Source: Acidisarcina sp.
Lineage (GTDB): Bacteria > Acidobacteriota > Terriglobia > Terriglobales > Acidobacteriaceae
Direction: 5' to 3'
Assembly: GCA_035539175.1 (NCBI GenBank)
Contig: DATLIY010000009.1
Location: forward strand, 1 to 64,000
Length of the DNA: 64,000 nt
The position numbers were made by a program, and so were the translations under genes. The notes below the pieces were generated by a model. The model was not told the DNA's origin. It saw nothing but the letters and a program-made list of their open reading frames with translations, and searched no databases. Positions 1 to 64,000 of this stretch are shown here, one piece after another. The stretch's first letter is position 1. Every line of letters starts with the position of its first letter.

Positions 1-83
1 TTCTCTTCAACCGTGCGCCAGCGACGTCGGGGCTCAGTGGTCCCAACACCAACTTCAGAACCTGCAACAATGCTCTGCTCCAT
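1..83 (-). CDS. IS66-type accessory transposase OrfA/TnpA, N-terminal fragment
   Basis: An ATG at 83-81 opens a frame that stays open to the window edge (27 codons). It has a short acidic leader followed by the residues TEPRRRWRTVEE. This arginine-rich and tryptophan-containing start, followed by a helix-turn-helix, is how TnpA/OrfA proteins of IS66 and related IS3-type elements begin. In IS66 this small protein is an accessory factor for the DDE transposase TnpC. The position just inside the GTAA terminus fits. Only the N-terminus is visible, so the family call rests mainly on the terminus and this motif. Confidence 0.55.
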   Translation of the reverse strand, partial: MEQSIVAGSEVGVGTTEPRRRWRTVEE

Positions 84-141
84 ACAGGCATCGTCTACAG
101 ATCCATCACCAGCGTCCAGACGGTCGGGACCAAACGCTTAC
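1..141 (-). mobile_element. End of an IS66-family insertion sequence (continues beyond the left edge)
   Basis: Reading the minus strand, the receptor gene is in frame until about position 142 and then enters foreign sequence beginning GTAAGCGTTTGG. IS66-family elements characteristically begin with GTAA (often GTAAGCG), make 8-bp target duplications and start their first ORF about 60 bp inside the end. Here an ORF with a transposase-like N-terminus starts 58 bases in. The expected 8-bp target duplication would be positions 142-149 (ccacttac on the plus strand). Its second copy and the other terminus lie outside the window, so the element cannot be fully proven. Confidence 0.7.
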
Positions 142-1440
142 CCACTTACCAATAACATTGCGATATCTATCGGTCGTAGGATTGGGGGTTGCATAGTTAT
201 TGGCAAAGGGATTCGAGGCAGGCGGTGGGGTTGAATTCGGCTTTGGATAGTAAGAGAGCATCTTCAGCGCAACAGGATTGATCCGTGCCGTCGGAATCTT
301 ATTCCCAGGGAACGGGTCGCGCACAAGTCGGCCTGTGCCGTCGTCATGAATAGTCAGAGGATCGTAGATGGTCATAGGCGCGTACTTGCTGCCGTCCCAC
401 CACGTCAGATTGCTGAAATCTCCGGTAAGCCAGGCTGGATCCGGAACACTTGTGACAAGCGAATTCGGAACCTTCTCGTTCCAGTTCTCATACTGCAAGA
501 CAAAGAACGATTTGTTACGGCCATCGTAGACTTTAGGAATAAAGACTGGACCGTCCAGCTCTCCGCCATACTGGTCAAGTTTGTGCTGGGACTTCGCGTA
601 TCGATTCGTGTGGTTGACGCTGTTCAGATAGTCATTCTGCCAGGTATTCGCATCCAGCCAGGAGCGACGAGCAAATTCATATATGTCGCCATGCACCCGG
701 TTCGTACCCGACTTCAAAGTCATATCCACGACGCCACCTGAAGCACGGCCATATTGCGCGTCATACGGATTGGTGACGATCTTAAATTCCTGAACGGCAT
801 CGACCGGCGGAACATATGCAATCTTCGAGTTGCCGCCGACAGCAGACTCGTTGCTTACGCCGTCAAGCATCATCTCGTTGTTGCCGGAGCCACCACCATT
901 GATGGACAGATTCGCCTGGGTGTCGTCAAAAGGACGCTGCCATTGAATGCTGCCTGTCCAGATAGCGCCTGCATTCAGGATCGAGAGCATTCCAGGATCG
1001 CGGCCGTTGAGCGGCAATTCAGTAACACGCGTATTCTCTACGACCTCACCGCGATCCGCTTTCCCGTAGTCGAGAATGGCCCCGTCGGAATTCACGACGA
1101 CAGACTCAGATACAGCACCCACTGTAAGGGCGAAGTTTAGAGTCGCGGTTTGACCGACCTCCAAAGTGATGTGAGAACGGATCTCCTTTTTGAAGGACGG
1201 CGCTTCGACGGATACGTCGTAGACGCCGGGCGTCAGATACGGTACGGCAAAGTCACCCGTAGAGGTGGTCGTAGTTGTGACGTCAGTATTTTTCTCCACG
1301 TTATGAACGATGATTTTTGCTTTGGGAAGAACCCCTCCCGTCGAATCAGTCACTCTCCCTGTGAACTGCTGTGCGAAGACAGCTGTCGAGCAGAGAAATA
1401 GACACAATAGAAATCGAACGAACTTTCTTTCTACTTTCAT
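142..1440 (-). pseudogene. TonB-dependent receptor (Oar-like), truncated by an insertion sequence
   Basis: The frame begins at ATG 1440, preceded by GAGGAA five bases upstream. It has a signal peptide ending near AVFAQ, then a carboxypeptidase-regulatory-like beta-sandwich (about residues 24-110), then a TonB plug region (LPLNGRDPGM, then DAVQEFKIVTNPYDAQYGRASG). The barrel starts but is cut after about 430 residues, at RNVIGKW. Full proteins of this family have 1000-1250 residues, as the two intact ones in this window do. The frame then reads about 12 junk residues into the IS and stops at 106. It probably served import of oligosaccharide released by the neighbouring beta-galactosidase. The remainder may lie beyond the IS, outside the window. 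Confidence 0.85.
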
Positions 1441-1581
1441 CTAATTCCTCATGTAACTGGCCTATGAAAGGCTCATTTCCGGTGTCCGCTCACCAATACC
1501 GTTCCTGAGCCCAAGAGATGATACGTTTGGCACACGAAATCTCGTGAACCGCTGATGGAAGAATCGTTTTTTAGTGGTAGA

Positions 1582-1599
1582 CGTGTAATCGATTACACG
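1582..1599. promoter_or_regulatory. LacI-type operator, perfect 18-bp palindrome
   Basis: CGTGTAATCGATTACACG is a perfect palindrome with a central CG, the usual architecture of LacI/GalR-family operators. It lies 142 bases upstream of the truncated receptor gene. A near-identical 14-bp core is found upstream of the beta-galactosidase at 5336-5349, so one regulator probably controls both genes. No LacI gene lies close to it in this window. Confidence 0.65.
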
Positions 1600-1675
1600 G
1601 CCGCTGCTAAAAAGTCTGCCCCAGCACTTTGAGCTCAGGCCTTATGGCAGCGTTCCCATATCAACGATGGACGAA

Positions 1676-1705
1676 AGATTAGATTTATAGAAAGTAAATT
1701 GTCAA
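1676..1705 (-). promoter_or_regulatory. Candidate sigma-70 promoter for the truncated receptor gene
   Basis: On the minus strand TTGACA (1705-1700) is followed after 18 bases by TAATCT (1681-1676). This gives a start near 1669 and places the palindromic operator about 70 bases downstream, inside the leader, where a repressor could act as a roadblock. Predicted by eye from consensus only. Confidence 0.35.
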
Positions 1706-2011
1706 TACTGTTTGCTTTCGTTTTAAAGGACATTTGCGACAAATAGCCTAGTAAAGCCAACTATATTGTTGCTTCTTTCGCAAGCCATTCGAGTGGCTAG
1801 CCACTGCATCGGCGGCCTGGGATGCTACCCGTGGCAGTCGCTATTTTCTGCTTTCTATTGCTTGCGATCAGTCGTGCTACGGAGACAACGCGCGAGCCTG
1901 CGTGTGCGTCCCCATCTCTACTCACCGCTGCACACAGAAATTTCGCCGGAAGCCAGTCACCGCTGAAGAATGACCGGCTCGCTCAGCGAATTTGCCAACT
2001 ATCTATGCTAT

Positions 2012-5000
2012 TTACTGGACTTTCGTAGCTGCGGCGTTGACAGAAACAGGCGCGGCATCAAGGGATGGCATCTTTCGATCCTTCAGAATCGGAAGACGCC
2101 CGGTGCTGTCCCAATCCTGGTGGCCAGCGGGCACCAGTCGCAGCACATAGGAGAACGCCGTTGGATCGGACCACGGCACGTACTTATCCAGCGGGCGAGG
2201 GCCGCAACTATTCGACCCTACTCCTAAAGTTGCCACGTCAAGAGTCACAACGGTTGCAACGCTAGGCGGAAGATTGATCGAATATTCCGGTCCATCCAAC
2301 TCCTCATCGGTGTAAGGCAGGGCCGAGACCTGAAGCAGTTTGCCGTCACTCTGGGCCAGCAACCCTGGCAGCTTGCTGCCGCGGATCGCTGCCCATCGAA
2401 CATCCCCATGATTCCCGCATTCCATAGGCTTGGAATATGGAGTCAACTGTTCTTTGACGCTGCTCGAATAGAGTCCTACATCGGAACCGCGTTCGCGATC
2501 TGGATAGTTCTCCATCGGTCCGCGGCCCAGATAGCTGAATTGATCCAGTCTTTTATCCATCCGCATACGGACGCCGAGGCGGGCGAGCGGAATTCGCTTG
2601 CCTTGTGGCACAACGGCATTGTCCACCACGATGGAGCCATCTCCAGAGATGTCGTAGAAAGCCGTGTGCGTAGCGAACCATCCCTCACGGCCCACCTGCT
2701 TCACCGTGGCCTCAACACGCACGAGCGACGCACTGACCTGGCTCGCCGTAATCGCGATCACTTGCGGTCGAAGCACATTCAAGCCATACGCCTGCCAATC
2801 CTTGGCAGCCCACTGATCGTCGTTACGGTGGGGAGCGCGCCACAGGTATAGCTGCGGCCCTCCATTCGGGACCAGCAGCGGAACACCATCGCGCACCAAC
2901 TGCGAGATGGCACCTTGTGATCTATCGAAGACTACCTTGAAGCCGTCGCCCTCCACAGTGATCAGCTTTGCATCCTGGATCAGGTGCAGAGGTTTGCCGG
3001 GCGCTGGAGTCATCGCGGTAGAAGTCGACTCCACCGGCAATTGGAACTGCGCTGTAGCTACCTCATAACCTGCCTTCGCCCATAGTTCGTCCTTCGCCAG
3101 CTTGAAGGAGAGTTGTAGAAAATATTCTCGTCCCGGCCTTGCAACAAACTTCGCAAAAGGAACCGTAACGTCGCGGGTTGTCGCAGGAGCCACGTCGAGT
3201 TGGCCAAGTGAGCCATGCTGAATTACGCTGCCATCCTGGCTGAGTGTCCACGACGCGAGGAACTGATTCAGATTGGTGAATGCGTATCGATTGCGAATTT
3301 GAAACTTGCCTGCCGCCACGTCCTGCGCGTCAAAGCTCACCCACTGGTAGACGCGTTTCAATTCAGGATAGTGCGGCTTCAGAGTTCTATCAGAGAAGAC
3401 AACTCCCTTATGAATAAAGTAGTGGTCATTGGGGACCTCGCCGAAGCCTCCGCCGTAGGCTAGAAAGGGATGTTTGGGATCACGCCTGTTCCACAGCCCC
3501 TGGTCCTCCCACTCCCAGATGGCGCCGCCCATCAGCTTGGGATATTTATCAAATAGATCGTTATATTCCCCTACTGAGCCCATCGAATTATTCATGGCAT
3601 GTGCGTATTCGCAGAGGTAGAAGGGCTTGGTTCGATTTGAATCTCGTGCGGCCTTCTCCAGATCCGCCACGTTGGTGTACATGTGGCTCTCAATATCCGC
3701 GGGCAACTTCTCTCCACCGCCGAACGGTTCGTAGTGTGTGAGGCGCGTCGAATCCAGTTGCTTGACGGCATTGAGTGCACTTCGAAAGTTGCTCCCGCCG
3801 CCGCACTCATTTCCCAGGGACCAGATCACAACCGACGCATGATTCTTGAGGTTTTCAACGTTGGCCACATTGCGATCGACAATCGCTTTTTCAAATCTCG
3901 GCTCGTGATCCAGCACGCCATAGTATCCATGGCACTCCACATTCGCCTCGGCGACGAGATAGATGCCGTATTCGTCGGCCAGTTCATACCAACGCGGATC
4001 ATCTGTATAGTGCGAGGTTCGCACATGATTCGCGTTCACCTGCTTCAGAAGCTCGAGGTCGCGAACCATCCTTTCGTCCGTGACATAGTGGCCAGTATCG
4101 GGCCAATTCTCGTGACGATCTGCTCCCTTAAGCTTCACCGGGACGCCGTTGACTATAAACACTGCGTCCTTGATCTCGATCTTGCGAAAGCCGGTGCGGG
4201 ATGACAGGTATTCAGCTGTGGATTTTCCTTCCTGAAGCTTCAGGACCGTTGTATAGAGGTTTGGTGTCTCCGCCGTCCACTTCTCAGGATTCGTAACTGG
4301 TATGGATACAGATACTTCCTTCTCCTCTCCGCCCTTCAGGGCAGGCACGGCAACCATGGCCGCCGCACCGGGGATCGCTTTGCCCGCTTTTGTTGTCAGT
4401 TCTACGGTCAACTGGCGCGGAGTTGTGTCTGCGTCGGAGAAGTTGTGGATCTTCGCGGATACCTTGAGCACCGCGTCGCGATATTGGCTGTCCAGTTCCG
4501 TCGTTACCGCAAAGTCACGGATATGAACCTGGGGCGCGCTCCAGAGCGTGACATTACGAAAGATACCGCTCAACCGCCACATGTCCTGATCTTCCAGATA
4601 GCTGCCAGCGGAATAGCGGTAAACCTCAATGGCGACCATATTCTTCTGGCCAACTTTCACATAAGGAGTAATGTCGAACTCCGCTGGATTGCGGCTATTC
4701 ACGCTAAATCCGACTTTTTCCCCGTTCACCCACAAAAAGAAGGCCGAGTCGACTCCGGAGAAAGTGAGGAAGATCCGCTGCCCATTCCAAGCCGCGGGAA
4801 CCTCAAAATCGCGGCGATAACTGCCCACCGGATTGCGTTCTTTGTAGGCTGTGAAATTCTTTGGCGGCTCGCTCATTACGCGCGGCCAATCCTTCTGGAA
4901 GGTATAGCCGTTGTTGCGATAAAAAGGTGTCCCATATCCCTCGACCTCCATATTCGAGGGCACAGGAATCGTCTTCCATGTCGAAACGTCAAACGATGTC

Positions 5001-5293
5001 TTGTAGAAATCCGCCGGCCGCTCTTCTGGCCGCGGAACCCAGTGAAATTTCCACAGACCATTGAGGCTGCGAGCCCAGGTGGAAGCCATACGGTTGGCCT
5101 TCACCGCTTCTGCACGATCCGGATAGGGCATCAGGGTCGCGTGATATGGCTGTTTGTTGATCCCCAGCAGCTGTTCGTTTTCAATCTCGGAGGGAACAGA
5201 CTGTGCGCGCATCCTCGGCGACAAGCCAAAACCAAGCAGAAAGATAACGAGAGAAAAGCGAACAATACTCGTCGATAGACCGCGCTTCATCAT
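2012..5293 (-). CDS. Exported GH2 beta-galactosidase (LacZ-type)
   Basis: The 1093-residue product has a Sec signal peptide (first ~30 residues), so it acts outside the cytoplasm, unlike E. coli LacZ. The five-domain LacZ layout is visible: sugar-binding domain (~40-250), Ig-like domains, TIM barrel (~370-670) and C-terminal beta-galactosidase small-chain domain (~770-1060). The signature HVRTSHYTDDPRWYELADEY precedes SLGNEC near residue 495, which holds the acid/base Glu. CEYAHAM near 561 holds the nucleophile Glu. It hydrolyses terminal beta-galactosides. AAGGG sits 8 bases before the ATG. A LacI-type operator lies 43 bases upstream and the same operator precedes the receptor gene downstream, suggesting co-regulated uptake and degradation. 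True substrate (lactose, galactan or other) cannot be read from sequence. Confidence 0.93.
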   Translation of the reverse strand: MMKRGLSTSIVRFSLVIFLLGFGLSPRMRAQSVPSEIENEQLLGINKQPYHATLMPYPDRAEAVKANRMASTWARSLNGLWKFHWVPRPEERPADFYKTSFDVSTWKTIPVPSNMEVEGYGTPFYRNNGYTFQKDWPRVMSEPPKNFTAYKERNPVGSYRRDFEVPAAWNGQRIFLTFSGVDSAFFLWVNGEKVGFSVNSRNPAEFDITPYVKVGQKNMVAIEVYRYSAGSYLEDQDMWRLSGIFRNVTLWSAPQVHIRDFAVTTELDSQYRDAVLKVSAKIHNFSDADTTPRQLTVELTTKAGKAIPGAAAMVAVPALKGGEEKEVSVSIPVTNPEKWTAETPNLYTTVLKLQEGKSTAEYLSSRTGFRKIEIKDAVFIVNGVPVKLKGADRHENWPDTGHYVTDERMVRDLELLKQVNANHVRTSHYTDDPRWYELADEYGIYLVAEANVECHGYYGVLDHEPRFEKAIVDRNVANVENLKNHASVVIWSLGNECGGGSNFRSALNAVKQLDSTRLTHYEPFGGGEKLPADIESHMYTNVADLEKAARDSNRTKPFYLCEYAHAMNNSMGSVGEYNDLFDKYPKLMGGAIWEWEDQGLWNRRDPKHPFLAYGGGFGEVPNDHYFIHKGVVFSDRTLKPHYPELKRVYQWVSFDAQDVAAGKFQIRNRYAFTNLNQFLASWTLSQDGSVIQHGSLGQLDVAPATTRDVTVPFAKFVARPGREYFLQLSFKLAKDELWAKAGYEVATAQFQLPVESTSTAMTPAPGKPLHLIQDAKLITVEGDGFKVVFDRSQGAISQLVRDGVPLLVPNGGPQLYLWRAPHRNDDQWAAKDWQAYGLNVLRPQVIAITASQVSASLVRVEATVKQVGREGWFATHTAFYDISGDGSIVVDNAVVPQGKRIPLARLGVRMRMDKRLDQFSYLGRGPMENYPDRERGSDVGLYSSSVKEQLTPYSKPMECGNHGDVRWAAIRGSKLPGLLAQSDGKLLQVSALPYTDEELDGPEYSINLPPSVATVVTLDVATLGVGSNSCGPRPLDKYVPWSDPTAFSYVLRLVPAGHQDWDSTGRLPILKDRKMPSLDAAPVSVNAAATKVQ

Positions 5294-5335
5294 CAGAAAG
5301 CCCTTCTTTTTCTATGGATCACGGGAACTCCATAG

Positions 5336-5349
5336 TGTAATCGCTTACA
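5336..5349. promoter_or_regulatory. LacI-type operator upstream of the beta-galactosidase
   Basis: TGTAATCGCTTACA matches the perfect palindrome at 1582-1599 at 13 of 14 core positions and keeps the central CG. It lies 43 bases upstream of the beta-galactosidase start codon, a classic repressor position. Confidence 0.6.
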
Positions 5350-5486
5350 GACTCTTGCTGCTGCGCTCTAACGATTTATTTCCAAAGGCAGCTTTCGCCG
5401 GGAATTCCTACGCCGGGATGGCTGATTCGACCAGGAACCGCCTTTACCCCTATTTCGCGATGGAGTAGACTCGCCCATCTGCGACA

Positions 5487-5981
5487 ATGGGTTTTGACAT
5501 GCAACCTGAGAGTTTAACGATCCTCAAAGACGATATGGTGGCCTTCATTGAAGGCCACGGAATGCGGCGCCTTCCCGGCTTTGTCACGGAAGATATCCCC
5601 AGCGTGGAATGGGAAGACAATGGCAATCCCGACAGCTGGAAGGACTTCGTCGAGCTGGCAACCGCTGCCTCCGCCCCATTCCTGACCATGAGCGAAGTGA
5701 CCCTGGAAAAGGATGATCTGGAGCTGCTCGTCGAGCAGTTACGCGATCAGAACTTTCCCGACGAAGATGCGCCGGAGATTCAGGAAGCACTCCTGCTGGT
5801 CAATTGCGTAGGGAAGATCGGCTACGTCCAGCTCGGTTTTGCGCACCAGGGCATCATGTTCCTCCATGAAACTTCAACCCCGTGGTATGAACACTACCAG
5901 CAGCTTCTGGAGAAAATGGAAGGGTTCAGCGACATCGTCTTTAATTCCGGCGATGGCGAGGACGAAAACGAAGCTCAGTGA
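5487..5981 (+). CDS. Small acidic protein of unknown function, coupled to recJ
   Basis: This 164-residue soluble protein has no signal peptide or membrane segment. It is strongly acidic, ending in a Glu/Asp-rich tail. A sequence such as LLLVNCVGKIGYVQLGF and helical stretches suggest a compact alpha/beta fold. I do not recognise a family and assign no function. The start could be ATG 5487 or the in-frame ATG at 5499; neither has a strong Shine-Dalgarno. Its stop overlaps the GTG start of recJ (GTGA at 5978-5981), so the two are very likely translationally coupled. Confidence 0.75.
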   Translation: MGFDMQPESLTILKDDMVAFIEGHGMRRLPGFVTEDIPSVEWEDNGNPDSWKDFVELATAASAPFLTMSEVTLEKDDLELLVEQLRDQNFPDEDAPEIQEALLLVNCVGKIGYVQLGFAHQGIMFLHETSTPWYEHYQQLLEKMEGFSDIVFNSGDGEDENEAQ

Positions 5982-7744
5982 GCAGCGCGAATCTGCCGGC
6001 GATAGCCGGAAAACAACGTTGGCTCCTGCCGGAAATCGATGCCGCACGCGCTGCCGAGCTTGCAGCCGCCGCGGCCACGCCGCTTCTGATTGCGGAACTG
6101 CTGCTCGATCGCGGAGTTCAAACTGCGGAAGAGGTTCAGCATTTTCTGCATCCGCAACTCGATGATCTGCTGGATCCCTATTCGATGTTCGGAATGGAGG
6201 CCGCAGTAAGCCGCGTGCAGGCCGCGATTCGCAATCAAGAACTCATCCTGATCTATGGAGATTACGACGTCGATGGCACCACTGCCGTTGTTTTGCTAAA
6301 GACGGCAATCGAGATGCTTGGCGGCAAAGTGCGCTTTCACGTTCCGCATCGCCTTCGCGAGGGCTACGGCATGCAAGGCAGTGTGCTCGAATCGGCCTTC
6401 GCGGACGGAGTCCGTCTCGTCATCAGCGTGGATACTGGCATTCGTGCATTCTCCGAGGCAAAGATTGCCGAACGCTTGTGCCTGGACCTGATCGTCACCG
6501 ATCACCACCTGCCGGAGGCCGCTCAGGAATTGCCCCGCGCTCTGGTCATCCTCAATCCCAATCAGCCGGATTGCGAGTATGCCTGCAAGCACCTCTGTGG
6601 CGCCGGTGTTGCATTCAAGCTGTCGCAGGCGCTGCTGGAGGCAGAGAACCGGGAACGCACCCGCGCAAAGATTCTTCCCTCCTTTCTCAAGATGCTTGTC
6701 CTCGCCACGGTTGCCGATTCTGTTCCCCTGCTGGGAGAAAACAGGGTTGTCGCCAGCCTTGGCCTGCAACAACTGCAAAGGCCGGTCGGAGCAGGGCTGC
6801 GTGCTCTGATGGAGCAGGCCAAACTGGATCCCGCACAACGCCCGCTCACCGCCATTGACATCGCCTTCCGCATCGCACCGCGCATCAATGCTGCGGGCCG
6901 CATGGATGTTGCTTCCGATGTGGTGGAGCTCTTCACTACGCGCGATGCCGCACGCGCCTCCGAACTCGCGGCAAAGCTGGAGCAGCTCAACGCTGATCGC
7001 AAGCAAAGCGAACTGGCGGCGCTCGAACAGATTGAACAAAGGCTTGCTGAGGATTCCAGTCTGCGCGAAGCGCAATGCATTGTGGTTGACGGCCAGGACT
7101 GGCATCGCGGGGTCATCGGTATCCTGGCTTCAAGGGTGGTGGATCGCACCGCGCGGCCAGCCATTGTGATCGCAGTCGAGGACGGACAGGCCTATGGTTC
7201 CGGGCGTTCTGTGCCGGGCTTCCACCTGCTGGAGGCAATCGAGAGCTGCGCGGAACTCTTTTCGCGCTTCGGCGGTCACGAGCATGCGGTTGGTTTCTCT
7301 TTACCGACAGAGCGCGTTGGCGAACTCCGCGAAAGGCTGGCCATTTATGCCTCGGAACATCTCGAACCCGGCATTCCAGCCAAAACCGTAGAGTGCCACG
7401 GCGTTCTTGCGCTCGGCAGTCTTACTTCGGAACTCTACCAGTGGCTGCGCCAATTCGAGCCCTTTGGCATGGGTAATCCAGAGCCAACTTTTCTAGCGCG
7501 AAATGTTCGCCTGGCAACCGATCCTCGGGTTATGAAGGAAAAGCACATTCGCCTAACGCTGGAGGATGGTCCCGCAGGCAGGAGCATCTCCGCCGTCGGC
7601 TGGAACTGGGCGGAACGTGCAGCCGAGATGGATCTGGCGAGAGGTAGCGTCATCCATATCGCATACCACCTACGCCGCAACGAACACCCCAATTTCGGCG
7701 GCCTGGAGCTTGAGATCGTCGGCATGGAACCTGCTGAGGCCTAG
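5978..7744 (+). CDS. recJ: Single-stranded-DNA-specific exonuclease RecJ
   Basis: RecJ degrades single-stranded DNA 5' to 3' in recombination and mismatch/base-excision repair. The 588 residues show the DHH domain with YGDYDVDGTTA (about residue 93-103), a motif II/III region at SVDTGI and VTDHH near residue 174. The DHHA1 region contains GQDWHRGVIGI, GSGRSVPGFHL and FGGHEHAVGF, and an OB-fold-like C-terminus follows. These residues build the Mn/Mg site. Length is typical. The gene starts at GTG 5978, overlapping the stop of the upstream unknown gene by four bases. Confidence 0.95.
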   Translation: MSSANLPAIAGKQRWLLPEIDAARAAELAAAAATPLLIAELLLDRGVQTAEEVQHFLHPQLDDLLDPYSMFGMEAAVSRVQAAIRNQELILIYGDYDVDGTTAVVLLKTAIEMLGGKVRFHVPHRLREGYGMQGSVLESAFADGVRLVISVDTGIRAFSEAKIAERLCLDLIVTDHHLPEAAQELPRALVILNPNQPDCEYACKHLCGAGVAFKLSQALLEAENRERTRAKILPSFLKMLVLATVADSVPLLGENRVVASLGLQQLQRPVGAGLRALMEQAKLDPAQRPLTAIDIAFRIAPRINAAGRMDVASDVVELFTTRDAARASELAAKLEQLNADRKQSELAALEQIEQRLAEDSSLREAQCIVVDGQDWHRGVIGILASRVVDRTARPAIVIAVEDGQAYGSGRSVPGFHLLEAIESCAELFSRFGGHEHAVGFSLPTERVGELRERLAIYASEHLEPGIPAKTVECHGVLALGSLTSELYQWLRQFEPFGMGNPEPTFLARNVRLATDPRVMKEKHIRLTLEDGPAGRSISAVGWNWAERAAEMDLARGSVIHIAYHLRRNEHPNFGGLELEIVGMEPAEA

Positions 7745-7770
7745 AGAACACCTGGCTGCGAATTTCCTGG

Positions 7771-8694
7771 TCAGAATTTGTAGGTGAGCCCCATCCCGAA
7801 GACGGAGCGAGCGTGCAGATTTACACCGGGCATAATTCTGCCGGCCACCTGCCCCACTCCAGCATCAAAGGCGAACCGGGGATTCTCCCGCTGCGTGATG
7901 CGCACAGCATAGTCCATCGTTGTGGGAATATCCGCAGCTGGCAGATTCTTCACTCTGCGGGGCTCCTGCGTGAATCCGGCTGCCGGAACCGCAATCAGCC
8001 CGTGACCCAGCGGCAACCCGATGCCAAGCCCTCCATAAAATTTGCCTACAAAATCAGGAGAATTACCTCCTACTCCAAAAATGGAGGCGTTTGTCCCCTT
8101 ATAACCAAAATTCAGGAGAAGGGGAGGTTTGGTCATGCGAAGCGTCCGCGTCGCCACAATATACACATCGCCGTTGTCATAGGACTTTCTGGCGATTGCG
8201 CCGCTCACATAGTGAACCCCATTGCGATACACGCCGCCTATCCCGACTGCTGGCACCCATGCATGTCCCTTGGCCGTCTCCGGGATAATGTTCACTTTGC
8301 CATGCACGACATTGAATCCGTCATAAAACCAAAGTGGGCTGAAGTAGGGATTTTCACCATTGCTGTGAAAGCTGCGGGTATATCCGGCTTCAACACGATT
8401 CGATAGGCCTTCCGTCACCGAGATCGTGTAGACATCCCCGATCACATCTCCTGCGGAGATGAAGTGGAACGCCACCACGGGGTGGGAAAACCGATGGCCC
8501 GCATCTGAGGGAACAATGTAAGCAGTGGGCGTAATAAAGCCACCTGTTTGCCCTTCGAGCGTGGTGTTCTGTGCCTGAGACAGCGACCCGCACAGCGCGA
8601 AGATTGCGGTAAAAATCAGCGCAACCCGGCAAAGAGAAACTGGACCGCTCGCAAAAAAGGAGGCACGAGTAACAAACAAATTCACCTGGGGCAC
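7771..8694 (-). CDS. Putative outer-membrane beta-barrel protein, unknown function
   Basis: The 307-residue product has an N-terminal signal peptide ending near LSQAQ. It then consists of alternating glycine/aromatic-rich strands and ends in YKF, the aromatic terminus recognised by the BAM machinery. It looks like a single small barrel of 10-14 strands with no plug. I do not recognise a named family. AGGAG lies 8 bases before a GTG start at 8694. It converges on recJ with a 26-base gap. Transport, structural or surface roles are all possible. Confidence 0.65.
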   Translation of the reverse strand: MPQVNLFVTRASFFASGPVSLCRVALIFTAIFALCGSLSQAQNTTLEGQTGGFITPTAYIVPSDAGHRFSHPVVAFHFISAGDVIGDVYTISVTEGLSNRVEAGYTRSFHSNGENPYFSPLWFYDGFNVVHGKVNIIPETAKGHAWVPAVGIGGVYRNGVHYVSGAIARKSYDNGDVYIVATRTLRMTKPPLLLNFGYKGTNASIFGVGGNSPDFVGKFYGGLGIGLPLGHGLIAVPAAGFTQEPRRVKNLPAADIPTTMDYAVRITQRENPRFAFDAGVGQVAGRIMPGVNLHARSVFGMGLTYKF

Positions 8695-9002
8695 GGGAAA
8701 GCTCCTGGAGTCCTGGAAATGGTCGTCTGAGGATAATCCGATGTGTCGGCTGGGGAAAGCTTTTTTCCGGAGCGCCGGAATCGGAACTGACAGGCAGTCA
8801 GTGCGAAGGCCACCGTGAACGATTCGCGAGTCAAGAAATTCTGCACCATCGAAGGGCCCTGCGCTGACATTTTCTATGAACGATTGAATCCCAATTCATC
8901 GAAGATTCTTAGCCGCGGAAAGGACTGCTGTCAACCTTGGATAATGCTCCAGCCCGTGGCTGCCAGGACACCTGGCCCAGCCTCCGGTGATACACTCGCG
9001 CC
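8695..9002. other. Divergent intergenic region with two inverted repeats
   Basis: Between the barrel-protein gene and tmk, TTCCGG-agcg-CCGGAA (8765-8780) and ACTGAC-aggca-GTCAGT (8786-8802) sit side by side. Neither is followed by a T-run on the strand where a terminator would be needed. They could be operators or leader hairpins of the minus-strand gene. No gene is supported here. Confidence 0.4.
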
Positions 9003-9665
9003 ATGCCCAGGGGCTTTTTTTTGACATTTGAAGGGCTGGATGGTTCCGGCAAATCCACACAGTTGCGTCTCCTCGTTCGCTGGCTGGAAGCGAGAGGCGA
9101 GCCTGTCCTCGTTACCCGCCAACCCGGGGGCACTCGCATTGGAGACCGCATTCGCACCTTGCTGCTGGACAGCAAATCGGAGAGCCCTGCGCCCATGGCG
9201 GAGTTGGGCCTGATGTTTGCCGATCGTGCACAGGCGCTCGCTGAGGTGATCCGCCCTGCCCTGAATGTGGGCAACATTGTTGTCTGCGACCGCTTTACCG
9301 ATTCCACTGAGGCCTACCAGGGCGGTGGCCGTGAATTGGGCAGCGAAATCGTTCTGCGGCTGCACGAAATCATGTGCTGCGGCTTGATGCCCGATCTCAC
9401 AATCCTTCTTCTACCCGACCTTGCTGCCTCCCTGGCACGAGCTAGACGGCGCAACGAGCGTATGACCGCGAATGGGGCCGACGAGGGACGCTTCGAGCGC
9501 GAGGGCCACGCGTTTTACCAGCGTGTCTTTGACAAATATCGTGAGATTGCCGCACGTGAGCCTGTGCGTGTGGTCGTAATCGATGGAGACGCGTCCATTG
9601 AAGAAATCCACCAACGTATCGTATCCGTAGTAGCAGCGCGTTTGCGAACCTCCAGCGGCGCTTAG
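9003..9665 (+). CDS. tmk: Thymidylate kinase
   Basis: It phosphorylates dTMP to dTDP with ATP in the cytoplasm, an essential step of dTTP synthesis. The P-loop FEGLDGSGKSTQ lies at residues 8-19, followed by the DR(Y/F) motif in DRFTDSTEAYQGGGR (~97-111) that positions the nucleotide base. A LID-type region follows. At 220 residues the length is normal. The Shine-Dalgarno is weak. A cytochrome P450 gene follows after only 7 bases and may be co-transcribed, although no functional link is evident. Confidence 0.95.
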   Translation: MPRGFFLTFEGLDGSGKSTQLRLLVRWLEARGEPVLVTRQPGGTRIGDRIRTLLLDSKSESPAPMAELGLMFADRAQALAEVIRPALNVGNIVVCDRFTDSTEAYQGGGRELGSEIVLRLHEIMCCGLMPDLTILLLPDLAASLARARRRNERMTANGADEGRFEREGHAFYQRVFDKYREIAAREPVRVVVIDGDASIEEIHQRIVSVVAARLRTSSGA

Positions 9666-9672
9666 CGGACTT

Positions 9673-11085
9673 ATGGCTGCTACTTTACCCTCCTCTTCGC
9701 AGCAAAACTGGATCGTCAGGGAACGCGGGGCCTACCGCTTCCCTCCCGGGCTCAAGCTCAATCTGCCTCTTTATCTAACCCGCCGCTTCTTCCGCCCCGG
9801 AAATCCCATCCTGCTCTTTCAGCACCTGGTGGCCACCTATGGAAGGATCGCTCACTACCGCCTGCTCGGGAGCGACATCATCTTCCTCAACGAGCCGGAG
9901 TTCATTCGCGAAATTCTGGTGAACCAGCCGCAGAACTTCATCAAGGAGCGCACCCAGCGGCGCATGAAGATCCTGCTTGGCGATGGCCTGATCACCAGTG
10001 ATGGTGAAATCCACAGACGCCAGCGGAGAATCGCGGCCCCGGCTTTTCATCGCCAGCGGATTCAATCCTACGGAGCCATCATGGTGGATCGCGCGGCGAA
10101 GATGCGGGAGCAGTGGCAAGACGGCAGGGAGATCGATATCGCCGCAGAGATGATGCAACTCGCCCTGCAGGTGGTGGCACGCACCCTCTTCGACACCGAT
10201 GTAACCGACGATGTGCGGCAGATCAACGACGAAGTGAATGTCATCATGGGGCTGTATCACTTCCTCGTCGCTCTGCCGTGGGCCGAGAAGTTGCTCCCCC
10301 TTCCGCTGCCCGGCCTCATGCGTTTCCGCAAGGCAAAAGCACGCCTGGACGCGGTGGTGTACCGCATGATCGAGGAGCATCGCAAGCTGGGCGTCGATCG
10401 CGGCGATCTGCTCTCCATGCTTCTCAGCTCACGCGATGAAGAATCGGATCACAGCGGGATGACGGACACGCAACTGCGCGACGAAGTCCTCACAATTTTT
10501 CTGGCAGGCTACGAGACGGTGGCCAATGCCCTTGCCTGGACATGGCTGCTGCTCGGGCAGAATCCGCAGGCGGAGGCGCGCTTCCACGCGGAACTCGATG
10601 AGGTTCTGGGCGACCGCCTTGCCACGATCGACGATCTGCCCCGGCTGCGCTATACGGAGATGGTGCTGGCGGAATCGATGCGACTCTATCCGCCGGCGTG
10701 GGCCATGGGCCGTCAGTCAATCCGGGATGTAGAGCTTGGTCCCTATCGGTTCCCCAGCGGAACGTATTTCTTCTTCAGCCAATACATCATGCACCGCAGC
10801 CCGGAACACTTTCCTGATCCGTTGCGCTTCGATCCCGAGCGCTTCACAGCGCAACAAAAGTTGGCCCGGCAGAAGTTCACCTACTTCCCCTTCGGAGGAG
10901 GAAGCCGTCAATGCATCGGCGAGGCCTTTGCGTGGATGGAAGGAGTCCTGATTCTTGCTACTCTGGGCCAGCAATGGAAACTGAACCTCGTACCGGGTCA
11001 GCACATCGAGGTTCAACCGAAGATCACTCTTCGCCCCAGGTCCTCCATCCGCGTCATCCCGGAGCGCCGCCAGAGACGAAGCTGA
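9673..11085 (+). CDS. Cytochrome P450
   Basis: This 470-residue heme-thiolate monooxygenase has no signal peptide. The I-helix oxygen-activation motif AGYETVANAL lies near residue 278, the K-helix ExxR in ESMRLYPP near 333, and the heme-binding loop FPFGGGSRQCIGEAF contains the axial Cys near 413. The sequence resembles bacterial CYP4/CYP102-like fatty-acid or terpene oxidising P450s more than camphor-type ones. No ferredoxin or reductase gene is adjacent, so it must use partners encoded elsewhere, and the substrate is unknown. It follows tmk by 7 bases and converges on the DUF4230 gene. Confidence 0.93.
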   Translation: MAATLPSSSQQNWIVRERGAYRFPPGLKLNLPLYLTRRFFRPGNPILLFQHLVATYGRIAHYRLLGSDIIFLNEPEFIREILVNQPQNFIKERTQRRMKILLGDGLITSDGEIHRRQRRIAAPAFHRQRIQSYGAIMVDRAAKMREQWQDGREIDIAAEMMQLALQVVARTLFDTDVTDDVRQINDEVNVIMGLYHFLVALPWAEKLLPLPLPGLMRFRKAKARLDAVVYRMIEEHRKLGVDRGDLLSMLLSSRDEESDHSGMTDTQLRDEVLTIFLAGYETVANALAWTWLLLGQNPQAEARFHAELDEVLGDRLATIDDLPRLRYTEMVLAESMRLYPPAWAMGRQSIRDVELGPYRFPSGTYFFFSQYIMHRSPEHFPDPLRFDPERFTAQQKLARQKFTYFPFGGGSRQCIGEAFAWMEGVLILATLGQQWKLNLVPGQHIEVQPKITLRPRSSIRVIPERRQRRS

Positions 11086-11123
11086 CTTCCGACGCCGGCG
11101 AGCCTATAGCCCGTCAGAATCGC

Positions 11124-11786
11124 TCAGTCCACCTCAACCGCGTCGAAACCCAGACTAAGCAACATGGAATGGATCGTGCTTCGTGCGTTCTGCGTGGCCT
11201 TGTCCAAAATTCCATCAGCCAACGCGCTTTCGCGGATCTGCTGCTCCGCTTTCTGGCGAACCTCCGATTCGAGATTCGAATCCGCGGAGACCAGCAGGCC
11301 GGTTGTCCGTGAATAGACACGGGTCTGCGCGCTATCCAGCCGGGACGTGAATACCTGCGCAGCAGGCAGGTGTACGTGGATCTTCCGGCCCGTAATCGCC
11401 ACATCCGAGGGCCTCAGACCGCCGAGGTCGATGCCGGCGACAACCTCTCCATGAGCCACCAGCAGCAGCTTATCCCCCGCAAGAAAATCCGGCAGGATGA
11501 GGCTCTCCCGGTCACCCTCGACCACCTTGTCCATGGTATAAACCACGGTTTCCAGGCGTCGGAGCTGCTGAATCTTCTCAACCACGGAGGGCTGCGATCG
11601 ATACTCCGTCTTGCTCCTGCCCGTGGCGAGGGAGGCAAGGTGATCCCACACTCCCTGCTGCGCATTGTGAGCAAAGACGCCAAGCAGGACCGCACCCAGA
11701 CCGGCGCCCAGCAGAATCAGGAGGACTGCGGCGACCCATCGAATCCCGGATCGGCCGCGAGTATACGAATTGGAAGTTGCGTCCAT
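11124..11786 (-). CDS. DUF4230 family membrane-anchored protein
   Basis: The 220-residue protein has one N-terminal transmembrane helix (about residues 15-40), preceded by a basic segment, so the rest is probably extracytoplasmic. The body (VYTMDKVVEGD, LLLVAHGEVVAGIDL, VHLPAAQVFTSRLDSAQTRVYSR and a helical end) matches my memory of the DUF4230 family, whose biochemical role is unknown. It lies downstream of the RsbV/RsbW-like pair but is separated from it by a terminator-like hairpin, so it is likely its own unit. Confidence 0.75.
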   Translation of the reverse strand: MDATSNSYTRGRSGIRWVAAVLLILLGAGLGAVLLGVFAHNAQQGVWDHLASLATGRSKTEYRSQPSVVEKIQQLRRLETVVYTMDKVVEGDRESLILPDFLAGDKLLLVAHGEVVAGIDLGGLRPSDVAITGRKIHVHLPAAQVFTSRLDSAQTRVYSRTTGLLVSADSNLESEVRQKAEQQIRESALADGILDKATQNARSTIHSMLLSLGFDAVEVD

Positions 11787-11886
11787 CGGTTTGATCAGAA
11801 TATTCGTGCCTGCGCCACGTTTAGAGCCAACTAGAACCGATCCATCCGATCCTGGCTGGCGATGAAAGACGGGTCCCTGCGCAAAT

Positions 11887-11915
11887 GGAAAGAGGCTGCC
11901 CGCACGAGCAGCCTC
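11887..11915 (-). terminator. Rho-independent terminator after the STAS gene
   Basis: GAGGCTGC (11892-11899) and GCAGCCTC (11908-11915) form a perfect 8-bp stem with an 8-base loop. On the minus strand it is followed by a short TTTCC run, just downstream of the STAS gene. Confidence 0.6.
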
Positions 11916-11940
11916 CAGGAATCATTCGTGAGCCGGGAAT

Positions 11941-12294
11941 CTATGCCTTCGTAAATGCCGCTATGGCGCTTGCTTCATCGTCCTTGATATCGAAGACGGT
12001 ATACAACTTGGTAATCTGAAGAAGGTCATGCACCTTCTTTGTCAGGTTGAGAAGCTTCAATTCCCCACCCTGGTTGCGGACAGTGGTAAATGCGCTGACA
12101 AGCTCGCCGATGCCCGAGCTATCAATGTAGTTGACATCCCCGAGGTTCAGCAGAATGTTCTTAGAACCTTTCGACAGCAGATCGCGGACGACATCCCGTA
12201 ACTGAACGCTGCCCTCGCCCAGTGTGATACGGCCGCTAAGGTCTAGAATCGTGACTCCGTCTACCTGACGGGTACTGATTTTCATGCTGCTCAC
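11941..12294 (-). CDS. Anti-sigma factor antagonist (STAS domain, RsbV/SpoIIAA-like)
   Basis: This single STAS domain of about 117 residues has the phosphorylation loop [12 protein letters not shown], whose Ser is the usual target of the cognate kinase. When unphosphorylated such proteins bind the anti-sigma kinase and free its sigma factor. I chose the GTG at 12294 because AAGGAGGA (12302-12309) lies 7 bases upstream; an ATG at 12285 is also possible, and longer starts would overlap the upstream kinase needlessly. It follows the RsbW-like gene by 13 bases in one operon. No PP2C phosphatase or sigma gene is adjacent. Confidence 0.88.
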
Positions 12295-12307
12295 GTGGAA
12301 ATCCTCC

Positions 12308-12748
12308 TTAAATGCCTGCTTGAGACGTTCCAAGGTGCTTGATCAGGGTCAATTCGGTCCCTGGATGCAGTAGCCTGAAGTGTACCTCATCCATAAAAGA
12401 ATGAATGAGAAAGATACCGCGACCTGTACCGCGTAGGAGATTTTCCGGCGCCAGCGGGTCGGGGAGGGTCGCCGGGTCTAATCCGCGGCCCTGGTCGCAG
12501 ATCTTGATGACGAGTGAATGGCCAGTATTCTCGAAGGAAACGGTGATATGTTTTTCGGGATCATAGGAATTGCCGTGCAAAACAGCGTTCACGGCAGCCT
12601 CCCGAACAGCCATGGCTACCCGGAAGACTTCATCTTCCTCCAGCCCGGCACTCTTGGCCATCTGTTCCGCGATCTGCTCAACGCGGTTTACGCTGTCCAA
12701 AGAAGAGTCGAGAGTGTAGTTGATCCGGCCTGTTTGACTTTCAGTCAC
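12308..12748 (-). CDS. Anti-sigma regulatory factor, HATPase serine kinase (RsbW/SpoIIAB-like)
   Basis: The 146-residue protein is a HATPase_c_2 domain. The N-box is [15 protein letters not shown] (Glu/Asn for ATP and Mg), the G1 box is [11 protein letters not shown], and the G2 box is [10 protein letters not shown]. In family members this kinase binds a sigma factor (or another partner) and phosphorylates the STAS antagonist encoded next to it. The GTG start at 12748 is preceded by GAGGAA at 8 bases. The partner sigma factor and the reactivating phosphatase are not in this window, so a partner-switching role is inferred from family only. Confidence 0.9.
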
Positions 12749-13149
12749 TCACTCGTTCCTCAGGCCGGTGGCTTGCGAATCCCTTGATTGCGCCTGGATA
12801 CGCTTGCCGACTGCCACATGCACGCAGTTTGCTTGGAGCCCTTTGGTTCTGTCAAGTTTAGCGCCTGCCAGCGAAGCGCGGGAAAGTCTTCCTTCCCGCG
12901 TTCCAGCCGGGCATCCGGTGAGCAGTGGGCTGGCCATTCGACCTGTCCACTCCGCCCCTGCCCTGAACCTCATTTCCCGCATTTTGTAACTCTGATCACA
13001 AAAATATATGGCTCGCAACTCTCCTCGCGGCCACTGGCTGCCTCGCCTGCCGCCTCATCAATATACCTGCGGTTCTGTCGGCAAAGAATCCGCTCCAACA
13101 CACCCAGCGAACGGCGGTCACCTGCTAGACTGCAACCGGGGCCGATGCG
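12749..13149. other. Divergent intergenic region upstream of the Mg-transport pair and the RsbW-like gene
   Basis: This 401-base region contains the stem CGCGGGAA/TTCCCGCG (12877-12884 with 12893-12900; 8-base loop). It has no adjoining T-run and may be a leader structure or operator. I could not match an M-box (ykoK) magnesium riboswitch. The only coding frames here are antisense shadows or lack start signals. Confidence 0.4.
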
Positions 13150-14415
13150 ATGCGAGCTAAGCAGACCAATCCGACCAATCTGACCAGCCTGACGGCACTG
13201 CTGGGAACCCCCGTGACAGATCGGGATGGTCGCCTGCGCGGTCGCCTGAAGGACATCGCCGTGGAAACCGGTGCGGAGGCAGGCCGGATCGCCGGATTGA
13301 TTCTTCGAACCGGTGAGGGAGATCGCCTGGTAGAGGTCAAGGACATCCTGCAAACGCCGAGCGGCGCGCTCGAACTCCGCGATGTCGACGCACTTCGCGC
13401 CCTGCGTGGCGATGAAAATTTTCTCCGGCTGCAACAGGACATCGTCGACCGTCAGATCGTCGATGTCCATGGCCGAAAGGTGGTTCGCGCAAATGATGTC
13501 GACTTGCAGTGGTTCTCGCATGGAGCAACGCCGGCACTGCGGGTCTCCGGAGTGGATGTCGGCCTGGACGGAGCAGTACGCCGACTCCTCAAGGGCCTGG
13601 TACCGCGCAGCACATTGGAGTCCTTCTCCAGCCACTTTGCCACCCGCGTTATCCCCTGGGAGCTGGTTGATGTAATTGAAGTTGACCCGGCCCGGCGTGT
13701 GAAGCTCAAGATTGAGCACGTCAATATCGCCCAGATGCACCCTTCGGATATCGCCGATATCCTTGAGGATCTGGCCCCGGCGGAACGCAAGGCAGTCTTC
13801 ACCACGCTCGACGAAGAACTGGCGGCAGAGGCTCTGGAAGAAGTCGATCCTAAGCTGCAGAAGTCGCTCATCGAGTCCCTCGATTCCGGTCACGTAGCCG
13901 ATATCGTCGAAGAGATGGACCCCGGTGCTGCCGCCGACCTGCTGGGTGAGCTTCCCGACGAAAAGTCCGAGGCCATCCTCAAGGAGATGGAGCCTGAGGA
14001 GCGCCAGGAGGTCTCCGAACTGCTCGAGTTCCGCGAGGACTCTGCGGCCGGGCGCATGACGACCGATTACGTGGCGGTTCCTGCGGGAGCCACCGTAGCC
14101 GATGCCGTGCAGGCGCTTCGAACCTTTGATGGCGATCCGGACAACGTGGCAGCGGTATATCTCGTTGACGAAAGCAATGTTCTGCAAGGAATCGTACCGC
14201 TGGGGCGCCTGGTGGTTGCGCAGCCGGACACACGTCTTGCAGTACTCACCGATCCCAGGATCATCTCCTGCCATGCGGACCTGCCACAGAACCAGGTGGC
14301 CGAACTCTTTGATAAATACAACCTGCAGGCCTTACCCGTGCTCGACAGCGCGCAACATCTGGTGGGCGTCATTCAGGCAGATCATGTGATCGCATTTCTG
14401 CGGCAGGAAAAATGA
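13150..14415 (+). CDS. Soluble PRC-barrel / MgtE-N / CBS-pair protein, probable Mg2+ sensor for the adjacent transporter
   Basis: The 421-residue protein has no membrane segment. Residues ~15-80 and ~100-180 look like PRC-barrel repeats (VTDRDGRLRGRLKDIAVE; DVHGRKVVRANDVDLQW). Residues ~190-295 are the MgtE N-domain of short helical repeats (HPSDIADILEDLAPAERKAV; GHVADIVEEMDPGAAADLLG). Residues ~300-421 are a CBS pair. In the channel MgtE the N and CBS domains bind Mg2+ and gate the pore, but here the pore domain is missing. Its stop overlaps the NRAMP-type transporter start (ATGA), implying coupled synthesis and a regulatory partnership. GGGG lies 8 bases before the ATG. Confidence 0.85.
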   Translation: MRAKQTNPTNLTSLTALLGTPVTDRDGRLRGRLKDIAVETGAEAGRIAGLILRTGEGDRLVEVKDILQTPSGALELRDVDALRALRGDENFLRLQQDIVDRQIVDVHGRKVVRANDVDLQWFSHGATPALRVSGVDVGLDGAVRRLLKGLVPRSTLESFSSHFATRVIPWELVDVIEVDPARRVKLKIEHVNIAQMHPSDIADILEDLAPAERKAVFTTLDEELAAEALEEVDPKLQKSLIESLDSGHVADIVEEMDPGAAADLLGELPDEKSEAILKEMEPEERQEVSELLEFREDSAAGRMTTDYVAVPAGATVADAVQALRTFDGDPDNVAAVYLVDESNVLQGIVPLGRLVVAQPDTRLAVLTDPRIISCHADLPQNQVAELFDKYNLQALPVLDSAQHLVGVIQADHVIAFLRQEK

Positions 14416-15662
14416 CCTTTTTAAAACGCTGGAAAGTCAGACTTCTACTCTTCCTCGCGGTGCTGGGCCCCGGCTTCATTACCGCAAATGTAGACAACGA
14501 TGCTGGCGGCATCCTGACCTACTCTCAGGCAGGTGCGCAGTTCGGTTATACCCTGCTCTGGACGATACTGCCAATCACCCTCGCCCTTATCGTGGTGCAG
14601 GAGATGTGCGCCCGCATGGGCGTCGTTACCGGCAAGGGCCTATCCGACCTGATTCGCGAGGAATTCGGCCTTCGCGTGACCTTCATCGTGATGGTGCTGC
14701 TGGTTATTGTGAACTTCGGCAATGTCATAGCCGAGTTCTCCGGCATTGCGGGAAGCCTGCAGCTCTTTCATGTCAGCAAGTACCTGTCCGTCCCGGCCTG
14801 CGCGGCCCTGGTGTGGTACGTCGTCGTCAAGGGCGACTACAAGAGCACGGAAAAGATCTTTCTCGTCGCCTCGCTTGTCTATATCGCATATATCTTTGCT
14901 GGAGTACTCTCTGGACCGAGCTGGCATGAGGCGATCCTCTCGACTGTCAAGCTTCCCCCCAGCACGATGTGGCACGAGCGCACGTATGTCTACATGGTGA
15001 TTGGCGTCATCGGAACCACCATTGCGCCCTGGATGCAGTTCTACCTGCAGGCATCGATCGTGGAAAAGGGCATCAGTATTCGCAGTTATGCTGCCTGCAG
15101 GCTTGATGTCATTGTCGGCAGCTTTTTCACCGATATCGTGGCGTGGTTCATCATCGTTGCATGCGCGGCAACCCTGTTTGTGCATGGTCTGGGCGCAATT
15201 CAGGTTCCCGCCGATGCCGCTGAGGCCATGAAGCCCCTGGCGGGACCATACGCCTTCCTGCTCTTTGCCTTTGGGCTCTTCAACGCCTCGCTCTTCGCGG
15301 CATCCATCCTTCCCCTCTCCACGGCTTACACGGTCTGCGAAGGGCTGGGACTGGAATCAGGAGTCGACAAAAGCTTCAAGGAAGCTCCCTTCTTCTACTG
15401 GCTCTATACGCTGCTGATTGCGGGCGGCGCCGCTATCGTTCTCATCCCGAATTTTCCGATGGTCAAGATCGTCATCTTGTCGCAGGTGCTGAACGGCGTT
15501 CTGCTTCCGGTCGTCATCATTCTGATGCTGATGCTGATTAACCGTAAAGACCTGATGGGCGAGCACGTCAATTCCAAATGGTTCAACGCGATTGCCTGGC
15601 TCACAGCCATCATCGTCATTGGACTGTCCATCGCCATGCTGTTCACGGCGGCCGGAACCTAA
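14412..15662 (+). CDS. NRAMP (SLC11)-family divalent metal transporter, atypical; possibly Mg2+
   Basis: The 416-residue protein has about 11 hydrophobic helices with the NRAMP start GPGFITANVD and AGAQFGYTLLW in helix 1. The canonical DPGN motif is here D30-A-G-G, keeping the Asp but losing the Asn. The helix-6 metal-binding Met of the MPH motif is replaced (GTTIAPWMQF, near residue 205). Loss of the soft Met ligand is the change I recall for NRAMP-related magnesium transporters, and it fits coupling to an MgtE-N/CBS protein four bases upstream. Mn/Fe specificity seems less likely. The substrate is inference. Gene length is typical. Confidence 0.88.
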   Translation: MTFLKRWKVRLLLFLAVLGPGFITANVDNDAGGILTYSQAGAQFGYTLLWTILPITLALIVVQEMCARMGVVTGKGLSDLIREEFGLRVTFIVMVLLVIVNFGNVIAEFSGIAGSLQLFHVSKYLSVPACAALVWYVVVKGDYKSTEKIFLVASLVYIAYIFAGVLSGPSWHEAILSTVKLPPSTMWHERTYVYMVIGVIGTTIAPWMQFYLQASIVEKGISIRSYAACRLDVIVGSFFTDIVAWFIIVACAATLFVHGLGAIQVPADAAEAMKPLAGPYAFLLFAFGLFNASLFAASILPLSTAYTVCEGLGLESGVDKSFKEAPFFYWLYTLLIAGGAAIVLIPNFPMVKIVILSQVLNGVLLPVVIILMLMLINRKDLMGEHVNSKWFNAIAWLTAIIVIGLSIAMLFTAAGT

Positions 15663-15721
15663 GAATAGGACTTGGAAATTGTTGTCAGCTTAGTGGCGTA
15701 GTGGGGCAACAGCACCCATTC

Positions 15722-16162
15722 TTAGAGAAGCTTTCCAGCCGCCAGATCGCGAATCAAGCTTCGATCCGCCGCTAGAAAGTCATACGAGGGCAGATCCTTC
15801 AGCTGGCACCAGCGCAAGTCATGAAAGATTCGGTTCGTCAGCTCGCCCGCAAAATTGCGGACCGCGAAGAACTGAAGATCCACCGCGCCACCGCTGCGGT
15901 AAGTATGCCGTAGCTGGATGATGCGTTCGCCAATTGTGGCGTCAATGCCCAGTTCCTCTTCTAGTTCCCGCTTCAGGGCCTGCTCCGGGCTCTCTCCCGC
16001 TTCAATCTTTCCGCCGGGGAACTCCCACTTGAGCGCCATTGGCTGGTCGGGGCGCCGCTGGCAGACAAGTACCCGGTCCTCACGCAGGATCAGTGCGGCA
16101 ACCACCAGGCGAACCTGCTTGTTGCCAACTGCATAGCCGTTATGTGTCTCGTTGTCTTGCAC
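15722..16162 (-). CDS. NUDIX hydrolase, probable MutT-like 8-oxo-dGTP diphosphatase
   Basis: The 146-residue protein carries a full NUDIX box, GGKIEAGESPEQALKRELEE (GX5EX7REUXEE) followed by ELGI, near residues 50-72, which binds Mg2+ and cleaves nucleoside diphosphates linked to X. The preceding segment VLVCQRRPDQPMALKWEFPG is typical of MutT-like pyrophosphohydrolases that sanitise oxidised dGTP. Substrates of NUDIX enzymes are not safely predictable from sequence. The start is GTG 16162. It lies 76 bases downstream of the HAD phosphatase stop... on the same strand convergent with the NRAMP gene. Confidence 0.88.
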   Translation of the reverse strand: MQDNETHNGYAVGNKQVRLVVAALILREDRVLVCQRRPDQPMALKWEFPGGKIEAGESPEQALKRELEEELGIDATIGERIIQLRHTYRSGGAVDLQFFAVRNFAGELTNRIFHDLRWCQLKDLPSYDFLAADRSLIRDLAAGKLL

Positions 16163-16238
16163 GTCACTATTTTAGACGCTCAACAGATTCTTCCCTAGCC
16201 TCGGGGCCTTTCTGTTTTCGTCCAGTGGCACCAGCGCG

Positions 16239-16967
16239 TTAACCCTTAGAAGCCGACGCGGGGTAAAAGACGGGCCAGCCGCTGCTCGTCGCAACCTGCA
16301 CCAGTTCCACGCTCGGATTTACCGCGAACGGATGTTTGGCAATTCGCAGCATGGCTACGTCATGGATCGAGTTTCCGAAGACCGCATCAGGATCGGAAAT
16401 CCCGGCCCTTTCCAGCGCAAGCTGCTTTCCTTCGTCCGTTGGGACATCCATAAGGTCGCTGGTGATGATGCCATCTTTTACCTTTACGCGAGCTGCCAGG
16501 ATCCGCTCCGGAGGAATCTGAAACACCTTCATTCCCTCTTCGATCACCCAGTTGTTGGTAGAGCTCACAGCCCAGATCGCGGTTCCCAGCGAGCGTAGCC
16601 TTTCGACCACGATGCGCATCGTCGGAAAGATGTCGTCTCCGATATGCGTGCGGAAATACTCGGCGGCGGCCCTGCGAATCTCCTCCTCGCGCAGCCCGGC
16701 GTAAATCTGCACCATCTCTCCGCACATTTCCAACTCGGAGACCCCGCCGCTGCGGTATAGGCGGTAGCGCGAATCGATCCAGTCGCTGGCATTTCTTGAA
16801 ACCAGCCCCTGGTCGAGCGACCACACCATGAAGCCGTAGCCTGCGTCGCCGCTCCACAACGTGCCATCACAATCAAAAACCGCCACTGCCGGCTTCATCG
16901 CAAGCGTGGTGTCTAGTAATTCCGCATCTGAGAGCTGAACGACCCCTGTATTTTGAACGCTGATCAC
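16239..16967 (-). CDS. HAD-superfamily phosphatase (phosphoserine-phosphatase-like, subfamily IB)
   Basis: Motif I is VFDCDGTLWSGD (residues ~30-41), with nucleophile and acid/base Asp. A helical C1-type cap follows, motif II is AVSSTNN, and motif IV is FGNSIHDVAML. The first acidic residue of motif IV is Asn here while the second Asp is kept, so metal binding may be weakened. Small-molecule phosphomonoesters such as phosphoserine or sugar phosphates are possible substrates. The start is GTG 16967 with GAGGAG about 10 bases upstream. It may be co-transcribed with the NUDIX gene 76 bases downstream. Confidence 0.82.
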   Translation of the reverse strand: MISVQNTGVVQLSDAELLDTTLAMKPAVAVFDCDGTLWSGDAGYGFMVWSLDQGLVSRNASDWIDSRYRLYRSGGVSELEMCGEMVQIYAGLREEEIRRAAAEYFRTHIGDDIFPTMRIVVERLRSLGTAIWAVSSTNNWVIEEGMKVFQIPPERILAARVKVKDGIITSDLMDVPTDEGKQLALERAGISDPDAVFGNSIHDVAMLRIAKHPFAVNPSVELVQVATSSGWPVFYPASASKG

Positions 16968-17166
16968 AACGGTGCTGCTCCTCTTGGCTTCGAGCCGATT
17001 TTGGCCCTACCTCCATTGTGAAGGATGAGAAGGCTTTTTGCACGATAACGTGCCATAAATCGGGCTGACGGCAAAATACCCTCTCAGCAATTCCGCTGCG
17101 ATTCACGGGAACGCAATATTTCCCTACCCGCAACCTTCCGACGATCCCAGCTAAAGCGCAGGCATT

Positions 17167-19335
17167 CTAATCCGCCAGTTCCCGTAGATGGATCAACTCC
17201 GAACTGTTGCCTTCTGGCAGGCTCACACCCAACCCGTGCTGCAGGAGTTCGGCACCAGTGGCCGTTCTGTCTGCCGAGGTGTGGTCTTGAAAGCGGAGGC
17301 TGTATCTACGATCCGGACGAAGCCCCTGCAGAACAAAGGAGTGGCGATCCTCATCCGGACCGGACCCGCGAAACGCATATACGACTCCATCTCCCCGCCG
17401 CGGGTCGAAATACTCAATGCCATCCCAGTGAACGCCATCCGGCCGCTGAGAGATGTGGTACAGATTTGCATCGCGGATCAATGGCCGCAATTCATTCTTG
17501 TAAAGAGCAAACTCCTGCTTGGCGGTGTCATGCTGGGACGGCGTCCAGGCGTTCGTATCCTGCATAATGGTCAACCAACCCATCATCCCGCTGCGCAGCA
17601 TGTACCGGAAATTTTCGATGGTTGGAGTCGGCCATTTTTGCACATAGTCCTCCAACATGGCCGCCGGCAAAACCTGGCTTGTGTCATAGAAAGCCTGCCG
17701 GTTCGACAGCGGATCATAGGAGTCCGTAATGGAAAAATAGTCGCCGTGTGCTGCACTGCCAAAGTCCACCATGCGCCCGCCATCGTTGCAGATCTCCAGC
17801 AGCAGTTCAGGATGCTCTCGTCGCAGATGCGAATAGATGTCGTAGTAGGCTCGCACCGCGTGGTAGTTTACGTCGGTCGAGTTCGCTGTATCCGGCATGT
17901 TGATGCCGCTGCCATTCACGCTCGACATCGACGGCGGGGCCTGCGCCATATGAGGATGATCGCTGCGGGCACAGTTTTTCGCCACCACATAGCCATCGTG
18001 TTCGAGCATATCCAGGCGATACTCGCGCACGATGCGCATGACCTCGCGCTGCGCGTAATCCCGGGCCGCAGGCAAACCGAGATCCGTCGTTCTCCCTACA
18101 AATTCATCCGGCTTCCAGTCGGCAGGCGCATCGGCCACCAGCCAGTCTCGAGTCTTTGGATTGTGCACATTCAAAGCTTCGGCTTCAGTGCTGACCCCTG
18201 CCTGCGCCCAGTCCACCCAGATGCCAAACTTGAGACCGCTCTTATGAGCCTCCTCCGAAAGAGCAGCAAGGCCATGCGGAAACTTCTTCTCGTCCGGATA
18301 CCAGTCGCCTACTCCGCGAAACCACCCTGCATCGAGGTGAAACATCTCCAGCCCCAACTCTGCCGAGTCCCGGATCATGCGATGCGATAACTCTTCGTTC
18401 ACTTGCATTCCGCTGCCCCAACTATTGTTCGTCAGCAACGGATAATGCGGGTCCTGCCATGTCACCGGATTCGTTAGAACCTGCCGCACCCAGGGGCGCA
18501 GAACGTTTCCTAATCCGTCGCGACCGCCGCTGAATCCGCCGACAAATACAGTCGGCGCATCAAAGCTCTCGCTTGGCAACAGCCGCGTGCGGAATGGACC
18601 GGGATCCGGATTCAAACCCGCCGCTCCCCGGATGAAGTTGCCCTCCCTCTGCAGACTCAACCGCGTACGCCCACTGAACTCCACCCCGACATACCACCCA
18701 TCCCCGGAACTGCTGGCACGTTCCACCATGAACCAGGGAATGATTTCGGTCTCACCATCTCTCGCATAGGAACTCGATGTTCCCTTCCACCGATAGCCAA
18801 CCGGAACCGCCAAGTGATGCGTCCCGATCGCAGATGGCTTCCCCGCCCCCTTATCGACGTAGAGATGTTCGAGCGCAACTCCTGGCCCCACGTGCCACTC
18901 GAAGCGAAAACTATCCTGCAAGGGAATTTGAATCTCTCGTGTGCTGAGATTTTCTATATGGATGCTGTGCTCAATTGGGCCGCTCGCGGCTGCAGCCTTC
19001 CACTCCCACGAAAGACGCAAGTGAGGAGAAGCGGATTCGTACACAAAGACGACGTGCTGAGGATCCGAGTGACTGGCGCCGCGATTGAGCCTCCATTGCA
19101 ACGGCACAGAGCGGCCATCCATATCCACGAACGCGATCGGGGTTTCGGAAGCTCCATTGATCCATGCTGCGGATCGACCAGTTTTCAAGCTGACAACGCG
19201 AGGAGCATGCTCGCCGGCTGCCAGTTGCAAAGTAGTCTGCTGGGTCTGGAGCATCGCAGAAATCTGTCCGAAAGCAGCACCCGCCCAGCCGAGACAAACG
19301 ATCCATAAGCAACACCTAATTACTCGTCGATACAT
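17167..19335 (-). CDS. Exported GH36-like alpha-galactosidase
   Basis: The 722-residue protein has a signal peptide ending near GAAFGQ, an N-terminal beta-supersandwich (to ~300), a TIM barrel (~300-640) and a C-terminal beta domain. FHLDAGWF near residue 332, GDWYPDEKKFPHGL, and EICNDGGRMVDFG followed by SITDSYD near 515-535 align with the clan GH-D alpha-galactosidase pattern; the latter Asp region should give the acid/base. The nucleophile segment, normally KWD, reads DMLEHDGYVV near 443, so this is a divergent member and could have another alpha-glycoside specificity. It is transcribed divergently from the FAH-family gene. Confidence 0.78.
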   Translation of the reverse strand: MYRRVIRCCLWIVCLGWAGAAFGQISAMLQTQQTTLQLAAGEHAPRVVSLKTGRSAAWINGASETPIAFVDMDGRSVPLQWRLNRGASHSDPQHVVFVYESASPHLRLSWEWKAAAASGPIEHSIHIENLSTREIQIPLQDSFRFEWHVGPGVALEHLYVDKGAGKPSAIGTHHLAVPVGYRWKGTSSSYARDGETEIIPWFMVERASSSGDGWYVGVEFSGRTRLSLQREGNFIRGAAGLNPDPGPFRTRLLPSESFDAPTVFVGGFSGGRDGLGNVLRPWVRQVLTNPVTWQDPHYPLLTNNSWGSGMQVNEELSHRMIRDSAELGLEMFHLDAGWFRGVGDWYPDEKKFPHGLAALSEEAHKSGLKFGIWVDWAQAGVSTEAEALNVHNPKTRDWLVADAPADWKPDEFVGRTTDLGLPAARDYAQREVMRIVREYRLDMLEHDGYVVAKNCARSDHPHMAQAPPSMSSVNGSGINMPDTANSTDVNYHAVRAYYDIYSHLRREHPELLLEICNDGGRMVDFGSAAHGDYFSITDSYDPLSNRQAFYDTSQVLPAAMLEDYVQKWPTPTIENFRYMLRSGMMGWLTIMQDTNAWTPSQHDTAKQEFALYKNELRPLIRDANLYHISQRPDGVHWDGIEYFDPRRGDGVVYAFRGSGPDEDRHSFVLQGLRPDRRYSLRFQDHTSADRTATGAELLQHGLGVSLPEGNSSELIHLRELAD

Positions 19336-19494
19336 ACCCGTCCCTCGGAGTCAAACATTGAACGGGTCGGCCCTTCGAAAACAACAAAGAATTTGCTTTC
19401 ACCGCTCCCCGTCGATACTAATAGATCTGTCCCGGCCGTCGGGGAGGCTTTGCCACAATCCGCACACTGAGCTGCGTCAAGGAAGGATTTGTAG

Positions 19495-20361
19495 ATGAAG
19501 CTGATTCGCTTTGGCAATTTGAATGAGGAGCGCCCGGGCTTGCTCACCGACGACGGCAGGCGGATCGATCTCTCTGGACACTTCGAAGACTGGAATCCGA
19601 CGTTTTTTCGGCGAAGAGGTTTGGCCGCACTCTCGGACCTGCTGGCTCAGACGGACCCGTCTCAATTTGCCGTCGTGGACGAAGCCGTGCGCCACGGCTC
19701 TCCTGTCGCTCGTCCCGGAAAGGTGATCTGCGTCGGTCTGAATTACTCAGACCACGCAGCCGAGGCTGGAATGGCCCTGCCCAAAGAACCCATTCTTTTC
19801 ATGAAGGGCTCGAATACCGTGGTCGGCCCCTACGACAACATACTGATTCCCCGGCGCAGCACCAAGACAGACTGGGAGGTCGAGCTGGGCATAATCATCG
19901 GGAAGGATGCACGGTACTTGAACAGCGTCGTTGAAGCGCCAGACTATATCGCTGGTTATTGTGTGTCGCACGACGTCTCTGAGCGGGAATTTCAATTAGA
20001 GCGCGGAGGCCAATGGACGAAGGGCAAGAGCTGCGATACCTTCAATCCGCTGGGGCCCGCACTGATCACTCCCGAAGAGATTCCCGATGTGCGATCCCTG
20101 GCGATGTCGCTTTCGGTCAATGGAGAAAGACGGCAGAGCGGAAATACCGGCACAATGATCTTTGATGTATACACGCTGGTCTATTACATCTCACAATTTA
20201 TGACTCTTGAGGCCGGCGATCTGATTTCGACTGGCACGCCGCCAGGTGTAGGGATGGGCATGAAGCCACCACAATTTCTCAAAGCTGGCGACATAGTCGA
20301 ACTCTCCATCGATGGCCTTGGCTCACAAAGGCAGGTCTGCATGGCGGAGCCTCTCAGCTAA
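19495..20361 (+). CDS. FAH-family hydrolase/hydratase (fumarylacetoacetase-like, probable sugar-acid catabolism)
   Basis: The 288-residue cytoplasmic protein has the FAH fold: GKVICVGLNYSDHAAEAG, then EPILFMKG, TDWEVELGIIIGK (metal-binding Glu cluster), GYCVSHDVSEREFQ, KSCDTFNPLGP and ISTGTPPGVGMG. Members include 2,4-diketo-3-deoxy-L-fuconate hydrolase, ureidoglycolate lyase-type proteins and 2-keto-4-pentenoate hydratases. With sugar hydrolases on both sides, a role in oxidative sugar (for example fuconate or rhamnonate) breakdown is my inference. AGGAAGGA lies 6 bases before the ATG. Confidence 0.85.
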   Translation: MKLIRFGNLNEERPGLLTDDGRRIDLSGHFEDWNPTFFRRRGLAALSDLLAQTDPSQFAVVDEAVRHGSPVARPGKVICVGLNYSDHAAEAGMALPKEPILFMKGSNTVVGPYDNILIPRRSTKTDWEVELGIIIGKDARYLNSVVEAPDYIAGYCVSHDVSEREFQLERGGQWTKGKSCDTFNPLGPALITPEEIPDVRSLAMSLSVNGERRQSGNTGTMIFDVYTLVYYISQFMTLEAGDLISTGTPPGVGMGMKPPQFLKAGDIVELSIDGLGSQRQVCMAEPLS

Positions 20362-20488
20362 GCGACCGCACCTCCCGTCAGCAGCAGCTCCCCTGCAGCA
20401 CTCGGGCTGATCGTTTTCTTCCCGCCCAATCTCGTATCTTTCCTATACAATTGCTCCCGGAAAACGTTTCCCACGGAGGATCGCGTCT

Positions 20489-22420
20489 ATGTCCTGGCAG
20501 CATGCCCTCTCTCGATCTGCTGTCCTGCTATGCCTGCCGCTCGCTGCGGCGCTCTATGCTCAACAGGTTCCCGCCTCCCAGAATACGGCTCTGCTGGAAG
20601 TCCATCTGCAAAAGCCCACCGCCAAAGTCAGCCCCATGCTCTATGGCCTGATGACAGAGGAGATCAACTACTCCTACGATGGCGGCCTCTACGGGGAATT
20701 GGTCAGCAACCGCTCTCTAAGCGAGAAGAGTTGGATGGGACCACCGCACTGGCTTGTCGTACAAAAGGGAGATTCCCTGGCATCGATCGAACTGGACAAA
20801 GCGAACGGCCCCAGTGCGGCTCTCACCAACAGCTTGAAGCTCATTGTTCGTAAAGCGGATGCCGGGAACCCCGCAGGCGTTGAAAATGACGGCTTCTGGG
20901 GATTTCCTGTCCGAGCGCGCACAACCTTCCAGGGATCCCTTTACGCCAAGGCCGACAGTGCCTCCGTGGGTTCCATTACCGTGAGCCTGGTCAGCAACGA
21001 CACGGGCCGCGTGGCCGCATCTGCCGTCGTGCCCGCGCCTGCAAGCGAGTGGAAGAAGTACGATTTTGAACTTAAGACTGGTGAGGTGGCTACCTCTTCC
21101 GCCTACCATCTCCTGCTTTCTGTGGAGCACCCCGGCAGCGTCTGGTTCGATCTTGTTTCGCTCTTCCCTCCGACGTATCACAATCGCCAGAATGGCAATC
21201 GCATCGACCTGATGGAAAAGATGGCGGCCATGAAGCCAACCTTCCTGCGCCTTCCTGGCGGGAATTATCTTGAAGGCAACCACATCTCTGAGCGGTATGA
21301 CTGGAAGAAGACCATCGGCCCGCTGGTCGACCGTCCAACTCACCCAAGCCCCTGGAACTACCATTCTTCGGATGGAATGGGTCTGCTGGAATTTCTTGAG
21401 TGGTGCGAAGACCTTCGCATCCAACCTGTGCTGGCGGTGTACGCCGGTTACTCGCTCATGGGCGAGCATGTCAATCCCGGAACTGACCTTCAACCGTACG
21501 TACAGGATGCGCTCGACGAAATCGAATACGTCACGGGTAGCACCAGCACCACGTGGGGAGCCGTCCGAGCAAAGAATGGTCATCCTCAACCGTTCCCTCT
21601 TACCTATGTAGAGATCGGAAATGAAGACTGGTTTGATAAGTCTGGCAGCTACGATGAGCGCTACGCACAATTCTACAAAGCCATCAAAAAGCAATACCCC
21701 AGCCTGCAATTGATCGCGACCACTCCCGTCAAGGGCATCACTCCGGACGTGATCGATGACCACTATTACAAGCACGCTGTCGAGTTCTACGACGACGTGC
21801 ACCACTATGACAAAACCGACCGCAACGGACCCAAGATCTTTGTTGGCGAGTGGGCAACGCGCGAAGGTTCTCCCACGCCCAACTTTGGCGCTGCTCTTGG
21901 CGACGCTGCGTGGATGACCGGCATGGAACGGAACAGCGACATCATCGTCATGGCTAGCTATGCGCCCCTGCTGGTCAACGTCAACCCGGGTGGCATGCAG
22001 TGGGAATCCGACCTCATCGGCTATGATGCGCTCACCAGCTACGGCTCGCCGAGTTACTATGCGCAGGTCATGTTCGGCAGTCACATTGGAACCGAGGTTC
22101 TCGACTCCAGGCTTGACGGTGCCGGACCACGCATCTTCTATTCCGTAACCCATGATCCGGCCAGGGGATTGTTGATCCTGAAGCTAGTCAATGGGTCGTC
22201 AATACCTCAGCCGCTTGAGATCAAGCTGGCCGGAGCGACGCAGGTAAAGCCCACTGCAACCCTCGTGAGTTTGAGCGCACACACCACGGAGGAGACAAAT
22301 TCCATCTCCGACCCAACGCGGATTGTTCCGATCCAAAGCACCCTCAAAACAGCCGGGGCAGACTTCCATCACGTCATTCCGGGCTACTCCATCCAGGTAC
22401 TGGAATTGTCGGTGAAATAG
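20489..22420 (+). CDS. Exported GH51 alpha-L-arabinofuranosidase
   Basis: The 643-residue protein has a signal peptide ending near LYAQQ. An N-terminal carbohydrate-binding-like beta-sandwich follows (~60-220), then a TIM barrel and the GH51 C-terminal beta domain (~500-640). LRLPGGNYLEGNHISERYDW is a GH51 hallmark. The acid/base Glu is in VEIGNEDWF near 376 and the nucleophile Glu in KIFVGEWATREG near 453. It removes arabinofuranosyl side chains from arabinan or arabinoxylan. GGAGG lies about 9 bases before the ATG. A TATACAAT -10-like element is at about 20443. A long hairpin follows the stop. Confidence 0.93.
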   Translation: MSWQHALSRSAVLLCLPLAAALYAQQVPASQNTALLEVHLQKPTAKVSPMLYGLMTEEINYSYDGGLYGELVSNRSLSEKSWMGPPHWLVVQKGDSLASIELDKANGPSAALTNSLKLIVRKADAGNPAGVENDGFWGFPVRARTTFQGSLYAKADSASVGSITVSLVSNDTGRVAASAVVPAPASEWKKYDFELKTGEVATSSAYHLLLSVEHPGSVWFDLVSLFPPTYHNRQNGNRIDLMEKMAAMKPTFLRLPGGNYLEGNHISERYDWKKTIGPLVDRPTHPSPWNYHSSDGMGLLEFLEWCEDLRIQPVLAVYAGYSLMGEHVNPGTDLQPYVQDALDEIEYVTGSTSTTWGAVRAKNGHPQPFPLTYVEIGNEDWFDKSGSYDERYAQFYKAIKKQYPSLQLIATTPVKGITPDVIDDHYYKHAVEFYDDVHHYDKTDRNGPKIFVGEWATREGSPTPNFGAALGDAAWMTGMERNSDIIVMASYAPLLVNVNPGGMQWESDLIGYDALTSYGSPSYYAQVMFGSHIGTEVLDSRLDGAGPRIFYSVTHDPARGLLILKLVNGSSIPQPLEIKLAGATQVKPTATLVSLSAHTTEETNSISDPTRIVPIQSTLKTAGADFHHVIPGYSIQVLELSVK

Positions 22421-22446
22421 CTTCTCCGTAGCATCCGGTTTGTTGC

Positions 22447-22493
22447 TGACTGGCACAAATCCACGGCTCTCTCAGCGGGATTGTGCCGGTCAG
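22447..22493. terminator. Long hairpin between convergent genes, probable bidirectional terminator
   Basis: The arms CTGACTGGCACAA and TTGTGCCGGTCAG pair over 13 positions with one G-T wobble, and ATCC/GGAT extends the stem past a bulged base. It lies between the stops of the GH51 gene and the nucleotidyltransferase gene. There is no long T-run, so termination efficiency is uncertain. Confidence 0.5.
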
Positions 22494-22502
22494 TCGCGAC
22501 GG

Positions 22503-23252
22503 CTACATCTGTAACGAAGGTATCTGTTGCAGATCGCGCGCGGCCTGCAGCACACTATCCGGCCTGCCAAGATCGCGCCAATAATATTCATTGGCGTCAA
22601 ACGCAAGAATCTTTTCCCCCTCTCCTGCCAAGTGCAGGTACGTCGAAATGATGGAGAAGATTCCCTCGTCCATTCTCGAAAAAATGCGCGGCGAGAGAAT
22701 ATGAACCCCAGAGAACGCGCGCGCCTGTGTCCGCTGCGCCCGTCGAACCAGCTCCGTCGTCCCGTCCCGCCCCGATCGCCGGCCGCAAAGCCGCATCTGT
22801 TCATCGAATAGCAGGTAGCGGGAGGTCTCACGATCCTGTACCGCCAGCGTGGCCAGCGCATCCGCTTCCTTGTGAAATTGCGTCATCCGCTGCAGATCAA
22901 TCGTGCTCAAGACGTCTACATTATGCAATAGGAATGGCCGCCCGGCATCTTTCGAATCCTCAAGAAAAAAACCTGCAGCTCTTTTCAAGCCGCCGCCAGT
23001 ATCCAGCAGAGTCTCTTCGCGGGAGATTTCGATCCGCATGCCGAAGTTCTTATTCTTTTCGAGATACTCGACAATCATGTCAGCGAAGTAATGCACATTT
23101 ACGATCACCTCGCGAACTCCAAACTCGCGCAGGCGAAGCAGCGTAATCTCCAGCATGGTTCGTCCAGCAACTTCCACCAGCGCCTTGGGACGGGAATCCG
23201 TGAGAGGCCGCAAGCGCGTGCCCAGACCAGCAGCAAGAATCATTGCTTTCAT
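22503..23252 (-). CDS. murU: Sugar-1-phosphate nucleotidyltransferase, MurU-like
   Basis: The 249-residue protein starts MKAMILAAGLGTRLRPLTDS, the GXGTRLXPLT signature of nucleoside-diphosphate-sugar pyrophosphorylases, followed by RPKALVEVAGR, the substrate-binding lysine motif, and LLHNVDVLS with a metal-binding Asp. MurU makes UDP-MurNAc from MurNAc-1-phosphate in a cell-wall recycling bypass; related enzymes use mannose- or heptose-1-phosphate. The gene overlaps by four bases (ATGA) the stop of the AmgK-like kinase gene, the partner enzyme in the MurU pathway, which is the main reason for this name. Confidence 0.75.
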   Translation of the reverse strand: MKAMILAAGLGTRLRPLTDSRPKALVEVAGRTMLEITLLRLREFGVREVIVNVHYFADMIVEYLEKNKNFGMRIEISREETLLDTGGGLKRAAGFFLEDSKDAGRPFLLHNVDVLSTIDLQRMTQFHKEADALATLAVQDRETSRYLLFDEQMRLCGRRSGRDGTTELVRRAQRTQARAFSGVHILSPRIFSRMDEGIFSIISTYLHLAGEGEKILAFDANEYYWRDLGRPDSVLQAARDLQQIPSLQM

Positions 23253-24676
23253 CTCGGCCAGTTCTCCTGTTCACGATGCTGCAAAAGTACCTCCACCCCG
23301 CTGCTACCCTGCAAATGCTTCGCCAGCCGTTCTGCCAGATAAACGGATCGATGCTGCCCGCCGGTGCAACCGAACGAGACCATAAGATTCTTGAAGCCGC
23401 GGCGCTGATAATTGCTTACGCTGGCGTCTACCAATGAAAAAGCATGATCGAGATACTGGTGCACGCTTTCCTGCTCATTCAAGTAGTCGATGACCGCTGA
23501 GTCTCTGCCAGTCAACTTCTTAAAACGTGCCTCACGGCCAGGATTCGGGAGACTCCGCGCATCGAATACGAATCCCCCTCCATGTCCCGTATCATCCTTT
23601 GGCAAGCCACGGTGAAAGGAGAAGCTGAAAATCCGTACCGTAATACTTGCTGCCGGAGTGGCCAGATCCTGCAATTTCTCCGATGCCAGCATGCCCCTGA
23701 AAGCTGCCATCAGCGCCGGAAGAGCGATCGGGAGTTGCACATAGTCGAGCAGCCAGCGCAGATTGTTGAGCGCATACGGAACGCTCTGCAAAAAATGAGA
23801 TTTGCGCTCATAGAAGCCACGAAATCCATAGGCACCCAGCGCCTGCATGATTCGCACGTAGACGTAGGCATAGTAGTACCGCATGAACTTTTCGCGATCC
23901 AGATCAAGAAAACCAGATAACGTATCCAGGTAGTGATCGAGTAATTGCTGTCGAAGGGCTGGTGGCAAATCCGCTTTGGCGTCATAGAGCAGAGATGCAA
24001 TGTCATACTGCAAAGCTCCGCGACGCCCCCCTTGATAATCCACAAAGAACGGAGACCCGTCTCGCAGCATCACATTGCGCGACTGGAAATCGCGATAGAG
24101 AAAGTAGTCGTGATCCGCGCTTAACAGGAACTTCGTTAAGCGGCTGAAGTCATCTTCCAGCGCTTGCTCATTGAAGGCGATGCCTGCGAGCCGTAGGAAG
24201 TAATACTTGAAGTAGTTCAAATCCCAGGCGATCGACTGGCGATCGAAGCTGGCTCGCGGATAGCATACCTTGTAATTCAGATCGCGCCCTGCCTCGACTT
24301 GAAAGCGCGGCAAAACCTCCACAACCCTGCGATAGGCTTCTACGGCCTCCGGAGCAATGATTTCGCCGTTGCGGTTCCGCGATAAAAACTCAAATAAAGT
24401 GGTGTCCCCCAGGTCTTCTTCGAGGTACGCGCCCTGGCTCAGATCCTCGATATAAATCTCCGGCACGGGCAAACCATAGCGGCGAAAGTGTCTGGAAAAC
24501 TCAAGAAAGGCAACGTTCTCTTCCCTTACGTCATACAGAACTCCGATAGCACTGACAGAGCCATTCTTGAGCCGGATGATCTTCCGCCCCGAACCGCCGA
24601 GTTGCCCCTGCAGCGGTTGTACCTGCTCCACCGGCAGGGTGAAATGCTTCTCGAAAAGCCTTTTCAGAACATCCAT
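23249..24676 (-). CDS. Fusion of an AmgK-like sugar kinase and a RapZ C-terminal domain
   Basis: Residues ~1-330 form an aminoglycoside-phosphotransferase-fold kinase with the catalytic loop YRDFQSRNVML near 195 and metal-binding DYQGGRRG. AmgK of this type phosphorylates MurNAc/GlcNAc at the anomeric carbon. Residues ~345-475 match the RapZ (YvcJ) C-terminal domain: FVFDARSLPNPG, LTGRDSAV, FGCTGGQHRSVYLAERLA. In E. coli that domain binds glucosamine-6-phosphate and a small RNA; the RapZ N-terminal nucleotide-binding domain is absent here. I prefer ATG 24676, where the kinase homology begins; an in-frame GTG at 24748 would add 24 residues. Followed by a coupled MurU-like gene. Confidence 0.85.
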   Translation of the reverse strand: MDVLKRLFEKHFTLPVEQVQPLQGQLGGSGRKIIRLKNGSVSAIGVLYDVREENVAFLEFSRHFRRYGLPVPEIYIEDLSQGAYLEEDLGDTTLFEFLSRNRNGEIIAPEAVEAYRRVVEVLPRFQVEAGRDLNYKVCYPRASFDRQSIAWDLNYFKYYFLRLAGIAFNEQALEDDFSRLTKFLLSADHDYFLYRDFQSRNVMLRDGSPFFVDYQGGRRGALQYDIASLLYDAKADLPPALRQQLLDHYLDTLSGFLDLDREKFMRYYYAYVYVRIMQALGAYGFRGFYERKSHFLQSVPYALNNLRWLLDYVQLPIALPALMAAFRGMLASEKLQDLATPAASITVRIFSFSFHRGLPKDDTGHGGGFVFDARSLPNPGREARFKKLTGRDSAVIDYLNEQESVHQYLDHAFSLVDASVSNYQRRGFKNLMVSFGCTGGQHRSVYLAERLAKHLQGSSGVEVLLQHREQENWPR

Positions 24677-24954
24677 AAAATATGAGTTTCCAGCGAATCG
24701 GAGGAATGAACTACCCGCGGATCCTTGAATGGAGATGCACGCAGGCACTGCAGAGGGGGGTGACCCTCTTTACAATATGCCTTCGTAGCTCATCCAAAGT
24801 GTAGCGCAAACTTCTTTGCAGCCGGGAGCCTGCCTAAGACAGCCTTTCCTGCAATTGAAAGATCCCTGATGCTTGCATATCCTTGCTAAGTAATTAGAAG
24901 CAGTTGGTTGATACTTCCACTGCCACTCGATATCGTCAACGTGGGGTCTTGAAA

Positions 24955-25614
24955 ATGCAGTTCTCCTGGCGTCTGGGATTACGCTTAGTTCTGGTGGCCA
25001 TCGCGGCAGCATTGCTTTGGGTTCGGTTCAGCTCGCCTCGCCACCCCAAGATTCCCGCGGTCAAACCGCCTACAGATCTGTCTCTCACCATGCCTCTTAA
25101 CGAGCCTGGAGGCGGCGAAGCCCCCGCTGACTCCTATGAGGTCTATTCCGATCTCTATAAGGCCCCTATGGATGAACCGTTAGCATTCGCGGATGAGTCT
25201 TGGACGGATATTCCACAGGTGGACGGAACCTGCCTGAAACCAACGACCCCTGCGGAACACGAGATGGTGGACGGTTTCGATGCGGGCAATCGCCAGAGGC
25301 ATCACTGGGAACAAAAATTCTCCATTCCCCAGGGCTATCAGCTACTACCCCAGCGCGAAGTATCTGTGGCCCAGCAATGTTTAGCAGCGCATTCGAGCGA
25401 TGCGCAATGCGAGAAATACAAGACGCTCCGCTACGTGCGCCTGCTGGGAATTCCCGCATTCGACCACACCCACACCCGTGCGCTGGTCTCTGTAGCAAAG
25501 AGCTGTGGCGTCCACTGCGGAAGCGGCGGAGTCTTCGCGGTCGAGAAAGTCAATGGAAAATGGCAGCGATCCGAAACGACAGATTTTATTCGCGACTGCA
25601 GTTGGATGTATTAG
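24955..25614 (+). CDS. Membrane-anchored protein of unknown function
   Basis: From ATG 24955 the product has 219 residues; an upstream in-frame start at 24904 would add 17 lacking any export feature. One N-terminal hydrophobic helix (LRLVLVAIAAALLWVRF) anchors or exports it. The rest is soluble and contains six or so cysteines (GTCLKP, AQQCLAAHSSDAQCEKY, SCGVHCGSGG, DCSWMY), which may form disulfides in the periplasm. I recognise no family. It stands alone between the divergent kinase/RapZ-C gene and the YceI remnant. Confidence 0.65.
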   Translation: MQFSWRLGLRLVLVAIAAALLWVRFSSPRHPKIPAVKPPTDLSLTMPLNEPGGGEAPADSYEVYSDLYKAPMDEPLAFADESWTDIPQVDGTCLKPTTPAEHEMVDGFDAGNRQRHHWEQKFSIPQGYQLLPQREVSVAQQCLAAHSSDAQCEKYKTLRYVRLLGIPAFDHTHTRALVSVAKSCGVHCGSGGVFAVEKVNGKWQRSETTDFIRDCSWMY

Positions 25615-25684
25615 CAATAAGCTGAAACAGGCTAGCCGAGTACCGAATCGAACGACAACACTGGTCGCACCAAACCATGCCTAT

Positions 25685-25744
25685 ACATGGATGGTCGGAG
25701 ATGAAGTGAAGATCAAAATCGATGTAGAGGCTGTCCGCGCATAG
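25685..25744 (+). pseudogene. Remnant of a YceI-like protein C-terminus
   Basis: The last 17 codons of a short frame read MVGDEVKIKIDVEAVRA followed by a stop. This closely resembles the conserved end of YceI-family lipid-binding periplasmic proteins (a GDEV.I.IDVE pattern). No upstream YceI beta-barrel sequence is present, and the frame upstream reads through the end of the preceding gene. I interpret it as the residue of a deleted gene, with modest confidence. Confidence 0.35.
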
Positions 25745-25928
25745 TTTTCAATAGCAAGGGCTCAACTCGCAAGCAGCGCACATGGCCGCCGCTTGTAACC
25801 GTATGCTCGCACGGAAGCGCCAAACCTTCCTTGTCAGCGGATGCTTCGTTGCAGCCGGTGGCGGCGTCCTTCCTTACTCGCGCAAACCACACTACAGAGA
25901 GCAATATGGTATTAGGGGGATATTCACG

Positions 25929-27314
25929 GTGATCGTGAACTTTGCCGAACGGGCACATAACCATAACTGGAACCTGGACCCGGTCACACGGTCCCTGCTT
26001 GACACTGATTTCTACAAGTTGCTTATGCTCCAGTTCATCTGGAAGCATTTCCCCCGCACAAGGGCGACGTTTGAGTTGATCAACCGTACCTCCAACGTCA
26101 GACTCGCGGATCGCATCTCGCTTGAGGAAGTAGTGGCCCAGCTTGAGCAGGCTCGCCAATTACGCTTCCGCAAGTCCGAGTTGATCTGGCTCGCTGGAAA
26201 CACCTTTTACGGAGTCCGGGGCATCTTCGAACCCGCATTTCTTGCATGGCTGGAGGACGATTTTCGCCTGTCTGATTATGAAGTCTCGATCAAGGACGGC
26301 CAGTTTCTTTTGAAATTTGATGGCCTGTGGACCGACACCACCATGTGGGAGATCTACGGTCTCTCAATCCTGGGTGAGTTGCGAACCAGGGCCAGCTTCA
26401 AAGGCATGTCCGAGATTTCTCTCGATGTCTTTTATGCACGTGCGAAGACCAGGTTGTGGGAGAAGATGGAGCGCCTGCGCGGGGTTCCAAACCTGAAGAT
26501 GGCGGACTTTGGAACACGACGCAGGCATAGCTTTTTATGGCAGGAGTACGCCGTCAACGTATGCCGCAAAGCACTCGGAGAAAACTTTACCGGAACTTCG
26601 AATACTTACCTCGCCTACAAGCACGATATGGAAGCCATCGGTACCAACGCGCATGAAATTCCGATGGCGCTGGCCGCGATGGCTCCGGATGACGACGCAC
26701 TTAAGGCATCTCAATACCGCGTGCTGGAGTTGTGGCAGAAGACCTATCAGGGCGAGTTGCTGATTATGCTGCCTGACACCTTTGGCACAACGCAATTTCT
26801 CAAAGATGCGCCGGCCTGGGCCGCGGATTGGACAGGACAGCGTATTGACAGCAAGAACCCGTACATCGCCGGCGATGAATATATCCAATGGCTGCAACAG
26901 AGAGGACGCGATCCGCAGAATAAGCTCATCATTGCGTCGGATGGGCTCGATGTAGATGTGATCCTCGGCCTGCACGCTTACTTCTCCGGAACGATACAGC
27001 CCGGAGCAACACCGGCAGATTTCCGCTCCGCTGCCGATTTTCATGACCCGGCAAAGTGGTCGCCCGGAAGAAGAATTCGCTTCAGCGCTGGTTGGGGAAC
27101 CTTGCTCACGAACGACTTTCGCGGGTGCGATCCTGATGGGAACCGAGGCTTCGAACCCATCAGTCTCATCTGCAAGATGACTGCTGCGGATGGACATCCG
27201 GCCGTGAAACTCTCCGATAACTACGCCAAATCCACGGGCGAGCCCGAGGAGATCGAACGCTACCGGCGTGTATTCGGCACGATGGGAGTCGAGAACATTC
27301 CCGTAGAAGTCTGA
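25929..27314 (+). CDS. pncB: Nicotinate phosphoribosyltransferase
   Basis: It converts nicotinate and PRPP to nicotinate mononucleotide in NAD salvage. LLDTDFYKLLMLQFIWKHFP near the start, DFGTRRRHSFLWQ with the regulatory/autophosphorylated His region, GTSNTYLAYKHDMEAIGTNA and the PRPP/phosphate-binding IIASDGLDVDVI all match PncB. The frame is open from 25782, but AGGGGG nine bases before GTG 25929 and family length (~400-460) favour the later start, giving 462 residues. Confidence 0.92.
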   Translation: MIVNFAERAHNHNWNLDPVTRSLLDTDFYKLLMLQFIWKHFPRTRATFELINRTSNVRLADRISLEEVVAQLEQARQLRFRKSELIWLAGNTFYGVRGIFEPAFLAWLEDDFRLSDYEVSIKDGQFLLKFDGLWTDTTMWEIYGLSILGELRTRASFKGMSEISLDVFYARAKTRLWEKMERLRGVPNLKMADFGTRRRHSFLWQEYAVNVCRKALGENFTGTSNTYLAYKHDMEAIGTNAHEIPMALAAMAPDDDALKASQYRVLELWQKTYQGELLIMLPDTFGTTQFLKDAPAWAADWTGQRIDSKNPYIAGDEYIQWLQQRGRDPQNKLIIASDGLDVDVILGLHAYFSGTIQPGATPADFRSAADFHDPAKWSPGRRIRFSAGWGTLLTNDFRGCDPDGNRGFEPISLICKMTAADGHPAVKLSDNYAKSTGEPEEIERYRRVFGTMGVENIPVEV

Positions 27315-27321
27315 CGGAACC

Positions 27322-29553
27322 TCAATGAATAGCCGGCGCGGATGGCGGCAGCTCACCCGTTGGCCACGTTCCCGGCGCGGCCGACATAGTAAGCACCAAC
27401 CGACCACCACCCGCGATCTCCGCGTGCCGCAGCCAGGCACGATTCAGCGGTTCCCCATTTAGTTCTGCCGCGGTTACATATTTGTTTGTGGCAGATACAT
27501 TCTTCGTTTCAATCACGAATCTCTTATCGTCCGCCAGGTGCAGCGTTGTCTGCGGAAGACTCGGGCTTCCAATCAGGTACACATCCTGCCCTGCGTTGGG
27601 GAAAATACCTATCAGCCCAAAGGCGTACCACGATGACATCGCGCCTGAATCGTCATTGCCGGGCAGGCCCTTCCGTCCTGCATGAAAACTCACCGCGAGA
27701 ATCTCCCGCACCCGCTCCGCAGCCTTGTCATGCCGTCCGGCCCAGATGTAAAGATAGGGGCTCAGAAATCCTGGCTCGTTGCCAACGTCGTAGGGTCCCG
27801 GAACAGTGAAGAATGCGTCCAGCCTGTTCACGAATCTCTGTGCCCCACCTGACTTCTCGATAAGCCGCGCCACGTTCTGTGGCACAAAGAGAGAGTAAGT
27901 CCAGGAATTACCCTCATAGAATGTCTTGCCGCCCCAACTGCAACCCTCGATGGCAGTAAATGGCGTCAGCCAGCTGCCATCGCGATGCCTTGGCCGGATG
28001 AATCCCTGGAAGCCGCCGTCTTCAAAGTGCGAATCCCACAGATTTTCCCAATTCCCTGAGCGCTTCAGATACTTGGCGTAGTCTGTCGTTTTTCCCAGCC
28101 CCTTCGCCAGCAGCGCAATCTCATAATCGTTCGCTGCATATTCCATCTGCTTGGATCCGGGACGATCTACCTCTTCAAGCGTCACGTAACCCAGGTCGCG
28201 CCATCCCGCCAATCCCCCGCGTCCCTCCTTAAGCTGGTCTGCTGGCGAAACCTCCGCATCCTTTACTTCCGCCGCATACGCGGTATTCCAGTCGATCCCT
28301 TTCAAGCCTTTTAGATATGCATCGGTCAGCACAAACTCTGCGTTGCTTCCACCTTGCGTACGACCGTTGTAGTTCCCGCTGCGCGCATCCGGCAACCATC
28401 TCTCGTGCCGGTAGAGATCCACCAACGCTCGCACAATCCTCGTCTCTCGCTCCGGCGCAATCAGAGTCAGCAGGGGGCTCGATGTGCGAAACGTATCCCA
28501 GATAGCGTAATAGTCGTCGTAGTAGGGTTCCGTTGATTGCCATAGCGGATTCTCGCCGGTTCGATCCACGGGCATCAGCATCGTGTGGTACAGCGCGGTA
28601 TAGAACATCTGCGCCTGTGCTGGTGTCTCGCCCTGCAGTTCAATGGCACCCAACACTTGATTCCACTCCGCAACTGCAGAGGCGCGGGTTGCTTCAAAGT
28701 CGAAGCCAGCTACCTCTATGGTCGCGTTGCGCTTTGCCTGTTCCTTGCTCACAAACGATATGCCAACCTTCAACCGCACCTGCTGTCCCTTCGTCGTTGG
28801 AAAGGTCAGCCATGCACCCGTTCCAGAATTCGCACCGGCCTCTGCGCGCCTTACACCTGGATGCAGATCCTTGTCGCGCCATGTACCCCATGACCGTGCT
28901 GGTGTATCACTCTTCGCATAGAAGTACACCGTGTAGGAGTTCGGCTGCTTATTCCATCCTCCGGTCACGCTGCTTTGCCCGGTCACCTCCGTCGAAGACA
29001 CAACCGTTACCTGGGAGGCGGTGATAGCTTGGCCCTCTCCCGACTTCCTGCCCGAGCTAAGGCAATGCCCCGCATCGAAAAGAATGTTTGCCTGCCGTGT
29101 CTCCGGATAGGTAAGGCGGTAGAGCGATGTATGCCGCGTTGCCGTGATTTCAACATCGACCGGATACTTCTTCAACGTGACGCGATAGAACCCAATGCTG
29201 CTCTCTTCCCTCTCGCGCGACGATTCATACCCGCTGGCGACCGGCTTGCCAATCGTGGGCTGAATCAAAATATTTCCGTACTTCGCTCCACCCCCAGTAC
29301 CGCTGACGTGCGTCTGGCTAAAGCCGAGAATCTCGCCCTCCGCTGCCCATCCCGCATTTGCGCCATTCCCTCTTCCCCCCATATCCGGACCCGGCTTTGC
29401 CATTCCGAAAGGCATCGTCGGTCCCGGAAAGGTATTCCCGCCTCCATCCACGCCGAGCATCGGATCCACATACTGCGCAACTTGCGCCATGGCCGCTGCG
29501 TTAAAACAGCACACACCAAGTACAGCCATTCCAACTCGACATATCCGGTGCAT
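27322..29553 (-). CDS. Exported GH92 alpha-mannosidase
   Basis: GH92 enzymes are calcium-dependent exo-acting alpha-mannosidases (often alpha-1,2). After a signal peptide (MHRICRVGMAVLGVCCFNAAAMAQ) come YVDPMLGVDGGGNTFPGPTMPFGM, FSQTHVSGTGGGAKYGNI and, near residue 640, GNDDSGAMSSWYAFGLIG, all characteristic; about 744 residues is the normal length. GGAAGG lies 6 bases before ATG 29553; starts at 29559 and 29589 are also in frame. Its stop is 7 bases from the convergent pncB stop. It may act on mannosylated glycoproteins or mannan. Confidence 0.92.
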   Translation of the reverse strand: MHRICRVGMAVLGVCCFNAAAMAQVAQYVDPMLGVDGGGNTFPGPTMPFGMAKPGPDMGGRGNGANAGWAAEGEILGFSQTHVSGTGGGAKYGNILIQPTIGKPVASGYESSREREESSIGFYRVTLKKYPVDVEITATRHTSLYRLTYPETRQANILFDAGHCLSSGRKSGEGQAITASQVTVVSSTEVTGQSSVTGGWNKQPNSYTVYFYAKSDTPARSWGTWRDKDLHPGVRRAEAGANSGTGAWLTFPTTKGQQVRLKVGISFVSKEQAKRNATIEVAGFDFEATRASAVAEWNQVLGAIELQGETPAQAQMFYTALYHTMLMPVDRTGENPLWQSTEPYYDDYYAIWDTFRTSSPLLTLIAPERETRIVRALVDLYRHERWLPDARSGNYNGRTQGGSNAEFVLTDAYLKGLKGIDWNTAYAAEVKDAEVSPADQLKEGRGGLAGWRDLGYVTLEEVDRPGSKQMEYAANDYEIALLAKGLGKTTDYAKYLKRSGNWENLWDSHFEDGGFQGFIRPRHRDGSWLTPFTAIEGCSWGGKTFYEGNSWTYSLFVPQNVARLIEKSGGAQRFVNRLDAFFTVPGPYDVGNEPGFLSPYLYIWAGRHDKAAERVREILAVSFHAGRKGLPGNDDSGAMSSWYAFGLIGIFPNAGQDVYLIGSPSLPQTTLHLADDKRFVIETKNVSATNKYVTAAELNGEPLNRAWLRHAEIAGGGRLVLTMSAAPGTWPTGELPPSAPAIH

Positions 29554-29690
29554 CGTCATCCTTCCGCCGCTGGTGGCAACGTCTCGCAACTGGAGTGCTG
29601 AAATACTTTCACTCCTCCCAGCGGAAATCCCATCATAAGCTTGAGTGGCTAGCCTGGTCGCTCAATCCGGAGAGATCTGCAAATCACTGC

Positions 29691-29725
29691 AAAAAAGAAG
29701 GGCCTCTGCCAATAGGCCAGAGACC
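29691..29725 (-). terminator. Rho-independent terminator after the 406-residue TPR gene
   Basis: On the minus strand GGGTCTCTGGCC pairs with GGCAGAGGCCC around a short loop, with one mismatch and one bulge, and is followed by TTCTTTTTT. It lies about 60 bases past the stop of the TPR gene at 29784. Confidence 0.75.
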
Positions 29726-29783
29726 CTATCATTCATGTCAATACTCCGATTTAAGCCACGCTACAAATCAAGACCGACAAAGA

Positions 29784-31004
29784 TTATCTCTGAGGCGTAT
29801 CCGCGTCGAGACGGTAGAGCCCGCTGCCGTGGCTGTCCGGGGTAGCCTTCCCCGCGGACGAAGATGCATCCGCACCCGCTGGCTGGCTCAGTCGCACGAA
29901 GGCAGCACGAGTCTCCTCCGCTTCTTTCTTTCGTCCGACCTTTGCATAGGCCCGTGCCAGCGAAAAATAAAAACGCGGCTCAATGGGCACCATGGCTTTT
30001 GCGGTCTCAAGCTCCGGGATCGCCGAGGCAGCATCGCCACTATCCAGATATAGCAATCCCAGCAAATAGTGTGCGAAGGGAAAGTCGGGCGCAAGCCTTA
30101 CTGCCTCGCGTGCATAGGGAATGCCCGTCGCAGAATCGGTCCGATAGTGGATAGCCGCGATCTGCAAGCGTGCACGCACGTGGTTCGGCTGAAGCTTCAG
30201 TTCCTCTGCAAATTGCGGAAGCGCTTCATCGGGTTCCTGAATCGTCAGCAGAAACCGGCCATAAGCATAGTGGATGTTAGGAAACGCAGGCGTGGCCTCT
30301 ACCGCTTCTTTGTAGAGTTTCTTAGCCGTGTCATGCGTTTCCCGGGAGTCCATAGCTTCTGCATGTCCAACTCGCACCACAACCGCGCGCTCCGTCGAGC
30401 CAGCAGGCGGAAGCTCGGAGGGCTTCATCAGCAGGACGCACATTCCGTAAGCCAGATCGATGTCCTCACTGCTCACTCCCAGCTTTGAGAGACGGTGCAG
30501 AGATTCGATGGCGGATTCATACTTCGCCTTGTGAACCAGGATCATGCTCTCGTGATACATCAAGACGTGCCATAGCTTGGGATCATCCTGAATGCCGATC
30601 TTCCTGGCCTGCTGAAAATGACGTTGCGCGTTGTCCAGGTCTCCCAATTCGTATTGGCACAACCCAAGCATCAGTTGGGCCGTACCACTCTGCGGGCTAA
30701 GCACAAGCAGGCGCTGAAATGCCTTCGCAGCCGGAGCATACTCCCCGCGATCATAGTAGAGGGTTGCAAGCGACCACCAGCCTTCCGCCCAGTTTGCCTT
30801 AAGGACAAGGGCACGCTTATACAGCCCGATCGCTTCATCAAGTTGATTGGCATCCCGCGCGGCTGCAGCTCGCGCGGAGAGAATGGCAAAACTTCCTTCG
30901 GAACGAGTTTTAGATACCTGTCCGTAACTCAGCAGCCCGCACGAGAGAATTACCACCAGTACTATCGGTTTCCTGAGCAAGATCATCCCTGGGTTCGATG
31001 TCAA
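29784..31004 (-). CDS. Exported tetratricopeptide-repeat protein (single unit)
   Basis: The 406-residue protein has a signal peptide (ends near LLSYGQ) and about nine TPR-like helical hairpins, for example AIGLYKRALVLKANWAEGWWSLATLYYDRGEY and ending FSLARAYAKVGRKKEAEETRAAFVRLS. TPRs are protein-binding scaffolds; in the periplasm or on the outer membrane it may assemble with the receptor encoded just upstream (100-base gap, same strand). The whole body resembles each half of the 704-residue TPR protein at 37065. A terminator follows. Start at 31004; an internal ATG at 30986 is an alternative. Confidence 0.85.
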   Translation of the reverse strand: MTSNPGMILLRKPIVLVVILSCGLLSYGQVSKTRSEGSFAILSARAAAARDANQLDEAIGLYKRALVLKANWAEGWWSLATLYYDRGEYAPAAKAFQRLLVLSPQSGTAQLMLGLCQYELGDLDNAQRHFQQARKIGIQDDPKLWHVLMYHESMILVHKAKYESAIESLHRLSKLGVSSEDIDLAYGMCVLLMKPSELPPAGSTERAVVVRVGHAEAMDSRETHDTAKKLYKEAVEATPAFPNIHYAYGRFLLTIQEPDEALPQFAEELKLQPNHVRARLQIAAIHYRTDSATGIPYAREAVRLAPDFPFAHYLLGLLYLDSGDAASAIPELETAKAMVPIEPRFYFSLARAYAKVGRKKEAEETRAAFVRLSQPAGADASSSAGKATPDSHGSGLYRLDADTPQR

Positions 31005-31063
31005 GGTTACGAAGCTAACACTTCACCCTCGTTCCCCGTCAGAGTAACGCGAATTTGCTGACC

Positions 31064-31092
31064 TGCGCCGGCCTTCTGATTAGGCCGGCGCA
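31064..31092. terminator. GC-rich hairpin between receptor and TPR genes
   Basis: TGCGCCGGCC (31064-31073) and GGCCGGCGCA (31083-31092) form a perfect 10-bp stem with a 9-base loop. There is no T-run, so it may attenuate or stabilise the receptor transcript and not terminate it fully, giving less TPR than receptor or the opposite. Confidence 0.45.
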
Positions 31093-31104
31093 TTCAGCGG
31101 AAAA

Positions 31105-34100
31105 TCAGAACTTGAAGTGAGCTTCAAGCTCGATCGTGCGCGAACCGAGCACCGTCGTAGCGCGCCCGAAGTGGGCATTGGTAATACCCGGATCTGGAGT
31201 CAAGAGGTTGAGTTGGTTAAAGAGGTTATACGCATTCGCGCGAATTTCGAACCGCGCGCTTTCGCCTAGAACCGGCATTCGGGGTAAGCCGAATGCTTTG
31301 GTCCCGGTCGCGTCTATATCAAAGTAACGTGGTCCATTAAACGAATTACGCTGAATGCCCGGTAAGAACGGAAGAGCCGTCGGGGTTGGCGCATTTCCGT
31401 TGGGCAGCGGCCAGGAGCTGTTGTTTTGAACCACAGGAAGCTTGGTGAAGTAGACGTTGTCAGCACCCGAAGCCGAGGTTGACTTCGGAAAATTTCCGTT
31501 GCTCTTCTTGAAGGTATCTGTGCCTTGGCTGGTACCGGCGCCACCCAGATATTTGGCGGGACGCAAGTCACAGTTACCGCTGTTCGGGATAACCGCGTTA
31601 CAGGCGAGTCCCAGATACTTGGGGTTCCAGGGAAATCCGGAGTGCCAATTCAAAATGCCGCTCAAGGTCCAACCACCGAGAACCTTTTCCATCCAGCTAT
31701 GGCTGCCCCGGAAAATTACTGGCGACCATAGTCCCCACAGCTTGAACATGTTACGCACGTCATAGTCGGAAGGACCATAGTTATATCCCGGCAGGAAGGA
31801 GTAGTCGGAAATAGTAAATGGCCCGGAGCCATCATCCATGCTCTTACTCCAACGGTATTGCGCATCCACTTCATAAGTATGTGCGAACTGATGATGCATC
31901 TCCGCCATCAGCGCGTTGAAGTTCGATGCTCCAGTATTTTCGTACCAGTCAATATAGTTCAACCGGGGGTTATACATCACCTGACCTGCAAGCACATTCC
32001 CGGCATAAACCGCATTCAGATTCACCTGCAATGGAAGATGTCGTCCAAGGCTCCCTTGATATCCGAGCGTGGCTACCCATTGGTGCCCAACATCATATTG
32101 CGTCTGCAGTGAGTAGCGATAGTTGTACGTAGTGGGCAGGTTGCGAGGTATCCCCGTCACGTTGAGTGATACCCCGGAAGCCGTTGGCAAGTTAGACGAG
32201 TCAAAGGTAGTGATTAAGTTAGGATTCGCTGGAAGAGCCCCGAGTTGATACAGATTTGATGCAGTTCCATAGACTATCTGCGAACCTGTTAGTAATCCGC
32301 TTGAGGTGATGAATGGCGGATTGAAGCGCGTATTTGTCAGGATCGCGGCCTCCAGCCCCGTATAGCCCATGCCAAAGCCTCCGCGCACAACTAATTTGTT
32401 GTTAAGGCTTCCGGGACTCCAGGCAAATCCTATCTGCGGACCGAAGTTCCCCTTAGGAGCATCGACCTGGTTGCCACCGAGCTTGAATGCAATCCCAGAG
32501 AGAATGCTCGATCCAGAGCCGAGGCGCAGATTAGATAGATTCCCCTTCTTCTCGGTCAGGCCTCCAAAGTACTCCCAGCGTAAGCCAAGGTTCACGGTTA
32601 GATTTGGCTTTACCTTCCAGTCGTCTTGTACAAAGAAGTCCGCCAATGTCTGCCGTGTGTCTTTGCGGAAGGTTGACGGGATTCCCGTTCTCGGATCGAC
32701 CGTAGCACTCTCCGATGCCGGCGCATCATTAATGAAATCCCACAAGTTATTAAAGTAGTATGTGGGTTGCGCCTCCCATGTCGGCTCATCCAGATATTGA
32801 AGCTTGATCCCTTCTCCGCCAAACTTCAGGCTATGACTGCTGATAACCTTCGTTACCGTGTCTTTAAGGCTATAAGTCCACTGGTCGAAAACACTCCCGA
32901 CATTTGGACCAAATTGAGAAATGGTATTTGGATCGATACTTCCGAGGGTGCGAGCTCCGCTAAATGTCTGGAGCTTGCTCACAGGTAATCCATACGGAGT
33001 TTGAGGATTGCTCGCAATCTCATTCCATCTCCAGCCAGCAGCATCCACGCGCACTTCGTTCAACAGAGTCGGGCCAAAAGTATGGTTCCAGAGTACTGTC
33101 GTGGCATTGTTGGTCTGACTGTGATTAAAGAAGTTGGATGGCCGTGACGGGCCGTTGAAATTATGAGTGTCCTGTGGAACGTAGTAGATGCTGAAGGCTA
33201 CGAGGTCATTGGAGGTGACCTGGAAATCCAGGCGCCCATTGAACTGCTGCGAAGTTTGACTGAAAGGACTTACGGTAGCGACAAAGAACAGATCGGCTAT
33301 ACCGTCGAAGTTGGCAGGGCTCCCCGTGCCGTCGCCGCCTAGTCCTGGCTGTGAACTGCTCACGAACGAAGGATCGTGCTTACCCAGCGGGACACCTGTA
33401 AGTGGCCTGCCAAGATCAAGACCTGCCCCGGCAATAAAGTTACAAGTGAGCCCCTGTACAAGTCCAACGTCGGCGCAGGTGTGCTTGTCACCTGGGCCCT
33501 CCAGAATCTTACTGTAACTGGCACCCGCACCCTTCAGCGTCAGGTACTTCGCGGAAGTACTTCCGGATGGTCCTAACTTGTCAAAGCCCGCGGTGTCATA
33601 CCAGCCGTCGCCCGTGCTGGTGGAGCTGTTGCGGATCGTCTCATAGGAGAAAAAAGCGAAGATGTGGTCTCGCCAGATAGGCCCACCCACTGTCCCACCA
33701 ATCTGGTTAAACCTCGATGTGTTTCGTACTGGGTTGTTGTCAGGTGAATAACGCTGGAAAGCGTTCAGACCGGGTCTATCGAATTTAAAGAATGCTGTAC
33801 CGTGGAATTGATTCGTACCATTCTGCGAGATAGCTTGTATCTGCGTAGCACCGGTGCGGCCATATTGCGCATCATAACCGTTCGCAATAACCTTCATCTC
33901 CTTGATGGAGTCTTCGCTCGGAGTTACAACTGCGGCGCCGGCCCATGTCACACTATTGATGCTTACGCCATCCAGCGTGATGTTGTTCTGGTCCGTCCTG
34001 CCACCATTTCCCGATACCTGCGGTCGATTCTCTGTAGCAAATACGCCCCCGCTCGCGCCTGAACCCCCTGGCCCCTGATTGCCGGGTTGTTGTGAGGTGC

Positions 34101-34677
34101 CGCCACCCTTGCCTTGGGCACCGTCCCCGAATACGCCCGGTGCAAGCTGCACCAGTTGAAACACATCGCGCCCATAAGACGGAAGTTTGGAAATACCTTC
34201 CTGCGAAATCGTGCCGCTGATCTGTCCCGTCTCCGTATCGATCATCGGTTTGTCCGCAGCATTCACGGTTACAGTCTCGGTGGCTCCTCCCACTTCGAGC
34301 TGAACGTTCAGCGCGTTGGCCTGTTCTGCAATGATCTGGACGTTATCCTGCACCATAGTCTTGAAGCCTGCATGCGACACCGACAGCTTGTAGCTGCTGG
34401 GAGCCAACTGGTTAAAAATAAACTCTCCCCCAGTGCCGCTCGTCGCGTTCAATGTTCGATTTGTCTCTTTATCGACGAGCGAAAGCGTAGCGCCGGGAAC
34501 CACCGCTCCCTGGGTGTCCGTAACCGTCCCTTGCAAAGTGGCCTTGTATTGTCCAAATGCGCCCAAAGGCTGGAGAAATGTGAGGAGTATGAAAAGGAAG
34601 CACGATACAATCAGTGCCCCTCGTGTAAAACCGCCCCCAATGCAACACCGCGAAATTGCCACCTTAGTTTGCATCAT
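31105..34677 (-). CDS. TonB-dependent receptor with carboxypeptidase-regulatory-like domain (Oar-like)
   Basis: This 1190-residue outer-membrane receptor has a signal segment, an N-terminal carboxypeptidase-regulatory beta-sandwich (GTVTDTQGAVVPGATLSLVD, ~50-135), a plug (~140-290; LPSYGRDVFQLVQLAPGVFG and KVIANGYDAQYGRTG) and a 22-strand-type barrel ending ELEAHFKF with a terminal Phe. Such proteins import large substrates (oligosaccharides, peptides) with TonB energy. AAGGAG lies 6 bases before ATG 34677. Neighbours are a TPR gene downstream and a divergent GH39 xylosidase, pointing to xylo-oligosaccharide import. No TonB gene is in the window. Confidence 0.9.
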   Translation of the reverse strand: MMQTKVAISRCCIGGGFTRGALIVSCFLFILLTFLQPLGAFGQYKATLQGTVTDTQGAVVPGATLSLVDKETNRTLNATSGTGGEFIFNQLAPSSYKLSVSHAGFKTMVQDNVQIIAEQANALNVQLEVGGATETVTVNAADKPMIDTETGQISGTISQEGISKLPSYGRDVFQLVQLAPGVFGDGAQGKGGGTSQQPGNQGPGGSGASGGVFATENRPQVSGNGGRTDQNNITLDGVSINSVTWAGAAVVTPSEDSIKEMKVIANGYDAQYGRTGATQIQAISQNGTNQFHGTAFFKFDRPGLNAFQRYSPDNNPVRNTSRFNQIGGTVGGPIWRDHIFAFFSYETIRNSSTSTGDGWYDTAGFDKLGPSGSTSAKYLTLKGAGASYSKILEGPGDKHTCADVGLVQGLTCNFIAGAGLDLGRPLTGVPLGKHDPSFVSSSQPGLGGDGTGSPANFDGIADLFFVATVSPFSQTSQQFNGRLDFQVTSNDLVAFSIYYVPQDTHNFNGPSRPSNFFNHSQTNNATTVLWNHTFGPTLLNEVRVDAAGWRWNEIASNPQTPYGLPVSKLQTFSGARTLGSIDPNTISQFGPNVGSVFDQWTYSLKDTVTKVISSHSLKFGGEGIKLQYLDEPTWEAQPTYYFNNLWDFINDAPASESATVDPRTGIPSTFRKDTRQTLADFFVQDDWKVKPNLTVNLGLRWEYFGGLTEKKGNLSNLRLGSGSSILSGIAFKLGGNQVDAPKGNFGPQIGFAWSPGSLNNKLVVRGGFGMGYTGLEAAILTNTRFNPPFITSSGLLTGSQIVYGTASNLYQLGALPANPNLITTFDSSNLPTASGVSLNVTGIPRNLPTTYNYRYSLQTQYDVGHQWVATLGYQGSLGRHLPLQVNLNAVYAGNVLAGQVMYNPRLNYIDWYENTGASNFNALMAEMHHQFAHTYEVDAQYRWSKSMDDGSGPFTISDYSFLPGYNYGPSDYDVRNMFKLWGLWSPVIFRGSHSWMEKVLGGWTLSGILNWHSGFPWNPKYLGLACNAVIPNSGNCDLRPAKYLGGAGTSQGTDTFKKSNGNFPKSTSASGADNVYFTKLPVVQNNSSWPLPNGNAPTPTALPFLPGIQRNSFNGPRYFDIDATGTKAFGLPRMPVLGESARFEIRANAYNLFNQLNLLTPDPGITNAHFGRATTVLGSRTIELEAHFKF

Positions 34678-35075
34678 CCTAGGCTCCTTAGAACGCGACC
34701 TCTCAAGCTATTGAGCTGACAGGCTTATGTCACTTCCACCTCTGTCTCTCTGGTCTTTAATATCTGCATCCCATGAGAATCAAGTTCCCATCCTGCCTCG
34801 CTTGTGTACTGCCTTAAATCGTTTGTTGTCAAATCCCTATGTTCAGGGGATTTCAAATATTCCCTACCGGACCAAATCCAGAATTTGACGAAGCTAGTAC
34901 CGAACGAATGACCCTTAAAAACTGTGTGATTTAGAGGCCCAAACCAACTAAAGGTTGCTGCTTTGTTTATCTTGCCTTCTTGACGAATTTCGGCATCATG
35001 GTCAAGAGTATGGATGCCGCATGTAACGCAAATTTCCGTTTATAGGGCTGTTACTCCGAGCAGGGAGGGATTTCA
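34678..35075. promoter_or_regulatory. Divergent control region of receptor and GH39 genes
   Basis: This 398-base region must hold promoters for both genes. AAATCCC (34831-34837) and GGGATTT (34847-34853) form an inverted repeat with a 9-base loop, beside a minus-strand TTGACA at 34832-34827 that may be the receptor -35. CTTGAC and GTCAAG near 34977-35006 form a second, wider inverted repeat. I found no TGTAAnCGnTTACA site here, so a different regulator is likely. Confidence 0.4.
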
Positions 35076-36599
35076 ATGCAGCGAAAAAGGAAGCTGACCT
35101 GGTTCACGCTGAGTCTGGGAATCGCAATAGCATGCATCCTTCCGGTGGCCATCTGCGGTCAGGCTGTTGAAACCATACAGATCGACGCAAAGGCGCGGAC
35201 AACCCCCTTTCCTCACTTCTGGGAGCAGATGTTCGGCTCCGGTCGCGCCAATCTCTCCTTGCGGGAGAGCTATCGGGATGACTTGCGTGCCGTGAAACAA
35301 ATCACCGACTTCCGATATGTTCGTTTCCACGCTATTCTTCACGATGAAAATGGCGTCTACAACGAAGACGAGCACGGCAATCCCATGTACAACTTCGCGT
35401 ATGTCGATCAGATTTACGACGGGCTGTTGAAGAATGGAGTGCGACCGGTAGTTGAGATCAGCTTCATGCCTAAGAAGCTTGCCTTTAATCCGGATGCGCT
35501 CCACCCTTTCTGGTACAAGCAGAACGTCTCTCCTCCCAAGAGCTGGGAACGATGGGATGCATTGATGACTGAGTTCGCAAAGCATCTGGTGAACCGCTAT
35601 GGCATCGAAGAAGTCTCGCAGTGGTACTTCGAAGTGTGGAATGAACCCAACATCGATTTCTGGGGAGGCTGGCCGCAACAGAAATCGTACTTCGATCTCT
35701 ACGCGCATACCGCCAATGCGGTGAAAGCAGTCAATCCGAGACTCCGAGTTGGTGGCCCCGCAACCGCAGCCGCAGCATGGATTCCGGAGTTCCTGAAGTT
35801 TGCTGCCAGCAAGCACGTTCCGGTCGACTTTGTATCTACCCATGGATATGGAGACGACACAGTGCAGGATCTGTTTGGCACGGACGAAAACATTCCTGTC
35901 GACGATCGCGTCGGTGGAGCGGTGGCCAAGGTCAGAAAGCAGATTGACGCTTCCCCATTTCCTCATCTGCCTCTGCTCTGGACCGAATGGAATGTTCCTG
36001 GACTAATGGAGTCACGAGACACAATCTACGTTGGGCCTGCGCTGGCCAACACTGTAAGAGAGTGTGATGGCAATGTAGACATGCTCTCGTTCTGGACGTT
36101 CTCCGACGTCTTCGAGGAGGGTGGTCCTGCTTCCCGCCCATTCAGTGGCCAATTCGGCTTACGTGCTATGGGGGGCATTAACAAACCCAGCTACTATGCG
36201 TACGAATTGCTCCACCAACTCGGCAACGAACGATTGGCGAACGATTCGAAGAACGTCATCGTTACCAGACAGACAGACGGTAGCCTCGACATAGCCGCAT
36301 GGAACCTGGTCGATCCGGATAAGCAGGGTGCGGTGCACACTATGGACTTGCTCTTCCGTGGCCTGCCTGCTAACGTGCGTGCAACTCTCCAGATGGTGGA
36401 CTCCAATCACGGAAATGTTCTGAAGCAGTATGCCGCGATGGGAAAGCCTCTTATACCAACCCCATCTCAGGTGCAGCAGTTGAATCGCGAAACCTCGTTA
36501 GCTCCTCCGACACAGGTAGACCTGAAGGACGGTAAACTGCATCTGGAGCTAACTCCGAACGCTCTCGTATTGATTAAGGTTCCAGCAACTGCCCGATGA
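35076..36599 (+). CDS. Exported GH39 beta-xylosidase-like glycosidase
   Basis: The 507-residue protein has a signal peptide (ends ICGQ), a TIM barrel and a small C-terminal beta domain. The acid/base Glu lies in YFEVWNEPNIDFW near residue 189 and the nucleophile Glu in LLWTEWNVPG near 303, both diagnostic for GH39. Known members cleave beta-1,4-xylosides; alpha-L-iduronidase is the other family activity. GGGAGGGA lies about 7 bases before ATG. It overlaps nothing but is followed at 89 bases by a small Tat-exported protein gene. Confidence 0.92.
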   Translation: MQRKRKLTWFTLSLGIAIACILPVAICGQAVETIQIDAKARTTPFPHFWEQMFGSGRANLSLRESYRDDLRAVKQITDFRYVRFHAILHDENGVYNEDEHGNPMYNFAYVDQIYDGLLKNGVRPVVEISFMPKKLAFNPDALHPFWYKQNVSPPKSWERWDALMTEFAKHLVNRYGIEEVSQWYFEVWNEPNIDFWGGWPQQKSYFDLYAHTANAVKAVNPRLRVGGPATAAAAWIPEFLKFAASKHVPVDFVSTHGYGDDTVQDLFGTDENIPVDDRVGGAVAKVRKQIDASPFPHLPLLWTEWNVPGLMESRDTIYVGPALANTVRECDGNVDMLSFWTFSDVFEEGGPASRPFSGQFGLRAMGGINKPSYYAYELLHQLGNERLANDSKNVIVTRQTDGSLDIAAWNLVDPDKQGAVHTMDLLFRGLPANVRATLQMVDSNHGNVLKQYAAMGKPLIPTPSQVQQLNRETSLAPPTQVDLKDGKLHLELTPNALVLIKVPATAR

Positions 36600-36688
36600 T
36601 CCACTTGGCTGCCACAGGACCGCTGGAGCGCTTGTTCGGGTGTAACATCCTGGTTCTGGAATTCCGTTCCTGCTACGGAGGAAGGATT

Positions 36689-37057
36689 ATGTTGAACTCA
36701 CGCCGCACTTTGCTGCGGGGGGCCTTCGCCGCTGCGGCCGCTTTATTGATTCTGCCAGATAAGCTCAGCGCACTGCAGCGTTCACCACAGCCGCTACCAT
36801 CGCCTCATGCGCCAGACCAGAACGCACCTGCCGGCATGGACGGGCCAGAAATCATCAAACCGGAAAAGTCCCCGCGCAATCCAGTCAATCAGATGCAAAT
36901 CGTTGCTCTGGTTCAGCAGCTTTACAAGCTTTCTGCCGAACTGAAAGACGAAGTCGATCACACCAACCTTAGTTCCACATTTCCCCTATCCATCGTGAAG
37001 AAAGCGCAACAGATCGAAAAGCTCGCCAAACAGATCAAAGAGCGAACCAAAGGGTGA
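36689..37057 (+). CDS. Small Tat-exported protein of unknown function
   Basis: I place the start at ATG 36689 because GGAGGAAGG precedes it closely and the product (122 residues) then begins MLNSRRTLLRGAFAAAAALL, a twin-arginine signal followed by a hydrophobic stretch. The mature part is proline-rich, then helical with a coiled-coil tendency (VQQLYKLSAELKDEVDH, KKAQQIEKLAKQIKER). I know no function. It sits between the GH39 gene and the convergent 704-residue TPR gene (7-base gap). Confidence 0.7.
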   Translation: MLNSRRTLLRGAFAAAAALLILPDKLSALQRSPQPLPSPHAPDQNAPAGMDGPEIIKPEKSPRNPVNQMQIVALVQQLYKLSAELKDEVDHTNLSSTFPLSIVKKAQQIEKLAKQIKERTKG

Positions 37058-37064
37058 GGTACAT

Positions 37065-39179
37065 TTAGTTCGGACCTGACGGAACTCCGGCTGACTTTTG
37101 TGGAGCGGACATATCCCTGGCTTCGCGCGGACCTTGATATGCCTGGCTCCCGTGTTGGCTCTTCTGTTCTTCCGCAACCGCATTGAGCCTGACAAACGTT
37201 GCGCGCTCCTCGGCGGCGCGTTGCGGCTGTCCCGCCTTGGCATATGCCTTCGCCAGATTGAAGTGTGCCTCCGGACTACCAGGTGCAAGTGTGCAGGCAA
37301 TCTCAAGTTCTCTTATTGACCTGGCGGTATCGCCACCGCTCAGTGCAGCCCTGCCCAACAGGTAATGAGCCTCTGCCGAACCATCCGCCAGTTGAACGGC
37401 GCGTTCCGCCGGAGCAATAGCATCCGAGGGCGACGCCTTTCGCAGAGCGATGGAGGCGAGGCGAATAAATGGCAACTCACTCGTTGGCGAAAGGACGCTT
37501 TCCGCACGCATCTGAGCCGCTGCTTCGTCATACTGGGAAAGAGAAAGCAGAGCAGTGCCATAAGCATAGTGGAGAAATGGAGTCGTGGGGTACTGCTTCA
37601 GCAGCGACTCGAACTCGACATCTGCCTGATCGTACTTGCTTTCGTGGAGCAGTTCTGCGATTCCCCCGGCACGATTTACAAGCTCACGCTGCGGCTCCTC
37701 TACGGCATCGGGCAGCTTCGCCATGCGCAGTAATGCGAGACCGGATGCAAAACGCACCTCGGGTTGAAGATTGCCCGGTCCGACAGCCGACATCAGAACA
37801 TCCGAAGCATGGCTGAACTCTCCGGAGCGCACGAGCAGAACCCCCAGCGTGTACTTGGCCAGATGTAATGAGTCCACACTGCCGCTTAATCCAAGTTGCT
37901 CGCCGCGTTCCAGGTGAATCTGCGCGTTTTCATAATCCTTCAGCGCGAATTCGCTCAGCCCAAGCACCGCCCATCCTGTTCCATTAGCGGCGTTCTGTCT
38001 CAGCCACTGCTTCAGCTCGGCAATTGCTTCGCTATAGTTTCCTGCGGAGTACGCCAGCAGTCCCTGCCTCCATCCATTCGCTCCTGTTAAATCGATGGAG
38101 CTGCCGCCTGCCGCATACAGAGAAATCATTCGCGGGTCACGCACCTTAGATTCTTCATGGAGCGCGCTTATACGGTCGCGCTCCTGCTTGGCTCTTGTTC
38201 TATTTCCGCTCGATTCCAACGCAGCAGAGAGGGAGTTATGAGCCGCGCGCAAGCCAGGCTCCAGCACCACAGCCTTCTCTGCCGCAGATACAGCGCCGGC
38301 CGCATTCTTCAATCTCAACTGCAATGCGCTTATCTCAATCCAGGGCAGGGCACTCAGTGGAGACACTCTCACCTCTTCATGCTGCTGCACCAATGCTTCC
38401 TTCCAACGTCCTGCATCTTTCAACCGAAGCCCATACTCGTAATGGAGATACGGCGTGGACGGGTAGTTCGCAATCAATTTGGGAAAGAGCGTCACGGAGT
38501 CCGTCTTGCTTGAGGCTATTTCGCCTGCGTCTCGTACAACCGCATCCTTCGATGGATCCATCTCTTCGGGAAGAATCGGAACTCGAAGCATGGCAAGCCC
38601 TAAAGCCAGTTTCACCTGGGGTGATAGGCGACTCTGACCAAATGCTGAGTCCAGCAGTTCTCTGCCGCGTTCAAAGTCCCCCTCATGGATCCGCAACAAT
38701 GCAAGATGGTAGCTCGACACCTTTGCGATCTCAGGGTCATCGCCGACGCCCAGCGATTGCGCCTTTTCCAGATGCGACAATGCCGTCGCATAATCCTTTA
38801 GTTCGAACTCACAGAGCCCGAGCAGCGCCCATGCGGTCCCGCTTCCTGGCGCGGACTCGATAACCTTTCGGAAAGCCCCCGCAGCCTCCACGTATTGGTT
38901 CGTTTCATATTGGAGGGTACCCAGGTTCCACCAGCCTTCTCTCCAGTCCGGACGAATCTCAAGAGCACGCCTGGTATCGCGTATAGCTTCGGCGTTCTTC
39001 CCGGCATCCATCTCGGCAGCGGCCGTTCGCTGCAAATCCACAAAGCTCGTTGCGGCAGTGGCTGGATTGGACTGCTGAGCCCGCAGCAACCTTGCACTCG
39101 GCTCTGCAAGGATCAACACGAGAAGAACCGGCCATGATTTTTTAATGTTTCGAAAAGCCCACATCGACAGGCTCGCCAT
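37065..39179 (-). CDS. Exported tetratricopeptide-repeat protein built from two tandem units
   Basis: The 704-residue protein has a signal peptide/anchor (about residues 12-35), then two copies of a ~320-residue TPR unit, ~45-360 and ~370-690. Both halves contain the same landmarks in order: (W/G)..LG..(Q/S)(Y/F)E.., [16 protein letters not shown] versus [25 protein letters not shown] versus TPFLHYAYG. The second ends [27 protein letters not shown], nearly the same as the end of the 406-residue TPR protein. The gene is divergent from the FG-GAP/ASPIC gene with a 44-base gap, implying a shared promoter region. Likely a scaffold in an envelope complex. Confidence 0.88.
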
Positions 39180-39223
39180 TTGGCTGTAAGTTTATCGTTG
39201 TTATAGAGGACACTGCCAACCGA

Positions 39224-40942
39224 ATGAAGCAGCAGAGTACCGGGATCGCGACAGAACTCTCTCGCCGAGCCCTTCTCCGCAACCTTGGCATTCTTGCCGG
39301 CGCATCCCAGCTCCGCGCCACCCCGTTGCTCTATGCCGCGGAGGGGCCCACAATCTACACGTTTGAAGAAGTCCCGCCTTCCCTCAGCGGTATTACCTGG
39401 ACGCATACGGCGGGCAAATCATCGGAAAAATTCCTGCCGGAAACCAGCGGCGCAGGCTGCGCTTTTCTTGACTACGACAACGATGGATGGATGGACATCT
39501 ACCTCGTAAATAGCGGCAAAGCGGACTTCTATGATCCTCCGCACCCGCTAAGCAATGCGCTCTACCACAACAATCGAGATGGCACTTTTACGGATGTGAC
39601 CGCCAAGGCCGGCGTGGCTGGTGGCGGGTATGGGATGGGTGTTGCTGTCGGCGATTACGATGGAGACGGCTTTCCCGACATCTATGTAACCCAATACGGT
39701 CGTAACATCCTCTACCACAACAATGGAGACGGCACCTTTACCGACGTAACCGAGAAAGCAGGGTTGGCCGTTCCCGGCTGGAGTTCGAGCGCAGTCTGGT
39801 TCGATTACGACAACGATGGCAGACTCGATCTCTTCGTCTGCCAGTTTGCAGAGTTCGATCCCTCTCTCGGCTGCGGCACCGACGCCGCAGGTGTGCATCA
39901 CTACTGCATCCCACGCATCTTCAAACCTCGCCCCAGCAGTCTCTTCCATAACAATGGCGACGGTACATTCACCGATGTCAGCAAGCAAACCGGAATCGCC
40001 GGCCATCTCGGCAAGGCCTGGGGAGCAGTGGCAACTGACCTCAACAATGATGGCAACATGGACCTGTTCGTCTCCAACGATACTGTTGCGAATTTCCTGT
40101 TTCTCAACCGTGGCGACCGGTTCGAGGAGTGCGGCCTAAGTTCGAACGTAGCCTACAGCGCTGACGGACATGCTCGCTCCGGCATGGGAGTCGATTCCGC
40201 CGATGTAGATGACGATGGGTGGATGGACCTCTTCGTGGCGAACATTGACCAGGAGATCTTCGCGCTTTACAGAAACAACCACGATGAGAGTTTTGATGAC
40301 ATCGCCATGCCAATGGGCATCGGCATGGTAACGCGCTGGATGAGCGGTTGGGGACTGAAGTTCTTTGACTACGACAACGATGGCGATCTGGACCTGATCC
40401 TTGCCAATGGCTTTCCCGACGATCTGATTGATCAGAGTTCCAGCAGCGTTACGTGGAAAGAGCCGCTGCTCCTCCTGCATCGCGAAGGCAAAGCGTATAG
40501 AAACGTAAGTTCGCAGAGCGGGCCAGTGTTTGAAAAAAACTTCCCTGCTCGCGGACTCGCCATCGGCGACTTCAATAATGACGGCGGAATCGATGTGCTC
40601 ATCAGCAACAATGACAGTGCACCGCTATTGCTGCGCAATAATGTAGGACGACATAACCACTGGCTCGGCATCCGCTTGATTGGCCGCAAGTGCAATTCCG
40701 ATGCAATCGGAGCACGCGTTACCTATCAGGCCGGTGACTTGAAGCGATCCCGCATGAGAGTAGGGGGCGGAAGCTTTCTCTCGACTCATGACCCGCGAAT
40801 CGTACTGGGAATTGGCAGCCGGTCAAAACTCGACTGGCTGGAGGTAAAGTGGCCGCAACCCAGTGGCACTGTCGAGCGCTTCACGGATTTGCCGATCGAC
40901 CGGTACATCACCCTGGTAGAAGGTGCCGGCAAATGGAAGTAG
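39224..40942 (+). CDS. Tat-exported FG-GAP/VCBS repeat protein with ASPIC/UnbV domain (CRTAC1-like)
   Basis: The 572-residue protein opens with a twin-arginine signal ([11 protein letters not shown]). About seven FG-GAP/VCBS blades follow, each with calcium-binding loops of the type [17 protein letters not shown] and YDGDGFPD, predicting a beta-propeller. The C-terminal ~110 residues form an ASPIC/UnbV domain ([20 protein letters not shown] and [16 protein letters not shown]). Bacterial members are exported and their function is poorly known; adhesion or glycan binding is often suggested. It is divergent from the two-unit TPR gene. A second copy of this pairing occurs at 46214-50472. Confidence 0.9.
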
Positions 40943-40985
40943 AATTCTTCTAAAGTACAAAATCCGGCATTAATGACTGCCCACC

Positions 40986-42023
40986 CTAGCAGCTCTTCTT
41001 CGCAAAACTGGACGAAGCACGCACAATCAGTTCGGGCTCGACCACGATCTCCGGAACATATTCGGTACTCCCCTCAATTCTGTCGATGATCGTTTTGGCT
41101 GCAATCTGGCCCATGCGCTGGAGCGGCTGCCTTACCGTTGTCAGCGCCGGTTTGGAGAAGATCGAGAGTGGGACATCATCGAATCCAACCACCGAGATGT
41201 CTTCCGGCACGCGCAGGCCGGCCTCCTGGAACGCCCAGATGGCGCCGATTGCAGAAAGGTCGTTATAGGCAAAAAGTGCGGTAAAGAATTGCTTTCGGGC
41301 AAGCAGTTCCTTCGCACACGGATACCCGAGTTGCGGTGTCGCGACATCGCCCTCAATCTGTACCGTCAGCTCCGGTCGAATTCGCACTCCGAGTTCCTGG
41401 GCTACTTCACAAATCGCATTCCATCTCGTGGCGGAATCGGAACTGCATGTCTGTCCCTTCAAAAACGCGATTTCGCGGTGGCCGTTATCGAGCAAGTGCA
41501 TGAGTTCCTGCCGGACTGCAACCTTGTGGTCGATCGTTATATTCGTGACTCCCTGAATGCGATGGTGCCCGGCAATGGCCACGGTAGGCAGTGCGGGCTC
41601 CTCCTGGATCGAAGTGTCCACTGTTACAAACCCCTCAACGCCGCGCGCCAGCAACACCTGCGAATAGCTTTGCAATACTCGGGGATCGTGGCGATGCACC
41701 ACGGTAAGAAAGAAGTACTCCGTATCGCGAAGATACTCCTCGATTCCACTGATGATCGCGGAACCGTAAGGGTCGCCGATCTGTTCGACGATGACGCCGA
41801 TCGTGTAGGTACGCTGCAGCCGGAGAGAACGCGCAAAGTAGTTGGGCCGGTAATTGAATTCACGCGCTGCGTCCAATATTCGGCGCTTGGTATGTTCCGG
41901 AATAGCGCGCGCTGCGGCCGAGTCGTTCAATGCTGCGGAGATCGTGCCTGGGGTCAGGTTCAGGTGCTGAGCCAGCGTCATCAGCGTTACCCTGGGCCCG
42001 TTTGGAGACTTCCTTTTAGCCAT
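40986..42023 (-). CDS. LacI-family transcriptional regulator
   Basis: The 345-residue protein has a LacI helix-turn-helix (VTLMTLAQHLNLTPGTISAAL with hinge YRPNYFARSLR, residues ~12-68) and a periplasmic-binding-like sugar-sensing domain (TIGVIVEQIGDPYGSAIISG; ISVVGFDDVPLSIFSKPALT). It probably represses the divergently transcribed receptor gene at 42427 and perhaps neighbouring glycosidases until a sugar is bound. Whether it also binds the TGTAAnCGnTTACA operators 36 kb away cannot be told; no such site is in its own promoter region. Confidence 0.93.
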   Translation of the reverse strand: MAKRKSPNGPRVTLMTLAQHLNLTPGTISAALNDSAAARAIPEHTKRRILDAAREFNYRPNYFARSLRLQRTYTIGVIVEQIGDPYGSAIISGIEEYLRDTEYFFLTVVHRHDPRVLQSYSQVLLARGVEGFVTVDTSIQEEPALPTVAIAGHHRIQGVTNITIDHKVAVRQELMHLLDNGHREIAFLKGQTCSSDSATRWNAICEVAQELGVRIRPELTVQIEGDVATPQLGYPCAKELLARKQFFTALFAYNDLSAIGAIWAFQEAGLRVPEDISVVGFDDVPLSIFSKPALTTVRQPLQRMGQIAAKTIIDRIEGSTEYVPEIVVEPELIVRASSSFAKKSC

Positions 42024-42426
42024 GAGGATCTTTCAATCTTTCCGGTTTCATCCGCACAAGTTTAACCGCAGGATACTGCTGACATGCTCGGGGGAATGAC
42101 ATTCAACGTAAAGGATACGCAAGAGGAAAACAAACTCCCAGCTATTCGTATGTAGGTTTACCAGAAAACTTCAGGCTGGTCCGCTCGCTTCTTCCCTTGA
42201 TCGGTTTCGCTGCTCTTCTTACAAATTTCGTCAAGAATAACATTATTGTGTTGACAATCGCATACCTGGTCGCTAATGATCCTCCCGCATTTGAAGTAGA
42301 CCAAAAGTACGAGAGCACCTTCCGCCCATCGATCTAGATCCGGGTTCGCAAGGTAAAGCTATCAGACACCTGGATTAAGGGACGGCTGGATCGGCAAGCA
42401 GTTGGACGACTGAGGAGGCTGGTCAA
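42024..42426. promoter_or_regulatory. Control region between lacI-type gene and receptor gene
   Basis: TTGACA (42251-42256), a 17-base spacer and TAATGA (42274-42279) make a good plus-strand promoter for the receptor. The inverted repeat ATTGT-gttg-ACAAT (42245-42258) overlaps the -35 and is a candidate operator for the adjacent LacI-family protein, although it lacks the usual central CG. The remaining sequence shows no gene. Confidence 0.45.
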
Positions 42427-45400
42427 ATGTCGAATTTCATTTCGAAATGTCAGGCAGCAGTCCCAAAATGGTTTGGGCTGCGGCTGGTGGTTGGTTCCTT
42501 CATCCTGATCGCCGTAATGCTGGCGGCCACAACATCCTTGCATGCACAGGCTTACAACGGGGCGATTGTCGGAAACGTGACAGATAGCAGCGGCGCCACG
42601 GTGCCCGGCGCAAGCGTGATGGCAGTGAATACAGGCACAAATGCCAAATACAACACTACGACCAGCGGATCAGGCAACTTCGCTATTCCCCAACTACCCA
42701 TCGGCACTTATGAGCTACATGTCAGCCAGGGAAACTTCAAGGAATCCGTCGTAAAGGGTATTGAAGTCCACGTCTCGACCAATGTTGAAGTGAATACGGT
42801 ACTTCAGGTGGGTGCCGTGACTGAAAAAGTCACCGTCCAGGCAGATGCCGTTCAGGTGCAGACCACCTCCGCAGCTGTGGGCGAGATTATCGGTGGCTCA
42901 CAGGTCCGCGAACTGCCGCTGAATGGCGAAAACTTCGTCGGACTCACCCAGCTTTCGCCTGGGGTCTCTGCGGCAGCCTCGTATGATGGCACCGGCAAGG
43001 GCCTCTCCGGTGGCGTCAACTTTTCTGTGAATGGCAACCCATATACCAACAATCTTTTCCTCGTCGATGGCGTGAATAACAACGACGTAGGCTCGAACCG
43101 GACGATCCTGGTCTACCCCGCCGTCGATACCATTGCGGAGTTCAAGATGATCCGCAACTCCTTCGGACCGGAGTATGGTCAGGCGTCCGGTGCAATCATC
43201 AGCATCAATACCAAATCCGGCGATAACCAATGGCACGGCGGAGCCTTCTACAGCGGCCGCAACAATGCGCTGGATGCCAATGATTGGGTACATAACAACG
43301 AGGGCCTTGGGAAAGGTAAGCTGCGCAAGAATGACTGGGGTTACCATGCCAGCGGACCGGTCGTAAAGGACAAGCTGTTCTTCTGGTGGAACCAGGAGTG
43401 GGATCGCGAGATTCGCGGCGGTGCCTTCGGTACCTGCGTGCCAACCGATGCAGAGTCGAAAGGTGATTTCAGCGCCTATGGCTCTGCTAAGGCAGATCAA
43501 TGCGGTGCAACCATTCCCAGCATTCCCTCTTTTGCGCAAGGGACAAATCCTTTGACGATTGCCAACCCGGATGCTGCCGGCTTATTGATCGCGCAGTTTT
43601 ATCCATCGCCTAACTTCAACTCCTCACAGCAGACGTTGACAAACAAGAATGGCTATAACTGGAGTACCTCCGTCAACAACAATCTGAAATGGAGTGAATG
43701 GAACGTGCGCGCGGACTATGACCTTACCAAGGCAAACCGCGTCACCTTCCGCTGGACGCAGGACACCTGGGACAACCCGGCGCCAAACAATGGAGCGGTC
43801 TTCTGGGGGGAGTCTTTGTACCCTACCGTTCAATCCAACTGGAGCCAGCCCTCCAAGAGTGTTATGGCGAAGCTCAGTTCCACCATCTCAAACAGCATGG
43901 TGAATGACGTCGAGTTTGGATATGGCCACAACGCGATCATCACTAGTCTGGCCGGCACCCGCAAGAATATCGTGTCGGAATTACAGACTGCCTATCCAGC
44001 TTCGTTTCCAGGCTCCATTAAGCAGAAGGATGAGTTCTTTGGCGGATGGGGCGGCTTGAACCCCTATGGTTCCTATCAGGGCAGCGCCTCTATCTGGAAT
44101 ATCGCTCCTTACAAGAACCATGAGGACCTCTATACTGTTCAGGACAACCTCTCCAAGGTACAAGGCAACCATCTCCTTAAGGTCGGCGCCTTCTTCGGTA
44201 CCAATGCAAAGGTCGAGGATAATGGAAACGGTGCGGACAGGCCGACACTTCCATCGACCATCTATTGCGACAAGGATGCGTCTGGCAACAACATCATTGG
44301 ACCTGGGCATCCTGCCTGCGCACAAACCAACAACGCACTCGCCAATATTCTTATTCCTGGCACCGGCAGCCAGCCTCAGATGTTCAACGTCAGCGAGAAC
44401 AGCATCGACGCAACTGCTTTTGTTCACTGGCACGACTTTGAGTGGTATATGGGTGACACTTGGAAGATCAGCCGCAATCTCGCTCTGGATTTCGGGTTCC
44501 GCTGGTCCTTTTATCGTGAGCCCTATGCGGGCGACAATCATTGGGCAAACTGGAGCCTCGCCAACTGGAGCGCGGATCGGGCCACGTCTAACCCGTCAGA
44601 TGCCTGCAATGGCGTTGTCATCGTGCCTGGAACAAGCCCATGCTCCGATGCGAGCAAGTTCCTCGCAAGCCTGGGTGTTAATCTGCCCCTTTCTCCAGGC
44701 ACACCGGGCAAGAACAGTGCCCTCGTGGAGCAGAACAACCACAACATTGCTCCTCGCGTCGGCATTTCGTGGGATGTCTTCGGCAACGGCAAGACTGCCC
44801 TGCGCTTTGGCGGCGGCCAGTTCTTCCAGCGCGAGTTAGTCGGCATCGACGAAGGTCTGGCCCGGACCGCTCCATTTGTCATCGGCATCAACACAAACCG
44901 GGCGCTCGATACTCCTGCACCGTTGGCAAATCCGTCCGTGTCACCCAACGCCGGGAAGAGTCCTCGCGGCGTAACTCCAAATTCCTGGCAATGGAATGCA
45001 ACCGTGGAGCAAGAGGTAGCAAGAAACACGACGCTCGAAGTCTCGTACGTCGGCAATACTGGCCTCCACCTCACCTCCATGTATGACCTGAACCCGATTC
45101 CAAGCTCTAACTGGAAGCAGGCCGCCTTTGCCAGCGGCAGCGCCCAGAACCTCTTCCGTCCAGCCTTCAACTTCGGCACGATTGGGGGGTTCGCCCGGGG
45201 AGGCCATGCGTCCTATCACTCTCTTCAGGCTATGTTCCGCTCCCAGATGGGACCCTCAAGCTTCCAGGCTGCATACACATACTCTCACTCCCTCGGCAAC
45301 GTGGAGCTTGACAACTCTTCGGGTGGCTTCAATCAGCAGGCAATTACGGATCAGAGTCATCCCGGCCTCGATAAAGGAAATACCAACATCAACCGTCCAC

Positions 45401-46137
45401 ACATCTTCGTCTTCAACGAGGTGTACTATCTGCCCAAGTTCACCAAGGAGAACAGGCTTGTGCAGAACTCCATCGGCGGATGGGAAGTGAACAGCATCTT
45501 CACCGCTGCTCATGGCAGTTCGTTGACGCTCTTCAGCAGTGGGGTCAGCGGCGCATGCACCAAGCTGGATGCCGATGGGAACTGCGTCACTGGATACTCC
45601 AGCCCCCTGACCTCGTTGATCGGCACAGGCTACAACGGAAATAACCGGCCTCTTAAGGTGCCGGGTAAAAGCTGTAACTCGGGGACCAAGGAGAACCAGA
45701 TACTCAATCCGGATGCGTTCACGCTTGTGGGGTACGTAATCGGCACAATTCCCTCGAACATTGCCAGCCGTGGGGCCTGCTACGGTGCGCCGACTACGAA
45801 TCTTGACCTGCAACTTGCAAAGAACTGGACCGTCAAAGAGCGCCTTCGCGTGAAATTCAGCATGGACTTCTTTGACATTCTGAATCATCCGAACTTCAAC
45901 AGCTCCGGTCTGGAGGGAGCCGGTATTACCTCCTCAAGCCCGGTCTACTGCGGCGGGGCCACGCCTCCGGTAAAGGGAGGCCCAGCGACCGGGCAGCCCT
46001 GCAGCCCTACAAACAACGTGATCACCTCGGCAGCTACACCTACAATGGCATCTCCCAATGGCTTTGGTTCGACACAAAGCCTGCAAACAGGGCGCTCAAA
46101 TCGTGAGCTGCAATATGCTCTTAAGTTCACGTTCTAA
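42427..46137 (+). CDS. TonB-dependent receptor with carboxypeptidase-regulatory-like domain (Oar-like)
   Basis: The 1236-residue outer-membrane receptor has a signal peptide (ends SLHAQA) and a carboxypeptidase-regulatory domain (GNVTDSSGATVPGASVMAVN, ~45-130). The plug carries LPLNGENFVGLTQLSPGV and MIRNSFGPEYGQASGA (~140-260), and the barrel ends ELQYALKFTF. GAGGAGG lies about 10 bases before ATG. The divergent LacI gene upstream and the downstream TPR and ASPIC genes on the same strand suggest one regulated uptake locus. A hairpin follows the stop. Confidence 0.92.
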   Translation: MSNFISKCQAAVPKWFGLRLVVGSFILIAVMLAATTSLHAQAYNGAIVGNVTDSSGATVPGASVMAVNTGTNAKYNTTTSGSGNFAIPQLPIGTYELHVSQGNFKESVVKGIEVHVSTNVEVNTVLQVGAVTEKVTVQADAVQVQTTSAAVGEIIGGSQVRELPLNGENFVGLTQLSPGVSAAASYDGTGKGLSGGVNFSVNGNPYTNNLFLVDGVNNNDVGSNRTILVYPAVDTIAEFKMIRNSFGPEYGQASGAIISINTKSGDNQWHGGAFYSGRNNALDANDWVHNNEGLGKGKLRKNDWGYHASGPVVKDKLFFWWNQEWDREIRGGAFGTCVPTDAESKGDFSAYGSAKADQCGATIPSIPSFAQGTNPLTIANPDAAGLLIAQFYPSPNFNSSQQTLTNKNGYNWSTSVNNNLKWSEWNVRADYDLTKANRVTFRWTQDTWDNPAPNNGAVFWGESLYPTVQSNWSQPSKSVMAKLSSTISNSMVNDVEFGYGHNAIITSLAGTRKNIVSELQTAYPASFPGSIKQKDEFFGGWGGLNPYGSYQGSASIWNIAPYKNHEDLYTVQDNLSKVQGNHLLKVGAFFGTNAKVEDNGNGADRPTLPSTIYCDKDASGNNIIGPGHPACAQTNNALANILIPGTGSQPQMFNVSENSIDATAFVHWHDFEWYMGDTWKISRNLALDFGFRWSFYREPYAGDNHWANWSLANWSADRATSNPSDACNGVVIVPGTSPCSDASKFLASLGVNLPLSPGTPGKNSALVEQNNHNIAPRVGISWDVFGNGKTALRFGGGQFFQRELVGIDEGLARTAPFVIGINTNRALDTPAPLANPSVSPNAGKSPRGVTPNSWQWNATVEQEVARNTTLEVSYVGNTGLHLTSMYDLNPIPSSNWKQAAFASGSAQNLFRPAFNFGTIGGFARGGHASYHSLQAMFRSQMGPSSFQAAYTYSHSLGNVELDNSSGGFNQQAITDQSHPGLDKGNTNINRPHIFVFNEVYYLPKFTKENRLVQNSIGGWEVNSIFTAAHGSSLTLFSSGVSGACTKLDADGNCVTGYSSPLTSLIGTGYNGNNRPLKVPGKSCNSGTKENQILNPDAFTLVGYVIGTIPSNIASRGACYGAPTTNLDLQLAKNWTVKERLRVKFSMDFFDILNHPNFNSSGLEGAGITSSSPVYCGGATPPVKGGPATGQPCSPTNNVITSAATPTMASPNGFGSTQSLQTGRSNRELQYALKFTF

Positions 46138-46178
46138 CCCAGCTCTCTCTGGGTCAGGGACCTAACCTGTTACCTGCG

Positions 46179-46214
46179 CAAGCGGCGAATCTTTTCATAG
46201 AGCTTCGCCGCTTG
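46179..46214 (+). terminator. Hairpin after the receptor gene, overlapping the next gene's annotated start
   Basis: CAAGCGGCGAA (46179-46189) and TTCGCCGCTTG (46204-46214) form a perfect 11-bp stem with a 14-base loop, followed by TGCTTTCT. A second small hairpin, CCCAG/CTGGG, lies just after the stop codon. Probably a terminator or attenuator between receptor and TPR genes. Confidence 0.6.
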
Positions 46215-48670
46215 TGCTTTCTGTAAAATCAGTCCAATCTGCTGACGTGGCTTACCTATCAAAATCCGTCGTCGGGCTCACCCCACTTCGAGCTCTGCGA
46301 TTCACTATCTCCTTTTTCTCGATTGCCACCTGCTTCTCATGCAGCGTAATTGGCACCGTTCGCGCACAAACCTCTTCTCATACCCACACTTCCCCCCGCC
46401 ACGCCGAGACCAAGCCCAAGGCGGATTCCTCCGAACTCACATCCCGCATCTCCGCAGCGAACGCTGCACGGGAGTCTGGAGATCTCGCCGTCGTTGCCTT
46501 GGCAAATCAACGCCTCATCGCCGCTGGCCTCCGAGAAGTGGCCGAGCTGAGGATGGTCGAGTCAGCATATCCGCAAGCCGTGGACCTCTATCGCAGGTCT
46601 CTCGAATACGAGGATTCCGCGGAGATACGCACCGATCTTGCCTTTGCCGAACTGCGCGCCGGCCGCTTCGACGAGGCGATTGCTCAAGCAGAAAAGGCAC
46701 GCAAGGATTACCCATCCGTCTCCTCTTCACAAGGTACGCGGATCGATCAGGTGCTCGCGCATGCGTTCATGGAGAAAGCCGACTACGCACACGCCGCAGA
46801 GAGCTTCTTGCGACTCACGGCTTCTCAGCCCGATATACCCACGCTTTATTCACTGTCCATCTGCCTGCTTGGAACCAGGAAGCCTGAAGATAAACAGCAT
46901 GCTGCAGAGATCTTCGGCCAGATGCACAAGATGGCGGGCGACAGCGGATCGCTGCATGTCCTCTTCGGACGCGCCTACCGTGATGCGGAAGACATGCCAG
47001 CGGCCATCCGGGAATTTCAGCGTGCGATTGAAATCGATCCCACCACTCCTCACGCACACTACTTCCTCGGCCTTGCGCGACTCTCGCTGAATGAATGGAA
47101 GCCTACGGCAGAAGCAGAGTCCGAGATGAAAAGCGAGATCCACAACTACCCCCGCGACTATCTCGCAAACTACATGCTGGGTTTTCTTCTTTCCGCAGAG
47201 CGCCGTTATCAGGAATCCGACAGATATATGGAGGCCGCAGCCGATATAAACCCGACAGCTCCCGAGCCGCCCCTGTACATGGGACTCAACGCCTATGCAC
47301 AAGACGACGCGAAACGTGCTGAAGAAATGCTCCGCAAAGCCATCATCCTGACGGGCAACGATGACGCCAGATCGAACTATCAGATTCGCCGCGCGTACGT
47401 GGATCTGGGGCGCATCCTATCCACCTCTGGCCGCAAAGGTGAGGCAGAAGCATTCCTGACCAAGGCACGCGAACTCCAAAACAAAACGATGGAGCAGAGC
47501 CAGCAAAGCATCGCATCCATGGCGATGGCAGGAGGAGGCGGCATGGCAGCCGCTATAGTCCCGCTCAGTTCCCGCCAGGAAAACGAAGCCGCGCCAGCGC
47601 TGCAGCCCGGTGCTGAGTTCGCCAGGCCAGACGCCGCATCGCTCGCAAATACCCGGCTGACTCCCGCACAGCGCGATGCGGTCGATACCCGCGAGAATGA
47701 TCTGCGCTCTGTGCTCGGACTGGCATTCAGCGACCTCGCTACCTCCGAAGCGCTTCGTCGGAACTATGCAGCGGCCTTGAGCCATTATCAGCAGGCCGAA
47801 CAATGGGACGCTTCCGTTCCCGCGCTGGACAAGAATCTGGGCCAATCCGCCTTTCGTAGCGGCGACTATGCGGAAGCGATACGCGGATTATCGAAGGCGC
47901 TTCTATCTGCGCCGGACTCAGCCCCGCTGCGCGCCATGCTCGGCATGTCTTACTTTGCCACGGACAAATATGCAGATGCTGCGAAGACCTTCGCCCCGCT
48001 CGGTGTAAGCGGAATGACCGATGGCGAGACCGGGTATGCCTGGGCCGCTTCGCTTGCTCACCTCGGAGACATGAAGAAAGCGGCGGATGTGCTCAACGAA
48101 TTTCAGTCCTCGCCGCGGCCCAACGACGTTCTGTTGTTGGCAGGTCAACTCTGGACGGAGATTGGAGATTACTCCCGCGCCATTGCAACCTTCTCCCAGG
48201 TTCTTCAGTCCAATCCTTCGCAACCCAGGGCGCACTTTGACGCAGGCCTTGCCTACATCCGGTGGGAACATTGGCCGGAAGCTGCACAGGAATTTCAGAA
48301 GGAACTGGCGCTCTACCCCGGATCGCCAGACCCGCAATATCATCTCGGCTTTGTCTATCTGCAGCAGGCGAAGGTTGCGGAAGCCGCGGACCTTTTCCAG
48401 CAAGTCGTAACCAATCATCCAGACTATGCGAATGCACAATACGAACTCGGCAAGATCCTGTTGGATCGCGGACAAACAGCAGATGCAGTCACACATCTGG
48501 AACTAGCGGCTCATCTCAGCCCTCAGGCCGATTACCTCCACTACCAGTTGCAGGCCGCCTATCGCAAACAAGGCCGCACTGCCGAAGCCAACCGCGAACT
48601 CGACATCTACAAAGAACTCAAAGCAAAATCACGGGAACGCGCTGCACAAGCGACAAAACAGAATCACTAA
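46214..48670 (+). CDS. Large exported tetratricopeptide-repeat protein
   Basis: The ~818-residue protein has a hydrophobic export segment (ALRFTISFFSIATCFSCSVIG, ending VRAQ) and more than fifteen TPR-like hairpins in two blocks split by a low-complexity linker (MAMAGGGGMAAAIVPLSSR, near 440). Examples are AIREFQRAIEIDPTTPHAHYFLGLARL and AIATFSQVLQSNPSQPRAHFDAGLAYI. The frame opens at GTG 46214, but this base lies in a hairpin arm and lacks a Shine-Dalgarno; GTG 46247 is an equally good start. It is followed after 17 bases by an FG-GAP/ASPIC gene, repeating the pairing at 37-41 kb. Likely an envelope scaffold. Confidence 0.87.
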   Translation: MLSVKSVQSADVAYLSKSVVGLTPLRALRFTISFFSIATCFSCSVIGTVRAQTSSHTHTSPRHAETKPKADSSELTSRISAANAARESGDLAVVALANQRLIAAGLREVAELRMVESAYPQAVDLYRRSLEYEDSAEIRTDLAFAELRAGRFDEAIAQAEKARKDYPSVSSSQGTRIDQVLAHAFMEKADYAHAAESFLRLTASQPDIPTLYSLSICLLGTRKPEDKQHAAEIFGQMHKMAGDSGSLHVLFGRAYRDAEDMPAAIREFQRAIEIDPTTPHAHYFLGLARLSLNEWKPTAEAESEMKSEIHNYPRDYLANYMLGFLLSAERRYQESDRYMEAAADINPTAPEPPLYMGLNAYAQDDAKRAEEMLRKAIILTGNDDARSNYQIRRAYVDLGRILSTSGRKGEAEAFLTKARELQNKTMEQSQQSIASMAMAGGGGMAAAIVPLSSRQENEAAPALQPGAEFARPDAASLANTRLTPAQRDAVDTRENDLRSVLGLAFSDLATSEALRRNYAAALSHYQQAEQWDASVPALDKNLGQSAFRSGDYAEAIRGLSKALLSAPDSAPLRAMLGMSYFATDKYADAAKTFAPLGVSGMTDGETGYAWAASLAHLGDMKKAADVLNEFQSSPRPNDVLLLAGQLWTEIGDYSRAIATFSQVLQSNPSQPRAHFDAGLAYIRWEHWPEAAQEFQKELALYPGSPDPQYHLGFVYLQQAKVAEAADLFQQVVTNHPDYANAQYELGKILLDRGQTADAVTHLELAAHLSPQADYLHYQLQAAYRKQGRTAEANRELDIYKELKAKSRERAAQATKQNH

Positions 48671-48687
48671 CCCAGGATAGAAACCGA

Positions 48688-50472
48688 TTGAGCCGTTCAT
48701 TCATTGAGTCCTCGTTCCTCCGCTCGCTTGTGGTTGCCTGCTTAACCTGCAACATTGCTGCTGCCCAAAGCGGGCACCCCACGCCGCCGCCTCCTCCCCC
48801 GGGAGCAAAATCCACCAAGTGTAGCGGTCGTCCAATCCCTCAACTCGACGACGTCACGGCCTCCACCGGGATCACCTTCTCGCATACCTCCGATCCCTCA
48901 AAGAGGTACATCGTTGAGTCGATGAGCGGTGGCGTCCTGCTGATCGACTATGATCGCGATGGCTGGCCGGATATCTACTTCACCAATGCTCCGACGGTCG
49001 AGATGGCCACTAGGGGGGAGAAGAGCCTCGGTGTCCTCTACCACAATAATCACGACGGCACTTTTACCGATGTGACTGCAAAATCTCACCTCACTACTCC
49101 ATGCTTTGGGATGGGAGGGGCGGTGGGCGACTTCAACAACGATGGCTGGCCGGATATTTACGAAACCTGTCTCGGTGGAAACGTCTTATATCGTAACAAT
49201 GGCGATGGCACTTTTACCGATGTGACTGCCAAGGCTGGCGTGGCCGATGGACGCTGGTCTACCGGAGCCTCGTTTGGGGACTACGACGGAGACGGCTACG
49301 TTGATCTGATGGTGGTGAACTACGTGGACTTCCACCTCGACGATCTTCCTGGCTTCGGCAAGGAGCCTTTCTGCAAATATCGCGGTATCGATGTGCAGTG
49401 CGGTCCACGCGGACTGCGCGGTGCTGGCGATTCCCTCTTTCACAACAACGGAGACGGCACCTTCACTGACGTCTCCAAATCTGCGGGCGTAAACGATGCC
49501 AATGGATTTTACGGTCTCGGAGTCATCTGGGCCGACTTCAACAATACTGGCCGGCCAGATATCTACATCACCAACGACTCGACCCCCAAGTACCTCTACA
49601 AGAACGAGGGAAATGGCAAGTTCAAAGACATTGGTCTGGAATCCGGAACCGCGGTGAGCGATGACGGCTCCGAGCAAGCCTCGATGGGGATTGCTGTCGG
49701 CGATTACAACCACACCGGTCGTCCATCCCTTTTTGTCACCAACTTCTCCGATGAAAATGACGTTCTGTATCGCAACGATGGAGATTGGAACTTCAAAGAA
49801 GTTTCGTACGCCACGGGAACGGCTCTACCCTCGCTTCCCTGGGTGAAGTGGGGTACAGCCTTTGTGGATCTGGATAACGATGGATGGCTTGATCTCATCG
49901 CCGTCAGCGGCCACGTGTATCCCCAGGTTGATTCGTTGCCCTCCGGCGGCGGATATCGCGAACCCAAGCTGCTGCACCTGAATCAGAAGGACGGAATGTT
50001 CTGCGATGCAAGCGATTTGGCGGGGCTCGCCCTCAAGCAACGCCGCGTCTCCCGTGGCCTCGCGGTCGGCGACCTATGGAACGATGGCAACATGGATGTG
50101 GTTGTCAGCGATATCGATGGAACCCCGATGATTCTCCGCAATCGCGGAATCCCGGGTCGCCATTGGGTGAGCTTCGAGCTTGCCGGGACGAAAAGCAATC
50201 GACTCGCTCTCAATGCACGAATCAGCATCGTCGCCGGAGGGATGACGCAGACTGAGGAGATCCACAGCGGGGGCAGCTATCTTTCGCAAAACGATCTGCG
50301 CGTACACTTCGGACTTGGCCCGGCTGACAAAATCCAAAGCGTCACGATTCATTGGCCCTCGGGAAAAGTCGAAACCGTGAACGACCTTGCTGTAGATAAG
50401 TTTTACTCGGTGTTGGAGGGGCAAGGCATTGTCCCCCGCAACAAGATTCTTCCAACTCCTCAGAAGCCCTAG
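48688..50472 (+). CDS. Exported FG-GAP/VCBS repeat protein with ASPIC/UnbV domain (CRTAC1-like)
   Basis: The frame is open from 48262, inside the TPR gene, but family homology begins after a signal peptide (SSFLRSLVVACLTCNIAAAQ). I therefore start at TTG 48688, 17 bases past the TPR stop, giving 594 residues. A proline run follows the signal. The propeller blades carry Ca-binding loops such as DYDRDGWPDIYF, NNDGWPDIYE and DGDGYVDLM, and the C-terminal ASPIC/UnbV domain spans ~485-590 (HWVSFELAGTKSNRLALNA; IHSGGSYLSQNDLR). Unlike the copy at 39224 it uses a Sec-type signal. Co-transcribed with the TPR gene. Confidence 0.88.
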   Translation: MSRSFIESSFLRSLVVACLTCNIAAAQSGHPTPPPPPPGAKSTKCSGRPIPQLDDVTASTGITFSHTSDPSKRYIVESMSGGVLLIDYDRDGWPDIYFTNAPTVEMATRGEKSLGVLYHNNHDGTFTDVTAKSHLTTPCFGMGGAVGDFNNDGWPDIYETCLGGNVLYRNNGDGTFTDVTAKAGVADGRWSTGASFGDYDGDGYVDLMVVNYVDFHLDDLPGFGKEPFCKYRGIDVQCGPRGLRGAGDSLFHNNGDGTFTDVSKSAGVNDANGFYGLGVIWADFNNTGRPDIYITNDSTPKYLYKNEGNGKFKDIGLESGTAVSDDGSEQASMGIAVGDYNHTGRPSLFVTNFSDENDVLYRNDGDWNFKEVSYATGTALPSLPWVKWGTAFVDLDNDGWLDLIAVSGHVYPQVDSLPSGGGYREPKLLHLNQKDGMFCDASDLAGLALKQRRVSRGLAVGDLWNDGNMDVVVSDIDGTPMILRNRGIPGRHWVSFELAGTKSNRLALNARISIVAGGMTQTEEIHSGGSYLSQNDLRVHFGLGPADKIQSVTIHWPSGKVETVNDLAVDKFYSVLEGQGIVPRNKILPTPQKP

Positions 50473-50622
50473 CGCAACCGAATTCTTCCGCCACACGTGG
50501 AGCCTATTGCAGTCAAGAATGCGAAAGGGATGATAATATCCCCTATCCGGCTACAAAATGCCTGGAGCATGTTGAACTGGCGTGATCAGAGGTGGATGAA
50601 GATGGAACGAATCCTAGATGAT

Positions 50623-50698
50623 TGGTGGACGCGGAAGGAATCGAACCTTCAACCTGTCGATTAAGAGTCGAATGCTCTGCCAGTTGAGCTACGCGTCC
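50623..50698 (-). tRNA. tRNA-Lys (anticodon CTT)
   Basis: On the minus strand a complete 76-base cloverleaf is readable: acceptor arms GGACGCG/CGCGTCC, D-arm GCTC...GAGC with loop GG, T-arm GAAGG-TTCGATT-CCTTC, and an encoded CCA. The anticodon loop CTCTTAA gives anticodon CTT (positions 50665-50663), decoding AAG lysine. The 27-43 pair is T-C mismatched, which is tolerated. Confidence 0.95.
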
Positions 50699-50893
50699 AA
50701 GATAATCTGCCTTCGCGGCAGTACTGCGGATCTAAAGGCTGGAAGCGCGAATGAACAACTCCACGCTTAAGAAAAATATACCACATCGTTCGCAGACAGG
50801 CGCACTCTACGCAGACAAAAATCCACCACAATATACCCCGGGAAAGAGACGAGAGCCATGGCGTAAGGAGCAAGCGGTGTTGCTCACGCTGGA
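50699..50893. other. Intergenic sequence upstream of the tRNA
   Basis: No coding frame is supported between the tRNA 5' end and the stop of the barrel-like gene. GCAGTACTGC is a 10-bp palindrome near 50718-50727. The tRNA promoter must lie here on the minus strand, but I see no clean consensus. Confidence 0.35.
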
Positions 50894-52627
50894 TCAGAAG
50901 GTGAAGGATAGTCCGCCCTGAATCGAGCGCTCCGTTTGTGCAAAGTAGAGTGTGCTGCCATCGCTGGTTACAAATGGGCGATAGCCCTCAGCCAGCAGAT
51001 TCCTCACATCCACTAACGCCTCCATCCCACTCGGAAATATCCTGCCATAGCGGATCGGTTGACGCAGGTAAAGGGTGAGATAAGCGTCTGGCAATGCGGC
51101 ATCGAATGGTGCAACTTCGGTCAGGCTATCCGCCGGCTGCCAGCGATAGGAAGCACGCCACCGCGTTCCAGTTCGATTCACTTTGCCATTCAGGCCCACC
51201 GCATACATCTGCGCGCGCTGCGGCCGAATGAATGCAATTGTCTGCTCGAGACTCGCTTTATTGATGAGCGGCCCAAGCCCCAGTGCCGTGCCACTCGCAA
51301 GGGAAAACGACATCCAGGTGTCGGCCAGGATTCGTGTCTTCACTTCCCCAACAAAACCCGCAGCCGAATAATCCGGCCCCTGAACGCGGAGTAGCTGGCT
51401 GGCTGCATCATAGAGCAGTTCCCCCCCGCCCAGATCCTCCACCGAGACATCTCCGCCACCACTGATAACTGGATTCGTCAGACGGTCGCGATAGAGGGCC
51501 ATCTTGACATGAATATCGTCGTCGGAGTGCTCAACCGCGAGCTGCTGGTGTAGCCCATGCTCGACCCGTATGACCCCGTGGGCATTTGAGATCACCGGAG
51601 CGGTGGCATTCGCGGCGTCTACCTCATCAGCGCGCTGCAGCCCGCGGGAGGTTGCCAGACGATACGAAACCGAATTTCCGCCCTGACTCCATATCACCCC
51701 GGCAAAGGGGTGGTTGGAGACCTGGCTCTCGCCCAGCCGAACTACCTGAAGTTCATTCCCGACCTCAGCATGCACTTCCGGCGACAACGCCATCGTCTGA
51801 GAGCTGCGCACCACCATCGATTCGAGGCCAAGCTGGTTAGACGTCCCAACAATTTCCGGCCTGTCCTCTATAGCTAGAACCGTCCGGAGGGTTCGGCCTG
51901 CGCCGAGGTCTTTGCGGTAGCCCGCCAGGGATTCGAATGCGGAGTTCCCGCCAGCCGCAAAGTCCGCGCGCAGGATCAACTGCTGGTTGTCGCTTTTAGA
52001 GCGGGTTATCTCGAAGGCATTTCTCACACCGCCATCGCCAAAGGTATGATCCGCGCTGCTAAACGTCACACGAGCCTTCATCACAGGGCGAGCGGTGCTG
52101 TCAGAGTCGGTTACGATCACCAGTGGACCATCCTCCAACATGCGCAACAGCGGGCGATTGGCAGACGATCGGAGCGTCCAGATCCAGTCGTCGTCCGGTT
52201 CACTGTCCGTACGGCGCTGTGCCGGGAACCACTGGGCAGCCTCAAACAAGGTAGTCAACGTAAGATTGACCACCGTATCGGCGTGAACCTTGAGATTCTC
52301 ACGAAGAGCAGGAAGGAAGGCAGCACCCACGGCCTTCAGGTTGTAGGTGCCAGGATCAACTCGTTGAAGCGAGAAGTGGCCATGCCCATCGGTGAAGGTC
52401 GTGGCAAGCACCATGGCATCCGCCCCAAGCAGCTCCACCATCGCTCCGACCTGTGGAGTTCCCTGGGAGTCGCGCACCATCCCCGAGACCGACGCAGCCC
52501 TGCTGGCCGCTGCCGCCTGCAGAACGCAGACCATGAGCAGCAACGTCATACCGCCGCCGAATTTGAGGATGCCGCGCTTCACTCGCTCAGTCGCTCTTAT
52601 GTATGCTCCGCTAGCCTCATTTTCCAA
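50894..52627 (-). CDS. Carboxypeptidase-regulatory domain protein with a TonB-receptor-like barrel, no recognisable plug
   Basis: The 577-residue protein has an N-terminal hydrophobic export segment (GGGMTLLLMVCVLQAAAA), then a carboxypeptidase-regulatory-like domain (SGMVRDSQGTPQVGAMVELLG, ~48-130). About 400 residues of amphipathic beta strands follow and end GGLSFTF with terminal Phe. It resembles the Oar-like receptors but is half their length and I cannot see the typical plug motif (LPLNGR, YDAQYGR). It is probably an outer-membrane barrel of the same superfamily with a reduced or different gate. The GWxTD gene lies 72 bases upstream on the same strand. Confidence 0.75.
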   Translation of the reverse strand: MENEASGAYIRATERVKRGILKFGGGMTLLLMVCVLQAAAASRAASVSGMVRDSQGTPQVGAMVELLGADAMVLATTFTDGHGHFSLQRVDPGTYNLKAVGAAFLPALRENLKVHADTVVNLTLTTLFEAAQWFPAQRRTDSEPDDDWIWTLRSSANRPLLRMLEDGPLVIVTDSDSTARPVMKARVTFSSADHTFGDGGVRNAFEITRSKSDNQQLILRADFAAGGNSAFESLAGYRKDLGAGRTLRTVLAIEDRPEIVGTSNQLGLESMVVRSSQTMALSPEVHAEVGNELQVVRLGESQVSNHPFAGVIWSQGGNSVSYRLATSRGLQRADEVDAANATAPVISNAHGVIRVEHGLHQQLAVEHSDDDIHVKMALYRDRLTNPVISGGGDVSVEDLGGGELLYDAASQLLRVQGPDYSAAGFVGEVKTRILADTWMSFSLASGTALGLGPLINKASLEQTIAFIRPQRAQMYAVGLNGKVNRTGTRWRASYRWQPADSLTEVAPFDAALPDAYLTLYLRQPIRYGRIFPSGMEALVDVRNLLAEGYRPFVTSDGSTLYFAQTERSIQGGLSFTF

Positions 52628-52699
52628 TAAATCTGGTAGAACACCGCAGATCTGGGTACTGTCTGCTTGTGCTGTGCAGCGTGTTACATGCGGTTCGCG

Positions 52700-54430
52700 C
52701 TATTCGACGGAAAAAGGAGCCGATTGCACGATCTCCTGCTTCGACACACTGTCGTTTATCTTGATCACAACTTTGTATTTGCCAGGAACAAGGTTCGTCA
52801 ATGGGACACTTTTCTCAACAGTCAGTTGATCCGAGTTTCCACCGATCGTCTTGCTGTCCTCAGACGTATCCAGTACCGTCTTGTTCGAGTCTGTATTTGT
52901 AATAATGTACTGGACCGTTGCCGCGTTGCTCTTGCTCTTCTCGTCGATGCCTAGATTGTAAACCTGCATCCAGAAATTCAACTTCTGGTTCCGCGCAAAC
53001 GAAATCGGGGTAACCGGATTGGATGCTACCCGCGGGCGGATGTAAGTGTTGCCAATAACGAAGTTACCGCTCCCGATCTGCTTGGACGGAACACGCTCCA
53101 TTTTGTCCGCCAGGATCAGGGAGGAGGTTTCCAGCTTCTCGTCGTCGTACTTTGGCACCTTAACACCCTGCGCCCAGGTACCGATGTGGTCTGGATTGTT
53201 CACGTCCTTGATTACTACATCGATACGGTACATGCCCGGCCGCAGCGGCAGCGACTTCCAATAAACCGACCGGTTATCCATGGTCTTGCTGAGTAACTCA
53301 CTGGGTACCTGGACCTCAACCGTGTCTTCGAATGTCTGCACCGGCCTGCGTGAAATGGTCGATACCCGCCCCAGGATATTGACGACTCCCTTAGCCACTC
53401 CATCCTTCGTGTTGAAGGTGATATCCCGGTTCTTTATCTGAATCGTAATCGGGACCAGCACCGTATCCGAGGTGACCTTGATGTAATCCGTCCGCACATC
53501 GAAGGGGAACACCGGCCCCGTCAGGAGCTTGTGCTCCGTCATGTACGATTCAAGATCCTTGAACTTGATGGGAGGCGGGGCGCTCAGTTTGGCGTACAGT
53601 TCCAACCGGTCAAACTGTTTGCCTTGATTGCCCTGCGTCCCCGGACCTGTTCCCAGGTTCTCCAAGCCGCCATTGGTAAACCGATCCGCCTTGGAGCCCT
53701 TGCCCATTGCCTCCATCTGCGTAAGGCCGGCACCGGGAACATGCAGCAGCGCATCCTTCTCCGACCGATCGATCGTCATGTGGTAATCACCGCACATGCA
53801 CGTGTCCACAAACTCGATATCGATGTTGTCGCCAATGCCCTCCAGATAACGGTAATGCCAAGTCTCAAAGGGGAAGGTCGAGGTGGTGCCGCCGCCCTCC
53901 TCTACCGGACGGTCATAGGTACCGCCGCTGGGGTGGGCCTCAATGTTATCCGGCTTGCCGAACGCTATATATATGTGGCCACGGTCGGTCTTCCAACCCG
54001 GCTTGCCTGCGGCAAAGTGCTCATTTGCGTAAGCAATACGCCGGTAGTGCTCTTCGCGGAATTCGTTCTCGGGCGAGTCGGGATTAGGATTCCGGCGCAG
54101 CCAGAACTGCTCGATGAAGGCATCCCGCTCCTCATCGTTGCTCAGGCTCTTAAAAGCCTTCAGCTCCTGGTCCGTAATGATCCAGTGCACATCTTCGTTA
54201 AGCCACGTCTTGTATGGCCCCTTCAACTCCTGCCTTACGGCCTTTTGGCGTTCGAACTTCTCCTTGTCGGAAAGCTCGCGCTTGAGCGGATCTACCGCTG
54301 GAGCTTCGTTGGGAGAGGTGGACTGGCCGGTAGCGGCGGGTTGAGACTGTCGCGCCTGCGAAAGAGGGGCGGAGAGTCCGAGAACACCCAAGGCTATCGC
54401 AGGAAACAGTAAAGTACGGCCCATGAACAT
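52700..54430 (-). CDS. GWxTD domain protein, exported
   Basis: From ATG 54430 the product is about 576 residues with a signal peptide (MGRTLLFPAIALGVLGLSAPLSQA). The GWxTD domain (~70-230) contains WIITDQELKAFKSLSNDEER, FIEQFWLRRNPNPDSPENEF and the naming motif in GKPGWKTDRGHIYIAFGKPD. The C-terminal half is beta-rich, with Ig-like strands (YKVVIKINDSVSKQEIVQSA). These proteins are common in Acidobacteriota and Bacteroidota; function is unknown. The frame is open to 54541, but the added residues lack an export signal. It is divergent from the adaptor gene. Confidence 0.85.
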   Translation of the reverse strand: MFMGRTLLFPAIALGVLGLSAPLSQARQSQPAATGQSTSPNEAPAVDPLKRELSDKEKFERQKAVRQELKGPYKTWLNEDVHWIITDQELKAFKSLSNDEERDAFIEQFWLRRNPNPDSPENEFREEHYRRIAYANEHFAAGKPGWKTDRGHIYIAFGKPDNIEAHPSGGTYDRPVEEGGGTTSTFPFETWHYRYLEGIGDNIDIEFVDTCMCGDYHMTIDRSEKDALLHVPGAGLTQMEAMGKGSKADRFTNGGLENLGTGPGTQGNQGKQFDRLELYAKLSAPPPIKFKDLESYMTEHKLLTGPVFPFDVRTDYIKVTSDTVLVPITIQIKNRDITFNTKDGVAKGVVNILGRVSTISRRPVQTFEDTVEVQVPSELLSKTMDNRSVYWKSLPLRPGMYRIDVVIKDVNNPDHIGTWAQGVKVPKYDDEKLETSSLILADKMERVPSKQIGSGNFVIGNTYIRPRVASNPVTPISFARNQKLNFWMQVYNLGIDEKSKSNAATVQYIITNTDSNKTVLDTSEDSKTIGGNSDQLTVEKSVPLTNLVPGKYKVVIKINDSVSKQEIVQSAPFSVE

Positions 54431-54754
54431 AGGTTTGCTGGTACTCCTAATAGCGCACACTAATTTTAAGGTCTGGTAAAGGGGGAAGCAAGCAGGCGCA
54501 CATGTTATTTGAAACTCCCCGCAGTGGCCAGCCGTCTCCACCTGTAACAGCCTCTCCGAACCCGGCGCAAAGCAGTCAATGGCCCTGATATCATTAGGCG
54601 CCGGAGGCGCGTCGGGTTAGACGGGGCCGCGACCTGGGAAGTGAGCAGGAAGTCACAATTCCTTTGCAAAATCAGCTCCGTGGGAACTTTGCTTTCAGCC
54701 CCAGCGTACCTATTCGAAAGAAGCCTTGCGCGAGACATCGCAGGACACATAAGA

Positions 54755-56137
54755 ATGAGCCTAAAGAAGATCCTAATCATCGCCGGAGCCGTTATTGTGG
54801 CCGCGGCCATTGTGGCATTTACGGTCGTGCGGGCGCAGTCAGGCTATACCAAGGTGGTTACGGGCAAAGTGGTCCGGCAGAACCTGAGCTCTGTGGTGAG
54901 CGGCACCGGCCAGATCAAACCCAAGACCTACGTCAACATCGGCGCTACCGCCTTTGGACGCATCACCCACCTGGACGTCAAGGAAGGCGAGCGCGTCAAG
55001 AAAGGCCAGGTTCTGGCCACAGTGGAAAACGTCGTGGCCTCCTCCGGCGTTGCCGCCCAGAAAGCTTCTATCGCATCATCCAAAACGGATGTCGCCTCCT
55101 ATGTGGCTGCCGAGAACACCGCAGTCGCCAATCTGGCGCGCGCCAAAGCTGACCTCGAACAGAAGAGGCTGGATTTCGACCGCGCCCAGGGACTCTACAA
55201 GGAAAAACTGATCGCCAAGCAGGACTACGACGCCAAGAAAGCAGCCTACGACACTGCCGTGGCTACCGTGGCGCAAAGTGACGCTGCATTGGTTCAATCC
55301 CGCGCGCAGACCGCTTCGGCACGCGGCAAAGTGGATGCTGCGGTGGCAAATCTGCGAAGCAACATCGATTCCTTGGACAAGACCATCTCCACCGCCCCTT
55401 TTGATGGCATCGTCACCAACCTGCCGGTGCGCGAGGGAGAGACGGTTGTCGTTGGCATCCAGAACGCCGAAGGCTCCACCCTGATGACGCTGGCGGATAT
55501 GTCCGTAATCACCGCCGAGGTCAAGGTGGATGAGACCGACATCGTGAACGTAAAGATCGGGCAGCCGGCCGATGTTACAGTGGATGCCTTGCCGGGCAAA
55601 GTCTTCAAGGGCCACGTCACTCTGGTAGGCGATCAGGCGCTGCTTCGCTCCACCGGCATCGCCACCAGCCAGAGCACCAGCGGTACGGAAGAAGCAAAAG
55701 ACTTCAAGGTGGTCATTACCATCGACGGCTCCCCGCAGGAGCTCAGGCCCGGCCTTTCTTCTACCGCCAAGATCACCACCGCGCATAAAGATGGCATCCT
55801 CATCCTGCCCATTCAGGCTCTCACCATGTATTCGCCCGACGCGGATAACAAGGCCCACGTAGAAAAGACCGCAGTCAGCCCGGCCAGCAGCACCCCTCCG
55901 GCATTGATTCAGGGGGTCTTTGCTCTGCGGGTCGAGAAGGGCAAGCTCAGGACGCTCTTCGTACCCGTTACCACCGGAATTACCGGGGCAACCGATATTG
56001 AAGTGGTCAGCGGCCTGAAGGAAGGCGACGAGATCGTAATCGGCCCCTACAGGACCCTGCGTACGCTAAAAAGCAATACTCTAGTGAAGCGGGACAATGC
56101 ACCCAAAGCAGTGAAGGAAGGCGACACCACAACTTAA
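54755..56137 (+). CDS. Periplasmic adaptor (membrane fusion protein), MacA/HlyD-like
   Basis: From ATG 54755 the product has 461 residues with one N-terminal membrane helix (ILIIAGAVIVAAAIVAFTVV). A split lipoyl/barrel-sandwich domain follows (GRITHLDVKEGERVKKGQVLA near 70-95, PFDGIVTNLPVREGETV near 210-225) around an alpha-helical coiled-coil hairpin (~95-195), then beta-barrel and membrane-proximal domains (PVTTGITGATDIEVVSGLKEGDEIVI). It bridges an inner-membrane ABC or RND pump to an outer-membrane channel. The next gene encodes a MacB/LolD-like ATPase, so an ABC-type tripartite exporter is likely. The frame opens at 54641 but the extra 38 residues look untranslated. Confidence 0.9.
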   Translation: MSLKKILIIAGAVIVAAAIVAFTVVRAQSGYTKVVTGKVVRQNLSSVVSGTGQIKPKTYVNIGATAFGRITHLDVKEGERVKKGQVLATVENVVASSGVAAQKASIASSKTDVASYVAAENTAVANLARAKADLEQKRLDFDRAQGLYKEKLIAKQDYDAKKAAYDTAVATVAQSDAALVQSRAQTASARGKVDAAVANLRSNIDSLDKTISTAPFDGIVTNLPVREGETVVVGIQNAEGSTLMTLADMSVITAEVKVDETDIVNVKIGQPADVTVDALPGKVFKGHVTLVGDQALLRSTGIATSQSTSGTEEAKDFKVVITIDGSPQELRPGLSSTAKITTAHKDGILILPIQALTMYSPDADNKAHVEKTAVSPASSTPPALIQGVFALRVEKGKLRTLFVPVTTGITGATDIEVVSGLKEGDEIVIGPYRTLRTLKSNTLVKRDNAPKAVKEGDTTT

Positions 56138-56350
56138 AGCGATTCTCCTTCAGGCGTGCTCGAAAGCGAAGCCGTACTGCGCGAGCTCTCCGCACGCAGT
56201 ACAAAGAGAATTGCTGGAGTCAGTCCTGCTGAAATCGGCGGACGACTTTAGATCCCAGGGCGGAATGAGCCAGAATGAGGAATATGGTAGAGAGACCGCC
56301 ATCTTCCGTTCATACAGCGGCAAGCTGCCAGAGAGAGATAGGAGTTACGG
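56138..56350. other. Gap between adaptor and ATPase genes
   Basis: A 213-base gap with no supported gene or clear terminator. Its size suggests that the ATPase may have its own promoter. Confidence 0.3.
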
Positions 56351-57112
56351 ATGGCAACCGAGATGACAAGTGCAGAGATCCTGACCAAGCCTCCCGTGGG
56401 GACTGAGGGGGATGTAATCATCGTCGAAGACCTCTGGAAGACCTATGACATGGGGTCCGAGCAAGTGCATGCCCTGCGTGGGGTCTCGCTCCGCATTAAG
56501 CACAACGAGTATGTCGCCATCATGGGGCCGTCCGGTTCAGGCAAATCGACGTTGATGAACCTCATCGGATGCCTGGATACCCCTACCAAGGGCAGTTATT
56601 GGCTGAATGGACACCTCGTCAGCGAACTGAATGACGATGAACTGGCACGCATCCGAAACCGCGAGATTGGTTTCGTCTTCCAGACGTTCAATCTGCTGGC
56701 ACGCGCCACCGCCCTGCACAACGTGGAGTTGCCGTTAATTTATAACGGAACCCCCGCAGCCGAGCGCCTGGAGCGTGCGCGGGCCGCGCTGCGCGCCGTC
56801 AACCTGGAAGACCGCATGAACCACAAGCCGAACGAGCTCTCCGGCGGCCAGCGCCAGAGAGTCGCTATCGCCCGCGCGCTGATCAACAACCCCTCCATCA
56901 TCCTCGCTGACGAACCCACCGGAAACCTCGACTCCAAAACAGGAGACGAGATCATGGCTCTCTTTGACGATCTGCATGCCAAGGGCAACACCATTGTGCT
57001 GGTCACCCACGAGCCGGATATCGCCGAATACGCGCACCGCGTTGTCCACATTCGCGACGGGGAAATCGCCTCCGACGTCCCCTCCTCTCGCGTCCGCAAA
57101 CCTCTTTCTTAG
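56351..57112 (+). CDS. ABC transporter ATP-binding protein, MacB/LolD-type
   Basis: This 253-residue nucleotide-binding subunit has the Walker A motif [10 protein letters not shown] near residue 58, Q-loop [17 protein letters not shown], signature [15 protein letters not shown] near 160, Walker [13 protein letters not shown] near 180 and the H-loop VTHE. It belongs to the LolD/MacB class that powers mechanotransmission exporters. AGGAG lies 6 bases before ATG. It follows the adaptor gene after 213 bases. No FtsX/MacB-type permease gene follows; the next gene is a regulator-like protein, so the membrane subunit is encoded elsewhere. Confidence 0.93.
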
Positions 57113-57315
57113 TTCCAGCCGCCTGGCGGCGCGGTCTTTCGTGTGGGGGAATGGCCGCATGTTCGTGCTGCCGTGACCCCCAGGGTCCGCCTTCCCAATT
57201 TGGGCAGCTTTCCCTTTTTTGCATTCCCCCCGGTCGCCAACTCCAGTGCAAAGCTTTTCCCCTCATACATTTCCCTGCTCAGCCGATAGCCTCGTTATCG
57301 AGGAATATTTTTGCA

Positions 57316-58266
57316 ATGAGCTCCATGGGACTCCTGCGAGAAAGCTCTCGCAGCATAGCACTTCCCCAACCACCTTCTAAGCGAGTGGCCACGGTGGAAC
57401 CGCCTTCGTCACACTCGCAAATTCTTGGGCGGAGCACGGCCATTCGCCGGCTTCTTGAACAAATCGAGCGGGCCGTTCCGCATCTGCGTGTCGGCGCCAT
57501 CGAGGGGGAAGCCGGCACCGGCAAGAGCATGGTTGCCCGTAGTCTGCACGAGTGCGGCCCTGCATCGCATGGTCCCTTGCTCGCCATGCACTCGTCAGTA
57601 TTTGATCCCTCCAAAATCCCGGCGAGTGGCGGGCTGGTGTGGCTGCAGCGTGTCGACGAGATGCCGGCCAACCGCCAGGCTATGCTGCTTCACTTCCTCC
57701 GCTGCCGTGAGTCTTTCACGTTGGAACCCACCCCCATCCCGCTGCAGGTCGTGGTCTCCTCCACGCGATCCTTGCGCGCGCTGGTGGCCGCCGGTTCCCT
57801 GATGCCCGATCTGGCCTATCGCCTCACCGCAGTTCGCTTCTATCTACCTCCCCTGCGGGAGCGCCACGAGGATATCCCGGTCCTGGCACAAGCCTTTCTC
57901 GACAGCTTCGCCAGAAAATATCGCAAGCCGATTCAGGGATTGGGGACGGGTACGCTGGCGCGGCTCTTCTCCCACACCTGGCCTGGCAACGTGCGCGAAC
58001 TCCACAGCGTACTGGAGGCTGCCGCCCTGGAGGTCGACGGACAGTGGATCCGCCCGATCGACATTGTGCTCACGCCTCCGGTGTCCATAAAGCTTGCGCA
58101 GGAGGCAGTCACACAGTCCTTGACGCGCAAGGACTGGACGCTCGAAGCGGCCACGCGCGACCACATAGCCACCGTCATGGCCTTCACCGGCGGCAACAAG
58201 AAACGTGCCGCTGGTCTGCTCGGCATCAGCCGCTCAACTCTCTATCGCTTGCTCGAACAAAGCTGA
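57316..58266 (+). CDS. Degenerate sigma-54-activator-like AAA+ protein with Fis-type HTH
   Basis: From ATG 57316 the product has 316 residues. The AAA+ domain keeps a Walker A (GEAGTGKSMVARSLH) and the arginine-finger/sensor region (LMPDLAYRLTAVRFYLPPLRERHEDIP). The C-terminus is a Fis-type helix-turn-helix (KKRAAGLLGISRSTLYRLL). However, the stretch that normally carries ESELFGHEKGAFTGA is missing, and the Walker B, normally LFLDEI, reads VWLQRVDE. It therefore probably cannot contact or remodel sigma-54 RNA polymerase and may act as a simple DNA-binding regulator. It has no receiver or GAF sensor domain. The frame is open to 57151. Confidence 0.82.
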   Translation: MSSMGLLRESSRSIALPQPPSKRVATVEPPSSHSQILGRSTAIRRLLEQIERAVPHLRVGAIEGEAGTGKSMVARSLHECGPASHGPLLAMHSSVFDPSKIPASGGLVWLQRVDEMPANRQAMLLHFLRCRESFTLEPTPIPLQVVVSSTRSLRALVAAGSLMPDLAYRLTAVRFYLPPLRERHEDIPVLAQAFLDSFARKYRKPIQGLGTGTLARLFSHTWPGNVRELHSVLEAAALEVDGQWIRPIDIVLTPPVSIKLAQEAVTQSLTRKDWTLEAATRDHIATVMAFTGGNKKRAAGLLGISRSTLYRLLEQS

Positions 58267-58336
58267 GCTTTCTTCTGCGGCATCGTGAGTGTGGCATCGT
58301 GAGGACGGCACCACATCCTGCCCGCAGCACGGAGAC

Positions 58337-58606
58337 TCAGGCAGGGAATCTTTCCGCAGCACGAGCCTTCGCCTTTGCGGCCTCTTCCTCCCGATTCTTT
58401 GGCGGTGCGCTCGTTTCGAGCGATTGCAGCAGGCGGTTCGAGATTTCGGCGATCTGCTCCACGGCAGCCAGAAACGCTGCTTCGTTCGCCTTTGAGGGTT
58501 TGTTGAAGCCGCTGATCTTTCTCACAAATTGCAGCGATGCATCGCGAACCTCTTCGGCGGTAACGGGTGGATCGAAGTTGAATAGGTTTTTGATATTCCT
58601 GCACAT
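58337..58606 (-). CDS. DUF2277 family protein
   Basis: The 89-residue protein starts MCRNIKNLFNFDPPVTAEEV and contains LQFVRKISGFNKPSKANEAA, the conserved core of DUF2277 as I recall it. It is soluble and helical with a charged tail (NREEEAAKAKARAAE). Its function is unknown. It converges on the AAA+ regulator gene and diverges from the DUF885 gene. Confidence 0.85.
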   Translation of the reverse strand: MCRNIKNLFNFDPPVTAEEVRDASLQFVRKISGFNKPSKANEAAFLAAVEQIAEISNRLLQSLETSAPPKNREEEAAKAKARAAERFPA

Positions 58607-58738
58607 TGGCTCACGCCTCCCCTGCTGGGCCTGAATCGGCTGGATAGATGGGCCATTTGGCCCGTTGCCCTATGCGCTCCAGCGATTTGCAGATAAACTT
58701 TGCATACATCGTGCCCACTCCCAGTGTGGCTTTGAAAC

Positions 58739-60520
58739 ATGACAAAGTCCAAAATACTCGCTCTCCTTCTCGTCGCGTCTACGTTGATTCCCTCTTCCCT
58801 CCTCTTTGGCCAGGGCCAGAGCGTGGAAGGACGGCGCAAGGCCCTGAATGCGGTTCTGTCGGATGTCTGGGAAGATCGTCTGCGAACATCTCCCGAGTTT
58901 GCCTCTTCGATCGGGGATAGCCGCTACAACGACCAGCTCTCGGACTACTCGATCAAGGCGTATAACGAGAATCTCGCCCGCGGCCGTGCCTATCTTCTGC
59001 GCCTCAGTGAAATCGATACCACGGGGCTGACCGATCAGGAGAAGCTGAGCAGCGACCTGATGGTTCGTGACCTGGTTAACGAGCAGGATGAAGCCCGCTT
59101 CAAGCCGTGGCAGATGCCGCTGAACCAGTTCTCCGGCCTGCACACGGAACTCCCGCAGCTAGTGGACCAGCTCAGCTTCAAGACGGTGAAGGATTACGAC
59201 GACTGGATCGCCCGCCTCCACAAAATGCCTGCGGCGCTGCAGCAGATCACCGACAACATGTCGCTCGGCATGGAAGAGCATCGCATGCCCCCGAAGTATC
59301 TACTGGAGAAGGTGCTGGTGCAGGTGAACACCATCGCCGCCCTCAAGCCGGCCGACAGCCCGTTCGCCCGGCCCATCAAGAAGTTCCCAGCCACCATCTC
59401 AGCCAGGGAGCAGGAGCGCATCAGCCAGGAGACGCTCGACGCGGTCAGCCACGATGTGCTGCCGGCCTATGCGCGCCTTTCCCGCTTTCTTGAGCACCAA
59501 TACATCCCGCAAGGCCGGACAGAGCCAGGAGTGTGGTCCCTGCCCGACGGCGATACCTATTATGCCTTCGCCGTGCGCCGCAGCACCACAACCAGCCTGA
59601 CTCCGGAGCAGATTCACGAGATCGGACTGGCCGAGGTCAAGCGCGACGAAGAGGAGATGCTGGCCATTGCCAAAAAGCTTGGTTTCAATGATCTGAAGTC
59701 GATGCAGGCCGCCATCGCCCGGAACCCCAAGCTGCACCCCGCGTCCAAAGAGGCGCTTCTGGCCGCCTACCAGGGCCACCTGGACCAGATGAAGCCCCGG
59801 CTGCCTGAGTTGTTTGGCCGTCTTCCCAAGGCTCCTCTCATTGTGGAAGCCACGCCCTCCTACATGGAGAAAGATCAGGCAGCGGCATATTATCTGCACG
59901 GCACTGCGGATGGCTCGCGTCCCGGCAAAGTTGTCGTCAATACCTACAACGCCACCTCACGCTCACTGGCCGACGTGGAGGCGATTGCCTACCATGAAGG
60001 CCTGCCCGGTCATCACCTGCAGATTTCCATAGCCCAGGAACTCCAGGGCCTGCCCGAGTTCCGCAAGCACACCTACTTCACCGCCTACACGGAGGGCTGG
60101 GGATTGTACGCAGAGCGCCTCGGCAAGGATGTGGGCTTTTATCAGGATCCTTACTCTGACTATGGCCGCCTGGAAACCGATATCTGGCGCGCCATCCGCC
60201 TCGTCGTGGACACCGGGGTTCACTCCAAGCATTGGACGCGCGATCAAATGGTGGACTACTTCCGCCAGCACTCCGCCATTGACGAAACCAATATCCAGGC
60301 AGAGACGGACCGTTACATCGCCTGGCCGGGCCAAGCCCTGGGATACAAGATTGGCCAACTGAAGCTGCTTTCTCTGCGGGCCAAGGCGCATGAGGCCCTC
60401 GGGCCGAAGTTCGATATCCGCGCATTCCATGACGAAGTACTCGACTCCGGCGCATTGCCGTTGGATCTGCTGGAAGCCCGGGTTACGGCGTGGATCGCCC
60501 AGCAAAAGGCAGCAAAGTAG
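58739..60520 (+). CDS. Exported DUF885 protein, putative zinc metallopeptidase-like
   Basis: The 593-residue protein has a signal peptide (ends LLFGQ) and is largely helical, as DUF885 proteins are. The key motif AIAYHEGLPGHHLQISIAQE near residue 418 resembles the HExxH-type zinc site of M3/M32-like peptidases in a variant HEGxPGHH form. The downstream FTAYTEGWGLYAERLGKD supplies the second Glu ligand. It is probably a periplasmic carboxypeptidase-like enzyme or a relative; substrates are unknown. proC follows about 30 bases downstream on the same strand, possibly in one operon. Confidence 0.88.
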   Translation: MTKSKILALLLVASTLIPSSLLFGQGQSVEGRRKALNAVLSDVWEDRLRTSPEFASSIGDSRYNDQLSDYSIKAYNENLARGRAYLLRLSEIDTTGLTDQEKLSSDLMVRDLVNEQDEARFKPWQMPLNQFSGLHTELPQLVDQLSFKTVKDYDDWIARLHKMPAALQQITDNMSLGMEEHRMPPKYLLEKVLVQVNTIAALKPADSPFARPIKKFPATISAREQERISQETLDAVSHDVLPAYARLSRFLEHQYIPQGRTEPGVWSLPDGDTYYAFAVRRSTTTSLTPEQIHEIGLAEVKRDEEEMLAIAKKLGFNDLKSMQAAIARNPKLHPASKEALLAAYQGHLDQMKPRLPELFGRLPKAPLIVEATPSYMEKDQAAAYYLHGTADGSRPGKVVVNTYNATSRSLADVEAIAYHEGLPGHHLQISIAQELQGLPEFRKHTYFTAYTEGWGLYAERLGKDVGFYQDPYSDYGRLETDIWRAIRLVVDTGVHSKHWTRDQMVDYFRQHSAIDETNIQAETDRYIAWPGQALGYKIGQLKLLSLRAKAHEALGPKFDIRAFHDEVLDSGALPLDLLEARVTAWIAQQKAAK

Positions 60521-60549
60521 CCTATCACCAATAGAGATTGGGGAAATCG

Positions 60550-61389
60550 ATGCAGGAAAGCGATACAGGAAACGAGTTAGCGAGCCTCAAAATTGCAGTT
60601 TTAGGCGCGGGCAAGATGGGGGGAATTCTGCTTCAGGCATTCCTGGCGCAGAATCTTTTTGCGCCAGAGCAGATCCTCGCCACGGTTGCTCATCCAGAGC
60701 GCGCCGTAGCTCTCACCGCACAGTGGGGCGTGAATGTCTCCACGGATAATGTGGCGGCCGCCCGTGCCGCAGACCTTATCCTGCTCGCGGTTAAGCCCTT
60801 TCAGGTTCCTGACGTGATGGAGCAGATCCGCCCCGTACTCACGCCGGAAAAGACCCTCATCTCGGTCGTCACGTCGGTAAAGACCAGGGCAATTGAAGAT
60901 GCTGCTGGCATAGAAATTCCGGTGATCCGCGCCATGCCCAATACCCCCTCCATGCTTGGCGCCGGTGCAGCCGCATTGTGCCGCGGGCGCTTTGTGGACG
61001 CGGGACACATGCGGCTCGCCGAGCACGTCTTCCAGACCGTTGGACGCACCGTGGTCGTGGATGAAAAGAACATGGACGCCGTTACCGGTCTCTCCGCCAG
61101 CGGGCCTGCCTTCATCTACATCATCATCGAGTCGCTGGCCGAAGCTGGGGTCAAGGTGGGCCTGCCCCGCGATGTCGCCACGCTGCTGGCCGCCCAAACC
61201 ACCTATGGAGCTGCACGGATGGTACTCGAGACTGGCTCCCATCCCGCCCTGCTCAAGGACCAGGTGACAACGCCCGCCGGCTGTACCATCGATGGCATCC
61301 TCGAGTTGGAGGACGGGGGCCTCCGCGTAACCCTCATCAAGGCGGTGATGCGTGCGGCGCAGCGCGCCAGGGAACTTGCCAACGACTAG
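60550..61389 (+). CDS. proC: Pyrroline-5-carboxylate reductase
   Basis: It reduces 1-pyrroline-5-carboxylate to proline with NAD(P)H, the last step of proline synthesis. The Rossmann motif is IAVLGAGKMGG near residue 13, followed by LLAVKPFQV and VIRAMPNTPSMLGAGA. The C-terminal dimer/catalytic signature is VTGLSASGPAFIYIIIESLAEAG, with TTPAGCTIDGI near the end. I use ATG 60550; an in-frame TTG at 60538 is an alternative, and neither has a strong Shine-Dalgarno. Length (~279) is typical. A strong hairpin follows. Confidence 0.95.
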   Translation: MQESDTGNELASLKIAVLGAGKMGGILLQAFLAQNLFAPEQILATVAHPERAVALTAQWGVNVSTDNVAAARAADLILLAVKPFQVPDVMEQIRPVLTPEKTLISVVTSVKTRAIEDAAGIEIPVIRAMPNTPSMLGAGAAALCRGRFVDAGHMRLAEHVFQTVGRTVVVDEKNMDAVTGLSASGPAFIYIIIESLAEAGVKVGLPRDVATLLAAQTTYGAARMVLETGSHPALLKDQVTTPAGCTIDGILELEDGGLRVTLIKAVMRAAQRARELAND

Positions 61390-61426
61390 CTCCTCCCATT
61401 GCAGGCGCATCCCGGATAAAACAGCA

Positions 61427-61460
61427 CGAGGCAGCTCTTCCCGTCAGAAGAGCTGCCTCG
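61427..61460 (+). terminator. Strong hairpin after proC
   Basis: CGAGGCAGCTCTT (61427-61439) and AAGAGCTGCCTCG (61448-61460) form a perfect 13-bp stem with an 8-base loop, followed by ATTCCTTT. It is probably the terminator of the DUF885-proC unit despite the weak T-run. The 281 bases between proC and the phosphoketolase hold no other feature that I can see. Confidence 0.7.
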
Positions 61461-61670
61461 ATTCCTTTGCTGCTGGCCCTATCGGTAGAAACTCAATCTC
61501 AGCCACCTGCCGGGAAAAAACACGGCTCCCTGGCCCGGCGAAATGCATCCCAAACTTTACCGTGTGTTTCATGCCCGGGTGTAGAGTTCTCCCTGTGATA
61601 CTCGTCACGAGCGAACGCAGTTCGCGCGCGATACCCTCTGTACAGCCAACATTCTTGCGAGGTATTACCG

Positions 61671-64000
61671 ATGAATGGCCCTCTGAGCCAGGAACTTCTC
61701 TCCAAGATGGACGCCTACTGGCGCGCCTCAAATTACCTAACCGTTGGCCAGATTTATCTGAAAGACAATCCTCTGCTTGAAGAACCCCTCACAATTGACC
61801 ACATTAAGCCGCGACTGCTGGGACATTGGGGAACGACGACCGGGCTGAATTTCATCTATGTGCATCTCAATCGCATCATCAATGAGCGCGATCTGGACAT
61901 GATGTACATCATCGGACCTGGTCATGGCGGTCCGGGCCTGGTTGCGCAGACCTACCTCGAAGGCTCGTATACCGAGATCTACCCCAACATCGAGCAGAAT
62001 CGCGATGGAATGAAGCGCCTCTTCCGGCAGTTCTCGTGGCCCTATGGAATCCCCAGCCACGTCGCTGCAGAGACACCTGGATCCATACACGAAGGCGGAG
62101 AGCTTGGCTATTCGCTCGTGCACGCGTATGGCGCGGTCCTCGATAACCCTAACCTGGTGGTCGCCTGTATCGTCGGCGATGGAGAAGCAGAGACCGGACC
62201 GCTCGCTACCTCGTGGCACTCAAACAAGTTTCTTAATCCGAAGACAGATGGCGCGGTTCTGCCAATCCTGCACCTTAACGGTTACAAAATAGCAAACCCA
62301 ACCATTCTGGCGCGCATCCCGCATGCGGAGCTGGAAGAACTCTTCCGCGGATATGGCTACGAGCCTATCACCGTAGAAGGGGATGACCCGCCGGTTGTGC
62401 ATCAGCAGATGGCGGCCGCACTGGACACCATCATGGATAAGATCGCCGCGATCCAGAAGAGCGCCCGTGAGGACAACAATCTGGAGCGGCCGCGCTGGCC
62501 TCTGCTCATCCTCAAGACGCCCAAGGGATGGACGGGCCCCAAGATGGTCGATGGCAAACAGGTAGAGGGCACCTGGCGCTCGCACCAGGTACCGTTCTCT
62601 GAAATGCATGATAAGCCCGAGCACATCCACATTCTCGAGCAGTGGATGAAGAGCTATAAGCCGGAGGAGCTTTTCGACGAGAATGGCAAGTTTCGCGCCG
62701 AGCTAGCCGATATCGCGCCCAAGGGCCGCCGGCGCATGGGTATGAATCCCAATGCCAACGGAGGACTTCTGCTGAAGCCGCTGCGGATGCCGGACTTCCG
62801 CGACTTTGCCATCGAGACTCCTGGGCCGGGCCAGGTGAATGCAGAGGCAACTCGCGTCCTGGGATATTTTCTGCGCGAAATAATGCGCAACAATCTGGAG
62901 ACAAAAAATTTCCGCGTTGTGGGACCCGACGAGACGGCTTCCAACCGCATTGACGCCGTAATCGAGGTCACCGGGAAGCGATGGGTGGCCGAGACGCTGC
63001 CGGTGGATGAGAATCTATCCGTTGATGGACGCACCATGGAGATTCTGAGCGAGCACATGTGCCAGGGCTGGCTGGAAGGCTATCTGCTTACAGGCCGTCA
63101 TGGCTTCTTCTCCTGCTACGAGGCGTTCATCCACATCGTCGATTCGATGGTGAACCAGCATGCAAAGTGGCTGAAAGTGACGCACTCGCTGCCGTGGCGC
63201 AAGCCGATTGCCTCACTCAATTATCTGCTGACCTCCCACGTCTGGCGTCAGGACCATAATGGCTTCTCGCATCAAGATCCAGGATTCATCGACCATCTGG
63301 CGCACAAGAAGGCCGGGGTGGTGCGCATCTACCTGCCGCCGGACGTGAATACCCTGCTCTCGGTCGCGGACCATTGCTTGAAGAGCCGCGATTACATCAA
63401 CCTCATTGTTGCCGGCAAACAACCCGCGCCAGTCTACCTGACGATGGAAGAAGCCGAGCGGCATTGCACCGTGGGCCTGGGCATCTGGAAGTGGGCAAGC
63501 ACGGACGATGGCAAGGACCCCGATGTGGTCATGGCATGCTGCGGAGACGTTCCAACGCTCGAAACACTGGCGGCGGTTGAACTGCTGCGTGAGCAGGTAC
63601 CGGACATCCGTATACGCGTCGTGAACGTAGTAGACCTGATGACCCTGCAGCCAGCCGAGGAGCATCCACACGGGCTTGCCGATGGCGACTTCGACGAAAT
63701 CTTCACCGCAGACAAGCCGGTAATCTTTGCCCATCACGGCTATCCCATGCTTATCCATCAATTCACCTATCGGCGACGCAATCACGGCAACATCCATGTC
63801 CGTGGCTATAAGGAAGAAGGCACCACAACCACGCCTTTCGATATGTGCGTTCTCAACAATATCGATCGCTTCCAGCTCACGCTCGATGCGATACACCGCA
63901 TACCTCGGTTCAAAGACAAGGTCGATCAGGCCAATCAGGCTTACTCGGAAGCAATACAGCGTCACAAACTTTATGTTTCTGCATTCGGAGAAGACCTGCC
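61671..64000 (+). CDS. xfp: Phosphoketolase (xylulose-5-phosphate/fructose-6-phosphate), cut by the right edge
   Basis: The frame opens at ATG 61671 (GAGGT nine bases upstream) and stays open to the window end, 776 codons, close to the family's ~790-800. Thiamine-diphosphate-dependent phosphoketolase cleaves xylulose-5-P (and often fructose-6-P) to acetyl phosphate plus an aldose phosphate. Visible motifs are [39 protein letters not shown], the TPP-binding [15 protein letters not shown] near 172, [23 protein letters not shown] and [11 protein letters not shown]. This enzyme fits a bacterium consuming pentoses released by the GH39 and GH51 enzymes. Only the extreme C-terminus is missing. Confidence 0.95.

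Follow-up and report, generated by a model that had tools for sequence, protein, structure and literature searches.

Do the genes that recur beside TonB-dependent receptors in Acidisarcina sp. encode partners of those receptors and, if so, of what kind? The window, a stretch of 64,000 nucleotides at the start of contig DATLIY010000009.1, contains two modules of genes for receptors, exported TPR proteins and FG-GAP/ASPIC proteins (Table 1). An earlier note on this DNA had read them as a physical complex, in which a TPR scaffold joins the receptor to a substrate-capturing propeller in parallel to SusD-type partners. Its observation is confirmed, and its interpretation is partly supported.

Table 1. 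Genes of the two modules and their surroundings in the window.
Feature	Position	Strand	Evidence
GH92 glycoside hydrolase, downstream of module 1	27322-29589	-	Pfam PF07971 4.1e-147; TIGR01180
~400-aa exported TPR protein, module 1	29784-31004	-	Pfam TPR_2 3.1e-26
TonB-dependent receptor, module 1, Oar-type (CarboxypepD_reg + plug + barrel)	31105-34677	-	Pfam PF25183 5.8e-129, PF13620 1.4e-19
GH39 glycoside hydrolase	35076-36599	+	Pfam PF01229 9e-101
153-aa protein, twin-arginine-like stretch, no family match	36596-37057	+	4-base overlap with end of GH39 frame
704-aa exported TPR protein, divergent from ASPIC gene	37065-39179	-	Pfam TPR_2 1.5e-30
FG-GAP/ASPIC protein, twin-arginine-like signal	39224-40942	+	Pfam FG-GAP_3 6.6e-56, UnbV_ASPIC 2.2e-15
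LacI-type regulator	40986-42023	-	Pfam Peripla_BP_3 2.8e-31; LacI HTH 3e-4
TonB-dependent receptor, module 2	42427-46137	+	Pfam PF25183 8.9e-136; PF13620 1.3e-18
818-aa exported TPR protein, module 2	46214-48670	+	Pfam TPR_2 3.3e-37
FG-GAP/ASPIC protein, module 2	48688-50472 (TTG start assumed)	+	FG-GAP_3 2.4e-47, UnbV_ASPIC 3e-21

Modules among sugar enzymes

Pfam confirms each named gene, with TPR genes adjoining receptors at 31.0/31.1 kb and 46.1/46.2 kb and FG-GAP/ASPIC genes adjoining TPR genes at 39.2 kb (divergently) and 48.7 kb. The receptor-to-TPR gaps are 100 bases (module 1) and 76 bases (module 2), 44 bases separate the divergent TPR and ASPIC genes, and the TPR-to-ASPIC gap of module 2 is 17 bases, provided that TTG at 48688 is the start. 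Gene starts are uncertain because the scripted gene calls are plain longest frames, and the Pfam scores of the module 2 FG-GAP/ASPIC protein were computed on a longer frame starting at 48262. The interleaved GH39 and regulator genes are present as described, the regulator having a ligand domain above the Pfam cut-off and a DNA-binding domain slightly below it. By eye, an export-like hydrophobic stretch is seen at the N-terminus of each of seven proteins: both receptors, all three TPR proteins and both ASPIC proteins. The GH92 gene stretches the cluster leftward.

These are carbohydrate loci. In the window's genome, and in those of other family members, the modules adjoin genes for glycoside hydrolases and LacI regulators. 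Among 98 of 141 neighbours in those other genomes are LacI (5), GH43 (4), GH30 (4), GH130 (2), GH2 (2) and GH28 (2). Another set covers 87 of 88 listed neighbours, from 21 of 34 receptors; the 20 neighbours in the window's genome were hand-picked, 6 of them lacking a family, and include RNB, radical SAM and CarboxypepD_reg proteins. Between receptors with and without a TPR gene, sugar enzymes lean to the TPR group, a leaning to which no statistical claim of enrichment attaches because just the best 25 of 57 and 25 of 105 families are listed. Among the matches listed, GH3 (2) and GH92 (1) also neighbour receptors without TPR.

The receptors themselves are Oar-type, both with a predicted N-terminal CarboxypepD_reg domain (PF13620), and modelling places that of module 1 among the TonB-dependent transporters, a class with a plug and a barrel of about 22 strands. 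The model of receptor 31105-34677 is of low confidence (mean pLDDT 56), with 21 long strands countable; all of its best 50 Foldseek matches listed are TonB-dependent transporters (best E 2.6e-21), led by 6ofr and FusA. A single receptor sequence searched against the PDB gave no match at 0.01, and a profile of 22 receptors gave 13, including Cir and YncD, some covering carboxypeptidase-type domains only.

The TPR gene as connecting member

Proximity was assessed against rotations of gene positions, which preserve clustering and are stricter than random placement; for the window's genome, contig sizes were partly filled in. Merging of partial PF25183 rows gave 51 and 60 receptor places, and merging of TPR rows 32 and 36 frames, in the window's genome and in a second, complete genome (G017), respectively. 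TPR genes were found by PF07719, which senses just part of all TPR proteins; of 285 candidates in the first genome and 295 in the second, 150 each were scored. In the window's genome, a TPR gene lies within 3 kb of a PF25183 receptor in 15/32 cases (3.43 expected, p 0.0002) and an ASPIC gene within 3 kb of a TPR gene in 9/16 (0.76 expected, p 0.0002). Both links recur at this distance in G017 (12/36, 4.95 expected, p 0.006, and 4/11, 0.61 expected, p 0.005). The ASPIC-receptor link is weak in the window's genome (5/16; 1.72 expected, p 0.046) and absent in G017, where proximity within 3 kb is at chance level (1/11; 1.48 expected, p 0.68). Two of the three pairwise links thus replicate and the third does not. 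The TPR gene is the hub of the set, as the earlier note had proposed, and the three-family association holds for TPR with receptor and TPR with ASPIC but not for ASPIC with receptor. In an ASPIC-centred sample of 80 loci (2 without a callable ASPIC gene dropped), TPR genes number 47, 6, 10, 8 and 4 per 2-kb distance bin, while the available flanks fall from 136 to 79.

Across the family, relatives of the ~400-aa TPR proteins were followed as listed profile matches at E<=1e-65 outside the window's genome; one of 59 targets was not located, leaving 58, and 7 of the 59 come from a congeneric genome. A receptor lies within 3 kb of 52 of these 58, a set biased toward receptor-adjacent arrangements because the search profile (A1) was built on 11 TPR proteins, 10 of them encoded no more than 3 kb from a receptor. 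In 40/58 the receptor precedes the TPR gene on the same strand, with a median gap of 90 bases; the remaining 18 comprise 12 in other receptor arrangements and 6 with no receptor within 3 kb. Part of the 818-aa TPR protein of module 2 also matches the A1 profile, at 2.4e-53. Receptor and TPR distances in matched pairs correlate with r=0.77 (57 pairs, 20 genomes), against r 0.11 when partners are shuffled within genomes (maximum 0.296 among 2000 shuffles). Correlated distances can also result when operons are duplicated or relocated as a whole.

The propeller is an inconstant member of the set: an ASPIC gene lies within 4 kb of just 23/58 receptor-type TPR genes, with none within 4 kb for the other 35. 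The strict three-gene operon proved too narrow as a unit, with receptor, TPR and ASPIC genes directly in order at just 10/58. In a phylum-wide sample, a receptor falls inside 1.5-kb flanks at 4 of 27 new loci, all 4 from the window's family.

On the receptor side, only 12 of 44 long receptors of the window's genome (frames cut by stretch ends omitted) have a TPR gene within 2.7 kb. The receptor tree lends no support to a single origin of the receptors with a TPR gene: it takes 8 changes, at least 7 of them forced by well-supported branches. By these two results, most members of the receptor family lack a TPR partner. Shuffled labels require 10.7 changes on average, and 9 of 500 shuffles are as low as the 8 observed.

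Fold and location of the partners

The model of TPR protein 29784-31004 is a continuous helical TPR superhelix, composed of helices only (pLDDT 82.6). Its best structural matches listed are TPR scaffolds (consensus TPR, OGT, BBSome, MamA), and MamA superposes at 1.9-2.0 Å across about 175 residues. SusD is not among the best 50 Foldseek or the best 50 VIA matches listed for this model, nor is a SusD family among the Pfam matches listed for the three TPR proteins of the window. SusD is itself a protein with TPR units, but the superhelix is predicted to lack the loop-rich subdomain described for SusD (PMC2954216). The absence of SusD remarked on earlier holds for PF07980, which matches in 0/41 genomes of the family, despite the many receptor places (about 51 and 60) in two of them, and does match in a Bacteroides control. 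The layout is that of a SusCD-type locus (receptor, partner, sugar enzymes and regulator) in which the partner is not SusD. As in the SusC/SusD loci of Bacteroidota, a TonB-dependent receptor and a co-encoded partner stand near glycoside hydrolases and a regulator; here, in contrast, the partner is a predicted plain TPR superhelix, mostly without a lipobox, and is kept by just a minority of receptors in the window's genome.

A rule-based scan finds an export-like signal with no lipoprotein cysteine in 49/58 TPR relatives and a possible lipobox in 9/58, the cysteine of the window's own TPR protein being ambiguous (ILSC). The scan is a simple motif rule, and a few of its called signals fall within the mature protein. 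With no lipobox in 49 of the 58, the TPR protein is more plausible as a partner in the periplasm than as a lid on the cell surface like SusD. By the same scan, 120/145 ASPIC frames, drawn from partly overlapping loci, have an export-like signal and no lipoprotein cysteine. These counts, together with the plain superhelix of the model, lend no support to the surface capture device in parallel to SusD that had been suggested.

The ASPIC proteins of the window have FG-GAP repeats followed by the ASPIC domain, the order found in CRTAC1, and D-x-[DN]-x-DG motifs occur 7 times in 39224-40942 and 4 times in 48688-50472. CRTAC1 (PDB 9etn), which matches the latter protein at 1.9e-16, differs in being an animal protein, and is not known to have a TPR or receptor partner.

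A proposed receptor-specific scaffold and its alternatives

The explanation preferred here, at about even odds, is that the TPR protein serves its own receptor as a periplasmic scaffold, at glycan-uptake loci that lack SusD. It builds on adjacency, order and gap, co-inheritance of the pairs, the predicted TPR fold, the absence of PF07980 and the sugar-enzyme neighbours. An Oar-type TonB-dependent receptor at such a locus would own a co-encoded, presumably co-transcribed, exported TPR protein, and oligosaccharides would cross the outer membrane via the receptor. The superhelix, most likely periplasmic to judge from the signal sequences, would lie beneath the receptor and bind part of it. From there it may recruit periplasmic partners to the receptor exit, namely the FG-GAP/ASPIC propeller at many loci and probably glycoside hydrolases. 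The TPR protein would thus take the place of dedicated receptor partner that SusD holds in Bacteroidota, but on the inner side of the membrane.

A TPR protein could instead be a receptor-specific Ton coupling factor, docking the receptor to TonB/ExbBD with no part in substrate handling, as Vibrio TtpC/TtpD may for TonB2. By its description, TtpD2 is also a TPR protein serving TonB-dependent uptake, of similar size (425 aa) and repeat type, without which TonB2-dependent iron uptake fails (PMC6957404); the window's genome does hold an ExbB-ExbD-ExbD-TPR cluster. This role is nevertheless unlikely: ttpD2 ends the tonB2 operon and serves iron uptake, whereas the TPR genes of the window adjoin receptors or an ASPIC gene rather than being encoded with TonB/ExbBD, and those of the family stand beside individual receptors and sugar enzymes. 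The TPR protein of the Ton cluster, for its part, has a lipobox-like N-terminus and scores just 64 bits with the receptor-TPR profile. Shared catabolic islands would explain the neighbourhood by co-inheritance and co-regulation without contact, TPR and ASPIC proteins acting separately in the envelope. They agree with the chance-level ASPIC-receptor proximity in G017 and with the ASPIC loci with 5-kb flanks, where TPR and receptor neighbours occur together at 15/38, near the 12.2 expected under independence. The constant receptor-TPR order with its short gap and the pair-specific distance correlation, far above the within-genome shuffles, however, exceed a shared neighbourhood, and islands are judged rather improbable.

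Export is a highly improbable role for the receptors, which would then resemble Myxococcus Oar (needed for PopC secretion), with the TPR protein as a chaperone in the periplasm and, as cargo, either the ASPIC protein or an enzyme. Oar of Myxococcus xanthus and the window receptors do share an N-terminal CarboxypepD_reg domain and a TonB-dependent barrel, but sharing it is by itself no sign of export, because this architecture is reported for 28% of TonB-dependent transporters, Bacteroidetes-dominated (PMC6434023). Oar differs in its link to protease secretion, the main text of the Oar paper does not contain the term TPR, and 35 receptor-type TPR genes have no ASPIC gene within 4 kb, which counts against this role. 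The CUT loci of Xanthomonas likewise combine a receptor, sugar enzymes and a regulator and have no SusD; they are not known to have a dedicated TPR partner.

The receptor-specific scaffold may, more tentatively, be an inside-out counterpart of SusD: a soluble periplasmic superhelix made with its receptor, which would bind it from below, control coupling or exit and pass cargo to the propeller and enzymes, giving Acidobacteria a second way of dedicated partnering. No published description of a receptor-specific TPR partner was found in the literature searched. Such a TPR partner would offer a gene marker for glycan-uptake loci of soil bacteria that searches for SusCD pairs overlook, and the receptor-TPR pairs are named pairs for co-expression, crosslinking and deletion.

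Gene order from 27.3 to 50.5 kb

The window forms the beginning of contig C9 in a 3.9-Mb genome. Between 27.3 and 50.5 kb the genes run in the order GH92, exported TPR protein (TPR), TonB-dependent receptor, GH39, 153-aa protein, TPR, FG-GAP/ASPIC-UnbV protein (ASPIC), LacI-type regulator, receptor, TPR and ASPIC, which bears out the positions and identities assigned in the earlier note. Both receptors match PF25183 and carry an N-terminal CarboxypepD_reg domain; the predicted model of the first resembles TonB-dependent transporters, at a mean pLDDT of 56 (low confidence). The closest relatives of the ASPIC protein in named records include those from Acidipila rosea (74%) and from bins of gp2 Acidobacteria (79%, best segment) and Acidobacterium sp. 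(76%), which marks the genome as acidobacterial. NCBIfam gave no match for the receptors or ASPIC proteins of the window, and none listed above its cut-off for the TPR proteins (818-aa protein: best 25 of 30).

The components are of known kinds. No description of the receptor-TPR-ASPIC set was found among the matches listed from openly available full texts of journal papers; the nearest paper, on Solibacter, lists receptor and ASPIC genes apart in its paralog tables (PMC3174227). The receptor-TPR pairing appears to be undescribed so far as a recurrent unit.

Coordinates of individual features (G000, the genome here; C, contig; L, locus read)
Feature	Position	Observation
153-aa protein	window 36596-37057	4-base overlap with GH39 frame end; twin-arginine-like motif; neither Pfam nor NCBIfam matches it
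577-aa CarboxypepD_reg protein and GWxTD-domain protein	window 50894-54541	side by side; no barrel match in the former
Fused TPR-ASPIC frame	L001:12358-15972 (G000:C1:37357-40971)	1204 aa
Receptor gene, possibly broken	L017 (G000:C8:32296-35030)	match falls in two overlapping places; TGA inside one of them
ExbB, ExbD, ExbD, 290-aa TPR protein	L043:4768-7613 (G000:C8:429767-432612)	in a row; lipobox-like N-terminus on TPR protein

Proximity and co-inheritance of receptor and TPR genes

The genome here holds 16 ASPIC matches, about 51 receptor places and 32 TPR_2-bearing frames. Measured against rotations that keep gene clustering intact, 15/32 TPR genes lie within 3 kb of a receptor (3.43 expected), 9/16 ASPIC genes within 3 kb of a TPR gene (0.76 expected) and 5/16 within 3 kb of a receptor (1.72 expected, p 0.046). 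The TPR genes fall into two clean groups: 18 of the 32 have a receptor within 5 kb, and the remaining 14 are more than 9 kb from one. In a second, complete genome of the same family (G017), the TPR-receptor link (12/36 vs. 4.95 expected) and the ASPIC-TPR link (4/11 vs. 0.61) hold at 3 kb, but the ASPIC-receptor link fails to replicate (1/11 vs. 1.48). The three-way association put forward in the earlier note thus replicates in two of its sides, above chance in both genomes, and not in the third; the TPR gene is therefore its hub. Many PF25183 receptor places, both here and among the roughly 60 of the second genome (3.7 Mb), are without a nearby TPR gene; by eye, several such receptors in the genome here are followed immediately by a frame bearing an export signal.

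A profile (A1) of 11 TPR proteins from this genome, of which 10 have a receptor no more than 3 kb away, matched 40/41 genomes of the family at E<=1e-20. The 59 listed matches at E<=1e-65 outside this genome (52 in other genera, 7 in one same-genus genome) were followed, and 58 were readable. A receptor lies within 3 kb of 52/58 TPR genes, a proximity favoured by the origin of A1, though gene order played no part in building the profile. At 40/58 loci the nearest receptor lies upstream in the same orientation (median gap 90 bases); at 9 it is divergent, at 2 convergent and at 1 downstream on the same strand, and 6 loci have none. An ASPIC gene lies within 4 kb of 23/58, receptor and ASPIC are both near 20/58, and the direct order receptor-TPR-ASPIC on one strand occurs at 10/58.

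For 57 receptor-TPR pairs at most 2.5 kb apart in 20 genomes (10 pairs from the genome here), the distances between receptors are correlated with those between TPR proteins (r=0.77); 2000 within-genome partner shuffles gave 0.11 on average and 0.296 at most. In the 15 pairs with an ASPIC gene, ASPIC distances correlate with those of TPR (0.73, within-genome p 0.006) and of the receptor (0.78, p 0.007). As judged from protein distances, this shows that receptor-TPR pairs stay together in inheritance; such a correlation is not a demonstration of binding.

ASPIC genes and the reach of the pairings

An ASPIC alignment search gave 80 loci, 78 of them readable, with TPR within 3 kb in 40, a receptor within 5 kb in 33 and both in 20. 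TPR genes per 2-kb bin outward from ASPIC number 47, 6, 10, 8 and 4 (flanks available: 136, 113, 102, 89 and 79), and 38/78 loci have none within 2 kb. At the other 40, the nearest TPR gene is on the same strand upstream in 22 and downstream in 10, and on the opposite strand in 8; a 4-base overlap is seen at six of the same-strand junctions. Of the 38 ASPIC loci flanked by 5 kb on either side, 15 have both a receptor and a TPR gene vs. 12.2 expected if independent, so that once ASPIC is present the two neighbours occur almost independently of each other. In the second genome, frames of 1161 and 1195 aa bear TPR and ASPIC matches together.

TPR directly precedes ASPIC also in Poribacteria (L110, one of two records; not L116) and in the Gemmatimonadetes record (L119). 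The TPR profile matches 52/119 phylum genomes at E<=1e-40; many weaker matches are longer frames (>=600 aa) and so not of the ~400-aa type. Among 27 new loci with 1.5-kb flanks, a receptor is present in 4, all from the window's family, and an ASPIC gene in 8. On this first look within 1.5 kb, TPR-ASPIC seems to be the more widespread pairing, with TPR-receptor chiefly characteristic of the window's family. All three genes lie within 5 kb in some ASPIC loci of records named after other acidobacterial groups (e.g., L078, L087, L106, L111, L125). ASPIC is present in 25/60 phylum genomes; the highest counts are 39 and 46 matches per genome (G062 and G087, family f19).

Sugar loci and possible roles of the TPR protein

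Hand-picked neighbours of the modules and ASPIC genes in the genome here include GH92, GH39, GH38, GH30 with LacI, GH130, GH5, GH3 and GH31, a GDE_C-type enzyme, an arabinofuranosidase-type protein, a nucleoside hydrolase and a SASA esterase, together with RNB proteins, radical SAM proteins and a further 6 without a family. In other genomes of the family, 98 of 141 neighbours were sampled; among the matches listed (best 25 of 120 families, one protein possibly matching several) are LacI (5), GH43 (4), GH30 (4), GH130, GH2 and GH28 (2 each), and GH92, GH97, trehalase and rhamnosidase (1 each). These are sugar loci, with no single substrate common to all.

The earlier note likened the set to SusD-type partners while seeing no SusD, and a Pfam search for PF07980 indeed found none in 41/41 family genomes. 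The TPR protein is modeled as a superhelix of 20 helices (pLDDT 82.6), whose nearest solved folds, among the matches listed, are TPR scaffolds. SusD combines TPR units with a loop-rich subdomain (PMC2954216); the predicted TPR model has no such subdomain. A simple rule-based scan found an export-like stretch in 58/58 TPR proteins, no lipobox in 49/58 and a possible one in 9, most of which, judged by eye, lie next to another potential cleavage site. Among 145 ASPIC frames, a possible lipobox occurs in 11 and a twin-arginine-like motif in 23; with starts as taken in the frame calls, 14 show no recognisable signal. These signals make a SusD-like surface lid less likely.

The TPR protein is best read as a periplasmic scaffold, specific to its receptor, at glycan-uptake loci that lack SusD; at many of these it would recruit the ASPIC propeller. 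The main alternative is a TtpD-like role in Ton coupling: Vibrio TtpD2, which is 425 aa long and has TPR motifs, is indispensable for TonB2 uptake (PMC6957404). Scaffolding and coupling could both apply at once. Elsewhere in the genome, the ExbB-ExbD-ExbD-TPR row makes up a motor of Ton or Tol type that has a TPR protein of its own, an arrangement that brings TtpC/TtpD to mind.
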